Source of the DNA: Cephalotus follicularis
Lineage: Eukaryota > Streptophyta > Magnoliopsida > Oxalidales > Cephalotaceae
Direction: 5' to 3'
Assembly (NCBI GenBank): GCA_001972305.1
Contig: BDDD01000552.1
Coordinates: 338,458 to 402,457 of the forward strand
Length of the DNA stretch: 64,000 bases
Shown: positions 1 to 64,000 of the stretch, one piece after another
How positions within the stretch are numbered: the stretch's first letter is position 1
How the letters are laid out: every line of letters starts with the position of its first letter
Position numbers and translations under genes: made by a program
The notes under the pieces: generated by a model
The model's input: the letters and a program-made list of their open reading frames with translations, nothing else
What the model was told of the DNA's origin: nothing
Database searches by the model: none

Positions 1-96
1 CTCCCTCTGGTCACCTTCTATCTGTGGCAACCGTCATATCCCCTTGACGTAACTCCATCAGTTCGGTCTCCCTCTGGTCACCTTCTATCTGTGGCA
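1..96. repeat. 29-bp direct repeat at 67-bp offset inside T1 gag
   Basis: Bases 1-29 are repeated exactly at 68-96. This is the visible part of a 67-bp tandem duplication whose other end lies outside the window. Because 67 is not a multiple of three, it shifts the gag frame. Confidence 0.85.
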
Positions 97-625
97 CATA
101 AGTTGTAAGGAACTCGGACTGAAATTTGTCCCAAGTCCTGTCAAGTCCACGAGATTCCCACTTTGCTTCAGTCCTTTCCCACCAATAGGTAGCCTCACCC
201 CATAAGCGGTATACAGCAAAGTTGAGTTTCTGCTCATCAGTACATTCCAGGGCAGCAAATATTTTCTCCAAATCTCTAATCCACTACTCGGCCATAGTAG
301 CATTCAGCTCACCATTGAATGTCGGAGGATTCTATCTCATGAACCGCTCCAGATCTCGGCCAAATCAACCGGTATGACAAGCTTCAGGAGCCTGCTGATA
401 AGCCCGGTTAGCCTCATACATTTGCCGAATCTGTTCCATGTTCACCGCATTAGCTTGCATCTGCTGCTGGAAAAGCTTAGCCATGCAGTGAAAATTACTC
501 CTCTCATCTTGTACTGGAGGAATATTCACTCCTTCATTCGCTGCTGGATCATTTCCATGCACTGGCGGTGCATTGATTCCTTCGGCGGCTCTACGCCTTC
601 CCCTTATTCCTCTTCGTAGGACCAT
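1..625 (-). pseudogene. T1 gag, N-terminal part (Ty3/gypsy capsid region)
   Basis: The frame opens at an ATG at 625 and encodes an Arg-rich N-terminus, then a glutamine-rich segment, then the capsid core with the RLWGEATYWWERTEAKW block that also appears in T3. Gag would form the cytoplasmic particle that packages element RNA. The frame has stops at 367-365 (TGA), 334-332 (TAG) and 286-284 (TAG), so it is broken. The last 70 bp contain a 67-bp duplication that shifts the frame. The rest of gag-pol is off the left edge. T3 encodes a closely similar gag from the opposite strand. Confidence 0.85.
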
Positions 626-728
626 TCAGTTTCCTACGTGGAATGACATAATCATTAGGAAACAATTCACTTAATTTCCAAGAAACTTATCCCAGCTAGC
701 ATATATGGAATATGCTCTGATACCATGC
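626..728 (-). other. T1 leader between LTR and gag
   Basis: About 100 bases separate the LTR end from the gag ATG. A similar leader with the AGCTAGG-type and CATATATGG stretches sits in T2 (14098-14208) and, as a stub, in T10 (46489-46524). Confidence 0.7.
714..725 (-). other. T1 primer binding site (initiator Met tRNA)
   Basis: On the minus strand this reads TGGTATCAGAGC, the usual plant initiator Met tRNA 3'-end complement, three bases after the LTR terminus GTGTGACA. Confidence 0.9.
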
Positions 729-1070
729 TGTCACACCCCGTTGACCCATTACATGTAGACAACATATGTGGTGATATCAGGAATAAGTAAATAATCCAGC
801 ATTCCAATTAACAATCTAAATATATAAGCGGAAACATTCCATAAACCAGATTATAAAATAGAAGTCATCCGCACGCAGCCCATACTACGTGCTCGTACAA
901 TACTAGCAATTATCCTTTTAAATAAGGGAAGAAAAACAGTAACACGGAGTGTGAACCGTTCATTACAAATACTGTACATCATAAAAATAACAACCTTACG
1001 CAGAATAGAAGCTCTCCAAGCTTCAACAGCACTCTCCGAACGCCCTTGCTTAATCTGAAATTGTAGGGGG

Positions 1071-1095
1071 TTAGCCGTTTTCCTCACTTGGCTAA
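1071..1095 (-). promoter_or_regulatory. T1 LTR hairpin with splice-acceptor-like downstream sequence
   Basis: The complementary arms TTAGCC and GGCTAA flank a 13-base loop. Reading leftward, the GGCTAAC arm (a good plant branch-point match) leads into CCCCCTACAATTTCAG, ending at 1055. The same layout lies roughly 340-470 bases from the 3' end of seven LTRs in this window. The splicing role is inferred. Confidence 0.55.
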
Positions 1096-1860
1096 GTAAG
1101 AAAATAATGCATGATAATTGAATATATAAATGTAAATATGCAGGAAAATTATTTAATTTAACATATATATATATAAGTATTTCAATATATACGCAAACAT
1201 GCCAAGTGGCCATAACAGTACAATGCAAGAATACCGCCCAAGGGTACAATCAATCAGTACAGTGGTTTGGGTGTCACATGTCGCTAACTCCTAACACCAA
1301 CTGTGCACCTTCTATCTATCACCCTTCACTCCGAGGAAGATAAATCAGGTCAGTTACTACCGGCATTAGCGGGTAGTTTAACAATCAAGCTCTGCAATTG
1401 CAGACAGTTTGGGTGGATACTCTAGCTAACTCCTGTCACATAGGACCACCTCCGTAGCCAGTGATGTCTCCTATCACTCGACTAACGGCAATAGCATAGA
1501 CAATCAATTCAATCAATTCAGTGGTAATATTACATATATCTATAATATGCAATATAATGATAGTTTTCATTTTTAGAAAACATAACAGTTCAATCAGTGG
1601 TTCTCTTGGAGAACAAAACGATACAGTACCTCTTGAAGAGGAATATAGCAATTGTATACAATAAGATTTTCTGTTTATGCTTAAAGTATTAGGTTGGTAA
1701 AATCCTTGTATATATATATATAACAGTAGTAATTTCATTGGATAACAGTAATAATAGTTACAATATAGCACATCAAGGATAATTGCAACCACAATCAAGT
1801 CAATAAATCAATCTGAACATTTCTATATTTACTGTTCTAAAGCGCCAACAGTTTCTTTGT

Positions 1861-1992
1861 AAGCGTCGACGGTTGTTGACTAAGCGTTGACACTACACGC
1901 ATGATCAAAGCTTAAGCGTGGACATTCTAAGCCTTAACAGGGGTTTTCCACACCAAAACGTCGACGGTCTTAATTTAAGCGTCAGCGCTTCT
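1861..1992. repeat. GTCGAC array, GCGTCGACG dialect, T1 LTR
   Basis: GTCGAC-like cores start at 1865, 1886, 1919, 1960 and 1981. The 1865-1886 and 1960-1981 steps are 21 bp. Confidence 0.75.
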
Positions 1993-2604
1993 GGCGTTCT
2001 TACGAATTCCGGGAGCAAAATCAAAATAGGGGATGCATAAATTCAACTCAATCTCAGTCCATTTCAACATGCAATCAAGTATTAACCATCACTACACATT
2101 ATACATGTTATATGTTATATGTTCAAAAACATGTCAAAACCCCTACCTCAATCGCTATCCCGAAATCAATTGGAATTGATTTCTCTCTTTATGTCCAATG
2201 TTATTCACCCTCCTTTCAATCCTTCAATCCCAGTAGTTTTCAATATATATTGGCATTTTTAGCAGAAGATATATATACGCAAAATCAGTATGTATATACA
2301 GGCCAGTTACTATAATCATTATCTGATTTGAATAAAAAAGGATTACTAGAACTTCTAAGCCTCTAATCCCATTTAAATCACTTCTCCATTTTTCAATTAA
2401 CTTCTACAATCCAACTATTGATTTGCATGTTCAACAGTAGGTATATCATTTACATCAACATGTTTACATAACCATCTTAACCACAATAAGTGAGCTTCGA
2501 ATTGTAACTTACCTGGAATCAAAGCTTCAACCACTTGTACTCTTCAAATATTAACATGTAACCTCTAGCACTTCCCAGCAACTGTCAAGCTAGTCCTCCT
2601 CTTC

Positions 2605-2655
2605 CTCAGTGTTTTTCAACACTCAAATAGCTCAAGTATCAGCTGATATAAGTGC
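2605..2655 (-). promoter_or_regulatory. T1 LTR promoter-like block
   Basis: On the minus strand a TTATATCAGCTGAT stretch is followed by GAGCT and by an AGTGTT/AACACT inverted repeat. The same block occurs in T3, T7, T10 and T13 LTRs. TATA function is inferred from composition and conservation. Confidence 0.45.
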
Positions 2656-3118
2656 TCAATCTTGTGTCTTTCATTCCACAGTTGGTTTAACTTTTACTGT
2701 ACATTTCTCTCTCCCTCATGCATGCTGTCACACCCCGTTTATAGAAACGCGACATTAAAGCAGTAAAGGCAATTATCATAAAATACAGCTCATGTAAAAA
2801 CCATAAAAATTACAACTTTTCCTAGAATAACAGTTGCGGAAGCCTAACAAGAACATAAGCTGTCAACATGTAATGTACGTCCCATACCGCACGCTACTCA
2901 AATACAAGTCATCAAGGTTAATCGCCCATAAAACGGAGCGTGATTTACAGTACAATATAAAATTCCTTCAGAAACAGAACCATGACAATAGCACATCCGA
3001 AAACCATAATCCACAAAGGTTTAACAAAACAGGAAGATAACAAGATCAAGAATATAACAGCTTGATCATCGTCCATGCCGATCCAATATTCCACTGGATC
3101 AATCTGTAAAGTAGGGGG

Positions 3119-3143
3119 TTAGCCTTTGTCCTCACTCGGCTAA
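3119..3143 (-). promoter_or_regulatory. T2 3' LTR hairpin with splice-acceptor-like sequence
   Basis: TTAGCC-N13-GGCTAA inverted repeat; reading leftward it is followed by CCCCCTACTTTACAG ending at 3104. Confidence 0.5.
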
Positions 3144-3380
3144 GTCATAACAGTAAATCAGGATCAACATTAATGCATGTCATGATATGAATGCATAAAT
3201 GATGCAGGCAGTGGAGACCCAGTTTATACATATATGAAAATATGTATACGTATGACAGTACAGTAAAATATCAATGATACATATATGAGTAATATACGTA
3301 TACAGTAACAGTACAGTAGTAACCCGGCCAGGGCTACATCAACAATCACAGTAATGTCCGTAAAGGACCAATAAACAGTA

Positions 3381-3502
3381 CAGTACAGTATGTCCACATA
3401 GGACCACGACAACAGGCAGTATGTCCACATAGGACCACAACAGGCAGTACGTTCGCATAGGACCACAACAACAGCATGTCCACATAGGACCACAACCACA
3501 GT
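3381..3502. repeat. Minisatellite in T2 3' LTR, 27-31 bp unit
   Basis: Four copies of a unit built on GTCCACATAGGACCAC begin near 3392, 3423, 3451 and 3478. The matching array in the 5' LTR is at 14862-14975. Confidence 0.8.
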
Positions 3503-3877
3503 AACTCCCACTACGGTCCCCACTTCGGGCAACCGAGCGAGGCAACAGTACAGTGAGTCACCTAGCCATGCTCCAGGCCCCTAGGTACAACCCTACCACT
3601 AGTCGGCGGTGGGAACCTCCGCCATGCAACTAGTAGCGCAAACACAAACACAAACACATAGCAATTCACAGAGCAAACAGTGAATGAAATCAGTAACAGT
3701 ACAGTTGTAATAACCGCAACTTCAATTAATGTGTATTGATCCAATTTTGAATAAAATATACATTTTAATTGAGTTATTTATCCAATTATACTGATTTCTA
3801 TGATTGGTAAATGTTTGGGGTGAATTGATATGCATTTGGAGAAGTATCAAAGACTAGGAAACCCTAATCTAGTCCAA

Positions 3878-3960
3878 ACAGCCGACTGTCACAGGGTAAC
3901 AGTCGACTGTTGGCCACGTGAAGAAGGCAGTCGACTGCCCACTAATTCAAGTCGACTGGT
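3878..3960. repeat. GTCGAC array, CAGTCGACTG dialect, T3 LTR
   Basis: Cores start at 3881, 3902, 3930 and 3951; two of the three steps are 21 bp. Confidence 0.75.
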
Positions 3961-4207
3961 TTGCTCCAGGACAAATGCCTGGCATGTGCAGGGACAAGAG
4001 AGATTGGTAGCTATGGGCACATGCATCCACCATCTGCCAGAACATGCAAAAGTGGAATGTTTGCATGTTCTCTGCAGATCTAAAACCTACTAATTGATTA
4101 ATTAAGAGAGAAAGTGGAAGTGAGGGAGGCATGTGGTGGAAAGAATGAAAGAAAAATGTGAGTGCATGTGAGTAGGTAACAAATCTGACGAATTCAGAGA
4201 TCCTTGA

Positions 4208-4252
4208 GAGTTATATCTGCTGATAGAATGCTGTTTGAGTGTTAGAAACACA
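4208..4252 (+). promoter_or_regulatory. T3 LTR promoter-like block
   Basis: TTATATCTGCTGAT, then GAGTGTTAGAAACAC, matching the conserved block of the T1, T7, T10 and T13 LTRs. A donor-like GGTAAGT follows at about 4344. Confidence 0.4.
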
Positions 4253-4523
4253 GAGTGAAGTGAGAGTTACTAAGGATTGTGGAAGGCTTGCATTGGAGAT
4301 GTTAGAAAGCTCAAAAAGGAGGACTTTGAGGCTTTAGAATCTTGGTAAGTCCTTGATCCAAAATTCTTGTTGTTATGTTGATAAAATGTGACTAGGAATG
4401 TTAAATATTTTCTGTTAATGGATTAGAATCAACAATTCTTAAAATTGAGATGGAAAGTAGTAAATTGGAGCAAGTGGAATTGGTGATATAGCCTCTAGAA
4501 TAGATTTTAATTGTTGTTAGCTA

Positions 4524-7500
4524 GAATGCACTGATGACCAAAAGCTTAATTTTGCTGTGTACCGCTTGTGGGGCGAGGCAACTTATTGGTGGGAGAGAAC
4601 TGAAGCGAAATGGGAAAACCGTGGGCTTGACAGGACTTGGGACAGATTCTAGTCCAAGTTTCTTGGTACTTACGTACCGCAGATTGAACGAGATCGTCGG
4701 GAGACAGAGCTGATGGAGTTACGTCAAGGGGAGATGACGGTAGCTCAATACCAGACTAGATTTGTGGAGCTGGCAAGACACACGCCTTATCTTGTTGAGA
4801 GTGAGTCACGGATGATTCGAAGGTTCTTGAAGGGCCTTCGACCAGATATCAGGTCCAAATTGTTATTGTTACAGCTGACCACTTTTGTTGATGTTGCGGA
4901 AAGAGCAATGATTCTGGAAGCGGATGCAAATGACAGAAGGATTGATCGATCTCGTACTCAATCGAGACCAACACAGTCACAAGGACAGGGAAGCAACAAA
5001 CCTGCTGGTTCTGCAAAGTCTGGGAATAAGAATCAAGGAAGTTTTCGACGCAACAATTTTCGATCAAGAACTCCTTACCGAAGTGGCTCACAGAACTCTA
5101 AAGGATGCACCTTTTGCGGTCGTCCGAATCATGAGGAATCAGAATGTTGGAAGAAGATGGGAAAGTGCTTGAAGTGTGGCTCACAAGGTCACATACTGAA
5201 AGATTGCCAAATGTTGAAAGATCAAGTATGCGGCCAACAGGGAGGTGCTGGCGCGAGTGGCAGTGCTGCGGTGGCTCAACCGCGGAGAGACTCCGGGAAG
5301 GGGATTATGAAAGGTAGGGTCTATACCTTATCTAGAGATGATGTGCCAGAATCTACTACTGTTGTGGGAGGTACCATTTACATATCTGGTATATTAGCTC
5401 ATGTACTGATTGATCCTGGTGCTACGCATTCATTCATTGCATCTGATTTTACTTGCAACTTGCATGGCACTACTACTAGACTATCATATGTTTTGGAAGT
5501 AAGTACTCCTGCGGGTACTTGTCTTTTATCTGATACAGTTATGAAAGACTGTGAAATTGTGATAGCTGGGATGGAACTATCCGCTGACTTGATAGTCCTA
5601 CCTATCCGAGATTTTGATGTAATCTTGGTGATGGATTGGCTGTATGCTCATCATGCTTGTGTTGATTGCTACAACAAGATGATGACGTTTTATCTGCAAG
5701 ACGGAACGGAGTGCAAGTTTATCGGGGAGAAGAATGTTACTGCTCCGATTATCTCGTATACCCGAGCACAGAAGTATCTCAAGCAAGGATGTGAGGGATA
5801 CTTGGTGTATGTGATTGATCATACAAAAGGTACGCCTAATATTGAACAAGTGCCTGTTGTATGTGAATTTCTTGATGTGTTTCCAGATGAACTCACTTCG
5901 TTGCCACCGGAGAGAGATATGGAGTTCAGTATTCAGTTATTACCTGGAACTGCTCCTATATCTAGAGCACCATACCGAATGGCTCCTGCTGAGCTGAAGG
6001 AGTTGAAAGTTCAACTACAAGATTATCTTGACAAAGGCTTCATCAGACCGAGTGTGTCACCATGGGGAGCACCGGTCCTATTTGTGAAGAAGAAGGATGG
6101 ATCAATGCGTCTGTGCATTGACTACAGGCTGCTTAATCAAGTGATGGTAAAGAACAAGTATCCTCTTCCACATATTGAGGAGTTGTTCGATCAATTGCAA
6201 GGCTCGACTGTATACTCCAAACTTGACTTGAGAACAGGTTACGATCAGTTGAGGATTAGAGAAGGCGATGTGGAGAAAACCGCATTTCGAACCAGATATG
6301 GGCATTACGAATTTCCGATATTGCCGTTTGGTTTGACTAATGCTCCTGCAGCTTTTATGTGTCTGATGAACAAGATATTCCAACCTTATCTCGATCAGTT
6401 TGTTGTTATCTTTCTTGACGACATCCTAATCTATTCAAATAGTATTGAGGAGCATATGCAACACTTGAGAATTGTACTGCAGACTCTACGAAAGGAACAG
6501 TTATACGCCAAATTCAGCAAGTGTGAATTTTGGCTGGATCATGTGACTTTCTTAGGTCATATAGTATCAAGTGAAGGATTGTCAGTGGACCCTTCGAAGA
6601 TTGAAAGCATTGTTGATTGGCCCCAACCGAAGAACGTGACGGAGGTCCATAGTTTCTTGGGATTGGCGGGCTACTACCAAAGGTTCATCGAGGGATTCTC
6701 GAAACTTGCTACACCACTGACACAGTTGACTCAGAAGAAGTCCTGTTTTGTGTGGGATGATTTTTGTGAGGCAAGTTTCCAAGAGTTGAAGAGTCGGTTG
6801 ATTTCGGCTCCAGTGTTGGCATTACCGGAGGGTAATGAGGGATTTACTATCTATACTGATGCTTCTGGGAAGGGTTTGGGATGCGTTCTGATGCAACATG
6901 GTAGGGTGATTGCATACGCATCGAGGAAGTTGAAACCGTACAAGGAAAATTATCCTGTACACGACCTTGAGCTGGCAGCCATAGTGTTTGCTTTGCAAAA
7001 ATGGAGACACTATCTCTACGAAGCTCAGTTTGAAATCTTCACTGATCATAAGATCTTGAAGTATTTGTTTTCCCAGAGGGAGCTCAACATGAGACAGAGG
7101 CGATGGGTGGAATTCTTCAATGATTACAACTGCAATATACAGTACCACCCGGGAAAGGCGAATGTAGTGGCTGATTCGCTGAGTCGCAAGACGATGATTG
7201 CTGGAACTATGGTGTCACAGTGGAATCTATTGGAGGAATTTCAGAGATGGAATCCGTTCATGGTTTCCCGAGGAGTTATTGTGGCAAGTATGAGAGCACA
7301 ACCAGAACTTCTCGAGCGTATTTTGACTGCTCAGTATAATGATACTGAATTGTGGAGTATTCGTGAGAACCTAGACACTGATTCTGAGTTCTCTGTACAT
7401 ACTGATGGCATATTGAGGTTCCGGGGGAGGATATGTGTTCCGGATGATGAGAGTATCAAGAATGAGCTACTGCAACAAGCTCATAAATCGAGATACAGTG

Positions 7501-8209
7501 TTCACCTAGGGAGTTCCAAGATGTGGCACGACCTGAAAAAGAATTACTGGTGGAGCGGCATGAAGAGAGAAATTGTTGAATATGTAGCAAGATGTTTGAC
7601 CTGTCAGAGAGTGAAGGCTGAACATCAGAAACCTGCAGGACTGCTACAATCGCTACCAGTAGTTGAATGGAAATGGGAGCACGTGACCATGGACTTTGTG
7701 TCAGGATTGCTGAGGTCACGGAATCAGCATGAAGCCGTATGGGTTGTTGTGGACAGACTCACTAAGTCTGCACACTTTCTTTTGATGAACATGACATATT
7801 CCATCGAGAAGCTTTCTTGATTGTATGTTCGGGAGATAGTGAGGTTGCATGGAGTGCCGGTCAGTATTGTCTGCGACCGTGATGCTAGATTTACTTCAAG
7901 GTTCTGGAAGAAGTTCCAAACAACAATGGGAACAACCTTGAACTTTAGCACTGCATTTCATCCACAGACTGACGGACAGTCCGAGCGTACTATCCAAACA
8001 CAGGAGGATATGTTACGGGCTTGTATGATTGATTTTTCTGGGAGTTGGGAGGATCATCTAGCACTGATTGAATTCTCTTACAATAACAGTTTTCATACCA
8101 GCGTTGGGATGGCTCCATATGAGGCTTTGTATGGGAGAAAATGTAGATCACCTATTTGCTGGGACGAAGTAGGTGAGAGACAAGTGCTTGGACCGGACTT
8201 GGCATCCCC
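4524..8209 (+). pseudogene. T3 gag-pol polyprotein (gag C-terminal half, protease, RT, RNase H, integrase)
   Basis: One frame runs from the capsid core through pol, broken by TAG at 4650-4652 and TGA at 7818-7820 (the latter fits CGA to TGA). From the ATG at 4713 (residue 1), two CCHC knuckles lie near residues 132-145 and 152-165. The protease site at residue 234 reads Asp-Pro-Gly instead of Asp-Ser/Thr-Gly. RT keeps its LDD catalytic motif near residues 568-570, and an RNase H Asp sits near 716. Integrase has the His/Cys zinc region, then Asp, Asp and Glu blocks split by the second stop. The gag N-terminus is missing. The frame ends at a deletion that removes the integrase C-terminal third, where T4 sits. 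It would replicate and insert element DNA if intact; the stops and the protease change make that unlikely. Confidence 0.9.
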
Positions 8210-9612
8210 TGTTTTGTTCTTAATTTTACAGCAGATTCTTTTATTGATAACTTGTTCAATTCTCAATGGATTTTCGAATGGTTGGATGTTCTGGAAACTT
8301 TAGAATGTCCTCTTTAAATTTTGTGTTTTGTATATTTCAAGATTCTATCGTTTTCTTGATGAAAAGTATTGTTTTAAAACTGCTGTTTGGGTACTGTTTT
8401 ATTTATGAATTATGTAGCAGCTTCTTTAAATCATATCTTACTCGTTTCTTGATGAAAAATTAAATGTCTGGATGTTTTGGAAACCTCAAGTTGTTATCTT
8501 TAACTGTTATGTTTTATGTATCCCGAAATTATGTCAAATTCGTGGTGCAAATCAATGATTCATTTTACTACTCATGCTCTATTTTCTCATGGGACCAGCC
8601 ACTTTCAAAATTTCATAGAGGATTCAATTCTCAACCAATTGTTATGATCTTGAGCTTTCTGAATTCGTAAAGATGTCTACTTTGATGTTTATGTTTTAAG
8701 TTTTTACTGAAAAGGCTTATTTCAATATGAATTACTAGCTTTTGCAAAGTGATGCAAAACTGATTTTTATGAACATTTTGAGTCAATTACTCAAATGAAA
8801 GAAAAGCTTATGAATTGTGGAAGAGATGTTATGAAATGATTTTCTATGATTACTTTGAGCTGATCACTCAAAGTAAATGATGAATGAACCACCCTTGGTT
8901 TGTGATCCAAGGGGAATGGAGCGAGATTGCTCAAAGTTAATGGAGCTAAGCGTGCTCACGGACATGCATGTGATGTAAGGATAGTAGTCGGGGAGTGCAC
9001 AATGCCCCGGTGAATCGGTGTAAAGGGTTCATTAAGGTTTTTATGATGTTTATGTTTACGAAATGATCTAGTTATGATATTAACTAGAAAATGATATGTT
9101 TTACGAAATGTTCTAGTTATATATATTTTGGCTAGAAAAATGTTATGATGAAATGTGTTTACTATAAAAACACCTTACTGAGCTATTTTGAGCTCATTCA
9201 TTTCAATGTTGTTTTCAAATAAAATGTTTTCAGGAAATGAATGAGTGGAGAATGCGAGCTTAGAGGAAGCTCTTAAGAAGGAATTTTTGAGAAACGGAGG
9301 CTATGCGATGATATTCGCATTATGTTTTGTTATGTAATAAGAATAATGTTTTTCCGCTGTAATATGTGTTTATGTAAAAGAACAATCCTGTGTAATGTAG
9401 AACTATGATATGGTTATGACGTCCTTTTATAAGATGACTATGTGTAAAGATGAATTGAAGATTATGTATGATTTTACAAAGACATGAATTTATGATGTTA
9501 TGTACTTTTAGAAAAGAGTACCTAAGGATGTAACATTTCACACCCAACGTAACGCAACCGATCTTTGGAGTTTGCTTTGAGCTTAAAGTGGACTCGGGTC
9601 GGGGTCGTTACA
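8210..9612 (+). mobile_element. T4: solo LTR inside T3 pol
   Basis: TG...CA-bounded 1.4-kb sequence ending GGGGTCGTTACA, flanked by ATCCC at 8204-8208 and 9613-9617 (one extra C at 8209). No coding domain is visible. The end sequence resembles Tekay LTRs in plus orientation. A GAGCT-N6-AGCTC hairpin sits near 9180. It carries no GTCGAC array, unlike most LTRs here. Confidence 0.75.
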
Positions 9613-9617
9613 ATCCC

Positions 9618-9717
9618 TATGGTCAAAGTGCTGTGGCGTTTTCACGGAGCTGAGGAAGCTACGTGGGAACGTGAGGACGAAATGAGGGAAACGTTTCCCC
9701 ACTTGTTCGGAATGTAA
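9618..9717 (+). pseudogene. T3 pol C-terminus (chromodomain-like tail)
   Basis: Encodes the conserved VKVLW...EEATWE...FPHLF ending of chromovirus integrase, stopping at TAA 9715-9717. In chromoviruses this module is thought to steer integration to marked chromatin. It is separated from the upstream pol by T4 and by an internal deletion of roughly 0.4 kb, and the frame does not match across the join. Confidence 0.8.
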
Positions 9718-9763
9718 TGGAAAGGCTAAATTCGAGGACGAATTTTCTAGAAGGAGGGGTGGA
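9718..9763 (+). other. T3 3' untranslated stub and polypurine tract
   Basis: Contains the TTCGAGGACGAATTT motif typical of Tekay/Del 3' ends, then AAGGAGGGGTGGA (9751-9763) directly before the LTR start. Confidence 0.85.
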
Positions 9764-9860
9764 TGTAATAACCGCAACTTCAATTAATGTGTATTGATCC
9801 AATTTTGAATAAAATATACATTTTAATTGAGTTATTTATCCAATTATACTGATTTCTATA
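9764..9860 (+). repeat. T3 3' LTR remnant (97 bp)
   Basis: Identical to the 5' LTR start at 3706-3801, then cut off and fused to T2 integrase. Confidence 0.9.
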
Positions 9861-10117
9861 GCTACCTCCCCGACTTTCTCCAAAATCTCAAAAGGACCAA
9901 TGTAGCGTGGAGCTAATTTTCCCTTCTTCCCAAACCGTTGCACGCCCTTCCATGGTGATACCTTCAAGAATATGTGATGACCCACGTTAAAGATCAGAGG
10001 TCTCCTTTTCACACTGTCAGTGTAGCTCTTCTGCCAACTCTGAGCAGCAAGCAGCTTCTTCTTGATTGTCCTGATCTTTTCTGAAGTTTCCTCCACCAAC
10101 TCAGTCCCGAGTAAAGG
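9861..10117 (-). pseudogene. T2 integrase C-terminal region (SH3-like segment)
   Basis: Continues the T2 frame beyond the stop at 10118, with the basic K-rich segment and the GPFEILEKVGEVA block of gypsy integrase C-termini. It is cut at 9861 by the T3 remnant, so the chromodomain-like tail is lost. Confidence 0.8.
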
Positions 10118-11482
10118 TCATTCCCCGACCTCATCCCAACACACAGGAGATCTGCACTTCCTCCCATACAGTGCCTCGAATGGTGCCATGCCAATACTGG
10201 AATGATAGCTGTTATTGTAAGAAAGCTCTATCAGAGGAATATGATCCTCCCAGGTACCAGCAAAATCAATAACGCAAGCCCGCAGCATATCCTCCAAGGT
10301 TTGGATGGTACGCTCAGACTGCCCATCGGTCTGAGGGTGGAAGGCAGTACTCAAGTTCGGCTTCATCCCGAAAGCTGACTGAAACCTCTTCCAGAAGTTG
10401 GAAGTGAAGATAGCATCTCTATCACATACGATGCTGACTGGAACCCCGTGTAGCCTCACTATCTCCTTCACATACAGCCGAGCCAGTTTGCTCGCAGAAT
10501 CAGTAAAGTGTATTGGCAAAAAGTGCGCTGATTTGGTGAATCTATCCACGATGACCCACACAGCATTATGACAGTTCCGAGTCAGAGGAAATCCCGAAAC
10601 GAAATCCATCGTAACATGTTCCCACTTCCACTCTGGAATGGGCAAAGGCTGCAGCAAACCTGCCGGTCTCTGGTGCTCGGCCTTAACTGTCTGGCAAGTC
10701 AAACACCTTGCCACATATTCAGCGATCTCCCGCTTCATGCCAGGCCACCAGTAACACTTCTTCATGTCTTGATACATCTTCGTGCTACCCGGATGAATAC
10801 TGTACAGGGATTTATGAGCCCAGCAGAGTAGCTGATCCTTCACTCTAGGCTCATTTGGAGGACATACACGTCCCCGATATCTCATAATACCGTCTTCGTG
10901 TACTCTAAAATCAGACTCCGAATCCAGATTCTCTCGAATCCTTCGCAGTTCAGGATCATGTGGTTGTGCATCTTTGATGCGATGCAGTAACACTGGTTCT
11001 ACCCGTATGTTGGCTAGAAAGATCCCCGCTGACTGATTGAATGGAGACCATTCTCGGAAGTCTTCCAACATTTTCCATTGGGACAACATGGTACTAGCAA
11101 GCATACCCTTGCGGCTCAAGGCATCAGCAACTACGTTCGCCTTCCCCGGGTGATATTGAACACTGCAATCATAATCATTGAAGAATTCTACCCACCTGCA
11201 CTGCCTCATGTTCAGTGTATCTTGACAAAACAGATACCTCAAGCTTTTATGATCGGTGGAGATCTCAAACTGCGCCCCATAGAGGTAATGCCTCCACTTC
11301 TGAAGGGCGAAGATAATAGCTGCAAGCTCAAGGTCATGAGTCGGGTAGTTCCCTTCATACAGTTTCAGCTTCCTCGAGGCATATGTAATCACTCTACCTC
11401 GCTGCATCAACACGCAGCCCAAACCCTTACCCGATGCGTCACTGTACACTACAAAGGCTTCTTTACCCTCAGGTAATGCCAA
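10118..11482 (-). pseudogene. T2 RNase H and integrase core
   Basis: A 454-codon open stretch. It starts in RNase H (SDASGKGLG, then THDLELAA and TDHKSL), followed by the integrase zinc-binding His/Cys pair ([15 protein letters not shown]) and the catalytic Asp, Asp and Glu blocks ([21 protein letters not shown]). RNase H would remove the RNA template and integrase would join element DNA to the chromosome. The stop at 10118 sits where relatives have Arg, fitting CGA to TGA. An upstream stop separates it from RT. Confidence 0.9.
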
Positions 11483-11802
11483 GATAGGAGCGGAAACTAA
11501 CCGGTCCTTCAGCTCACGAAAACTAGCCTCGCAGTCCTCGTCCTAGACGAAAAGAGTCTTTTTCTGAGACAGTCTGGTCAAAGGTTCAGCTATCCGTGAA
11601 AAATTCTGGATAAACCTTCGGCAATATCCCGCTAAACCAAGGAAACTGCGCACCTCCGTCACATTCTTTGGTTGTGGCCAGTCTCTCACTACCTAAGTTT
11701 TGACGGATCCACCGTCAAGCCTTCTCCAGATACTATGTGACCGAGAAAGTTCACATGGTCAAGCCAGAACTCGCATTTGCCAAACTTGGCGTACAATCGG
11801 TG
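11483..11802 (-). pseudogene. T2 RT thumb/connection region, multiply stopped
   Basis: Links the RT catalytic part to RNase H in one frame, but has a stop next to 11803, one near 11695 and a TAG at 11545-11543 where relatives have Trp. Residue blocks for [16 protein letters not shown] and LTRLSQKK remain readable. Confidence 0.8.
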
Positions 11803-13422
11803 TTATCTGAGAACCTGCAATACCATCCTCAGGTGTCGAGTGTGCTCCTCCTCACTCCTCGAATATACCAGTATATCATCAATAAATACCATAACAAACT
11901 GGTCCAGGTACAGCTGGAATACGTCATTCATCAATGACATCAAGGCTGCCGGTGTATTAGTAACTCCGAAAGGCATCACCAAAAACTTGTAGTGACCATA
12001 CCGTGTTCGGAAGGCGGTCTTCTCAATGTCCCCTTCCCTCACTCGCAGTTGGTGATAGCCTGTTCTCAAGTCGAGCTTGGAAAACACCCTCGATCCTTGC
12101 AACTGATCGAACAAGTCCTCTATGTGGGGTAAAGGATATTTATTTTTGATAGTTGCTTTGTTCAACATTCGGTAATCAATACAGAGTCTCATCGACCCAT
12201 CCTTCTTCTTGACGAACAGTACCGGTGCACCCCATGGAGAAACACTGGGTCTTACAAAACCCTTATCAATCAGGTCTTGTAACTGTAGCTTCAGCTCTCG
12301 CAATTCAGCCGGAGCCATCCGATAGGGTGATTTAGAGATAGGAACTGTTCCACGAACAAGATCAATAATGAACTCCATACTCCTCTTGGGTGCTAACGAT
12401 CCCAAGTCATCAGGAAACACATCCGGAAATTCGCAAACAACTCGAATTTCCTCCAAACTCAAGCTTTTCTCCTTCCTTCGGTCAACAACATATGCCAAAT
12501 ATCCCTCGCATCCCTTCTCCAGGTATCTCGATGCTCGGATAAAAGATATGATCGGAGTTGAGAATCCCTTGTCTCCCTTGAACTGAAAAGTCGTTCCGTC
12601 GGGCAGACAAAAATCCATAGTCTTGTGCCAATCCATCCCCAATATCACATCGAAGTCACGAATAGGCAGTACAATCAGATCTGCGTATAAAGGAATGCCT
12701 GCCATAGACATCCCACAACTCCTATATACCGAGTCAGTATACATAGAAGTCCCAGTCGGTGTACTCACATCAAGTGTATAAGACAAGCAGTCAGGGGTGA
12801 CATCTAGACAAGATGCAAAATGTGCAGATATAAATGAATGTGATGCACCTGAATCCATCAGTACTCTAGCAGAATAACCATGTAAGTACAGAGTACCTCC
12901 AACAACAGAAGTCAACTCTGGAACCTCAGTCTGAGCAAGTACAAAAATCCTACCTTTTGCGATGCCCTTGCCGGTATCTCTCCTCTGTGATGGTCCCGCA
13001 GCCGCACCACTGCTGCTCCCCGGTCCAGTAGGCGCTATAGCAGAACTCTTCGGGCAGTCCTTCACTGAAAGACCAGGTGCCCCACACCTCAAACACCAGC
13101 CATTGAACCTCCAGCAATCTTTCTGTTGGTGGCCGATACGACCACAGTAAAAGCATACTCCAGATCTAGCATTACTCCCCTGGCTGGGAGTACCCTGAGA
13201 AGCCGTCTGCTGAGATTTGTTCTTCGATGACTTCGTCAGAGAACCACCATCTCGCCACTTCGACGATGCCGGTCGGGACTGTGCAGGACTCTGGTTACTC
13301 TCCTTTGCGCGAGCTCTCTCAGCCCGGTCCTCACTAGATATCTTCTCCAGCAGTCTAGCTTTCTGAGCAACCTCTACATAAGTCCTCAGCTCCATGGCTC
13401 TAATCCTTGACCGAAGATCCGG
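11803..13422 (-). pseudogene. T2 gag C-terminus, protease and RT catalytic domain
   Basis: A 530-codon stretch counted from the ATG at 13395. It has a CCHC knuckle near residue 81 and a second, damaged knuckle in which the His is replaced by Leu. The protease Asp-Ser-Gly lies near residue 181. RT carries the [25 protein letters not shown] and FIDDIL blocks, with the catalytic Asp pair near residues 506-507. It follows the gag frame directly after the stop at 13425-13423. Catalytic residues look intact, but the stops on each side break the polyprotein. Confidence 0.9.
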
Positions 13423-14097
13423 TCACAACCCTCTCAAGAACCTCCGTATCTTCTTTGCTTCATCAGCTACACGATACGGTGAATGTCTGGCCAACTCCGT
13501 GAACTTTGCTTGATATTCAGCAACAGTCATCTCTTCTTGTCGTAACTCCAAGAGCTCAGTCTCTCGCCGCTCTTGCTCAGTGTATGGAACATAAGTTTCC
13601 AGGAACTCTGCCTGGAATCGGTCCCAAGTGTTATCCAGTCCTTGTGATTCCCACTTCGCTCTAACCATTTCCCAGCAATGAGTGGCCTCACCCCATAGGC
13701 GATACACAGCAAATCTCAACTTTTGATCATCTGCACAGTTCATCACCTGAAAGATCTTCTCCAGGTCTTGCAGCCATCTTTCTGTAATCGTAGCATCTAG
13801 TTCCTCCTTGAAGCTGGGTGGATTCAGCCTTATGAACCTCTCGATATCTCTCCCAAAACCATCCTCTCCCGGGCAGTGGTCGGGAGCCCTATGCTGCGGT
13901 CGGGCCTGCGCGTAGTACTGGCGCATTTCCTCTGCACTAGCCCTGTTAAAGTCCATTTGTTGCTGAAAGTAGTCTGTGATCCGAGCCATCGGATCTCTGT
14001 CATCCTGGGGAATATTCATCCCTTGCGAAACAATAGCTTCTTCCGGGGCATTAGCCCCAACGGCTATAGCCCTAGCACGAGTTCTCCTTCGGTCCAT
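13423..14097 (-). pseudogene. T2 gag, N-terminal part
   Basis: Opens at an ATG at 14097 with a basic MDRRRTRAR start, then a Gln-rich segment and the capsid core (RLWGEATHCWE, LLELRQEEMTVAEYQ, FLRGL). It stops at TGA 13425-13423, where T14 gag has Arg in the same context. The frame continues unbroken after the stop, so one CpG-type transition probably killed it. It shares architecture with T1 gag. Confidence 0.9.
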
Positions 14098-14208
14098 TTT
14101 TCCTATAAGAAGATTGACGGTCAGTCACGACTGTAGGAAAACAATTCATTAATTGCCAAGGAAAGTATCCTAGCTAAGCATATATGGAATATGCTCTGAT
14201 ACCACTGT
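14098..14208 (-). other. T2 leader with primer binding site
   Basis: About 110 bases between LTR and gag. TGGTATCAGAGC (minus strand, 14204-14193) is the initiator Met tRNA primer site, four bases from the LTR end. Confidence 0.9.
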
Positions 14209-14601
14209 TGTCACACCTCGTTTATAGAAACGCGACATTAAAGCGGTAAAGGCAATTAACATAAAATACAGCTCATGTAAAAACCATAAAAATTACAACT
14301 TTTCCAAGAATAACAGTTGCGGAAGCCTAACAAGAACATAAGCTGTCCACATGTAACGTACGTCCCATACCGCACGCTACTCAAATACAAGTTATCAAGG
14401 TTAATCGCCCATAAAATGGAGCGTGATTTACAGTACAATATAAAATTCCTTCAGAAACAGAACCATGACAATAGCACATCCGAAAACCATAATCCACAAA
14501 GGTTTAACAAAACAGGAAGATAACAAGATCAAGAATATAACAGCTTGATCATCGTCCATGCCGATCCAATAGTCCACTGCATCAATCTATAAAGTAGGGG
14601 G

Positions 14602-14626
14602 TTAGCCTTTGTCCTCACTCGGCTAA
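14602..14626 (-). promoter_or_regulatory. T2 5' LTR hairpin with splice-acceptor-like sequence
   Basis: TTAGCC-N13-GGCTAA. Reading leftward it is followed by CCCCTACTTTATAG, so the YAG is TAG here rather than CAG. Confidence 0.5.
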
Positions 14627-14861
14627 GTCATAACAGTAAATCGGGATCAACATTAATGCATGTCATGATATGAATGCATAAATGATGCAGTGCAGTGGAG
14701 ACCCATTTTATACATATATGAAAATATGTATACGTATGACAGTACAGTAAAATATCAATGATACATATATGAGTAATATACGTATACAGTAGTAACCCGG
14801 CCAGGGCTACATCAACAATCACAGTAATGTCCGTAAAGGACCGATAAACAGTACAGTACAT

Positions 14862-14975
14862 TATGTCCACATAGGACCACGACAACAGGCAGTATGTCCA
14901 CATAGGACCACAACAGGCAGTACGTCCGCATAGGACCACAACAACAGTATGTCCACATAGGAACACAACAACAGT
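14862..14975. repeat. Minisatellite in T2 5' LTR
   Basis: Copies of the GTCCACATAGGACCAC unit, matching 3381-3502. Some copies differ between the two LTRs. Confidence 0.75.
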
Positions 14976-15574
14976 ATATAGCGCCGCCAACTCCTGGCCC
15001 CACGCTACACTCCCACTACGGTCCCCACTTCGGGCAACCGAGCGAGGCAACAGTACAGTGAGTCACCTAGCCATGCTCCAGGCCCCTAGGTACAACCCTA
15101 CCACTAGTCGGCACTGGCAACCTCCGCCATGCAACTAGTAGCGCAAACACAAACACATAGCAATTCACAGAGTAAATAGTGAATGAAATCAGTAACAGTA
15201 CAGTAAATAGTAATGATCGATTAGATCGACAACAGGCAGTTGTTTTCCAAAATGTTTCCAAAAATGAAAACATTTGAAAATAGACATTTTCAGTAGAAAA
15301 TATCAATAAACAGTTTCAGTAGTGTAAATCATTTATCAGTTCAGTTGAAAATACGTTATTTGACCAATACATATTTTCATACTCAAAATATCATATTCTG
15401 AGTTCATATATGCATCTCTAAATACCAATACTTTAGAAATCATAAACAATTCACAAACAGTATACAATCAGGCAGTAAACAGTGCATATGCAATGCATAC
15501 ATATGCTCAAATGCACCCTAACAGGAATCGGGATCGTTTCGTATCATTAGACAAAGAAAACCCCTAACAGTAAC

Positions 15575-15935
15575 AAAGACGTTGACGTCTTTCCCAAAGG
15601 CATCGATGTCTTTCACGTCAGGCGTCGATGTCCAAGTCTCAGCATCAGCGCCTTCTTCCACAGAAGACGGCGATGTCAATTTCTCATGCATCGACGCTCA
15701 AGGTCTGGAACCTTAAAATGACAGCGTGTTTTTGATGGCGTCGACGCATTAAGGTAGGAACCTTAGGCGTCGTCGTCTTTCACATCAAAATCCAGGTAGG
15801 TAACCTAGGGCGTCGATGACTTTCCATAGACGTCGATCCCTTTCAATCAGTAACAAGGCAGTACTAAAAAGTCGTCGATGTTATATAAAAGGCGTCGATG
15901 TCTTTTCCAACAGTAGTCGTCTTCTACCTCACGAC
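15575..15935. repeat. GTCGAC array, GACGTCGATGTC dialect, T2 LTR inner array
   Basis: Cores start at 15581, 15602 and 15624 and continue, with decay, to about 15930. The clear steps are 21-22 bp. The array lies between the donor-like and acceptor-like sites. Confidence 0.75.
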
Positions 15936-16671
15936 TTAACAAACAGTGGCCCTAACAACCTATAATCACGCATGATAACAGGTAATCGAGGCAGGGAGCT
16001 AACATGCAGATACTCTAAACATATCTAGCATATCATTGGATGAATCCAGTAACAATAACATTTCAAGAATCATGCATTTTGTACATCCAAAATCATAAAC
16101 CATGCATGGATATCAAACTCGAAATTACAGTATGGCTTTCCCCTACCTCTGGCCTCAAGTTAGAAGCCAAAAGTCCACCTCTTTCAGTATTCCACGAAGT
16201 CACTTGAGTCCCCAGGTACGGCTTGGAAGCTCCCTGGTTTGTCCTAGCAGTTGGTGTGCAAGCTCCAAGCTTCCTTGCTCAACAATGGTGGCACTCACAT
16301 TCACTGTTTTATTCCCTCTCTTTCTTCTGGTGTTATAAAATGAGAGAGATAAGTGGGGAGGGTTATTCTTATGCAGATGGCTCCCCCCAAACATTCTTCT
16401 CCTTCCATTTAATGGGCGCGTTCGTGTCCTCTCCCACTTTCCAGATTTCTGCGTTTTTCTTTTTGTTTTCTATTCTTCTTTCTTTGCAGGCTGCATGTGA
16501 GGGTGGTTTATCCTTGCATGTTCCATGTGAGGGCATGTTCGGAGCATGCCAGGCAATATCCCATCATGATCCATTCGTCACCATGCACTTGTTTGGGCAT
16601 CCGGTAAAGCCCCCCAAAAGATCCCCTTGCATGTTACTCTGCCAGCGAAAAAGCACGACAGATGTTCTTTA

Positions 16672-16835
16672 CAAAGGCGTCGACGTCATTACTTAGGCGT
16701 CGATGTCTTTTCCATTTTTTATAAGAAGGTGTCGATGGCTTCTCCCAAAGTCGACGTACATGTCCACGCGTCCACGTGTACCTCAATCCTCATAGGCGTC
16801 GACGTCTTTCCAAAGACGTCGATGTCTTTATCCCA
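16672..16835. repeat. GTCGAC array, GACGTCGATGTC dialect, T2 LTR outer array
   Basis: Several GTCGAC/GTCGAT cores flanked by AAAGAC and GTCTTT, in the upstream (U3-side) part of the LTR. Confidence 0.7.
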
Positions 16836-17005
16836 GAACAGCGCCGTTTCAAGCTTTTAACACACACCTTCCATGGCCAAAACCATAAATAGGGTTTGCA
16901 AGCATCCTTTGAGTTCCAAATCTCAACATTCTCATAAAATCAAGTTTAAGATTACATCAAAAATCGAAATATTACATTCAGGAAATTACCGGACGTTACA
17001 CATCC

Positions 17006-17236
17006 TCTCTTTTGTTCTTTCTCTTTAATTTTGCAGGCTGTGCAGGTGAAAGGAATACATGCAAGACACCTTAGTCTGCCTTCGCAATAGCTAGTGAAGC
17101 CTCTTTGCATGGCCAACAGTCTATGGACACATGCCTATGTTACCATCATTTAAACTTTGTCATTCCATTCCAACTGACACATGTCTTTGCGCCAGAACAT
17201 GTCTAAAGCGTTGCCGGTTTTATCATGGGCGTCGAC
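17006..17236 (-). repeat. T1 5' LTR, middle piece
   Basis: Collinear with T13 at about 54885-55115. It is bounded by the T2 target duplication on the left and the T5 duplication TCGAC (17232-17236) on the right. Confidence 0.8.
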
Positions 17237-17691
17237 TGTAAAACCCCCGATTTGGAACAGGGATCACTCCCGATTCGGGATCGGTGTGTCACACAAAACA
17301 GAGCTAAAAACATATCAAGATCTTAATCTTAATAATCATCAATACGTGGTGGTTCTAAAAGTCTGTAAACATGTATCATCATGAAACATAAACTGAATCT
17401 AAAACATAATCTGAAAACTGTCATAAATCAAAAATCACAATACTAGGTCTATACACGACCATAACACCACTAAAAACATTAACACAAAAATAAAAAAGCC
17501 AAAAATATTATTTTATCAAATCATGGACATAAAATCAAAACCCAATGGCTAAGACTAAAACCCGCTTAGCCAAGCCAAAAGCAAAACAAACCGAAAACAA
17601 ATAGGCAGTCCACAAACTGAAAAACAATCGGCAGCCCACACGAAATAAATCGGAAAGCTCAAAAATCTATACAGAAAAATGGGATATTACA
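17237..17691 (-). repeat. T5 3' LTR
   Basis: 455 bp, TG...CA ends. It carries a GGCTAAG/CTTAGCC inverted repeat near 17548-17575, echoing the hairpin of the other LTRs. Confidence 0.7.
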
Positions 17692-17720
17692 ACTCCACCC
17701 CCCTTAAAAAGATTTCGTCC
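17692..17720 (-). other. T5 polypurine tract and 3' motif
   Basis: On the minus strand TTTCGGGACGAAAT is followed by AAGGGGGGTGGAGT next to the LTR, as in T8. Confidence 0.75.
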
Positions 17721-19289
17721 CGAAATCTAAACAACTACTAACCTGAAGCAAACAGATTATCCCTACGGAACACACCATATCGTATCAACAAAAACCTCAA
17801 ACCATCTGTAAAAACAGTATGGATAACCATTACAAACCATACTCTTAGGATTTCCCGAAAATCGGGCATGATGTATTCGTTTATCGGACTCCATGCCACC
17901 TGATAGACCACAGTTTATATGTTTGGATATCAACTCTCATATCTCATCACAATCTATATGCTGGGGTTCAGCCCACACCAGACTACATCACAACTAAATC
18001 AAAATACCATTTACACGCGAAGTACAATCCTTTCAACAGTCTCAAAGATTGGCTTAATCATATCCAATAATATCATAAGCATTCAAAAGATAATCATGTC
18101 AAAGAAATAATCAATTGATTTCATTCTAACTCTTATAATCTCCCAAAAATTGGGCATGTAGTATTCGTTTATTGGACATATGCCCCCCTGAAAAGAAAAC
18201 ACAATTAATATCCACACTCCCAAAGGAGGAACAATCAGTTATAAATGGGCTTAGCCCTCAGTAAACCACAATTTAAATCTGAATCATCATTCCTATCTCT
18301 CAAATGTGAACTCATGCATATCCAATACATCAACACACATCTCATAAGCATTGCCACATGTCGGCAGGTCGATAACTGAATAAACATATCCCTCAAGTTA
18401 CCTCTTATACATAACAAGTTTCATAAATCTATACAGTTTAGTTTATGATCAAAAGGTACTCTTCACAAACCATATAAAGAAATCCATATCCAAAATCATA
18501 AGCAATAAATGTGTGCAGAGGTGTAGCAGATACATATAATATTGATCATGTAAGATGCATATCTAGCATAAAAAGATGTAAACAATGTCATATCATATCC
18601 ATATAAGCCATAACACAACCTGTCATCAGTAATTTCACCATATACAATCATCCAAAGTCTTTTGTCCCATATCCATCCATGATTGTGCTATATCCATTAC
18701 ATTTCATATCCGTTTACGGTCCATATCCAATTACGATCCATATCCGTTTATGATTCATAGCCATATAGCACTCCACTAGGAATCTAGAGGTAAACTCCAT
18801 ATGTAGTTGACATCGAGGGGTTGACTAAATACATATATTATCACATACCAGCATATATAAGTAGTTAACTGTCACATCGGTTCATTCACAAACTATTTCG
18901 AGCATCGACACAATGCCCATCCATTCAATAACAGTCCATCCGATTACTAACTGTTCAACAACGACCCATTCGATCACTGTCTGATCAGTAACGATCCATT
19001 CGATCGCTGTCCACTCTATAACGGGTCACACGATCACTGTTCGTTCAACAACAGTCCTACGAGTAACGGTCCTTAACGATACGATACGATCGATAACGAT
19101 ACACTAGCCATCCATGCACTATCCATTCACAAAGACCATTCATATACTATCTCGATCAACCACTGTTCGATACAGAAGCTATTCAGACAACAGCTATGCT
19201 TTTCGGTCCATTCGATCGATCGCGTAGCATTACAGCTCGTTCGGTCGGTCTTTTAATCGCTATACAGTTGGCTCATACCGTGCATCCTC
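17721..19289. other. T5 non-coding interior
   Basis: AT-rich sequence with no supportable gene. Two similar blocks about 293 bp apart (17847-17905 and 18140-18198) share a TCCC-AAAAT-GGGCATG hairpin and a GTATTCGTTTAT stretch. At 18900-19100 short words around CGATCACTGT and CCATTCGATC recur. Confidence 0.5.
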
Positions 19290-19902
19290 TTGTGAAACAG
19301 CTAAGTCAGCCTCCGGATTAACATTCCGTAGTCGTCGGACTCTTCGTGTCATCAAAGAAACAAAACCGAAACGGAGAAAAACAAAGAGAGACAGAAAACT
19401 GGAAACTGTCACGCGTCGTCGGTCAGTCACCAAGAAGAGCCGATCTGGACGTTTTGAGGCCGCTGATCATGAATCCATGGCGCGTTTGGCTCGAAACCGC
19501 CGCGTTTGGCCGGAACAAACGCCTTTGACCGCGGGTTGTCACGTCGCCGATCTGCTTTTTCGACGTCGTCAGGGGTCGAGGCCGGTCGGGTTCACTTCCT
19601 CTCGTCGCCAGGATGCCGAATATGTGGTTGGATTGTCGAGCCGATCACCGGAACGGGAGAAATGAAGCCAAACAGTTCTGGGAGAGAGAAGTCTTCGTGC
19701 ACGCTGGAGGAGACGTCGGCCGGTGCAGGGGTTGGTACCGGTGGACTCAGGACGCTGCGGGGGTTCGAACGGTGCCCTTCGCCGGTGCCAAATCGGTACC
19801 GATGCCGGTGACCGAGGGTGAGAGGTGAGAGAGAACGGGAGAGATAGAGAGATGGTCGGGAGAGAGAGGGAGAGAGAGAGGGAGAGAGAGAGATACAAGT
19901 TT
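19290..19902. other. T5 GC-rich segment with (GA)n tract
   Basis: This segment is clearly richer in G and C than its surroundings and ends in a GAGAGAGAGGGAGAGAG tract at about 19845-19892. Open stretches occur on both strands, including about 109 codons on the minus strand, but none shows a recognised domain. On the minus strand the CT-rich tract would follow the LTR start, like a transcribed leader. It could be LTR U3/R sequence or a captured host fragment. Confidence 0.4.
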
Positions 19903-20115
19903 TTAACACAAAAATAAAAAAGCCAAAAATATTATTTTATCAAATCATGGACATAAAATCAAAACCCGTTGGCTAAGACTAAAACCCGCTTAGCCAAGCC
20001 AAAAGCAAAACAAACGGAAAACAAATAGGCAGTCCACAAACCGAAAAACAATCGGCAGCCCACACGAAACAAATCGGAAAGCTCAAAAATCTAAACGGAA
20101 AAACGGGATATTACA
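19903..20115 (-). repeat. T5 5' LTR, outer part
   Basis: Nearly identical to about 17479-17691 of the left LTR, ending GGGATATTACA. Confidence 0.8.
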
Positions 20116-20260
20116 TCGACGCTTATACACCTTTAAGCGTCGATGCTGGGCGTTTAAAGGTCAACGATTTGGCGCCTTAACTCAGCCTTCAACTGTGCGT
20201 TCTGTGCACGTGTCTGGTCTTAAAGCATTGACCGTATGACTTTAGGCGTCGACGGTTTAA
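20116..20260. repeat. GTCGAC array, GCGTCGACG dialect, T1 LTR outer array
   Basis: Decayed copies with GCGTCGATGC, GTCAACGATT and GCGTCGACGG. Together with 17205-17236 it forms the upstream array of the T1 LTR, split by T5. Confidence 0.65.
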
Positions 20261-20404
20261 TACCATAATTTATTTCTTTAGTTTTCATCTAAGAATTTAT
20301 TTCCAATTCACTCTAATCAAAAGATAACCAACATAATATCTCAAGAAGCATATTTTATTCATAGTTGGGTACAAAATACATGAATTGAAATTGCGGTCAT
20401 TACA
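20121..20404 (-). repeat. T1 5' LTR, outermost piece
   Basis: Ends at 20404 with GCGGTCATTACA, the complement of the TGTAATGACCGC LTR start. Matches the T13 end at 55393. Confidence 0.85.
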
Positions 20405-20569
20405 ATTCTCCTCCATGATCCGATCGAAGAACTTTGATACTTATCCTCTTTTGTTTCTCTACTTCAAATATGAACTCCTTGAACCTGTCAAAGGCTTCAG
20501 ATTTGTACTTCATCCAGTACACATAACCGTACCTATATAGATCATCTGTGAAGTTTATGAAGAAGGAAT
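20405..20569 (-). pseudogene. T6 Copia integrase fragment (catalytic core start)
   Basis: The minus strand encodes a Ty1/copia integrase block: FFINFTDD, then RYGYVYWMK, SEAFDRFKEF and LRSDHGGE. It joins the T6 part at 38164, which ends in the residues just before this block. Removing T7 and one GGAAT copy makes the two parts contiguous. T1 entered at the GGE end, so the rest of pol lies beyond the left edge. Confidence 0.85.
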
Positions 20570-20724
20570 TGTAAGAACCGAATATTCAATTCGTGTACAT
20601 TGTAATAATAATTAATAAAATGTGCACTCATTTGAATTTATTGTCCAGCTATTATAATTCTTGTGTTGGCAAATGCTTGAAATAGAATTTTTAAATGAAA
20701 GTTAAAGAATTGATTTTTGGTGTT

Positions 20725-20895
20725 AAACCGCCGACGCCTGGAATCACACCGTCGACGCTTTAAGACCTGGCATGTGTCAAAACGCACCGTTGAAGGCTGG
20801 GCTGGACGCCAACAGTCGACTTTAAAATGCTTCGTATAAACGCCTGAGGGCACATTAAGCACCGACGCCCAATGCTAACAGTCGACGCTTTAGTC
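20725..20895. repeat. GTCGAC array, GCGTCGACGCTT dialect, T7 outer array
   Basis: Cores at 20730 and 20751 (21 bp apart), with further copies to about 20890. Confidence 0.75.
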
Positions 20896-21162
20896 GTGTT
20901 CTGGTGCAGAACACTTGTCCGTTGGCCTGGAAATTAAGGGTTAAAATAAGGGGAGCCAAGGCACGCGTCCATAGACGTGTTAACCATGCAAAAAGGTCTT
21001 TGCCAGCTGTTGGTAACACTAGAACTAAGGCCTTGCATGCCTTCCTTCAACCTACAAAACCTGCATAGTCTGCAAAGAACAAAATGAATGCATGCATGTG
21101 AAGTGAGAGAGTGTACAATGGAGTAAAGGGAAACTGACGAAAATCAAAGGCACGAGTTTGAA

Positions 21163-21210
21163 CTCTTATATCAGCTGATGTTTGAGCTGGTTGAGTGTTA
21201 GAAACACTGA
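21163..21210 (+). promoter_or_regulatory. T7 LTR promoter-like block
   Basis: CTTATATCAGCTGATG, GAGCTG and then GAGTGTTAGAAACACTGA, the clearest copy of the conserved block. Confidence 0.5.
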
Positions 21211-21810
21211 GAGATTGCGAGACCAACTGGACAATTGTTGGAGAGTGCTAGAGGAGGAAGGAACTTGAAGCAAAGAGAGGAAAGCTTGGGAACATCACCT
21301 GGATTTGGTAAGTAACCAAAATTCCTTGTTGTTGTTATGGTTAACAATTATGGAGACAGATTAAATTGATATGCATGTCCATTGTTGACAAATGTTAGGG
21401 AGAGAATCTAGGAGTTAGAACTTGAACTTGTGATGTTGTTCAAAAGAGATGGAAAATTAGGATTTGATTATAAGCGTTGGTTCAATTCCTTGAAGCTATC
21501 ATGGTTAGATGACTAGTTTAACCTACTGAATTCGTATCTAAAACCTGTAAACATGCATGATATAGATTAATCTTGCTGGATTTGGAAGCTTTGTTGCGAA
21601 AAGCTTGGATAACACAAAGTGAAAGATCAATTCCAAATTGATCTTGGGAAAGCATTGACGTAGGGGATTTAGACATGTTTTTGAACATATAACATGTGTA
21701 GTATGTTATGATAGTTGATACTTGGTTGCATGATGAATTGTACTGAGTTTAAATCGATTTCCATGCATCCCCTATTTTGAAACTGCTTCTGGGTTTCGTA
21801 TGAAACCCAG

Positions 21811-21955
21811 AAGCGTCGACGCTTATGAGGTAACTGTCGACGCTTTGATACGAAAATAGCATAGTAATGCTTAGAATGTCGACGCTCAAACTGTGTAATG
21901 TAGACGCCTGGTCCTTAACAGTCGACGCTTTAATACTAACTGTCGACGCTTTAGA
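21811..21955. repeat. GTCGAC array, GCGTCGACGCTT dialect, T7 inner array
   Basis: Cores start at 21815, 21836, 21878, 21900 (variant GTAGAC), 21921 and 21942. All steps are 21-22 bp or twice 21. Confidence 0.85.
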
Positions 21956-22633
21956 CCAGAAGATGTAGAAAATTGTAAATTGATCAAATGAACTGATTGT
22001 GGTTGCAAACATTCCTGATATGTTACATTGTAATCATTATTACTGTTATTGGGTAAAATTCTATTGATATGCATACATATTCACGGATTTACCCACTTAA
22101 TGCTTAAAGCATAAACAATGGTTTTGTAAACTGTAACACCCCCGATCTGTGGGAGTCGCCACAGTGCATAATACCGAAACTAAACAGATCATATCATATT
22201 AAAAGGTTCATCTTTATTAAAAACGTGATGGTATAAAGCATATCCATAACAAATAAAAACTGGTCATAACTGAAACTTATCCAAAATCCAAAAGTCATAA
22301 ACTGAAATAACACATTGTTTAATTATCGGGTTCCACTATGACCACATAACATAAAAGGATCAGCTACTAGACGATCCTCAGACATATGGGAGTCACTCTC
22401 ATCACACATTGCCCCTTTGCTCCTGATAACCTGCCATATGGAAACAAAAATGCGGCTGAGCAAACCTCAGTACGGATATAGAATATAAAACAGTAAATAA
22501 TATTTTAAAGCAGGAAGATTTCCAAAAAGTACATTTAAAACTGAAATCTTAGCAATAAAATAATTTAAACATGTTTTATTAATGCCCACGGCAAAACATA
22601 TAAACCATAAAGTGTACATTTCCAAAACATAGG

Positions 22634-22740
22634 ATCAATAAACTTTCAAAACGTAAAGCATATCTTTTCCAAAACATAGGTTCCATAAACTTTCAAAATG
22701 TAAAGCATATCTTTTCCAAAACATAGGTTCCATAAACTGA
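22634..22740. repeat. Tandem repeat of ~48 bp in T8 LTR
   Basis: Two near-identical copies of a unit containing AAAGCATATCTTTTCC and AACATAGGTTCCATAAAC, with a decayed third copy just upstream. Confidence 0.8.
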
Positions 22741-23609
22741 GCACCAATAACCATAACATATGATATAGTAGCAAGGGGTTTGCGACACCCACTTTGCCAA
22801 TGGAATTGCAGTATACGGCACTACACATACAATTCCCATATCCCAAAACATATCCCAATTACATATAACTAGGATCGATCCATACGCCTCTATCCCAAAT
22901 CCGATCTACGGATATCCCGGAGTGATGCCGTAAACTAATCACACTGTTACGGAAAGTGTCATGCCCCTGTGCCAGGCTCACAGCATGCCTATGGTACCCC
23001 CATAGGTGGATATAAAAGCTCAGTATTTCACCATTTCAAAAAATATGATTTCATGAAATCATTTTGAAATAAAAACGTTTGCCAAACCATTACCATAAAT
23101 CGTATTCAAACGATATAGTTTCACATACTTTCATAATCAGTAAAAATCAATTCATCTAATTTCACAATAAATAGATGATTGCATATCATTTCGTAAATAC
23201 ATTATAACTGATTTAATAAAGTCAGAATGTTTACTTCATAAAATATCAAATGACTTTATTTCCAAAAACCCAAGTATACGGAATTTATAAACCAAGGTAA
23301 ACATATTTACAAACCGAGTGATATCAAACCAGAATCTATATTTCATCTCAAACGGAACTGAAACAGTAAGAATGTGTCAAGGAACGAAGAATCCGTACCT
23401 TATGCGCTTGCAAAGTACTTACGAATAGACAATTTTAAATGGAATCCACTTGAAACTCAACAATCTATAAAGACATTCAAAATCATATGTATAAGAGTTT
23501 AAAACACATTAGAAGCATTAAACAGACTCATAAAAGTGTTTGGAAAAGATTCGGATCGATTCGGGGGTCAAACGAATCAAGACAGTTGAAAACAGCATAT
23601 TCCAGGGCA

Positions 23610-23780
23610 TACCGGCCGACTAGAACAGGGGTCCAGTCGACTAGAGAGGCTTGGCCGTCGACTGGATCCTATGAACAGTCGACTACACAACCAAAAATAC
23701 AGGTAGTCGACTGTGTTCTTCAATCCAGTCGACTACCCAACCATTCCAGTCGACTGTCCACTCAGACAGTCGGCTGTTTT
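23610..23780. repeat. GTCGAC array, CAGTCGACTG dialect, T8 left LTR
   Basis: Cores start at 23615, 23636, 23657, 23678, 23706, 23728, 23749 and 23769. All steps but one are 20-22 bp. Confidence 0.85.
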
Positions 23781-24954
23781 GGGCGACAGAACAGTTGGAA
23801 ATCCGACGATTTGCTACTGAAAAAGGTTCAAATGATTTCTACATTAAACTAGAGACATATGGACATAAACATATGATTATATACGACTTGTAGGTGATTT
23901 ACAAACACAAATTTGACAAAGAAACGACCATTCAATGATTTAACTTGCAAATGGAAGTAAGGAGACAATGCATGAACATGTCCAGATTTTGTGTTTTATC
24001 TAATACAGATGTTATAAACTCAGTTTGTGACATATATAGGTGCATAAAACGTGCAGATAACATCACTAACACAATAGCAACATGTTTGGGCAAGAATCAA
24101 AGACCCCAAGACACCAAGAGCACAAAAACTCAAAGTAAGCCATTGAAACAAAACCATTATAGAAGGAGATGAATTCACTGACCTACAGTGATGTTAAACA
24201 ACCCAGAAAATAGTAGGAGGAACACAAACACAACACACAATTCGGCTGTGAACAGAAACAAAGAAAGAAAAATATAAAACCATGGTATATTTAGACATAC
24301 ATAGCAAACTAAGATAATTTAACCCAAAAGAATCAATTAAGGGTTGAGATTACCTCTTGAACTTTGAAGAATGATTTACACAGCAGATTCTTTCATACAA
24401 TCAAGGCAAATTCGGCTGACTTGCAAGAAGGAATGAAGGCAACATATAAAATGGCAAGATACTCCAAGAAAGCAAAAAGAAGGAGACATGATTTGACAAA
24501 AGGGAGAAGAATGGGAGCTTTTCTGGATTTTGTAATGAGAAAGGAAGATTCTAACATGGCTTTGATAGTGGGAATTGCTGGAAAGAAGGAGATGGTGGAA
24601 GGTAGTAGGAAGAAAGTGGGAGAAATGGATAAAGTAGGAAAAGGAAATAAAATGAATTAATAATAAAATGAATTAATAATGAAAAGGAAAAATAAGGAAT
24701 ATTAAAATAAAAGAATAATAATTTGTTTTTAATAAAATAATTTTGGATTAAAATAAGAATTTATAAAACCCAACATAGCATAACATACCCAAATTTCGGA
24801 CCGGTATCATTCCGCACAATTCACATAAACCCGTTCATAGGGCAACCGGACTTTTAAAATTAAACAAAATTAAAAGCCCGAAAACACATATAAAATCCGT
24901 AAAATATATTTACGAACACGTAAAAATACATTTACGAACGAACAGGGTATTACA

Positions 24955-25008
24955 TCCACCCCCCCTAAAAAGAAGATTTCGTCCCGAAACCACAAACACA
25001 AACATACA
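24955..25008 (-). other. T8 polypurine tract and 3' UTR
   Basis: On the minus strand a TTTCGGGACGAAATC motif precedes TTTTTAGGGGGGGTGGA next to the LTR start, the usual Tekay/Del arrangement. Confidence 0.85.
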
Positions 25009-26160
25009 TCAAACAAACAAGTGCGGATAACGCTCCCGAATATGCTCCTCAACCTCCCAAGTAGCCTCACGTTCGGGATGATTCCTCCACAGCACTTTCA
25101 CAAAAGAAACAGCCTTACTTCGTGTCACCCGTTCCTGTCGATCCAAAATAGCCCCGGCCTCCTCGTCACAAGATAGATCCTCACGAATGCTGTTCAACGG
25201 ATAGTGAACCACATGCAGGGGATAATACTGATAACCTCTTAGCAAAGACACGTGGAACACATTATGGACATGTGCTAACTGCGGAGGCAAAGCCAACCGA
25301 TAAGCAACTGCGCCTATCCTTTCCAGAACTTCAAAAGGTCCGGTAAACCGCAGACTCAACTTTCCTTTCAGCCCAAAACGTCGGACTCCTTTCTAAGGTG
25401 AAACTTTCAAGAACACATGTTCGCCGACCTTGAACTCCAAATCCCTCCGATGTCTGTTCGCATAACTCTTTTGTCGAGATTGAGCCGCTTTCAATCTCTC
25501 CCTTGCTATTGCCACTTTCTCTGTAGTGATCTGCACTAGCTCGGGTCCTTCGATAACTCGCTCTCCAACTTCGTCCCAACATGTCGGAGCACGACAGTTC
25601 CTCCCGTACAGCTTCAAACGGAGCCATACCGATACTAGCATGCCAACTGTTATTGTAGCCAAACTCCACCAAGCTCAAATACTCATCCCAACTCCCAGTC
25701 CACTCCAAAGCACAAGACCTCAACATATCCTCTAATGTCTTGATGGTCCTCTCAGTCTGCCCATCTGTCTGTGGATGAAAAGCTGTACTGTAACTGAGCC
25801 TAGTACCCCAAGCTTTCTGAAACCCTTTCCAAAACCGCGATGTGAAACGAGGATCCCTATCCGAAACAATGGATACCGGAGTCCCATGCAGTCTCACTAT
25901 CTCTTGCTGAAACACCTCAGCCAAACGGTCAACAGAAAAATCTTCTCGGATAGCCAGGAAGTGAGCCGATTTCGTCAATCGATCCACTACTACCCACATA
26001 GCATCATGCCTTCTGAAAGTTCTCGGCAAACCCGTAACAAAGTCCATCGATATACTTTCCCATTTCCATACCGGAACCTCCAAGGGTTGTAACAAACCAC
26101 TAGCACGCTGGTGTTCAATCTTTACTTGCTGACAGATTAAACACTTCCCAACGTACTCCG
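25009..26160 (-). pseudogene. T8 integrase with chromodomain-like C-terminus
   Basis: Contains the CLICQ end of the zinc region, the catalytic Asp, Asp and Glu blocks (MDFVTG, DRDPRFTS, DGQTERT), the [10 protein letters not shown] segment and a C-terminal chromodomain-like module ([19 protein letters not shown]) ending at TGA 25011-25009. A frameshift occurs near 25615 just after the PFEA residues. A TAG replaces Trp at 25395-25393. The N-terminal His pair of the zinc region is lost in a deletion at about 26160. Confidence 0.85.
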
Positions 26161-26934
26161 CAACATCCTTGCCAACTCAAGATCATGCGTAGGATAGTTT
26201 ACCTCATAAGGCTTCAACTGTCTCGAAGCATAAGCTATCACATGACCGTGCTGCATCAAAACACATTCCAAACCCTTCTTCGAAGCATCGCTGAAAATCT
26301 GGTATCCTCCCGACCCAGACGGTAAACGGAGAATCGGTGCAGACACAAGACCGTTCTTCAGCTTCTCGAAACTTGCCTCCCGTTCATCATTCCACACAAA
26401 CTTCACTCCCTTCCTCATAAGCTGAGTTAGTGGCAAGGCTATAGAGGAGAAGCCTTCCAGGAACCGCCTATAGTAACAAGATAGACCCAAAAGGCTCCTA
26501 ACTTCCGATACTGTAGTAGGTCTCGGCCATTTAGTAATAGCTTCAACCTTAGCAGGATCCACAGAAATCCCTTCCGCTGTAACCACATGGCCTAAAAATG
26601 CCACATGTTCCAACCAGAACTCACATTTCGAAAACTTTACGTATAGCTGATTCTTCCTCAGAATCCCCAACACAATGCGAAGCTGTTCTTCATGCTCTTC
26701 CTTCGATTTCGAATACACAAGGATATAATCGATGAACACAATCACAAAGCGATCCAGATACTCATGAAAAACCCGATTCATTAGGTCCATGAAAACTGCT
26801 GGTGCATTTGTAAGCCCAAACGGCATTACCAGAAATTCATAATGCCTATACCGTGTGCGGAAAGCGGTCTTAGGCACATCTTCATCTTTTATCCGCAACT
26901 GATGATATCCCGATCTCAAATCGATCTTACAAAA
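26137..26934 (-). pseudogene. T8 RT palm/thumb and truncated RNase H
   Basis: Continues RT after the stop at 26935. The catalytic block reads FIDYIL: the second Asp of the usual Asp-Asp pair is Tyr (26727-26725, fitting GAT to TAT), which should abolish polymerisation. RNase H starts with SDASKKGLE and stops after THDLELA, where a deletion joins it out of frame to integrase. Confidence 0.9.
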
Positions 26935-28233
26935 CTACCGTGCACCTTGGAGTTGATCAAACAGGTCATCAATCCTAGGTAAAGGGTATTTATTTCGAAC
27001 AGTGATTCGATTCAATTCTCTGTAATCAATACACAGTCTCATAGATCCGTCTTTCTTCTTCACAAACAAAACCGGAGCTCCCCACGGCGAAACACTTGGT
27101 CGGATAAAACCCCGATCTAACAACTCTTGCAACTGTTCCTTCAGCTCTTGCAACTCAAGCGGTGCCATCCTATACGGTGCTTTAGGTATAGGTGCCGCCC
27201 CAGGAATGAGTTCGATGGTAAACTCTACTTCCCGTTGCGGTGGCAAACCCGGTAACTCCTCCGAAAACACATCAGAAAATTCTCTAACCACAGGATAATC
27301 TTCAAGGCGAGACTCGTCCCTTGAGACATCCTTCACCACAACTAGCAACCCTTCGGCGCCCTTAGCTACTAACTTCTGAGCTTTCATAACAGATATAACC
27401 TTAACATCTTTCATAGGCCGTGAACCCTGATAAACAAAATCAGGTCGACCCACATCACCGAACAGAACCCTCCGAGCATGACAATCAATCGTAGCCCGAT
27501 GGCGCTCCAACCAATCCATCCCCAAAATCATATCGAAATCATACATATCCATAGGAAAAAGATTCTCATCACGAATCCAATCAACAAAAACAATAGGACA
27601 AGCATAAAAACACTCAGATATCACAACAGATGTCCCCAAAAGGGTAGAAAGAACCAAAGCTGGATCAAACAATTGCGAAGGCATCCCAAGATGCCGAACA
27701 AAAGACCTCGCCACAACCGAGTGTGTCGATCCAGTATCATATAACACATAAGCTCTATGGTTACCAACAGAAATAAAACCCGAAACCGTACCTTGAGCAT
27801 TGGCTGCCTGATGAGCCGTAAATGCAAAGACTTGGCCTCCCACGTTGAGCTGCCCAGCATTTGTACCATTACCCTTCCTTTCCTTAGCACGAGGATCCTG
27901 ACAATCCTTTGCGAAGTGTCCCGTTTGTCCACATACAAAGCAAGCCCCACTGACTTTATAACAGGTACCGGCCGGATGATACCTACCACAAGCATCACAC
28001 CTAGCAATCTGAACCTCGGAGTTACCCCCATCAGCTCCCTGCGCATTTTTCTGGCCATTTCCTTGCTGACGCTGTTGATTTCCATCTTTATTCTGCTTGT
28101 GATCTTTCTTATGTTGTTTGCCTCCTCTGCCCCTGTTCCATGAACTGCCTTGACCCTTGTTATGCTGTCCAGAACCTTGTTCATTCCTATACCGCTTCTT
28201 ATCTCCATCCAGACGAGCTGCCTGAAAATCCAA
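26935..28233 (-). pseudogene. T8 gag C-terminus, protease and RT N-terminus
   Basis: A 432-codon stretch. It begins with a basic, Gln/Gly-rich segment and Cys-rich knuckles ([13 protein letters not shown] and [14 protein letters not shown]). The protease has a normal Asp-Thr-Gly (YDTGSTHS). RT fingers carry [14 protein letters not shown] and [12 protein letters not shown] at 26937-26935 interrupts RT before IDLRSGYHQ. Confidence 0.9.
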
Positions 28234-28235
28234 TC

Positions 28236-28860
28236 TCTCTAACTAAATGTTTTTCGCGACATTGGAAACCTCAGCTACATCCGCAAAGCTAGAGTTGATC
28301 AGCTTTCCCCGAAACTGGTAATGCAGCTTCCACTTGAATTTTTCAGCTTGCTCAGATGCTGACCCAGCCGCGGATCCAGTAAACCCAGCCAATCTAGTGA
28401 AACGGGCCAAGAACTCCGAAACTGTCTCTCCATCCTTCTGCCTGGTATTTACGAACTCTCTAGCATAGGCCTCCTTATCAGCAGTGGGGAAATACTGCTG
28501 ATAGAAGACATCCTGGAACTCAAACCCAGACAGAGCATCTGCATAACCTCCACCTTAGCTGAATTTAGAGTATTCCACCATATCTGGGCGTCTCCTTCAA
28601 GTTTGTAAGTCGCCAATCTTACCTTCTGCTGATCATCACACCTCAGAACATTAAAGAGCTTCTCCATATGTGCTATCCAATGTTCAGCTTCCACCAGAGT
28701 CACAGCCGAACTAAAAGACTGCGGCCTCTGTTTCTGAAACCGCTCAAGCCAAACATGAGTAGGTGTGCCATGCCTATCCCCAGCTTCCACACCCGCCTGA
28801 ACCTCTGCCGGAGCATTCTCTTCAACAACTTGCTCTCGATTCTGTTGTTGCAACAAGACA
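28236..28860 (-). pseudogene. T8 gag, central part
   Basis: Capsid region with the AEHWIAHMEKLF and YKLEGDAQIWW blocks. A frameshift occurs near 28510, after which FQQYFPTADKEAY-like and FLARFTRLAGF residues continue in another frame to a TAG just before 28236. The N-terminus is cut at about 28854 by fusion to T9, sharing CAAGACACC at the join. Confidence 0.75.
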
Positions 28861-29583
28861 CCTATGAGCATTGCAACAAAACTTGACAAGGATGAGGATG
28901 GTAAAGAGGTAGATCAAAAATTATGTAGAAGCATGATAGGATCTCTACTTTACCTAACCGCTAGTAGACCGGATATAATGTTTAGTGTATGTCTTTGTGC
29001 TAGATATCAATCATCACCTAGAGAATCTCACTTAACCGCGGTTAAGCGAATCTTTAGATATCTTGCATACACACCATTATTAGGATTGTTTTATTCACAT
29101 GACTCTTTGTTTAATTTGCATGCTTATTCCGATGCCGACTATGGTAGTTGCAAATTAGATAGAAAGAGCACTAGTGCCACTTGCCAATTTCTTGGTAATT
29201 CTTTAGTGTCTTGGTTCTCCAAGAAACAAAATAGTGTAGCTCTATCTACCACCGAAGCCGAATATGTTGCGGAGGGAAGTTGTTGCGCTCAAGTCTTATG
29301 GCTTAAGCAACAACTTTGTGACTTCGGAATTAGAATTAGCAATGTATGTATTAAATGTGACAATACTAGTGCTATTAATTTGAGTAGAAATCCCGTTCAA
29401 CACACTAAGTCTAAGCACATTGAAATTAGACATCATTTTCTTAGAGATCATGTTGAAAAGGGAGACATATTTCTTGAATATATTGACACTTTGAACCAAG
29501 ATGCAGATATATTCACAAAGCCGCTGGACAATGAAAGATTCTGCACTTTGCGGAGAGAGCTAGGTATGCAAAATCCTTCCTAA
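28854..29583 (+). pseudogene. T9 duplicated RT C-terminus and RNase H
   Basis: An open frame covering the end of Copia RT (GSLLYLTASRPDI) and RNase H (YSDADYGSC, STTEAEYVA, KHIEIRHHFLRDHV, DIFTKPL), ending at TAA 29581-29583. It differs by only a few residues from the second copy at 31559-32279. Fused on the left to T8 gag on the other strand. Confidence 0.9.
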
Positions 29584-29814
29584 CTCATTATGTGTATAAT
29601 TGTGATGCTTAATTGATTTTTTTTTGAATTGAGTGAAAAATGTTTTCAAAGATCATCTTGCATTCAAACATTGAGTTTTCAACTCAATAAAACAAAATTA
29701 GGTCATTTACCTAGGTTGCTATTAGTCCATAATAGTATACCAAAGGTTTGCACTTCAATTGGATAGGCAATTTTCTGCATTTCTCATTCTGCAGAAAACA
29801 GCCGACTGGACAAA
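29584..29814 (+). other. T9 duplicated post-pol spacer
   Basis: Near-identical to 32280-32510. It ends in CAGCCGACTGGACAAA, then switches abruptly to gag where the second copy continues toward the env-like ORF. Confidence 0.85.
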
Positions 29815-30667
29815 ATGGATCCTCCCACATGCTTTGAATGCAATAAACCGGGGAACATCAAAGTTGATTATCCACAATTGAAGAAAAAGAAGTTATTCAA
29901 GAAGAAAGCACTCAAGGCATGGCACCTTAGTGATGACGAATCTTCCGATGATGAAGTCACCGAGCAAGTGGCAAACCTATGCTTCATGGCATTGAGTGAC
30001 GACGAGGATAGCGAGAATGAGGTAGGTGATTCATACACTTTTGGTGAATTGCAATTTGCTTTTGATGAATTGCTTGTAGAGTTTAAGAAAAAATTTTCAC
30101 AATGCTCTTTACTTAAGAAAAATATGACTAGTGTAGAAAAGGAAAAGGAATTACTAGTTGTTGAAAATGAGCATTTGAAAAGTGACATTGCTATGTTAGA
30201 ACATGAACTATCCAAAAGGGATAATGACATAGCTAAACCTACTTCACCTAGTGACATTACCTTAGAAAAGGAAGTAGAGTCCCTAAGAGAAAAGAATGTG
30301 AATTTAGAAAAATCTTTTAGTAAATTCACATTAGGTAGTAAGAAGTTAGAAGAGATGCTAGGTAGTCAAAGATCATACCTAGATAAGACCGGTATAGGTT
30401 ATGCCCCTATAGAGGTAAAGGCTAAATTGAAAAAGGCTAGAATAAGACCTCAATGTACTTATTGCAATAAATTGGGACATACTCGAAATAAATGTTTTAG
30501 AAGAATTGCACACTCACATCACTCACACACTAGACCATCACCTTATCATGATCCAATTAATTTTAGACAAGTGTGGGTTCCCAAGGGAACTATTAGTCCT
30601 AAAAGTAACATTAAAGGACCAAATAAACAATGGGTACCAAGATCAAATTCTTTTAACGTTTTTGTAG
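29815..30667 (+). pseudogene. T9 gag C-terminal part
   Basis: Starts in a zinc knuckle (CFECNKPGN), followed by an acidic Ser/Asp segment, a long charged stretch with coiled-coil character (about residues 80-195 of the open stretch), and a second knuckle (CTYCNKLGHTRNKC). Sirevirus gag proteins are extended in this way. The gag frame runs past the protease start, so a one-base shift near 30668 separates it from protease. The capsid region is missing. Confidence 0.8.
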
Positions 30668-31076
30668 GTGGAACAATGCTTGCGGGCAAACCACAAAGAG
30701 GAGCAACCGTGGTATGTGGATTGCGGGTGCTCAAAGCACATGACGGGTGACAAAAGCCTCTTCATCGATCTTAAAGAAGTTGATGGAGGAAAGGTCACCT
30801 TTGAGGACAACACCAAGGACAAGATTTGTGGTATTGGTTCAATTGGTAAAAAATTCTCTACTCTTATTGAAAATGTATCTTATGTTGTAGGCCTTAAGCA
30901 TAATTTGCTTAGTGTTAGCCAATTGTGTGACAAGGGATATAAAATTAATTTTGAATCCTCTTGTTGTCACATAATTGACATTAGCACCAATGTCGTAAAC
31001 TTTATTGGTCATAGACAAGGCAATGTGTATGTGGTTTATTTAAAAGAAATGTTTTCAAAAGATGTTTGTTTTAATA
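30668..31076 (+). pseudogene. T9 protease and start of the gag-pre-integrase region
   Basis: Contains the Copia protease block, with WYVDCGCSKHMTGD where Asp-Ser-Gly is expected, so the active site reads Asp-Cys-Gly. The LKHNLLSVSQLCDKG block follows. The frame then jumps to RT at about 31077: the whole integrase and the RT fingers are deleted. Confidence 0.85.
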
Positions 31077-32279
31077 ATGGATGTTAAAAGCGCATTTTTA
31101 AATGGCATAATAAATGAGGAAGTTTATGTTAAACAACCTCCGGGTTTTTAAAACGTGCATTTTCCAGATCATGTTTTTAAACTATCTAAAGCACTTTATG
31201 GTTTAAAGCAAGCACCAAGAGCTTGGTATGAAAAACTTTCAAAATTTCTCTTGAAAAATGATTTCGAAAGAGGTTTAGTGGATAAAAAACTTTTTGTTAA
31301 AACTAAATTTAATGATATTCTCTTTGTTGAAATATATGTAGATGACATTATATTTGGTTCTACTAATGATTCTCTATGTGTTGAGTTTGCTAACACTATG
31401 CAAGGTGAATTCGAGATGAGTATGATGGGGGAACTCAAGTATTTCCTTGAATTTCAAATCCAACAAGGAAATGAAGGGACTTTCATCAACCAATCCAAAT
31501 ACACCAAGGATCTACTCAAAAGATTTGGAATGGAGCACTCAAAGCCTTGCAAGACACCAATGAGCATTGCAACAAAACTTGACAAGGATGAGGATGGTAA
31601 AGAGGTAGATCAAAAATTATGTAGAAGCATGTTAGGATCTCTACTTTACCTAACCGCTAGTAGACCGGATATAATGTTTAGTGTATGTCTTTGTGCTAGA
31701 TATCAATCGTCACCTAGAGAATCTCACTTAACCGCGGTTAAGCGAATCTTTAGATATCTTGCATACACACCATTATTAGGATTGTTTTATTCACATGACT
31801 CTTTGTTTAATTTGCATGCTTATTCCGATGCCGACTATGGTAGTTGCAAATTAGATAGAAAGAGCACAAGTGCCACTTGCCAATTTCTTGGTAATTCTTT
31901 AGTGTCTAGGTTCTCCAAGAAACAAAATAGTGTAGCTCTATCTACCACCGAAGCCGAATATGTTGCGGCGGGAAGTTGTTGCGCTCAAGTCTTGTGGCTT
32001 AAGCAACAACTTTGTGACTTCGGAATTAGCATTAGCAATGTATGTATTAAATGTGACAATACTAGTGCTATTAATTTGAATAGAAATCCAGTTCAACACT
32101 CTAAGTCTAAGCACATTGAAATTAGACATCATTTTCTTAGAGATCATGTTGAAAAGGGAGACATATTTCTTGAATATATTGACACTTTGAACCAAGATGC
32201 AGATATATTCACAAAGCCGCTGGACAATGAAAGATTCTGCACTTTGCGGAGAGAGCTAGGTATGCAAAATCCTTCCTAA
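31077..32279 (+). pseudogene. T9 reverse transcriptase and RNase H
   Basis: RT starts with DVKSAFLNG, and a frameshift plus stop lies near 31146-31151. From 31155 the frame is open to TAA at 32277-32279. It includes LYGLKQAPRAWYE, the intact catalytic YVDDIIFGS, and the same RNase H blocks as the upstream copy. This is the only complete-looking RT palm of the Copia type in the window, but it lacks integrase and a clean start. Confidence 0.9.
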
Positions 32280-32660
32280 CTCATTATGTGTATAATTGTG
32301 ATGCTTAATTGATTTTTGTTTGAATTGAGTGAAAAATGTTTTCAAAGATCATCTTGCATTCAAACATTGAGTTTTCAACTCAATAACACAAAATTAGGTC
32401 ATTTACCTAGGTTGCTATTAGTCCATAATAGTATACCAAAGGTTTGCACTTCAATTGGATAGGCAATTTTCTGCATTTCTCATTCTGCAGAAAACAGCCG
32501 ACTGGACAAACTGTCCAGTCGACTGTCATTAGTGACCAGTCGACTGGAATGCCGTTGTTCAGGGTTTTAAACCCGAAATCCCTACTGTTTTTTCACTGTC
32601 CCTCAAATCAAAAATACCCAAACACATTTCTCTCTCAAATTTCGACCTGCAATCTTCAAT
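32280..32660 (+). other. T9 spacer between pol and env-like ORF
   Basis: Non-coding. It holds CAGTCGACTG-type sites at 32497-32550 and a pyrimidine-rich stretch before the ATG at 32661. Confidence 0.7.
32495..32552. repeat. GTCGAC sites, CAGTCGACTG dialect, T9 pre-env spacer
   Basis: Three to four sites (CAGCCGACTG, CCAGTCGACTG twice) lie outside the LTR, between pol and the third ORF. Confidence 0.7.
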
Positions 32661-33815
32661 ATGGGACCAAAGAGAGCAAGAGGATCTACTTCAACGCTAC
32701 CAAGGGGCTCACAAGTGAAGCTAGACTTTGACAACACACTCTTTTTCTCCAAAGAGAAAGAGATGAGGTATAACTCTCATTTTAGCTCAGTTAAGCTACA
32801 TTTGGAGAAGTGGTTATCTAGGGATATACTCATTAGCAATCTTTCGATTGTAGTGACATGGTTAGAGACTATGGGTTGGTTTGATTATATTTGCTCATCT
32901 CACATTATATACCCTAGATTAGTTAAGATGTTTTATGCCAATTTAGAATCCTCTACCACTTGCATTGCCAATTCATTTGTTTTAGGCACTCCTATTTAAA
33001 TTACTCCTGACTTAGTTGCCGAAATATTAGGAATTCCTAATGAGGGAATTACTAACTTTCATGACATCGGCAAAATGGAGGCCCTAGGAATTTGTCTAGA
33101 ACAACCTAATGTCAATCCAGTTATGAATGTGACTAGTAGTCATTTACCAATTGCCTCTAGGATCATTCTACTTCTTGTAACAAACACTTTTCTCTCAAAA
33201 GAAGGCTCGCACACCCTCCCTTCCGAGCGAGACCTTAAATTCGTCGCTTGTATTAAGAACGGAACCCAAATTAACCTTCCCTACCTCATTGTCAACCACT
33301 TATTGTATAGATCAAATCACACTCCATATCCTATGCTTCTCAGTAGGATCATTACGTTTGTCCTTGCTTCACTTAACATAGAAATTCTGGATGATGAGCA
33401 AAGTGTTAAACCTTCCCATAAGCAGTTAGTGAATAAAGCGGGGCTTAGACAATGTAACATTGTATTTAAGGATGGTGAGTGGGTCAAAATGCAAGGAAGA
33501 GGTAGAGAGCAAGTAAGAGAGCAAGCGCATGTTAGGGCTGGGGATGATGATGATGATGATGAGGATGATCCACAGCAGTTTGAGATGCGTCCGAGTGCTG
33601 GACAGAGCAGCAGCAGTAGCAGGCCTACCCTGGAGTCTCTTCAGGCTAGGATGGATCTTGCTCAGGTAGATATTGAGTATCTCAAGGGCCAAATGCACCA
33701 GTTTGGTGAAGGACAAGCAAATTTTATTCAGGGTCAAGCCGAAATCCTTTGAGGCCAAGCCAACATCCTTGAGCTGTTTCAAAATGCATTTCCTCAGCAC
33801 CCTCCTCCATCTTGA
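32661..33815 (+). pseudogene. T9 env-like (third) ORF
   Basis: One frame of about 384 codons starting at ATG 32661. Stops at 32997-32999 (TAA) and 33750-33752 (TGA) interrupt it, and it terminates at 33813-33815. Its place, after RNase H and before the 3' LTR, is that of the env-like gene of Sirevirus/SIRE1 elements. The N-terminal two thirds resembles sequences usually labelled putative plant transposon protein. An acidic run of Asp follows, then a Ser run and a Gln-rich C-terminus with coiled-coil character. I see no clear signal peptide or fusion segment. Function is unknown. Confidence 0.7.
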
Positions 33816-34433
33816 GCTTACATTTGCATTATCATGTTTTTGTTTTTTGGAACTTTGCATTTGCAATGTCGTTTAGTTTTTGAATCTTGTAAAAGACAAT
33901 GTGGTTTATGTACCTTCAAGCTTTAAGTATTTAATGTTAAAATCCGTTGATCTTTAATGTTTTGGGTTACATGAATGTGGTTTATAATTGAGGATTTATG
34001 TGTTGAATGCCAAAGTGTTTTAATGTTTACTGCTTTGTGTTGGATGAATGTCTTTTATATAAATGTCTCTTATTGCATTGCTCTTATTGATAAAATTGTA
34101 TATGTATGCATAAGTTGAGAGGGAGCTCTTCAATCCGTACTATGATTGAGGGGGAGCTTCTGTCTCTCTTTTTGTTGTTTGACAAAAGGGGGGAGAGATT
34201 TATATGCATTGCATATTTCTTTGAGGTTGGGTTGCATAAATGAAGTTGAGGGGAATATATTGCATATTTATGAGATGGCTTGTAATCTTGCATTGAGCAA
34301 GTGTATTTTGTTATGACAAATGCATTGGATATGCCTATATTGGTAAATTTGGACTTTGGAACTAAATTGGATAAAATTTGTCAAGATTTATGCAAAATAT
34401 GCATGTTTTGTCAATCATCAAAAATGGGGAGAT
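33816..34433 (+). other. T9 3' UTR with repeated polypurine tracts
   Basis: Purine-rich G runs occur near 34119, 34148, 34188 and 34246, and the final AAAATGGGGAGAT lies at 34421-34433 directly before the LTR. Repeated tracts of this kind are characteristic of Sireviruses. Confidence 0.8.
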
Positions 34434-35697
34434 TGTTGGCCTTTGCCACCCCGATTAATTACGTTTACATATGTTATTTTGATGATTAACAAACATAGAT
34501 TACTTGTATGCATAATTCCTTGAGTTATAACTTCATATACTCACTTGATTTTATGTCGAAAGTTGTGCCAAGAACTTTCATGCAGAAACAGGTCAAGACA
34601 GCTGACTGGAAAGCAATCCAGTCGACTGCCCAAGGTTAAAGAGTCGACTCCCAGAGGTTATGTCGTCGACTGCTTCTTTAACCAAACTCAAAATCTGCAG
34701 GAACAACAATCCAGTCGACTGTCACAGGGGTCCAGTCGACTGCCAGGCAATCCAGTCGACTGTCACAGGACACCAGTCGACTGCCATGGGGTACAATTTC
34801 AGGCAGTAGCTTCTGCAACATTTCAACACCCAATCCAGCAGACTGAAGCAGGGGACCAGTCGACTGCCAGGGGGTCCAGTCGACTGCCAGGGAATCCAGC
34901 CGACTGTTTTCAATTGTGCAAAATCTGGCAGTAGGTTCTGTAACTTCTTATTTCAGCTTAACAACCGACTGGAATAGAGCATCCTGCCAGCGCCACCAGT
35001 CGACTGCCTAGAGGAGACAGCCGACTGTCCAACACCAACGGCTATATTCAAATGTCGCGCCATCAAATCAGCCGACTGCCGTCCAAATCCAGCCGACTGG
35101 ATTTGTAACAGACAGTTAAAAATAGATCCGTTGGAGGCTCAACTATAAGAGGAAAATTAGAGCTCTTGCACAAGTGATCAAGCATTCAAGTTGCATATTC
35201 TCTCAAGCTATCTCAAGTACAATACCAAGCTCTCACACAATCAAAAGAGATCAAATTCAAAGCAATCCTACACATTACAAAGCTTTATTTTTACATTACA
35301 TACACACTTGTAGCTTTGTTTAAAGTGAGCCAAATTGTAAAACAAATTCCTACGAATTTGTAACTTTCGAACACTTATTTCACTCATACAAGAGAGGTTG
35401 TCTCTTGTATTGCTCGGTTGGAGCAAAGTTGTAATTCGCTTGGTTGGAGCGAAAGTTGTTGGAGCTCGGTTGGAGTTTCAAGCCCGGATTGGGGCATACC
35501 TAGTGAAATACTCAAGTGGAGGCCTTGGGGAGTGGACGTAGGCGGTTTGCCGAACCACTATATATCCGTTTGCAATTCTCTAAACCCTACACTCTTTACA
35601 TTTCCGCAATTGTGTGTTTGTGTTAATTGAATTATTTTGTGGTATAATTGCTAGTAATTTTTATAAGTATATTCACCCCCCCTCTAGACTTCCTACA
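34434..35697 (+). repeat. T9 3' LTR, 1.26 kb
   Basis: Starts TGTTGGC after the purine tract and ends near TTCCTACA at 35697, after which the T8 LTR resumes. A dense GTCGAC array fills 34597-35105. Confidence 0.75.
34597..35105. repeat. GTCGAC array, CAGTCGACTG dialect, T9 LTR
   Basis: Roughly 15-17 sites. Runs with cores at 34714, 34735, 34755, 34776 and at 34859, 34879, 34899 step by 20-21 bp. Confidence 0.85.
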
Positions 35698-37160
35698 TAA
35701 GAGTTTAAAACACATTAGAATCATTAAACAGACTCATAAAAGTTTTTGGAAAAGATTCGGATCGATTCGGGGGTCAAACGAATCAAAACAGTTGAAAACA
35801 GCACATTCCAGGGCATACCAGTCGACTAGAACAGGGGTCCAGTCGACTGGAGAGGCTTGGCAGTCGACTGGATCATATGAACAGTCGACTACACAACCAA
35901 AAATGCAGGTAGTCGACTGTGTTCTTCAATCCAGTCGACTACCCAACCATTCCAGTCGACTGTCCACTCAGACAGTCGGCTGTTTTGGGCGACGGAACAG
36001 TTGGAAATCCGACGATTTGCTACTGAAAAAAGTTCAAATGATTTCTACATTAAACTAGAGACATATGGACATAAACATATGATTATATATGACTTGTAGG
36101 TGATTTACAAACACAAATTTGACAAAGAAACGGCCATTGAATGATTTAACTTGCAAGAGGAAGTAAGGAGACAATGCATGAACATGTCCAGATTTTGTGT
36201 TTTATCTAATACAGATGTTATAAACTCAGTTTGTGACATATATAGGTGCATAAAACGTGCAGATAACATCACTAACACAATAGAAACATGTTTGGGCAAG
36301 AATCAAAGACCCCAAGACACCAAGAGCACAAAAACTCAAAGTAAGCCATTGAAAAAAAACCATTATAGAAGGAGATGAATTCACTGATCTGTAGTGATGT
36401 TAAGGAACCCAGAAAACAGTAGGAGGAACACAAACACAACACACAATTCGGCTGTGAAGAGAAACAAAGAAAGAAGAATACAAAACCATGGTATATTTCG
36501 ACATACATAGCAAACTAAGAGAATTTAACCCAAAAGAATCAATTAAGGGTTGAGATTACCTCTTGAACTTTGAAGAATGATTTACACAGTAGATTCTTTC
36601 ATACAATCAAGGCAAATTCGGCTGACTTGCAAGAAGGAATGAAGGCAACATATAAAATGGCAAGATACTCCAAGAAAGCAAAAAGAAGGAGACATGATTT
36701 GACAAAAGGGAGAAGGATGGGAACTTTTCTGGATTTTGTAATGAGAAAGGAAGATTCTAACATGGCTTTGATAGTGGGAATTGCTGGAAAGAAGGAGATG
36801 GTGGAAGGTAGTAGGAAGAAAGTGGGAGAAATAGATAAAATAGGAAAAGTAAATAAAAAGAAATAATAATAAAATGAATTAATAATGAAAAGGAAAAATA
36901 AGGAATATTAAAATAAAAGAATAATAATTTGTTTTTAATAAAATAATTTTGGATTAAAATAAGAATTTATAAAACCCAACATAGCATAACATACCCAAAT
37001 TTCGGACCGGTATCATTCCGCACAATTCACATAAACCCGTTCATAGGGCAACCGGACTTTTAAAATTAAACAAAATTAAAAGCCCGAAAACACATATAAA
37101 ATTCGTAAAATATATTTACGAACCCGTAAAAATACATTTACGAACGAACAGGGTATTACA
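35698..37160 (-). repeat. T8 5' LTR, remaining part
   Basis: Matches 23492-24954 and ends GGGTATTACA before TAAAC. The first 1.36 kb (plus-strand order) is deleted. Confidence 0.9.
35818..35990. repeat. GTCGAC array, CAGTCGACTG dialect, T8 right LTR
   Basis: Collinear with 23610-23780. Some cores changed to or from GTCGAC between the two copies while the spacing stayed the same. Confidence 0.85.
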
Positions 37161-37165
37161 TAAAC

Positions 37166-38163
37166 GGTTTTCTAATTGAAAATCTTATTATACCAACTAA
37201 TATTTTCCTCTCACTAGAGGCACTGTTACTGTTTTGTTCTCAAATTGAGAACCACTACTGTACTGATATCGTTTCCCTCATATAAGATGTACGATCACTG
37301 ACAATGTTTTATGTTTCTAAAGAAACCATTGATATTGCATATTATTTATATATGTAGTATTATTACTGAATTGCACTGAATGAATTGATTTTCTATGCTT
37401 ACTGCCGTAGTTTAGTGATGGAGGATATCACTAGCTACGGATGTGATTCTGGGTGCCAAGAGTTGGCCAGAGTATCACCCTTACTGTCTGCATTGCAGAT
37501 CTTCATTGTTAAACTACCCGTCAACGGCGGTAGTAAATGTTACCTACCTGTCATCTTTGGAGTAAAGGTGATACCTAGGTGGTGTACAGTTGGTGCTAGG
37601 AGTTAGCGACAGGTGACACCTAAACCACTGTATGAATTGATTGTACCCTTGTGCGGTATTCTTGCATATGTACTGTCTATGGCCACTTGGCATGATTGCG
37701 TATCTATTGGAAATAATTACATATGCCATTTCATTATCTGTCTTACATATTTACATGTATAGTTCCTTTTACATGCTTTATCTACCTACTTAGCCAAGTG
37801 AGGACAACGGCTAACCCCCCTACAATTTCAGATTGAGTAAAGACTTGGGGATTACTGGTGAAGCTTGGAGAGCTTCTTACTTTCGATATTGAGGTTGTTA
37901 TTTCCTTATGTTGTAATGTAATTGTACTGAACGGATCACACTCCGTGTACTGTTGTATTTTCTTCTTTATGTTAAGGATGATATTTGACTTGTGCCCGCA
38001 CGTAGCATGGGATGCGTGCGGACGGTTGTATTTATATTCCGGCTTATTGACTGCTTCCGCATATTGTTTATATACTGTTGAATGAAATGCTGGAATGTAT
38101 GTTTAATGCTGATATAACCATATATGCTCGTCGTTAATGGTATTGAAATAACGGGGTGTGACA
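37166..38163 (+). repeat. T7 solo LTR, second part
   Basis: Contains the hairpin/acceptor-like site at 37790-37831 and the terminal GGGGTGTGACA at 38163. Confidence 0.85.
37790..37831 (+). promoter_or_regulatory. T7 LTR hairpin with splice-acceptor-like sequence
   Basis: TTAGCC-N13-GGCTAA followed by CCCCCCTACAATTTCAG, ending at 37831. CTAAC is a good branch-point match 15-20 bases before the CAG. Confidence 0.55.
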
Positions 38164-39615
38164 GGAATACCCTCCTCCAGCATTTACTGACATCGGTCCA
38201 CACACATCCGTGTGAACTAGACCTAGTAGGTCCATAGCCCTTTCTCCATGCTCATAGAAAGGTGACTTGGTCATCTTGCCCATGAGACAAGACTCACAAG
38301 TTGGAAAGCATTCTCAATCCTGGATGTCCAAGAGACCATCCTTAACCAAATTTGTGATCCTAGTCGCACTAACATGGCCAAGTTTACAATGCCTTAAATA
38401 AGAGGTCAAAAGGTTGTCATTTTCTCTTTTTCTTTTCTTACTTTGGTCAATATTAAAGATTTCATCATGTAATTTAAGAACATACAAGCCATTATTCAAA
38501 GTACCAGTACTATAAATAGTGCCATTGAATAGAATTGAACAACCCATGTCAATAAAAGATAGTTCCCAACAATCATTACAAAGTTTTGATACACTAAAAA
38601 TGTTTCTAACCAAAACACATACAAAATAGCATTCTTTAAGTTCTATTACATGCCCAGAATATAACTGTAATACAAAGTTCCTACAACTAATGCAGCAGAC
38701 CTTGCTCAATTCATACGCTGTGGGTCTACCTCATCCTTGCTCAACTTCCTACTTCTTTGCAGCCCCTCCCTTCGGCGCCTCCTAGGTAGCCAAAAAAAGA
38801 TCTGCAATCTCTCTTGTATTGTTCAAACTTCCCACAGCAGAAGCAAGCTAGCCCTTGACTGCTATCAGGATTGGCAATTGCTTTGACAGACTTCTTTGGT
38901 TTCTTGGCTTTCTATTTCTTCATCTTCCCTTTTCCTTGAGGTCCCACCCCAAGCTAGTCTTTTTCTGCTTAGAGGACAATGTTGAATGGCCAATGTGAAG
39001 AACCTGTCCCTTAGGTTGCTTTTTCATGCTAGCCTCTATTTTCCTCAATAATTCTAGAAGCTGAGAGAGTTGAGGCTCTAGCCTATTCATATGAAAATTC
39101 ATAATGAACTGGCAGTAGGAGTCTTGGACGGACTGGAGAATAAGATATGTATAAAGATTTGCATCCATAACTACACTGGGCCTCTCTCATTGCTCGATGA
39201 TATCTAACATCTTTAGTCCATGATCATGGACCGAAGCTCCCCAAGACATCCTAGACCGGAAGAGCTCTTGGGATACTTGAGAACGAGCGGCTCTGCTCTC
39301 GACACCATACAAATCTAGTAGGTGTGTCATAATATCATAAGAATTCTCCCGCTTCTCATTCTGACGATGTAGCTCCGCTGTCATAGAACTGATAATGTGA
39401 CACCAAGCTAGCTTGTCACCCTCTTGCCACTATCTCATAGTGTCCTGCTCTTCAGGCATCCTCGATGTATCTAGTGCCGGAGGTGCCTTTTCGAAGACAT
39501 AAGCTATCTTAAGCGAAGTAAGAACTAGATGAATATTTCTATACTAATAGAGATAATTAGGGCCATTTAACTTATTGGTGTCAAGAATTCGTGCCAGTGG
39601 TGCATTTATAACCAT
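38164..39615 (-). pseudogene. T6 Copia gag, gag-pre-integrase and integrase start
   Basis: Starts at an ATG near 39615 (LARILDTNKLNGPNY, the usual Copia gag start). It runs through the UBN2-type gag region (39384-38920), a decayed knuckle near 38850, protease remnants, a gag-pre-integrase segment with CKLGHVSATR (38709-38314), and the integrase zinc region with CESCLMGK. It ends at TDVCGP residues next to 38164. Stops occur near 39555, 39435, 39185 and 38918, so it is an old copy. The frame resumes at 20569 beyond T7. Confidence 0.85.
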
Positions 39616-40609
39616 TGCAGTACGAAATAAATAAATGAAATGAAAATATTAGCAAATTATTCAGTTTTATTTATTGGTTAATTAAATCAATATACTTGGT
39701 TTTTTGTCTATTATGATTCGGTCCATTGTTCTAATCGTATTCCACATTTCAAAGAGTAGAATTCGGGAAGCCCCGCTTCCTAGTGGGTATCAGGATCTAT
39801 TTCGGGTGATACATAGTGCAACTAGTTTTTTCACCTTGGATAGGTAGGCTATCTTGCCAATTTTCCTTATATACATCCCATACATATAAGCAATTCCCAA
39901 TAATTTCAACCTCCAAATTAAGTTTGACCTTACATGTAGTTTAACAAGTTAACAGAATTTGGCTAAGCCATAACCCACTGACTAACACAGGCCTAAAGAG
40001 TGTAGTTCAACTCTTACATGCAGTGCAACAAAGTAAACTATACAAATCATCGCATGCTGAGCATCCTATATTTGTAGCACTTATGAAATGCTCTGTGGAT
40101 AAAGATCTTGCATGCAATGCAACAAATGAAATCCATGAACCCCAATAGTGGAAGGCTACATGCAAGCACAATCCAGTGCCCATGACGTTTACAACTTAAT
40201 ATTAATTTTATTTTGTAAGGTTACGATCTCATTATTTTATTACAGCTTACATGCAAATACGGTTTGCTTGTATATGGAACACATCTCATGCATCCTAGAT
40301 AATTATCCCATAACTAGCTACATGTTTTGGTTATAGACCTTTTTGGAATAATTTAGTAGAGCCAATATAGTGAATTATTAAGTCTCAAACCTAGGTGAGT
40401 TTACTATTCTATTACATGATATGTATCCCATACATCATGGGTCTTGAATGTCTTGTAATCTTCTTCTCTTATGTTCTTCATCCTCTTAGGCATCCACTTT
40501 GTAATTTACATAAATATTTCCCAAATAAAAAATAAATTACATTGCCTTTGTATTTATAAGGAAAGAATACAATAAAGGGGGAGAAGAGATTACAAAAGAA
40601 GGTGAGAGG
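39616..40609. other. Non-coding sequence upstream of T6 gag
   Basis: AT-rich, no supportable gene. It may include the T6 leader and decayed 5' LTR: a TATAAATA stretch on the minus strand near 40555 would suit a promoter. No clear primer site is seen. Confidence 0.4.
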
Positions 40610-40614
40610 AGATG

Positions 40615-40966
40615 CGTAATGACCGCAAATTCATTTAATGTATATTGATTCCATTGTTAAAATAAATATACATTTTAATTGAATTATTTGTCCAATTACT
40701 ATGTTATATGCTTTGCTTGTATGCCAAGGTTGAATTGATGTGTAAATGGGCAAAACAACCTAAGTAAACTTAAATAATCAGCCTCAACAGTCGACTGTCA
40801 CAGGGCAATAGACGACTGGGTTGATTCGTGGAGTGACAGTCGGCTGGCCACCTAAGGCAGTCGACTGGAATTGTAGCAGACCAGGTGTCTGTGCATGTGT
40901 GAGGCAGGACAGGGGTATGGCATGCAAGGGGACAGGTGTCGTGGGCATGCCACCAGCTGCCATGAC
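40615..40966 (+). repeat. T10 LTR, first part
   Basis: Matches the start of the T3 LTR. T11 interrupts it at ATGAC (40962-40966). Confidence 0.85.
40787..40868. repeat. GTCGAC array, CAGTCGACTG dialect, T10 outer array
   Basis: Cores start at 40790, 40811 (GACGAC), 40839 and 40860, with 21-, 28- and 21-bp steps. The same 21/28/21 pattern occurs in T3 at 3881-3951. Confidence 0.8.
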
Positions 40967-41362
40967 TGTCACACCCCGTTTCCATAAAACATAGACAACA
41001 TATAAAGTGGTACGGCAGTCAACATATAAATCCGGCTTATGTAAAATTACCATAAAATTTAAAACTTTCCAAAACCAACAACAACTTGCGGAAACATCAA
41101 ATATAAGCCGGACACATCACGCATCCCATACTACGTGATGTTTAAAAATACCCAACATGACTGTCGATCGCCCGAAACGGAGCGTGAAATAAAACAATAC
41201 ATCAGTACGAGATAATAATGTAAATCACGTTACAAAATAATCCCAAATACATATCATGATAACTGTTCAAAACTCAAAATAAGAGAAAATAATAAGTCTT
41301 CTCTTTAAATCTCCGTGCATGCACCATGTCAAGACCAATCCATCAATCTGTTACAGTAGGGG

Positions 41363-41387
41363 TTAGCCTTTGTCCTCACTCGGCTAA
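41363..41387 (-). promoter_or_regulatory. T11 LTR hairpin with splice-acceptor-like sequence
   Basis: TTAGCC-N13-GGCTAA; reading leftward it is followed by CCCCTACTGTAACAG, ending at 41348. Confidence 0.5.
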
Positions 41388-41689
41388 GTGAATAAACCCA
41401 TAAATACAGTTCAAGTCATATGATAATGAGTGCCATGAATGAATGCATAATGATGCAGTATGACATGAAATTTCAAAGTAAATATATTTTCTTTATAAAA
41501 TATATGTATGCTCACGATACAAGTATAACTCATAAGTTATATCAACACAAGCAAGAAATATGTTCCCAAATAGGAACCAGACAAGCCAAACATCATGACC
41601 GTCGCCCCCTCCTGGCCCCAACGTCATGCACTCTTACTCCCCCCCCTGGGAGCAAGTCCAATAAGTTGTTTAGCACGGCGGCTAAACCA

Positions 41690-41850
41690 ACAGCAAGTTA
41701 CTAGCACAGTGGCGAGTAATCAACAAGTTATTAGCACGATGGCTAATAATCAACAAGTTACTAGCACGATGGCCAATAATCAACAAGTTATTAGCACGAT
41801 GGCCAATAATCAACAAGTTATTAGCACGGCGGCTAATAATCAACAAGCAC
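41690..41850. repeat. 30-bp minisatellite in T11
   Basis: About five copies of a unit joining CAACAAGTTATTAGCAC to GATGGCTAATAAT. Because 30 is divisible by three, it leaves open 10-residue repeats on both strands. These are a by-product and not a gene. Confidence 0.9.
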
Positions 41851-42012
41851 AAGCAATTCAAGTACAAGTCAAGAAATTACATATAATTACTTGATCAAAA
41901 TATATTTGTTTACACTATACATTTTTCCGTTTCGCAAGTTGTAATAAGTTACAAAACTTAAAACAATACATTTCTCTATCTTTGGAAATACTTCCCCAAT
42001 CTTTTCGAAAAA

Positions 42013-42608
42013 ATATATATACGTTCGTAAATCATACATTTTCGCAAATTACATTTGGTTTCATAATCAAACCTTTAAAACGTGTCATTGGAAATACTTC
42101 CCCATTTTTCTCGAAAATATATAATTTCAGATGATGACAAATATACTTTTTCGTATACAATTGATCATAACGATCATGCAAGCTTTTCAAAATGGTTAAA
42201 GCTTTTAGGAAAACAACCATAATGCAAATCACAATAACAGTGCAAACATATGCTCAGAATGCATCTAGGTCCGTTCCTAAAGTCGTTTTAGGTCTAACGG
42301 GTCCTATTCAATATATATACGTTCGTAAATCATACATTTTCGCAAATTACATTTGGTTTCATAATCAAACCTTTAAAACGTGTCATTGGAAATACTTCCC
42401 CATTTTTCTCGAAAATATATAATTTCAGATGATGACAAATATACTTTTTCGTATACAATTGATCATAACGATCATGCAAGCTTTTCAAAATGGTTAAAGC
42501 TTTTAGGAAAACAACCATAATGCAAATCACAATAACAGTGCAAACATATGCTCAGAATGCATCTAGGTCCGTTCCTAAAGTCGTTTTAGGTCTAACGGGT
42601 CCTATTCA
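42013..42608. repeat. 298-bp tandem duplication in T11
   Basis: 42013-42310 is repeated at 42311-42608 with little or no change: the open stretches in the two copies translate identically. The boundary is at GGGTCCTATTCA / ATATATATACG. Confidence 0.92.
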
Positions 42609-42634
42609 AGCGAAATTCCAATGTCCAGGAGGAA

Positions 42635-42765
42635 AGACGTCGATGTCACTCCCAAAGGCGTCGATGTCTTTTAACCTAAAGCGTCAGTCCTAAGTACAAA
42701 TGTTCCTAGGCTTTTCTGGACCAAAGACGTCGATGTCTTCTACAAAGACGTCGATGTCTTTTTCA
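42635..42765. repeat. GTCGAC array, GACGTCGATGTC dialect, T11 inner array
   Basis: Cores at 42639 and 42660, then 42729 and 42750; each pair is 21 bp apart. Confidence 0.8.
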
Positions 42766-42984
42766 TACCAGGGAGTACCAGTTCGCGGTCTTGATCCTAG
42801 GGGGTAAAACCCAACCTTTTAATCCATAATAACCCCGAATCTCACTCCATAAACGTATAAGGTATGCTACTGGTTAATAGGTATACAACCATAACATCAA
42901 CCCGAAACCAAACAGGTGATTCCAGGTGGCTAAAATGGCCATCTGAAGTAAACTTCAAAGTTCGATGATTTACAAGAAAAGCAG

Positions 42985-43020
42985 TAGACGTCTTCTACAA
43001 AGACGTAGATGTCTTTTCAT
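42985..43020. repeat. GTCGAC-type pair, decayed, T11
   Basis: GTAGACGTCTTC and GACGTAGATGTC, about 20 bp apart: decayed cores with the same flanks. Confidence 0.6.
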
Positions 43021-43764
43021 CCCAGAACGGGTTTTCTACGATTTCAACACACCAAGCAATTTCTAAATCAATCCTTTACACAACAAAATCACGTATTCAT
43101 GTAATCATACATGCAAGCTTAACTCAGTGTATCACAGTAACATTTCAACAAGTCCAGAATCTCAATCCAATCATTAACATGCAATTCACCATGCTATACA
43201 TTAACTTAAAACTCAAAATGTATCACTTTCCCCTACCTTTGATTTCAAGTTAGAAATCGAAAGTCCACCTCTTTTAGTACTCCAAGAAGTCACTTGAGTC
43301 CACAGGTACGGCTTGGAAGCTCCTAGTTCGTCCTGCCAGTTGGTGTGCAAGCTCCAAGCTTTCTTGCTCAACAATGGCACACACACTCACTGATTTTTCT
43401 TTCTCTTTTTCTTCTAGTGTTATGAAACGAGAGAGATAGGTGGGGAGGGTTATTTTTATGCAGATACCTCCCACCTAACACACTTTTTTGTCATCTTTTG
43501 TCATCTAACAGCCACTCCCGAAATCTCTCCCACTATCTCTCTTTCTGCATTTCTTTTTGTTTTCATTTCTTTTCTTTTGCAGGTGGCATGTTAGGGTGGC
43601 ATAAAACCTTGCATGTTCCATGTGAGGACATGTTCTGGGCATTCCTGGCAATACACAGACATGCTTAACACGTCGAATCGCACTTGAAAAGGCGTTAGGT
43701 AAGCCCCTAAACAATTCCCCCTTGCATGTTGTTCTGCTGACGAAGAACGTGCTGGCCATTCTTA

Positions 43765-43925
43765 CAAAGGCGTCGACGTATTTTCCTTAGACGTCGATGT
43801 CTTTTCCAGTTGGTAAGAATGTGTCGATGCTTTCTCCCAAGGTCGACGTGCATGCCCATGCATTCACGTGAGCCCTAGCTCACAAAGGAGTCGACGTCTT
43901 TCCAAAAGACGTCGATGTCTTTTGG
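43765..43925. repeat. GTCGAC array, GACGTCGATGTC dialect, T11 outer array
   Basis: Several GGCGTCGACGT and GACGTCGATGTC copies in the U3-side part of the LTR, matching 16672-16835 in T2. Confidence 0.75.
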
Positions 43926-44259
43926 CCAAAACAGCGCCGTTTCAAGCTTTGGCATACACATCCCATTTCCAAGTCCATAATTAGGGTTTTAAGCATACTT
44001 TGAGTTCAAAAACTCAACATTCTCATTAATCCAAGTTTAAGAATTATATCATAAATGGAATATTACATTCAGGAAAATACCGGGCGTTACAATGACATGC
44101 AAGGAAAGCCCTTGCATGTGCTCTGCAAGATTTCAGACCTGTACCTGCATAAACAAAAGAAAGAAAAGTGAGAAATGACAATGAAGGAGGTAAGGCATGT
44201 GAGAGAGAGAATGGAGAAAATGTTAGAGTAAAGGACTCTGGAGAATTCAAGAATTCCTA

Positions 44260-44308
44260 AGCTTATATCAGCTGTCTAGGAGCTGAATGTGAGTGTTAGA
44301 AACACTGA
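44260..44308 (+). promoter_or_regulatory. T10 LTR promoter-like block
   Basis: CTTATATCAGCTGTC, GAGCTG and GAGTGTTAGAAACACTGA, as in T7. Confidence 0.45.
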
Positions 44309-45047
44309 ATATTGAGGAGAGTAGCTGGAGATTATTGAGAGCTTGCATTGGAAGGATTAGAAAGCTCAAAGAAGGAAGATTGTAGCTTTGAATTTCTCCT
44401 GGTAAGTGTCAAAACTTGAACTCCCTGCTTAGGCAGTACTGCTAATGTTGTAACTAGGAAGGTTAATTATCTTCTGTTGGTAAAGGATTAACAGTTCTAG
44501 AATGGAATTGAAAGGGTAATATGGGAGTAAGAACATGGACATGAAGCTTTGAGGATTATATAACTCTAACTCGAATTGAACCTGGTGGTTAGTTGTATTA
44601 TGCCTCATGATTCTCTTAAATGTATATATGCATCCTCTGTCCACACATTAATCCAAAATTGAAAGATGCATGACATAGAGTTCCAAAGAGAAAGTGGTAA
44701 AATGGAAGTAAGACTTATGGAATTTGTGATAAGCTGCTGTGTAGGAGGTAATTGTAACTGATAACTAGTTAACCTACTTATTAGGTGACTGAACCTCTAA
44801 ACATGCATGCATAGATTATTCTTGCTGGATTCGAAGGATTGTTGGGAAAAGGCTTTGGAAGCTTTAAAGAGAAAGATCAAACACAATTGATCTTGGGATA
44901 GCAATTGAGGTAGGGGTAACGATATGTTTTGGAAGACATGAGCATGCATATCATGTATGTTTACTTTTCTGCATTATTGCATGTTTGATTGGATTGGTAT
45001 TATAGATTGAAAATTGCAAACTGCTACTGCCTACATTTTCTGGGCAT

Positions 45048-45165
45048 AAGCAGTCGACTGCTCTTCATGGCAGTCAACTACTCAACCTATCCAGTCCACT
45101 GCCAAGGCAAAGCAGTCGACTACTCAACCAAGGCAGCCGACTATTCTTGAAGGCAGCTGACTGTC
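45048..45165. repeat. GTCGAC array, CAGTCGACTG dialect, T10 inner array
   Basis: Cores start at 45053, 45073, 45094, 45115, 45135 and 45156: every step is 20 or 21 bp, though only two of the six cores are still exact GTCGAC. Confidence 0.88.
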
Positions 45166-46120
45166 CTGGGTAAAATTTCTGGTATAAGTCCTGTTAAGGA
45201 CTCAATTTTGAATGTAATGAACCTGGCCTCATTTTGGATGACTAGAACAGTTAATCCTGGCCTCATATACAATTACATTCCAAAACTAAACAATGTACGC
45301 ACTCCTTGTGAGAGTTGCATATGAATTGACTAAGAAATGCTATTCTTGTGAATCCTTGAATTGCTATTGATTTGTGTTATTGCTACCGAATATGCCACTG
45401 TCATATTAGTATATACTGTTTTGGTGACATTTAACACCAATGTCACTTGTATTTCGTTAATTGGAACCAACTATGGGCTATGTACCCGAATTATGATATT
45501 AACTATCATTTTCAATGAAACCTATTGTTTAAAAGAAAATATTTGAATTCTCATAAGAGAGATGCCATCTGTTTTGTTTCCCAAACTGGAAACCATTATT
45601 GAATTGATATCGTTTTCCTCCGAAGAGATGTACGGTAAATGACTTGTATATGTTTCTAAAGAAAACTACTTTTATATTGCATATTGCTGATATATGTAAT
45701 ATTATTATTGAATGCTTGTATTGTTTGTGCTTGTTGTCGGTAGTCGAGTGATGGCTGTGGTCACCGACTACGGTAGGGATCCTGGGAGCCAGGAGTTGGC
45801 CAGGAGATCTCCAAACTTATCTGTATTGCAGATCTTATTTGTTAAACTACCCACCAACGCCGGTAGTATATGTTACCTGTTCTATCATCCTCGGAGCGCA
45901 GGATATAGTTAGGTAGTGCACAGTCAGAGCTAGGAGATAGCGGCATGTGACACTCAAACCAGGATGAATTGTTTGTACCCTTGTGCGGTATGCTTGCATA
46001 TGTATTGTCTATGGCCACTTGGCATGATTGCTTATATATTGGGACATTTAAATGTTATTCAAATATAAACTGTCATACATGTTGCATTCATATATTCCTT
46101 AGCATGCATTATCTTCCTAC

Positions 46121-46160
46121 TTAGCCAAGTGAGGACAACGGCTAACCCCTACAATTTCAG
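46121..46160 (+). promoter_or_regulatory. T10 LTR hairpin with splice-acceptor-like sequence
   Basis: TTAGCC-N13-GGCTAA followed by CCCCTACAATTTCAG, ending at 46160. Confidence 0.55.
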
Positions 46161-46488
46161 ATTAAGCGAAGACTTGGAGTTTGCGGCTGAAGCTTGGAGA
46201 GCTTCTACTTTCGACGAAGGTTGTTATTTCTTTTATGATGTTGTATTTTGTAACGAACGGTTCATACCCCGTGTTATGTTGTTTTCCTTATGTTTAAGGA
46301 TAATATTTGACTTGTACCCGCACGTAGTATGGGATGCGTGCGGATGGCTTGTATTTTGATATTCCGGCTTATTGACTGCTTCCGCATATTATTTATGAAT
46401 TGTTGAATGAAATGCTGGAGTATTATGTTTAATTCTGATATCACAACATATGCTTGTCTTAATGGGATTGAAATAACAGGGTGTGACA

Positions 46489-46548
46489 GCATGGTATTAG
46501 AGCATCTTCCATATATGCTAGCTGGGATTGAAATAACGGGGTGTGACA
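46489..46548 (+). other. T10 leader stub, primer site and second LTR end
   Basis: TGGTATTAGAGC (46492-46503) is the Met-tRNA primer site with one change. Leader sequence follows to GGGAT, where it jumps into the last bases of an LTR ending GGGGTGTGACA at 46548. Confidence 0.85.
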
Positions 46549-46553
46549 AGATG

Positions 46554-47214
46554 AGACATGCACCTCTCTTATTACATTACATTCAACCATAAATAAAATA
46601 GAAAACATTCACCATATATCCAATCCCATTGGTCTAGTCCATAAGCAACAATCATGCAAAAACTACGCATTAAATTAGTGCATTAAAATAATACCCTTCA
46701 ATTTAGAGTGTGTATGTAATCTCGTGCATTTCAGGTTTGAAATCGTTTTCTTACCATATGTGATGTTGAATATCCCATACCCCTATTTAATATTTTACAC
46801 AAACTTTGGTTACCAACCATTTTCATGTTATGGTATAGTTGATCCCATCATTAATTAGGGTATGTGTAAGTGAATCTTGCCTAGTACGAAAGTGTTACCT
46901 CCAAATGGCATACACTTTAGACTTATGCAAATTGCACTTTCACTTTACATCTTATATGGTACTTGAAGCTCGTAGAAATTGCCATAGCTCCTAGACAATT
47001 TTACAAACCAAATGATATGCACAAGTAGTTTCCAATTGGAACACCAAAATGTGCCAACAAAAACAGAAAATTTCTGCACTTTGAGGCATAATTTGTTTCC
47101 CAAAATAATGACTATTTTGCTACCAATTTCTAGCAAAATTTCTACAGCATAACAACGTAAAACTGACATTCCCAAAGTAAGTTTTGATGACGGTTTCTTG
47201 CCCAAGTAATGGCA
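46554..47214. other. Non-coding sequence right of T10
   Basis: AT-rich, contiguous with 40609 before T10 inserted. No gene or recognisable element seen. Confidence 0.4.
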
Positions 47215-48467
47215 TGTAATGACCGAAATATTTTCTTTTGAATTGTTGGATTATTGTTATGGGAGATATCTTGTTTGGTATGTTTTTGTATGTTGTTTTG
47301 TATTTTTTGTTGTTAAGCGTCGATTGGCTAGAAGAAAGCGTCGATTATATAGCTTAAATCATCGATAGTTTAGCTTAGGCGTTGACGGATACCTCGAGGC
47401 GTCAACTAAATTCATAAAGCGCCAATGCAAAGAACTCTTAAAGCATTGACGACTTAGGTAAAGAGGCAACACTTTCATTTTGACCAACGACGTTTTCCCT
47501 ACAGCGGAAGCACTTTGTTATTGCAAAGTATTGTTTGTTAAGTGCCAAGTAGCAATGCTTGAATCAAAGTGTCAACGCTTAAAAGACAACCGGTGACACT
47601 TTACATAAAGCGTCAGCGCTTTGTCGTGCCAGAATAGTCCAAATTTCAATTTTGTCTTCTTGTCAGTAAGTTATGAGATGTTGATGGCAGGTATCAAGCT
47701 AGAGGAGTTATGATCTTTGAAGTATGATTAGGTGTCAGCAAGTAAGGGGATATAATCCTAGGTGTCACCAAATTAAGAGGAGGAGATGCTAAGTGTCAAC
47801 AAGTTGGAGGATAAGAATACTAGGTGTCATGCTATGGGTATGGGTGTTGATGAGACATCCATGGAGGGCATAGACCAGCAGCTATATGTTAGATTAGGGG
47901 TTTCCCTACATGCCACGTGGTGTGGTGCTTGTATATATACACTCTTGATTTATATAGTTCTGTATTCCATTTATGTTCTATGTGAAAATTTATTTATATT
48001 GGCGTGATTATATGGCTCATCCCAACCTACAAAAAGGAACATAATTATTAATTTTAATTAACTATATACCATATATAGCCCTGTCACATCAAAGGGTTGG
48101 ATCTCTTGCCATGGAGGACATGAGAATGAGATAATTATTCCCTGTGACTAAACTGTTCCAAGTCAAAGGTTCACTTTCTTTGGGCCATTGTTGAACCGTG
48201 GTAAAGACTTGCCCATTATGCTTGCCCCCAGGGAGGGAGGATGGATTTTCTCATGGCCCATTTGGTATTATCGTAAAGCTAATGTGGGGTGCGTGCAGGA
48301 TGCATGATGCTAAACTAAACCACCAATAGGATCCCTATTTAGATAGTCAATACCCATGTCAATAGGGATAGTCTTGATAGTGTATAGTCTATGGTGACTA
48401 GTAGGTCTACTCCTGCGTTGTCTCCATTGACATGAGCGGCTATCATGCATTGTGTGGTGACTGCTTG
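47215..48467 (+). mobile_element. T12: probable LTR fragment related to T7/T10
   Basis: Begins TGTAATGACCGAAATATT, matching the start of this LTR group, and contains a decayed GTCGAC array. It lacks the promoter block. T13 enters at 48467 and I cannot find the LTR end, so the right boundary is uncertain. Confidence 0.5.
47313..47630. repeat. GTCGAC array, GCGTCGACG dialect, T12
   Basis: Cores start at 47319, 47340, 47361, 47381, 47401 and 47421 in 20-21 bp steps, with increasingly mutated copies to about 47620. Confidence 0.82.
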
Positions 48468-48809
48468 TGTCACACCCCGCCCTTCCATTACGATTACATT
48501 AGGGGACAAGCATATATGGTGATATCAGAAATACATATAATCTAGCATTTCATTAAACATTTCATGAATAAGCGGAAGCATTCAGTAAGCCGGATTATGA
48601 AACATAAGTCATCGGCACGCAGCCCATACTACGTGCGAGTACAAACCATCAATATCCTTATACATAAGGAAAGTACAACAATAACGGGGTATGAACCGTT
48701 CGTTACAAATACGGTACATCATAAATAATAACAACCTTAAAAATAGAAGCTTCCCACACTTTAGCAGCAACTCCCCGAATGCCTTCACTTAATCTGAAAT
48801 TGTAGGGGG

Positions 48810-48834
48810 TTAGCCGTTGTCCTCACTTGGCTAA
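48810..48834 (-). promoter_or_regulatory. T13 LTR hairpin with splice-acceptor-like sequence
   Basis: TTAGCC-N13-GGCTAA; reading leftward it is followed by CCCCCTACAATTTCAG, ending at 48794. Confidence 0.55.
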
Positions 48835-49610
48835 CTAGGAAGATAAAGCATGTAATTGAATTTATAATTGTACGTATGCATGACAGTTTAAAAGAATGAC
48901 ATATATATATTTAGTATTCCAATATATACGCAATCATGCCAAGTGTCCATAGACAGTGCAATGCAAGAATACCGCACAAGGGTACAATCAATCAGTACAG
49001 TGGTTTGGGTGTCACATGTCGCTAACTCCTAGCACCAACTGTGCACCACCTATCTATCACCCTACACTTCGAAGATGATAGATAAGGTAACATTTACTAC
49101 TGGCATTAGCGGGCAGTTTAACAATCAAGCTCTGCATTGCAGGCAGTTTTGGTGTGTACTCTAGCCAACTCTTTGCACATAGGACCACCTTCGTTAGCCA
49201 GTGACATCTGCCATCACTCGACTAATCGGCAATAACATAGACATTCAATTCATTCAATTCAGTAGTAATATCGCATATATCTATAATATGCAATATACCG
49301 GTGGTTTTCATTTTTAGAAAACATAACAGTCAGTCAATGGTTCTCTTGTGAGAACTAAACAGTAACAGTGCCTCTATTAAGAGGAAAATAGCAGTTTGTA
49401 TAACAATAAGATTTTCTATTTAGAAATCCGTTGTTCGAAATCATTAATTATGCTTTAAGCATTAGGTTGTTAAAAATCCTTGAATAATATATAACAGTCG
49501 AAAACTTACCCAATAACAGTAATAATAGTTACTATATAACATATCAAGGATATCTCCAACCACAAACAATTCAATGGATCAGTTTACACATTTCTACACC
49601 TACTGTTCTA

Positions 49611-49765
49611 AAGCGTCGACAGTTACTATGTAAGCATCGACGGTTAATGACTAGGCGTTGACACTACACAACTTAAGCGTCGACATTCTAAGCCTTAATA
49701 TGCCATTTTTTGCACCAAAGCGTCGACAGTTTCTGTGTAAGCGTTGACGCTTCTTGCATTCATAC
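49611..49765. repeat. GTCGAC array, GCGTCGACG dialect, T13 inner array
   Basis: Cores start at 49615, 49636, 49657 and 49679 (21-22 bp steps), with further copies to about 49750. Confidence 0.85.
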
Positions 49766-50428
49766 GAATTCCAGGAACAATTTCAAAATAGGGGAATACA
49801 CACAATCAACCCAATTCAGTTCATTTCTACATGTAATCCAGTATTGACCATCACAACATATTATACATGTCATAGGTTCAAAAACATGTCAAAATCCCCT
49901 ACCTCAATTGCTATCCCAAAATCAATTTGGAATTGATTTCTCTCTTTATGTCCAATGTTCTTGTCACACCCCGTTTACCAAACGACGTACAAATGGTAGC
50001 AATTAACACAAATAATCTGGCTTATCAAATTTTATGATAAATTTAAACCTTTTTAAACAGGTACATCAGTTGCGGAAGCCTTTAAATATAAGCCAAACTA
50101 ACAAACGTAACGCGCATTCCATACTACGTGTTACAACAAAACAACATCATTGTTAACTGCTCGAGAAACGGAGCGTGATATAACCATCATTTAGTCCATA
50201 AACATCTCACGTAGAGAAGTTCTGATACATAAATCAATTACCAAAGCATTGTTCCAAACCCAAATACAAAATTATCCAAATTGAACAAGTACAAAACATC
50301 ATCCTCTCCAACATGAGAAGGATTATCATAATACAGAAATCAGCTTAAACAACCTTCAAGTAGCAGCCCCCAAAATAGCCTTAACCGCACCGGTCCGATT
50401 GTCTCCGTCAATCTGAAACAGTAGGGGG

Positions 50429-50453
50429 TTAGCCTTTGTCCTCACTCGGCTAA
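50429..50453 (-). promoter_or_regulatory. T14 LTR hairpin with splice-acceptor-like sequence
   Basis: TTAGCC-N13-GGCTAA; reading leftward it is followed by CCCCCTACTGTTTCAG, ending at 50413. Confidence 0.55.
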
Positions 50454-50689
50454 GTATATAACACATTTTGGGATCAAGTAATGAATGACATGATATGAAT
50501 GCATTCATGATGCAGTACATAAATAACACAGGATATACATGATCATAATATATATATATCCACAAGCAGGTATCACCCGAGGTCACAAAAGTACAAGTAC
50601 GAAATTATCCCCAAAGGGGCCAAATACAACGATCAGGTCAATAAGGACCCATCAAGCCAGATCGAAGTTGCTGACACCCAGGCTCAAGA

Positions 50690-51015
50690 ACCGGTTACTT
50701 GCTCAACAGTGCTTAGTAACCAGATGGGAGTCCCTAGCTACTTGCCCAACAGCGCTCAGTAACCATTTCGTGGGAAACCCTAGCCACTTGCCCAACAGAG
50801 CTTAGTGGCTACCGTGTACGGATCTTCCAACTGCTTCCCAACAGAGCTCAGTAGTGGAATTCCTGGTTACTTACCCAACATGGTTTAGTAACCAAAACAA
50901 GCCATCACAAGTAATTAACATATAAGAATAGTTGCAATCAAACATCCCAATGGCATCGGTCCTTCTAAACATAGTTTACCGTTTCAGCTACTCACCCAAC
51001 AGAGTTTTAGTAGTT
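50690..51015. repeat. Degenerate repeat in T14 LTR
   Basis: A phrase of the form TACTTGCCCAACAGNGCTNAGTAACC recurs about six times with uneven spacing between 50690 and 51015. Confidence 0.6.
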
Positions 51016-51604
51016 ATCAAAATTTCACAGTCCATCTCAAGAAATTTATAAGTATAAAATCTTGGAACATATATATATTTCATTCAAATATATAAGAATC
51101 CTCTTCAATCCCTTTAAAGTAGTTTAGTGTATCATAAAATACTTGAAAACCATACATTTTAAAAATATACTCATGTCCGTATAACATAATTTTACTTATG
51201 TGAAACCGTTTCGCAATCCTTTTTGGAAAATATTCATTTCCGTCATAATCCATTTTCAAAGTAATTTATTATATATAAAATACTTGTCAATATTACATTT
51301 GTTCAAATGTATAACTAGTCTTTGCACGGTATTTAATCCTTTGAAATTACTTATTTCAGTATACAAAATTTCAAACATTTGAAATCATTTGTACAGTCCT
51401 TATTAGGAAATATATGTATTTCCACACAATATCATATACATATTTCTCAAATCTAAATCATTTAAGAAATCATGCGGTATCACAATAAAGCAATTCACAG
51501 CAGTATTGAAATGCAACCATATGCTCAAACATGTCTAGGGTCGCTTCTAGAATCGTTCCGGAGCTAACGGGTCCGAAATGGGTCAAACCATACAACCCAG
51601 GAAG

Positions 51605-51840
51605 AAAGACGTCGATGTCTTTCTAAACGCGTCGATGCCCGTTGCCCCAAAAGCGTCGAGGTCCATTCCCAAAGTTACAGCTCGAAACAGTACGATAGCG
51701 TCGACATTTTTCTGCAGCGTCGGCGTTCTTCACAACGCATCGACGTTTAAGGTAGGAACCTTAACACGTCCTCGCGTTATGTACAAGACCTGATGCATGG
51801 CAACGAAAGACGTCGATGCCTTCCATAGACGACGATGTCT
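51605..51840. repeat. GTCGAC array, GACGTCGATGTC dialect, T14 left LTR inner array
   Basis: Cores at 51611, 51631, 51654, then 51700, 51719 and 51739, mostly 19-23 bp steps. Confidence 0.8.
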
Positions 51841-52154
51841 AAGTGGTACCAACAGGTATCACTTCGTCCAATCTCCATTTCCAAGGAGGAATTCTCCCTC
51901 CATTCGTGTATTCACTTCCCAGATACACCACCTATGGCGTAACACGCAATTTTTCTTCTCCTCTTTTCCTTTGCAGGTTCCATGCATGGTAACACTTGTT
52001 ACCTACATCACCCATCTTCAGTCATGCAGGTCAGGGATCCATTCTGCATGATCAACACGTCTCCTTCCCGTGCCTCAAGGCATCTGCATGGATCCTAAAT
52101 CCTTCCCTCTGCACGTTACTCTGTCAGTTCGCAATGTGACAGACAATCTTTTAA

Positions 52155-52300
52155 AAGGCGTCGACGTCTTTCCTTAGACGTCGATGTCTTTTCCTCTTTC
52201 GTGAGAAAGTGTCGATGTCATCACCCTACATCGACGTGCATGTCCATGCATTCACGTGCATCTCGGTTCCAAAAGGCGTCGATGCGTTTACCTCAAAACT
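52155..52300. repeat. GTCGAC array, T14 left LTR outer array
   Basis: GGCGTCGACGTC, GACGTCGATGTC and variants. One pair seen at 54165-54195 in the right LTR is partly missing here. Confidence 0.7.
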
Positions 52301-52459
52301 GCGTCGTTTTCAAGTTTAACACCCATTCTTCTTCCTCCAAACAATATTTAGGGTTTTTAAGCATCTTTGAGATCGAAAACTCAATCATTCTTATTAACTC
52401 AATAATAATATTTCAACAAAATTGAAATATTACACTGTGCAAAAGTCTCGGGCGTTAGA

Positions 52460-52500
52460 ATTCACCCTCCTTCAAAGAAATTCGTCCTCGAATTTCCTTA
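52460..52500 (-). other. T14 polypurine tract and 3' motif
   Basis: On the minus strand TTCGAGGACGAATTTCT leads to GAAGGAGGGTGAAT next to the LTR. Confidence 0.8.
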
Positions 52501-52825
52501 GTATACTCTGGATGATTAGGGGTATTATCCTTAGTCATCTCATAACCCTTTCGTCAGCTTCGTGCCACAAGTAATTTCTTCTCAGCGATCTTAACTCCTC
52601 TCGAAGTTCATTCATGAGATTTGACCCAAGCGATGGTCGTTCATTCTCTCGATCGTTCGATCAACCGTTCGATCATTCATTAGACTGTTACGTCAACGTT
52701 CATTTATCCTTGTATTTACTAGTTCAGCCTTCAAAGGTTTTAGCTTAACATCATAACGTTCGCTCAAGCACGACTTTGATCGTCCAGTAAATCTAGAACA
52801 ATACAGTATATGATAAAACAATGCA
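52501..52825. other. T14 interior around the pol deletion
   Basis: Non-coding or unrecognisable; 52640-52760 is rich in short CGTTC and GATCG words. It replaces the whole of pol. Confidence 0.4.
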
Positions 52826-53448
52826 TCATAGATAGTAAAAAGTACCTCTCATGATGCCCTTGCCGGTATCTCTCCGCTGTGAAGGTCCAGCTGTAACACC
52901 ACCATCACCTGCAGGTCCAGTGGGCACTGTCACTTGCTTCATAGGAAAATCCCTTCTTAAATGGTCAGGAGCTCCACACTTCATACATGCTCCATTTTTG
53001 CACCAGCAATCCTCCGGTTGATGGCCCTTGCGGTCACAATGGGGACAGACTCCCATCCTAGCATTACTCCCCTGACTAGGAGTGCCCTGATTAGCAGTTT
53101 GCTGAGATTCATTCTTTGTTGACTTTGTTGGAGAATCACTACTTTGCCACTTAGATGAAGCCGGCCTAGACTGCTTGGAAGTTTGGTTGTTCTGTTGTGT
53201 ACGAGCCTTCTCGACGCGGTCTTCACTTGCTATGCTTTCCAGCAATCCTGCCTTTTGGGCAACCTCCACAAAAGTTCCCAACTCCATAGCTCTAATCCTA
53301 GACCGAAGGTCCGGTCGTAGACCCCTCGGGAACCTCCGAATTTTCTTTTCCTCATCCGCCACCAGATAGGCGGAGTGTCTGGAAAGTTCCTTGAACCTGG
53401 CCTGATATTCAGCCACGGTCATCTCCCCTTGTCTCAACTCTAGAAGTT
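52826..53448 (-). pseudogene. T14 gag, C-terminal half
   Basis: Encodes the capsid end ([30 protein letters not shown]) and two knuckles (CPHCDRKGHQPEDC intact; CMKCGAPDHLRRDF with the last Cys replaced by Phe), then the RRDTGKGI linker that precedes protease in T2. It is open for 203 codons but cut on both sides: pol is deleted after about 52826, and at 53449 it runs straight into LTR sequence. Confidence 0.88.
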
Positions 53449-53497
53449 TCGGAGCTAACGGGTCTGAAATGGGTCAAACCATACAACCCAGGAAGAA

Positions 53498-53725
53498 AGA
53501 CGTTGATGTCTTTCCAAACGCGTCGATGCCCATTGCCCCAAAAGCGTCGAGGTAGATTCCCAAAGTTACAGCTCGAAACAGTACGATCGCGTCGACGTTT
53601 TTCTGTAGCGTCGACGTTCTTCACAATGCATCGACATTTAAGGTAGGAACCTTAACACGTCCTCACGTTATGTACAAGACCTGATGCATGGCAACCAAAG
53701 ACGTTGATGCCTTCAATAGACGTCG
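53498..53725. repeat. GTCGAC array, GACGTCGATGTC dialect, T14 right LTR
   Basis: Counterpart of 51605-51840; individual cores differ (for example GTTGAT for GTCGAT) with spacing kept. Confidence 0.8.
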
Positions 53726-54041
53726 ATGTCTAAGTGGTACCAGCAGGTATCACTTCGTCCAATCTCCATTTCCAAGGAGGAATTCTCCCTCCATTCGTGT
53801 ATTCACTTCCCAGATACACCACCTATGGCGTAACACGCAATTTTTCTTCTCCTCTTTTCCTTTGCAGGTTCCATGCATGGTAACACTTGTTACCTACATC
53901 ACCCATCTTCAGTCATGCAGGTCAGGGATCCATTGTGCAGGATCAACACGTCTCCTTCCCGTGCCTCAAGGCGTCTTCATGGATCCTAAATCCTTCCCTC
54001 TGCACGTTACTCTGTCAGTTCGCAACGTGACAGACATTCTT

Positions 54042-54200
54042 TTAAAAGGCGTCGACGTCTTTCCTTAGACGTCGATGTCTTTTCCTCTTTCGTGAGAAAG
54101 TGTCGATATCATCACCCTACATCGACGTGCATGTCCATGCATTCACGTGCATCTCGGTTCCAAAAGGCATCGACGTCTTTCCAAAGACGTCGATGCGTTT
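54042..54200. repeat. GTCGAC array, T14 right LTR outer array
   Basis: Counterpart of 52155-52300 with one extra GACGTC-type pair at 54165-54195. Confidence 0.75.
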
Positions 54201-54765
54201 ACCTTAAAACTGCATCGTTTTCAAGTTTAACACCCATTTTTCTTCCTCCAAACAATATTTAGGGTTTTTAAGCATATTTGAGATCGAAAACTCAACCATT
54301 CTTATTAACTCAATAATAATATTTCAACAAAATTGAAATATTACATTGTGCAAAAGTCTAGGGCGTTAAAGTTCTTCACCCTCCGTTCAATCTCCCAATT
54401 TGCAGAGATTAGCCTAAACAATTGCATGTTTACGGTTTATTCATTAATACCAGCAAGTTATCTTGTTATCAAATCACAATAACAACTTATAATTTAAGCC
54501 ATGGCTTATCATTAGCTTCAAAATTCTCTTTTACAGTTTATACCCATGCGTTCTCTAATTCCAGGTTTGCTCCGTAATTGTTTGTTAGTAATGGATATGT
54601 ATACCCTAACATCAGTACGCCACTTTACTAACAACCTTAACTATATCAAGGAATTTCAGGTTACTTACCAATTTCAGGTGGTGCTCCCAAGTTTCCCCTT
54701 TGAACTTTAGGCTCCTTCAACCTTTAGCACTCGTCCAGCAATTGTCCAGATTGTCTCTCTATCTC

Positions 54766-54812
54766 TCAGTGTTTCTAACACTCAATCAGCTCAAGGGTCA
54801 GCTGATATAAAG
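54766..54812 (-). promoter_or_regulatory. T13 LTR promoter-like block
   Basis: Minus strand TTTATATCAGCTGACC, GAGCTG and GAGTGTTAGAAACACTGA. Confidence 0.45.
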
Positions 54813-55087
54813 GCTCAATTTCGTGCCTTTAATTTCCTCAGCTAGCTTAACTTTCATTGTGCATTTCTCTCTCTCTCATGCATGCATCATCCCTTTTATT
54901 CTTCCCTAAATTTTGTAGGTTGTGCAGGTGGAAGGGGACATGCAAGGCTCTTAGTCTGGCACTATCAACAGATGGTAAGGCCTCTTTTGCATGGCCAACA
55001 CGTTTATGTACACATGCCCATACCTCCATCATTTTAACTCTGCCATTTCACTCCAACTGACACATTTTCTTGGGCCAGAACACGTCT

Positions 55088-55255
55088 AAAGCGTCGCCGG
55101 TTACATCGTGGGGGTCGACGCTTATACGCCTTTAAGTGTCAATGCTAGGCATTTTAAAGTAGACGGTTCGCGCCTAATCTCAGCCTTCAACTGTGTGTAT
55201 TGTGCACGTGTCAGGGCTTAAAGTGTCGACGGTGTGACTTAGGCCTCGGCGGTTT
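55088..55255. repeat. GTCGAC array, GCGTCGACG dialect, T13 outer array
   Basis: GCGTCGCCGG, GGTCGACGCT, GTGTCAATGC, GTGTCGACGG and similar. Matches the T1 outer array. Confidence 0.7.
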
Positions 55256-55398
55256 AACACCAGAAATTATTTCTTTATTTTTCCATTTAAGAATTTTATT
55301 CCAACTTCATTCGATTAAAAAGGTAACATCTCAAAAGGACATTTTATTCATTGATGGTTACAAAATACGTGAATTGAAATTGCGGTTATTACAGCTCG

Positions 55399-55459
55399 AC
55401 TTTGATTTCTGCCTTTCCCAGCACTAGCCACGTGCTGGCAAAAAGGTTGTCTTTGGGGT
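55399..55459. other. Short spacer between T13 and T15
   Basis: Sixty bases, no feature seen; may be the continuation of T12 after T13. Confidence 0.4.
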
Positions 55460-55727
55460 TGTTCACGTAAAAAGAATATTTTAAAATTTATAGCCGCAAG
55501 TGCACGGATCATGCAGTAATGGGTCGAACGCAGGGAAACTATAAACTAGTTATAATATATTCAAACTAGGCGAAGTATACCAATTTTGAGATAAATTATC
55601 AAACTAATGAATAGAAGCTAAGAAAATATATAATTAAAAAGCGGTTTTAGGGTATAGAAACTCACTATATATTGTATTGAACTATTCCATTTAATTGAAC
55701 GATCATACCTTGATAAACAACGGTAGC

Positions 55728-55880
55728 TAGGTCGATACGGAGTGCGGCGGTGATGACAAGACGTATGAGTAGTCACGCTAGGTCTATACGAAGTGTGGAT
55801 TTTAATCAGACAAGACGTATGAGTAGTCATGCTAGGTCTATACGAAGTGTGTTCGTTGCGACAAATCGTATGAGTAGACT
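55728..55880. repeat. Short tandem repeat in T15 left LTR
   Basis: Three copies of a 60-70 bp unit carrying GCTAGGTCTATACGAAGTG and ACGTATGAGTAGTCA. Counterpart at about 61120-61275 in the right LTR. Confidence 0.75.
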
Positions 55881-56249
55881 CCGTTGATTTAAGCACCATT
55901 TATTCACCAACTTTCAGCTTCACCGACAAGATGTTAGTGGATTTTAATCAGACAGACAAAGTGTGTGCGAAGGCAGAAATATTGAACAACAAATAAAATA
56001 TTCATGGATTTTTATTGATGGAATTGAACAATAACAATCTAGGCTTTGTTCTAACCCAAAACCTTGAAAAACTAGCTACAAAACATAATGGAACTAAACT
56101 AAGGAGGGATGTGGCTACTTCCACACACTCTGCCCTATTTGGCCGAAATAACATTGTTTATATGCTACAAAATTGATCAAAAACGGAAATAAAGCAATCC
56201 TAGTTACAAAATCTGGCAAAAGTCTAATCTTTCTATTTCTGCTGCAGAG

Positions 56250-56560
56250 GAAGGCGTCGACTTCTTATGAAAGGCGTCGATGTCTTCTTGTAAAAGTCGC
56301 GTTTTGCTGAGATGCGCTTGAAAGATGTCTACCCTTTAGATGAAAGTCGTCGATCTCTTTTGGTCCAAAAGTTACAGGTCGAATTTACACAAAGACGTCG
56401 ATCCCTATGATGAAAGACGTCAACGCTTTGTTCATAGCTCTTGGAGATAATTTGTATTCTCCAGAAAATACGTCGACTTCTAACAAAAGACGTCGACGCG
56501 TTGTTGAAACCCAGAAAAGACATCGAGGTTTATGATAGACATCGATGCGTTTACTCTGTT
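56250..56560. repeat. GTCGAC array, GACGTCGA dialect, T15 left LTR
   Basis: Cores start at 56256, 56276, 56296, 56326, 56349, 56397, 56419, 56472, 56492, 56522 and 56541, with many 20-23 bp steps. Confidence 0.8.
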
Positions 56561-56756
56561 TTCTGCCAAATTTTGTCAATTCTTTAATCTCTAATCTTTT
56601 AAGCTCCAATTTGCACACTTTTGGGTAGTATTCTTGCACTTTGGTCATTTTGTACTTGTACCTGAAAATCAATATAACACAACCAAAGTAGTCCATTCCA
56701 AGCATAAAAATATTACAAATAACACATTAAAAAACAACACATTTTTATGCTAAACA

Positions 56757-57197
56757 AATACCCCCATACTTAGACTTTGCTTGTCGTCAAGCAATCCAAA
56801 TAGAAAGTTAAAACAAGAAAACACATGCATACACAAAAAATAAAAACTGAAAACACAAACAAGAACATAAACAAAAACCTAACACACTTTCGTAGGAATC
56901 ACGATTTCATTTAGCTTATGCAACAAGCCGTTAAACCCCTAGGTGGCCCTAGTGGATGAGTTTTGTCTCGTGAGTGTTTTCCGGTGAATAAACACCAAAA
57001 ATTCAGTTCATCAAAACTTTGAAAACACGTAAAATGTATCTATACTAAAAAATTCATAGCCCCCCCCCATACTTAAATCTTGCATTGTCCTCAATGCACT
57101 AGAAACAAACTAAAGAAAAGAAAAATGCATGATCACACAAATATAAGAAACAATGCAATAAAATAAAGAACAAAGGGGTAGGGTTTACCGGATATGA
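56757..57197 (-). other. T15 3' UTR with two polypurine tracts
   Basis: On the minus strand AAGTATGGGGGTATT adjoins the LTR (56757-56770). An upstream copy, TTTAAGTATGGGGGGGGG, lies at about 57060-57076 after a TTGAGGACAATG motif. Both are typical of Athila/Tat 3' ends. Confidence 0.8.
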
Positions 57198-58049
57198 TCA
57201 TGGAGGCTCGAAATAACAACGCTCATGAAAGTCCATGGCCTCTTCAATCATTGCAGCTTGAAAATCCAAAAATATTAGTGCTCGCTTCCTTTTCACTTCG
57301 ACCGCGTCTCCAATATCTGTCTTAACAAACTCAAACACACCACGTGAAGGCATAGGTTTAACAATATAAGGATCATCCCAAAAGGATGTCCACCAATAAA
57401 ATCCATCATTAGAACAAGAACATTTGAATGCATCTCCTATTCCTATCATGTCAATCTTAAACATACCACGTGAGAAAACAATTTTAACAATATAAGAGCA
57501 ATCCCAACAAGATCTCCACCAATAGAAACCATCAAGAGAACAATAACAGTGAAAAAAGTTTTCAATAAAACGTAAAGATTGCCAATAAACAATGTAAGCA
57601 TCGTCCCAATAGGACTTCCACCAGTAAAAACCATTTAGAGAACAAAAACATTCAAATGCATCACCTAAACCCATCTTAGCAACCTTACACACACAATGGG
57701 AGAAAACAATTTTTACAATTTTAGAACCATCCCAACACGATCTCCACCAGTAGAAACCATAAAGAGAATCACAAAAATTATGGCCAACCAACCATTGACT
57801 ATCTGAAAAAAGATTGATGATCATATCGTCCAACAAACTCAATATCTCCTTTTGCGTAACCTCTAATTCCTCAAATTCTTGTAAACATTCCATGAAGCTG
57901 TTCTCAAAATCTATGTCAAAGTACGTTTGGTCAGGCATACCGAGTTTGTGTGTGTGATGGGTTAGATGATCCCATTCACTATCCGATGTTGGCTCATTGA
58001 GCTTACTTTCTAACCATGCTAACGCTTCCTCATTTTGTAGCCACATCAA
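57198..58049 (-). CDS. T15 downstream region with aromatic tandem repeats (unknown function)
   Basis: An open stretch of about 283 codons in the same frame as gag and protease, ending at 57198. An acidic N-terminal ~90 residues (EALAWLESKLNEP, EELEVTQKEILSLLDDM) is followed by four copies of a unit with GFYWW-x-S-x-WD and usually YIVK. The units start near 57770, 57645, 57540 and 57415, with 126-, 102- and 126-bp spacing. A basic tail (KRKRALIF) follows. It occupies the place of RT. I do not recognise the repeat. It is the only long part of this frame without a stop. It might be a spacer of the protease-RT linker expanded by tandem duplication, or a separate function. Confidence 0.6.
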   Translation of the reverse strand: MMWLQNEEALAWLESKLNEPTSDSEWDHLTHHTHKLGMPDQTYFDIDFENSFMECLQEFEELEVTQKEILSLLDDMIINLFSDSQWLVGHNFCDSLYGFYWWRSCWDGSKIVKIVFSHCVCKVAKMGLGDAFECFCSLNGFYWWKSYWDDAYIVYWQSLRFIENFFHCYCSLDGFYWWRSCWDCSYIVKIVFSRGMFKIDMIGIGDAFKCSCSNDGFYWWTSFWDDPYIVKPMPSRGVFEFVKTDIGDAVEVKRKRALIFLDFQAAMIEEAMDFHERCYFEPP

Positions 58050-58730
58050 TCTATCCTTTTGTTTAGCTTACTCAACCTCGAATTCTCTCCTGAAATTGCG
58101 ATCAAAGTCGATATTAAAATACGAATCAATGGTATCAGGAATCGAGCGAATCACGTAGACATCATCAAAGTCAGATTGATGCTTTCCCAATCGGAAAATG
58201 TTAAAGTCCATCGACGACTTTCCAAAACTCAACTTCATGAGACCATTTCAACAATTAATCAATGCATTACTTGTGGCCAAGAATGGTCTACCAAGGATAA
58301 CTGGGATTTGGTCTTTTATGTTCACAATAGGTTGGGTATCTAATACGGCAAAGTCGACAGGAAAGAAAAACTCACCAACCTTTTTCAAAACATCCTCAAT
58401 TTTCCCTTTTGGTACTTTTACCGACGTATCAGCTAATTGAAAAGTTGTATTGGTCGGGCGCAACTCTCCTAAACCTAGTTGCTCAAAAACTGACGAAGGC
58501 AACAAATTCACACTTGCTCCTGAATCGAGCAAGGCATGATCGATTTTGGTGTTGCCAATCACACAAGAGATTGTCGGGCAGCCAGGATCTTTATACTTTC
58601 ACATCGTGGGTTGCGAAAACAGTGCACTAATGTTGGCTACCAAGAAAGCCTTTTTCGGAGTTTGAAGGATCCTCCTTTTAGTGTATAAGTCTTTAAGGAC
58701 TTTTGCGTAAGAGGGCACCTGCTCAATGGC
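58050..58730 (-). pseudogene. T15 aspartic protease region
   Basis: Same frame as gag. The core reads ALLDSGASVNLLP, then QLADTSVKVPKG and ILGRPFLATSNALINC, the Athila-type protease. Stops lie near 58606-58604, at 58250-58248 (where relatives have Arg, fitting CGA to TGA) and near 58072. It would cut the polyprotein during particle maturation. Confidence 0.85.
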
Positions 58731-60536
58731 TTAAAGCAATGGGATATTGATTTGAACTTGTTTAAATATATTGATGATCTTTTCCATCGTTGGGGCTTTC
58801 ACATTTTGCAATCTCCTTGGAAAAGGAACTGGGGGATCAAATGAACACTTGGGTATTTCCATTAATTGTTCCTTTCTCTCTTTTTCTTTCTCTTTCCTAA
58901 CTTCTTCTTGCGCATTTAACTTTGTTGGTTGCGCAAAGGAGTCAACCAACTGTTCTTTTGATTTGTCATGCCCAATTGACTCATCCAACTCCTCGCTCAA
59001 ATTTTCTATTTTATCCGCTGGTTGGTACTCACTTCCACTTCGCAAGGCAAATGCTTGGTCGGATGGGCCGGAAGAAGATGAGCATTGCGGATTAGATTGT
59101 GGTTGGATACGATCGGGCTGAATCATATTCGTCCTAGGATTCGGTTCGGGTTGAGAACGCATCTTCCCTTTTTCTCTTGTATGTACCGCAGATGCTAGCT
59201 GACAGATTTGCTTTTCTATGTTGTTCTGACTAGTCATCATCGTGCTCATGAGAAGCTCTATATTCTTTTCTAAAGAAGAAATCCTAGATGTATCTTCCCT
59301 TTGGTTCAATAATCCAGGGGATTGTTGATTTTGGAATTGATTTTGTGGCAAGGATGGTTGGACATTGTTTGAATTCTGGGAGAACCTTGGAAATGTCTGC
59401 TGTTGTGCAGACTGGCTAGGGAAGCTCGAAGGTTGTCCCAAAAACTGTGGAGGTAGGGCACCAATGCTGGAAGGCTACCCTGAAAAATTGGATTGTCCGC
59501 GCATGTTTTTCCCTTGACTCCATGAGAAGTTCGGATGATTTCGCCAACCCGGATTGTAAGTGTTACTATACGGGTTGTATTGGTTCATAGCAGACACATT
59601 CTCAGGAGCATATTGGTTGTCAATATAAATTTGGCATTCTTCAAAAACATGGTTTGGGGACTCGCACCAGGAACACATAGGGGTGTTTTGCTCAATTTGA
59701 TTTACTTGTGTGGAACCCCTAATAAGTGATTCTAATCTAGTCACGAGACTGTCTAATTGTGCCTCTTTAGCAACTGCTCCTTCTATTACGTACCCTTTAC
59801 TTGGCAACGCTCTCTCAGAAACTTGAGCTGACTCCCACTCTTTAGTTCGCTCACCCAAATCTAAAAGGAAATTCCATGCATCGTTTTCATCAGTGTACGA
59901 GGTGAACCCATCGGCACACATAGATTCGACCAATTGCGTGGTCTGGTAATCGATCCCTTCGTAGATGATTTGGCATAAATGCCACGTGTTCAAACCATGA
60001 TGAGGACACTCTAAGAGAAGATCCTTAAAACGTTCCATACACCTAGGAAATGATTCATCGGGTTTTTGACAAAACTGGAGAATGTCGTTCCTAAGTTTAT
60101 TGGTTTTATGAAGCGAAAAGAATTTCTTAAGGAACGAGATAGTGAACTGATCCCAAGTGGAGATGGAATTAGTTGGGAGACTGTAGAGCGACTTCTTAGC
60201 TGCATCTTTAAGAGCAAAATTGATGAATCGCAACTTGATATCATTGTCAGATAGTTGCTGAAGTTTCATGAGGGCACATACCTCCTCGAACTCTCGAGGG
60301 AAGAGATATGCATCCTCGTTGGGTAATCCATGAAAGTACGGGAGCATGCTAATGAATTCTGATTTTAACTCAAAATTGTTCCCGTTAGGTGCAGGCAACA
60401 GGATACTGGATGGTTGAGTTGTCCTAGCGGGGTAGAATCTTTCACGAAGAGTTTGATTTGGGCGTGCGTCCGCCATTGGTCTTGGTTGATTAATTCTTTC
60501 TAAGCGATGGTTTGGACCACGCACCCAATCGGTCAT
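58731..60536 (-). pseudogene. T15 gag
   Basis: Opens at ATG 60536 and runs in one frame to TAA 58733-58731, with an internal TAG at 59477-59475. The capsid region (FHGLPNEDAY, TWDQFTISFLKKFF, LRNDILQF, CPHHGLN) matches Athila/Tat-type gag. A CSWCESPNHVFEEC knuckle and a Gln/Pro-rich tail follow. No frameshift is seen over 600 codons, so damage is by point change only. Confidence 0.88.
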
Positions 60537-60855
60537 AAACTAAGACTAGGTCCGAGATCCTAAGCTAAGGTAAAAAACCTAATTTATCTAAGTTAGAAAA
60601 TTTTGTTAACATTTATGCAAGTGAAAAATGTTGTTAAAATTTATGCTGAACCTAATTATCTATGTTAGAATTTGTTAAAGATTATGCAAATGAGAGTAGG
60701 GTTTGTTAAGGGTTAGGATGATTCCTATTTAAACTAAATTAGAACTGTTAGAAAAACACAAAGACGGAAAAATAAAACAAAAATAAATACTACGAATCAG
60801 TCGAATAAATTTAAACTAATTTAAACCGTTTCCCCGGCAAAGACGCTAAAAACTT
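60537..60855 (-). other. T15 leader and primer binding site
   Basis: TAGCGTCTTTGCCGGGGA on the minus strand (about 60849-60831) resembles the tRNA-Asp type site TGGCGCCGTTGCCGGGGA with changes. The rest is AT-rich leader. Confidence 0.6.
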
Positions 60856-62072
60856 GTTCATGTAAAAAGAATGTTTTAAAATTTATAGCCGCAAGTGCAC
60901 GGATCATGCAGTAACGGGTCGAACGTAGGGAAACGATAAACTAGTTATAATATATTCAACCTAGGCGAAGTATACCAATTTTGAGATAAATTATCAAACT
61001 AATGAATAGAAGCTAAGAAAATATATAATTAAAAAGCGGTTTTAGGGTATAGAAACTCACCGTAGATTGTATTGAACAATTCCATTTAATTGAACGATCA
61101 TACCATGATAAACAACGGCAGCTAGGTCGATACGGAGTGCGGTGGTGATGACAAGACGTATGAGTAGTCACGCTAGGTCTACACGAAGTGTGGATTTTAA
61201 TCAGACAAGAGGTATGAGTAGTCATGCTAGGTCTATACGAAGTGTGTTCGTTGCGACAAATCGTATGAGTAGACTCCGTTGATTTAAGCACCATTTATTC
61301 ACCAACTTTCAGCTTCACCGACAAGATGTTTGTGGATTTTAATCAGACAGACAAAGTGTGTGCAAAGGCAGAAATATTGTAGAACAAATAAAATATTCAA
61401 GGATTTTTATTGATGGAATTGAAACAATAACAATCTAGGCTTTGTTCTAACCCAAAACCTTGAAAAATTAGCTACAAAACATAATGAAACTAAACTAAGG
61501 AGGGAGGTGGCTACTTCCACACACTCTCCCCTATTTGGCCGAAATAACATTGTTTATATACTACAAAATTGATCAAAAACGGAAATAAAGCAATCCTAGT
61601 TACAAAATCTGGCAAAAATCTAATCTTTCTATTTCTGCTGCAGAGGAAGGCGTCGACTTCTAATGAAAGGCGTCGATATCTTCTTGTAAAAGTCGCGTTT
61701 TGCTGAGATGCGCTTGAAAGACGTCGACCCTTTAGATGAAAGTCGTCGATCTCTTTTGGTCCAAAAGTTACAGGTCGAATTTACACAAAGACGTCGATCC
61801 CTATGATTAAAGACGTCGACGCTTTGTTCATAGCTCTTGAAGATAATTTGTATTCTCCAGAAAAGACGTCGACTTCTAACCAAAGACGTCGACGCGTTGT
61901 TGAAACCCAGAAAAGACATCGAGGTTCATGATAGACATCAACGCATTTACTCTGTTTTCTACCGAATTTTGTCAATTCTTCAATCTTTACTCTTTTAAGC
62001 TCCAATTTGCACACTTTTGGGTAGTATTCTTGCACTTTGGTCATTTTGCACTTGTACCTGAAAATCAATATA
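60856..62072 (-). repeat. T15 5' LTR, truncated by T16
   Basis: Collinear with 55460-56672. The last ~82 bases seen in the left copy lie beyond T16, outside the window. Confidence 0.85.
61645..61950. repeat. GTCGAC array, GACGTCGA dialect, T15 right LTR
   Basis: Counterpart of 56250-56560. Several cores that are mutated on the left (for example GTCTAC) are intact here. Confidence 0.82.
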
Positions 62073-62075
62073 AAT

Positions 62076-63226
62076 TGTAGTATTTATTCTTTTTCAATTT
62101 TAATCAAGTTAAACAATGAATACAAATTATATATGCAATTAATAGTAAATAAATAAATAAATTGCACAAAGAAAAGGGTAGAGAGATGCAAACACAGTTT
62201 ATAGTGGTTCGGCAAAGATCATGCTTATGTCCACTTTCCCAAGGTCCTCCTTGAGTTTCCACTAGTGTTCCACTCGAACACAATCTCCGAATATCTTTAC
62301 AGGGGCTATTCGGTGCACCTTTATAATGTTTTGTGATTGACCTCAATCACAAGGGTTCACTCTCCTCTCTTCACTTTAGGGTTCACTCCCCTAAAAATGG
62401 TTTACAAAAATAGTTTGAAGGTATTTTGTGTAGGCTCTCAAAAGCTTGATTTAGCTATTTTTTATTACAATATAATCACTCCTCTTAATGAAAATTGATC
62501 TTTATAATTTTGGAGGCTTTGAACTTTTCTTCTTTTCTTGAATGATTTTTGCTTCCTGAAAAGTTGTTTCTTTTGTTGTGGTTGATTTTGATTTAATAGT
62601 GTTGATATGTGGACCTTGGGATTTGTTGTTATTTTCCTTGGGAAATGTTCCATCAGTCTTGGAAGTTGTTCTGTCAGCCTTGGAAGTTGTTCCATTAGTA
62701 TTGAAAGTTGTTTATGCTTCAAACGATGCATTGAAAACAGCTGAAGTAATTCCTTCTCGCACGCAAAGCGTCGACGGAGTTCTTTAAAGCGTCGGCGCTT
62801 TTGTGAACATTGGAAGTTTGAATTTGAATCTCTGCTCTAAGCACTGACGGTCTTGAAATTTGGGGGCGACGGTTGTCCTCAAAGCGCTAACGGTTTGTGT
62901 TGATGTTGACGCTTTGGGAAATTTCATTAGCCCAAAAGTCTCTGTTTTTAACCGCTGATATAGGCCACCAAAGCGCTGGCGCTTACTTCCGAGCGTCGAT
63001 GGTTGTATTGTTTCTTCTTTGCTTGTAATGCTCCAACTGTTGGCGCTTTGTTCCCAACTTTCGAAGGTTCCCTCCGACGCTTTTTTTTAAAGCGTCGAGG
63101 CTTTAACCTGTTACTTCAGTTTCCTATTTTGACTTTGCAATATTTATCTTATCTTGCCCAAAAGGAAACATTGTTATATACAGATATGTTATCATCAAAA
63201 CATGGATTGAGACATAAATGTCAACA
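62076..63226 (-). repeat. T16 3' LTR
   Basis: Contains the TATAGTGGTTCGGCAAAG-type block common in Sirevirus LTRs (about 62198-62300) and a GTCGAC array at 62764-63105. Confidence 0.75.
62764..63105. repeat. GTCGAC array, GCGTCGACG dialect, T16 LTR
   Basis: GCGTCGACGG (core 62770) and GCGTCGGCGC (core 62791) are 21 bp apart. Decayed copies such as GCACTGACGG, GGGCGACGG, GCGCTAACGG and GCGTCGAGGC continue to 63105. Confidence 0.75.
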
Positions 63227-63801
63227 ATCTCCCCCTTTTCGATGATAACAAAATTTGCTACATTTTTTAAACAAAATAAACAAGTTTGAAGAATATAACC
63301 ATAGTGCATAAGTACTAACACATGTAATAAAGAATATAAACATAGTGCATAAGTACTAACACATGTAATACTCCCCCTTAATTCTATATCTCCCCCTTAG
63401 TATAACATCTCCCCCTTTTTGTTATCAATTGAAAAAGGTTTAGTTATAAGCTTTCCTTATCAATCGCCCTTTGTTATTAATTCAACATTCATCTTGCAAA
63501 ACATATCACAATTCAATCAGTCAAAACATTCATTCATAACATCAACTTCATTTAATTCAAAATATCATACAAGTCATTCAAATTGTCATAACTACAAATG
63601 ATTCATATTCATAATACCAAACTTAATTACAAGGTTTCAAAAACATCAAGAATATCACAATACACAATGAAATATGAGATGCAAATGCTTAATCGACCAT
63701 GGTATCATCCATGTCCCCCTCCAAATCATCAGTGGCTGCATGTTCTCTTGGGTTGCCAATATCGTCCTGGCTTGATGAAGAAGAAGTAACAAGGCCTTCA
63801 T
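63227..63801 (-). other. T16 3' UTR with repeated polypurine tracts; possible env-like C-terminus
   Basis: TCTCCCCCTT motifs (GGGGGAGA on the minus strand) occur at 63227, 63371, 63390 and 63408, the Sirevirus multiple-tract signature. From about 63801 to 63695 the minus strand reads an acidic Ser-rich segment ending in a stop, which could be the end of an env-like ORF; this part is weak. Confidence 0.65.
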
Positions 63802-64000
63802 TGTGACACCCCGTGTCACTTTGACAAGGTCGGCGTGCAAAAGACGCGAGTGACATTTGTTATTATTAATGATAATGATTATTATTATTTTACACAGTTA
63901 GAAAAATTTTCAAAGTTTTGGAAAAGTCAAATTTTTATGAATGGTTTGGAAAGTCTTGAAGCAGTTTTTGATTTCTAAGTTTAAAGTGAGTTTTTATAAA
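63802..64000. mobile_element. T17: edge of another LTR-like repeat
   Basis: Starts TGTGACACCCCGTGTCACTT, an inverted repeat GTGACAC/GTGTCAC around CCC. This resembles the ends of the TGTCACACCCCG LTR group. Only 199 bases are visible, so orientation and class are uncertain. Confidence 0.4.

Follow-up and report, generated by a model that had tools for sequence, protein, structure and literature searches.

Arrays of GTCGAC-centred palindromes at about 21 bp pitch in the LTRs of copia and gypsy retrotransposons of Cephalotus follicularis

LTRs of three kinds of retrotransposon in a 64,000-nt window (the whole stretch of DNA analysed) contain arrays of palindromes centred on GTC|GAC that recur about every 21 bp at a similar place in the LTR, with turnover of the linkers in half of the arrays. 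The arrays were found in one Sirevirus-like copia element, in several Tekay-like gypsy LTR families and in one Athila-like element. Judged from sequence, they are probably upstream control arrays for one or more putative dimeric proteins that would be encoded by the host.

Exact GTCGAC occurs 72 times in the window against 6.4 expected. For pairs 19-22 bp apart it ranks first among all 4096 hexamers with 22 pairs, some of which are homologous copies of one LTR; the runner-up, CGTCGA (18 pairs), overlaps it, and the best unrelated palindrome, TATATA, has 7. In 200 dinucleotide shuffles (1 kb blocks) the hexamer averaged 6.4 copies, with a maximum of 13, and gave no pairs at 19-22 bp. The arrays at about 21 bp claimed in the original prediction are thus confirmed, and the excess over shuffled sequence on which it was to stand or fall holds, the opposite outcome being excluded. 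Cores with one mismatch form 11, 22, 37 and 12 pairs at 19, 20, 21 and 22 bp, and 0, 0 and 1 at 17, 18 and 23 bp. The runs are interrupted by gaps of, for example, 28-32, 48-53, 69 and 83 bp, and the spacing is not all of two helical turns.

The spacing was also tested region by region, with 1000 shuffles for each of 23 regions that were picked after the arrays had been seen and of which several are homologous. The observed pair count was matched by no shuffle in 14 regions and by one in a further 2, and was reached in 13-27 shuffles for 4 (T1, b55, b20rev and 62.2-63.1 kb). The other 3, all from one related gypsy LTR group (2723-3703, 40967-41509 and 49962-50559), have no pairs at 19-22 bp. 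Both this test and the scan of first-site positions took the copia LTR from 34190, its start being later set at 34434. LTRs or one retrotransposon linker (23,559 bp listed) hold 68 of the 72 exact cores and ORFs (19 listed, 18,042 bp) hold 2. The hexamer ranking and regional shuffles rule out a chance origin, and the two cores in the 19 listed ORFs rule out coding-sequence periodicity as the cause.

The individual cores named beforehand fared unevenly. All four in T9 are exact, as are five of six in T7 (21900 is GTAGAC), three of four in T8 (23615 is GCCGAC) and one of two in T16, the other being inexact. Only 45053 and 45115 are exact among the six in T10, where 45073 is GTCAAC, 45094 GTCCAC and 45156 GCTGAC, and the core placed at 45135 lies at 45136 and reads GCCGAC; none in T12 (47319-47421) is exact.

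The sequences flanking the core fall into three types, I (CAGTCGACTG), II (GTCGACGCTT) and III (AAAGACGTCGAYGTCTTT), which cut across element lineages. The half-sites counted were GACTG, GACGCTT and GAYGTCTTT, with one LTR used per pair (X left, D left). The features are as follows.

1865..1965, minus strand: type II sites in gypsy LTR T1 (about 722-2198, minus), with an iMet-type PBS at 714
3881..3956, plus strand: arrayed type I sites with gaps 21/28/21, located 176-251 bp inside LTR L3706 (start 3706), which belongs to a Tekay-like element on the plus strand
15812..15921, no strand: type III-like sites, no element assigned
16679..16823, minus strand: type III array in gypsy LTR a16 (16115-17001)
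20139..20253, minus strand: type II sites in LTR b20 (20116-20405), whose 5' end is related to LTR 3706
20730..20886, plus strand: type II sites in LTR fragment 20677-21342
21815..21947, plus strand: type II array in gypsy LTR T7 (5' part 21606-22131), which is split by inserted element X with TSD TAAAC
23615..23774, minus strand: 8 type I sites, arrayed 1181-1335 bp from the 5' end of element X's 3' LTR (22132-24954)
32497..32544, plus strand: 3 type I sites arrayed in the linker of the Sirevirus-like element, upstream of its ENV-position ORF (33000)
33000..33752, plus strand: ENV-position ORF, Pfam PF20167, under the curated cut-off
34424..34433, plus strand: terminal PPT ATGGGGAG and AT, then TG of the 3' LTR, flanked by an inverted repeat
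34621..35097, plus strand: 15 linked one-mismatch sites of type I, arrayed 188-664 bp from the start of the 3' LTR (34434-35697) of the Sirevirus-like element
35672..35697, plus strand: C-rich motif resembling the integrase signal, followed by the end of the Sirevirus-like LTR
35821..35980, minus strand: 8 type I sites, arrayed in element X's 5' LTR copy (35698-37160)
40790..40865, plus strand: type I array, gaps 21/28/21, in LTR fragment 40616-40966 (L40616), a relative of LTR 3706
42639..42755, no strand: type III sites in two pairs, no element assigned
43772..43916, minus strand: type III array in gypsy LTR a43 (43209-44092)
45053..45161, plus strand: partly decayed type I-like array in gypsy LTR T10 (about 44857-46491), with an iMet-type PBS (one mismatch) at 46492
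47319..47426, plus strand: decayed sites T12, no exact core, no element assigned
49615..49748, minus strand: type II array in gypsy LTR T13 (48468-49961)
51611..52235, minus strand: two type III clusters in gypsy LTR a51 (51546-52463)
53591..54194, minus strand: two type III clusters in gypsy LTR a53 (53439-54378; alignment row a54)
55093..55230, minus strand: type II sites in LTR b55 (54633-55394)
56256..56497, minus strand: Athila-like element D, type III array within its 3' LTR (55459-56679)
61652..61893, minus strand: element D, 10 one-mismatch sites of type III arrayed 183-424 bp from the 5' end of its 5' LTR (60854-62075), with a TATA-like motif at 516-518
62770..62796, no strand: two type II-like sites 21 bp apart, no element assigned

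The copia element (about 28.8-35.7 kb) encodes a Ty1/copia reverse transcriptase (PF07727 RVT_2, E 9.1e-30, ORF 31152-32279). This plus-strand element, whose 3' LTR is T9, is nested inside a minus-strand gypsy element (LTR T8), T8 and T9 being separate elements. The PPT at 34424-34435 has the AT/TG junction and the octamer ATGGGGAG, one mismatch from the Sirevirus octamer AGGGGGAG, which is described as nearly strict in the excerpted text of Bousios et al, 2010 (PMC2829016). One exact (34149) and two one-mismatch (34118, 34188) further copies lie in the linker, where about four mark a Sirevirus, and the inverted repeat around the junction is present (reverse complement of the left arm TTTTGATGATTGACAAA, TTTTGATGATTAACAAA in the LTR). 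The C-rich motif TTCACCCCCCCTCTAG at 35672-35687, 10 bp from the LTR end at 35697, was taken as the integrase signal, for which the mean distance in the published excerpt is 21 bp. For the 5' LTR/PBS junction mark TATCAGAGC there was no PBS match with up to two mismatches and no 5' LTR in 28.8-35.7 kb; the 5' part looks rearranged, and this mark may have been lost rather than absent by nature. The ENV-position ORF has 325 relatives, and all 120 among the matches listed are Cephalotus follicularis proteins.

The palindromic motif sits at LTR positions 188-659, upstream of a TATA-like motif (LTR position 711), and in the linker before ENV (32497-32544), and the copia arrays fit the repeated motifs of Sireviruses, a known feature. 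In the excerpts of PMC2829016 the first of these motifs is 200-400 bp from the PPT/LTR junction, on the upstream side of the TATA, and the motifs are called Sirevirus-specific, being absent from classic Ty1/copia, the set compared. A Vitis Sirevirus motif, CGGTCGACCG, has the same GTCGAC centre as the arrays here, and in maize Sirevirus LTRs palindrome clusters likewise lie in the cis-region, according to the parts consulted of PMC10760457 and PMC5311732. The copia motif here, CAGTCGACTG, differs in lacking the CGG-CCG signature, for which the excerpted survey gives one exception, Tnd-1 (Bousios et al, 2010; PMC2829016). The earlier statement that palindrome arrays are known in maize Sirevirus LTRs stands, a GTCGAC-centred Sirevirus array having also been described, but here they also occur in gypsy LTRs, both Tekay-like and Athila-like.

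The Tekay-like ORFs contain the Ty3/gypsy domains PF00078, PF08284, PF17921 and PF24626, with no chromodomain match; the Tekay name was given on LTR and PPT features. The gag of element D combines PF03732 with Asp_protease_2 and is 21% identical over 111 aa to the Tekay-like gag. Its 5' LTR is followed by a PBS region, TAGCGTCTTTGCCGGGG, which we take to be tRNA-Asp-like, and no RT domain was found in its scanned ORFs. Of the three kinds of element originally proposed, the Sirevirus-like one is thus supported by several marks, whereas the Athila-like and Tekay-like ones are less firmly placed. The gypsy arrays resemble Sirevirus repeated motifs yet fall outside the published definition, because their host elements carry Ty3/gypsy domains where any domains remain. 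With the same core, pitch and place they are a new variant, and a search of open-licence papers turned up no description of arrayed GTCGAC palindromes from gypsy LTRs. In the consulted parts of PMC10342631, Arabidopsis SIRC are similarly short repeats with diverse spacers, often in mobile elements including ATHILA, and about 43% of their repeats contain short palindromes; they differ in being defined by structure only, with no common core or 21 bp pitch seen in those parts.

Of the 14 LTR copies that bear an array, 11 have their first linked site 175-229 bp from the 5' end, and the others have it at 276, 308 and 1181 bp, the 5' ends having been set by us and several copies being homologous. 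In element X the array is about 1.2 kb into a 2.8 kb LTR. A TATA-like motif (without a chance control) follows the array in the Sirevirus-like LTR, D, T13, T1, T10, X and a16, and was not found in L3706, L40616, a43, a51, a53 or b55. Such motifs also occur within the arrays of a16 and the Sirevirus-like LTR.

It would seem likely that the arrays act as cis-regulatory binding arrays in the U3 of the LTR, upstream of the promoter. Each palindrome would be a two-fold symmetric site, centred on GTC|GAC, for a dimeric DNA-binding protein, and repetition at about 21 bp would allow several dimers to bind side by side. The most likely binder would be a transcription factor of the host, or else a small paralogue family in which differing outer-base preferences would account for the three flank types; the types may also reflect several unrelated binders. 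Local duplication and selection would have brought the different lineages to this binder, and elements would now and then have exchanged array sequence. Protein binding, a dimeric state, host origin and activation of transcription are what we infer for these arrays. Counted against this explanation are the gaps of 28 and 48-51 bp, which are not whole turns, the position of the X array 1.2 kb into its LTR and the three related gypsy LTR regions free of arrays. Binding on one face of the DNA, as first suggested, fits the 19-22 bp runs but not these gaps.

GTCGAC is a site preferred by barley HvCBF2 (PLACE entry CRTDREBHVCBF2), and a search for literature on this site together with retrotransposons found none. 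A monomeric AP2 binder would not account for the 14-18 bp symmetry. In viral contigs there were no CAGTCGACTG pairs and a gypsy pol query had no relatives; the bare GTCGAC triple pattern occurs in at least 120 stretches.

The Su(Hw) array of Drosophila gypsy consists of host factor sites in a retroelement control region, and we know of no core common across superfamilies for Su(Hw), ONSEN or EVADE sites. The ONSEN heat-response element and the EVADE W-boxes are also host factor sites in such regions, as proposed here (PMC12786077, in part). All three differ from the present arrays in having a known binder and a single family each. It may be, at slightly less than an even chance, that the Sirevirus-like copia element and two gypsy lineages converged on one code, a 21 bp-pitched GTC|GAC palindrome recognised by a single family of dimeric host proteins, the outer bases of the sites being matched to different paralogues. 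If so, competing retroelements would depend on, and share, one trans-acting factor. Arrays serving one factor would give unrelated lineages a shared control input, which would bear on their joint activity or silence, and the published view that palindromic boxes belong to Sireviruses only would have to be extended to gypsy. What binds the Sirevirus boxes, left open in 2010, becomes testable with a 21 bp-pitched GTCGAC array as probe, the three natural flank types being built-in specificity variants.

A possible, if somewhat doubtful, alternative to convergence is that arrays spread by recombination or template switching between elements in one nucleus, their presence in several lineages then reflecting descent. 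Self-BLAST (at least 50 bp) found no homology among Sirevirus, Athila-like and gypsy LTRs except one 75 bp array-to-array match, in agreement, this match apart, with the earlier claim that the lineages have no LTR sequence in common by descent. Against linker-shuffled controls the CAGTCGACTG arrays align better for Sirevirus with X, Sirevirus with T10 and X with L3706 (2/200 each), as does the unassigned u15 with gypsy a43 (1/200), but Sirevirus with L3706 does not (39/200). Linker strings of 8-9 bp are shared in three comparisons of CAGTCGACTG arrays; strings such as TCACAGGG and ACAGGGGTC link Sirevirus with L3706 (matched in 2 of 300 shuffles), L40616 (1 of 300) and X (1 of 300). With the above-control alignments, these strings make exchange, or a longer motif, possible among the CAGTCGACTG arrays. 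LTRs 3706 and 20405, moreover, have at least 55 bp of 5' end in common but different arrays. The two tests disagree, however, since Sirevirus with L3706 is unremarkable by alignment and Sirevirus with T10 by shared string (123/300); strings shared by X with L3706 or L40616, or by T10 with X or L3706, are not significant. The array of element D also argues against exchange: compared with two gypsy LTR arrays (a43, a53) and two unassigned ones (u42, u15) of the same flank type, 56, 15, 43 and 195 of 200 controls reach its score, never below 5%. Copying of one sequence between elements, named beforehand as an outcome that would refute the idea, is thus only partly excluded: Athila-like with Tekay-like shows no copied sequence, and Sirevirus with Tekay-like may include some. 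The same picture would arise from an exchange long ago after which the linkers turned over, and exchange is compatible with protein binding.

It is unlikely that the arrays are targets of an anti-silencing protein made by one lineage and exploited by others, as VANC is for VANDAL. In the consulted parts of Hosaka et al, 2017 (PMC5735166), VANC targets are, like the arrays, short tandem motifs in non-coding transposon DNA whose specificity shifts between relatives, and VANC6 also acts on the unrelated AT9TSD1. VANDALs differ in being DNA transposons with a known encoded binder, and in those parts their motifs, YAGTATTAY and AGTTGTMC, are not called palindromic, nor does the word palindrome appear. 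The flank types cut across lineages, as such a protein would allow, and the extra Sirevirus-like ORF at 33000-33752 sits between two arrays. Among the 28 ORFs scanned (of 184 with at least 70 aa), however, PF20167 is confined to the Sirevirus-like element (with a weak match in neighbouring 32571-32999), the gypsy ORFs include no extra DNA-binding ORF, and no candidate binder is common to the array-bearing elements.

A role as RNA hairpins, with U3 structures feeding small-RNA production or packaging, appears improbable. In ten arrays folding is better than in their dinucleotide shuffles, with z from -1.7 to -8.6, and an excess of small RNAs maps to maize Sirevirus palindrome clusters in the consulted parts of PMC10760457 and PMC5311732, citing Bousios et al, 2016. 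In the arrays here the palindromes alone account for the structure. When the palindromes are held in place and just the linkers are shuffled, all 12 arrays tested have z within -1.9 to +1.9 and none reaches the 5% level (T10 comes closest, 12/200), and the Sirevirus-like LTR and D fold worse than the control means. The hairpins look like a by-product of palindrome symmetry; RNA structure as a selected trait is rejected, and the small-RNA role raised earlier gains no extra support.

With the core ±3 masked, identity at lags 20-22 (without a shuffled control) does not exceed 0.34 in half of the 14 arrays, including 5 of 6 type I arrays; in these, cores and pitch are kept and linkers are changing. 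The other 7 keep some linker periodicity (0.37-0.48), and TRF reports period 20-22 arrays at 32495, 34708, 34851 and 45050. The core and CpG conservation counts set aside T10 and a52, each from a set of 4 rows. In the a-family (three LTRs) identity is 96% in the core columns and averages 72% in random window sets, 1 of 5000 of which reaches the core value, with sites chosen partly by presence in two rows or exactness in one, which favours conservation. Whichever row serves as reference, all 12 of its core CpG cells are retained, compared with 7/16, 10/14 and 7/17 outside palindromes (p 0.0017, 0.067 and 0.001; sites taken from one row only). In the T1/T13/T7 family core conservation does not exceed chance (1207/5000) and CpG retention is not significant (p 0.08-0.16), so core conservation was seen in one LTR family of the two tested. 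Neutral tandem expansion of a 21 bp unit, which the TRF arrays and residual periodicity would favour, is very unlikely given the kept a-family CpGs, the loss of linker periodicity around kept cores and the recurrence of one core at a like place in three kinds of element, a simple tandem-repeat origin being ruled out only for the 7 arrays that lack linker periodicity.

A further, weak result is that, read in the sense of the LTR, the promoter-distal arm of the core is altered more often than the proximal arm (28 against 14 in 15 non-independent regions, p 0.04), and in T13, T1, T10 and a53b the bias runs the opposite way.

The window contains nested plant LTR retrotransposon DNA in which both Ty3/gypsy and Ty1/copia domains are present. 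The palindrome GTCGAC occurs in it 72 times, against an average of 6.4 in 200 dinucleotide shuffles. The excess of palindromes spaced about 21 bp apart claimed in the original prediction was borne out: for pairs at 19–22 bp GTCGAC ranks first of the 4096 hexamers, with 22 pairs observed and none across 200 dinucleotide shuffles. Among one-mismatch cores the commonest spacing is 21 bp, with 37 pairs, against 11, 22 and 12 pairs at 19, 20 and 22 bp; secondary peaks lie at 28, 41–43, 48–51, 63–64, 70–71 and 92 bp. All but four of the exact copies (68 of 72) lie inside LTR or linker pieces as delimited by us (23,559 bp in all); two are in the 19 listed ORFs (18,042 bp) and two elsewhere.

Array-bearing elements and LTRs (window positions; arrays differ in the outer bases around the core)
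22132–37160, minus strand: element X, gypsy, TSD TAAAC; LTR array CAGTCGACTG (type I)
About 28.8–35.7 kb, plus strand: Sirevirus-like copia element, Ty1/copia domains and Sirevirus marks at its 3′ end
33000–33752, plus strand: its ENV-position ORF, PF20167 match
34434–35697, plus strand: its 3′ LTR; boxes CAGTCGACTG
55459–62075, minus strand: element D, presumably Athila-like, gag and aspartic protease; arrays AAAGACGTCGAYGTCTTT (type III)
LTRs starting at 3706 and 40616 (L3706, L40616): gypsy, taken as Tekay type; array CAGTCGACTG
LTRs 20405 and 55394: gypsy, taken as Tekay type; array GTCGACGCTT (type II)
T1, T7 and T13: family of gypsy LTRs, taken as Tekay type; array GTCGACGCTT
a16, a43, a51 and a53 (a-family): gypsy LTRs, taken as Tekay type; array AAAGACGTCGAYGTCTTT

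We take these further gypsy LTRs to be Tekay from LTR and PPT features. An iMet PBS is present at 714 and 14193, and at 46492 with one mismatch. A nested plus-strand gypsy element has 96 bp of identical LTR starts (3706–3801 and 9764–9859), its 3′ LTR copy being seemingly truncated, and at 42012–42609 a unit of about 298 bp is duplicated in tandem at 100% identity, either a recent event or an assembly artefact. Element D is assumed to be Athila-like from its apparent PBS type. Its gag shares only 21% identity over 111 aa with the Tekay-like gag; the best named match is from Tasmannia lanceolata (71% over 76%), and partial Cephalotus matches reach 85–93%. No RT domain was found among its scanned ORFs, and its ORF at 57198–58067, which has internal repeats at 57304–57768, gave no Pfam match.

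The copia element seems to have inserted into element X. Its 3′ end has an AT/TG attachment site and an inverted repeat, its LTR has a TATA-like motif downstream of the boxes and a C-rich signal close to the LTR end, and boxes also precede the ENV-position ORF, all of which are Sirevirus marks described by Bousios et al, 2010 (PMC2829016). The PPT octamer has one mismatch, and of its extra copies only one is an exact match; neither a 5′ LTR nor a PBS was found on searching. The best 120 of 325 relatives of the PF20167 ORF are all Cephalotus follicularis proteins (72–89% identity); taken with the gag matches of D, this suggests Cephalotus or a relative as a possible host. A direct repeat in this region (28854–29817 and 31550–32513, 98.5% identical) covers the last part of pol as well as the first palindrome of the linker.

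In 11 of 14 array-bearing LTR copies, being those whose 5′ end we could set and several of them homologous, the first site linked at 19–22 bp lies 175–229 bp from the 5′ end; the exceptions are the gypsy LTR b55 (276), T1 (308) and X (1181 of 2823). Published Sirevirus repeated motifs occupy a comparable position (PMC2829016). TATA-like motifs, in DNA that is A+T-rich, follow the array at 711 in the Sirevirus-like LTR, 516–518 in D, 1666 in X, 665 in a16, 418–463 in T13, 432–477 in T1 and 327 in the gypsy LTR T10. Others fall within the a16 and Sirevirus-like arrays, and none was found in L3706, L40616, a43, a51, a53 or b55. Both a51 and a53 have a second site cluster close to the LTR 3′ end.

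Sirevirus boxes have already been described, one of them GTCGAC-centred in Vitis (PMC2829016), and palindromic or repeated LTR cis-elements are a general theme (PMC10760457); in the literature covered by our search, gypsy LTRs were nowhere described as carrying arrays of this kind. What is new, on the basis of one 64 kb window, is the extension of the same core, pitch and place to gypsy lineages in one genome.

The outward half-sites are GACTG (39 array sites), GACGCTT(A) (20) and GAYGTCTTT (50), counts dominated by copy-rich families. With the core ±3 masked, raw identity at lags of 20–22 does not exceed 0.34 in seven of the 14 arrays (T7, X, L3706, L40616, a51b and the Sirevirus-like LTR and linker). 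It is 0.37–0.48 in the other seven (T1, T13, T10, a16, a43, a51 and D), where either the palindrome exceeds the mask or the linkers are related. Core identity in the a-family is 96% versus 66% elsewhere, matched by 1 of 5000 random window sets, while in the T1/T13/T7 family core conservation was not significantly different (1207 of 5000). Retention of the core CpG follows the same pattern, conserved in the a-family with no significant difference in the other, so constraint is shown in one of the two families tested. In T1 (1640–2210) two sites are set apart by an inserted 10 bp, roughly one turn of the helix, that T13 (49410–49965) and T7 lack. In LTR sense the promoter-distal arm of the core is altered more often than the proximal (28 versus 14, p 0.04; 15 regions, not independent).

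The original prediction had set arrays in unrelated LTRs against copying of one sequence between elements, and the answer differs with array type. Self-BLAST (matches of at least 50 bp) gave no homology among the Sirevirus-like LTR, D and the gypsy LTRs except for 75 bp between the Sirevirus-like and X arrays; a 90 bp match (77%, opposite strands) links the Sirevirus-like LTR (35500–35582) with unassigned DNA beside D (62179–62265). Alignments were compared with controls in which palindromes were fixed and linkers shuffled (16 comparisons, 200 shuffles). For D, none of the four comparisons with type III arrays passed 5% (15 to 195 of 200 shuffles reach the score). Three of four type I cross-family alignments beat the control (2/200 each), making copying possible; Sirevirus against L3706 was not above it (39/200). 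The unassigned type III-like sites at 15812–15921 resemble a43 (1/200), and the homologous pair a43/a53 gave 0/200, as expected. Linker strings of 8–9 bp are common to Sirevirus and L3706, L40616 and X (1–2/300 shuffles), with no excess for Sirevirus/T10, X/L3706, X/L40616, T10/X or T10/L3706. From these alignments and strings the type III arrays look convergent, or else the product of an exchange too old to detect, and the type I arrays may include real copia–gypsy exchange. The 5′ ends of LTRs 3706 and 20405 match over at least 55 bp, after which their arrays differ, suggesting turnover of array modules.

The twofold symmetry and fixed pitch, together with the changing linkers and the U3 position, suggest that a putative dimeric protein would bind side by side upstream of the promoter. 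The proposal that sites lie on one face of the DNA holds inside the 19–22 bp runs, which are two helical turns; the 28 and 48–51 bp breaks are not, limiting a strict one-face model to the runs. A host factor is favoured as the putative binder, since the core is common to three kinds of element whose genes differ. A binder encoded by an element, like VANC, the VANDAL anti-silencing protein (PMC5735166), is possible. Predicted RNA hairpins do form at the arrays, but the palindromes alone account for them.

Two arrays of other motifs also occur in the window. In one pair of gypsy LTRs that lack GTCGAC arrays (3386–3501 and 14862–14977), four 28 bp repeats containing TATGTCCACATA lie about 200–340 bp from the LTR 5′ end, another dyad-like array in a similar place. 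At 62646–62712, about three repeats of 21 bp carry TTCCA...TGGAA dyads, the same pitch with another motif; the pair of GTCGAC-like sites (62770 and 62791) follows directly.
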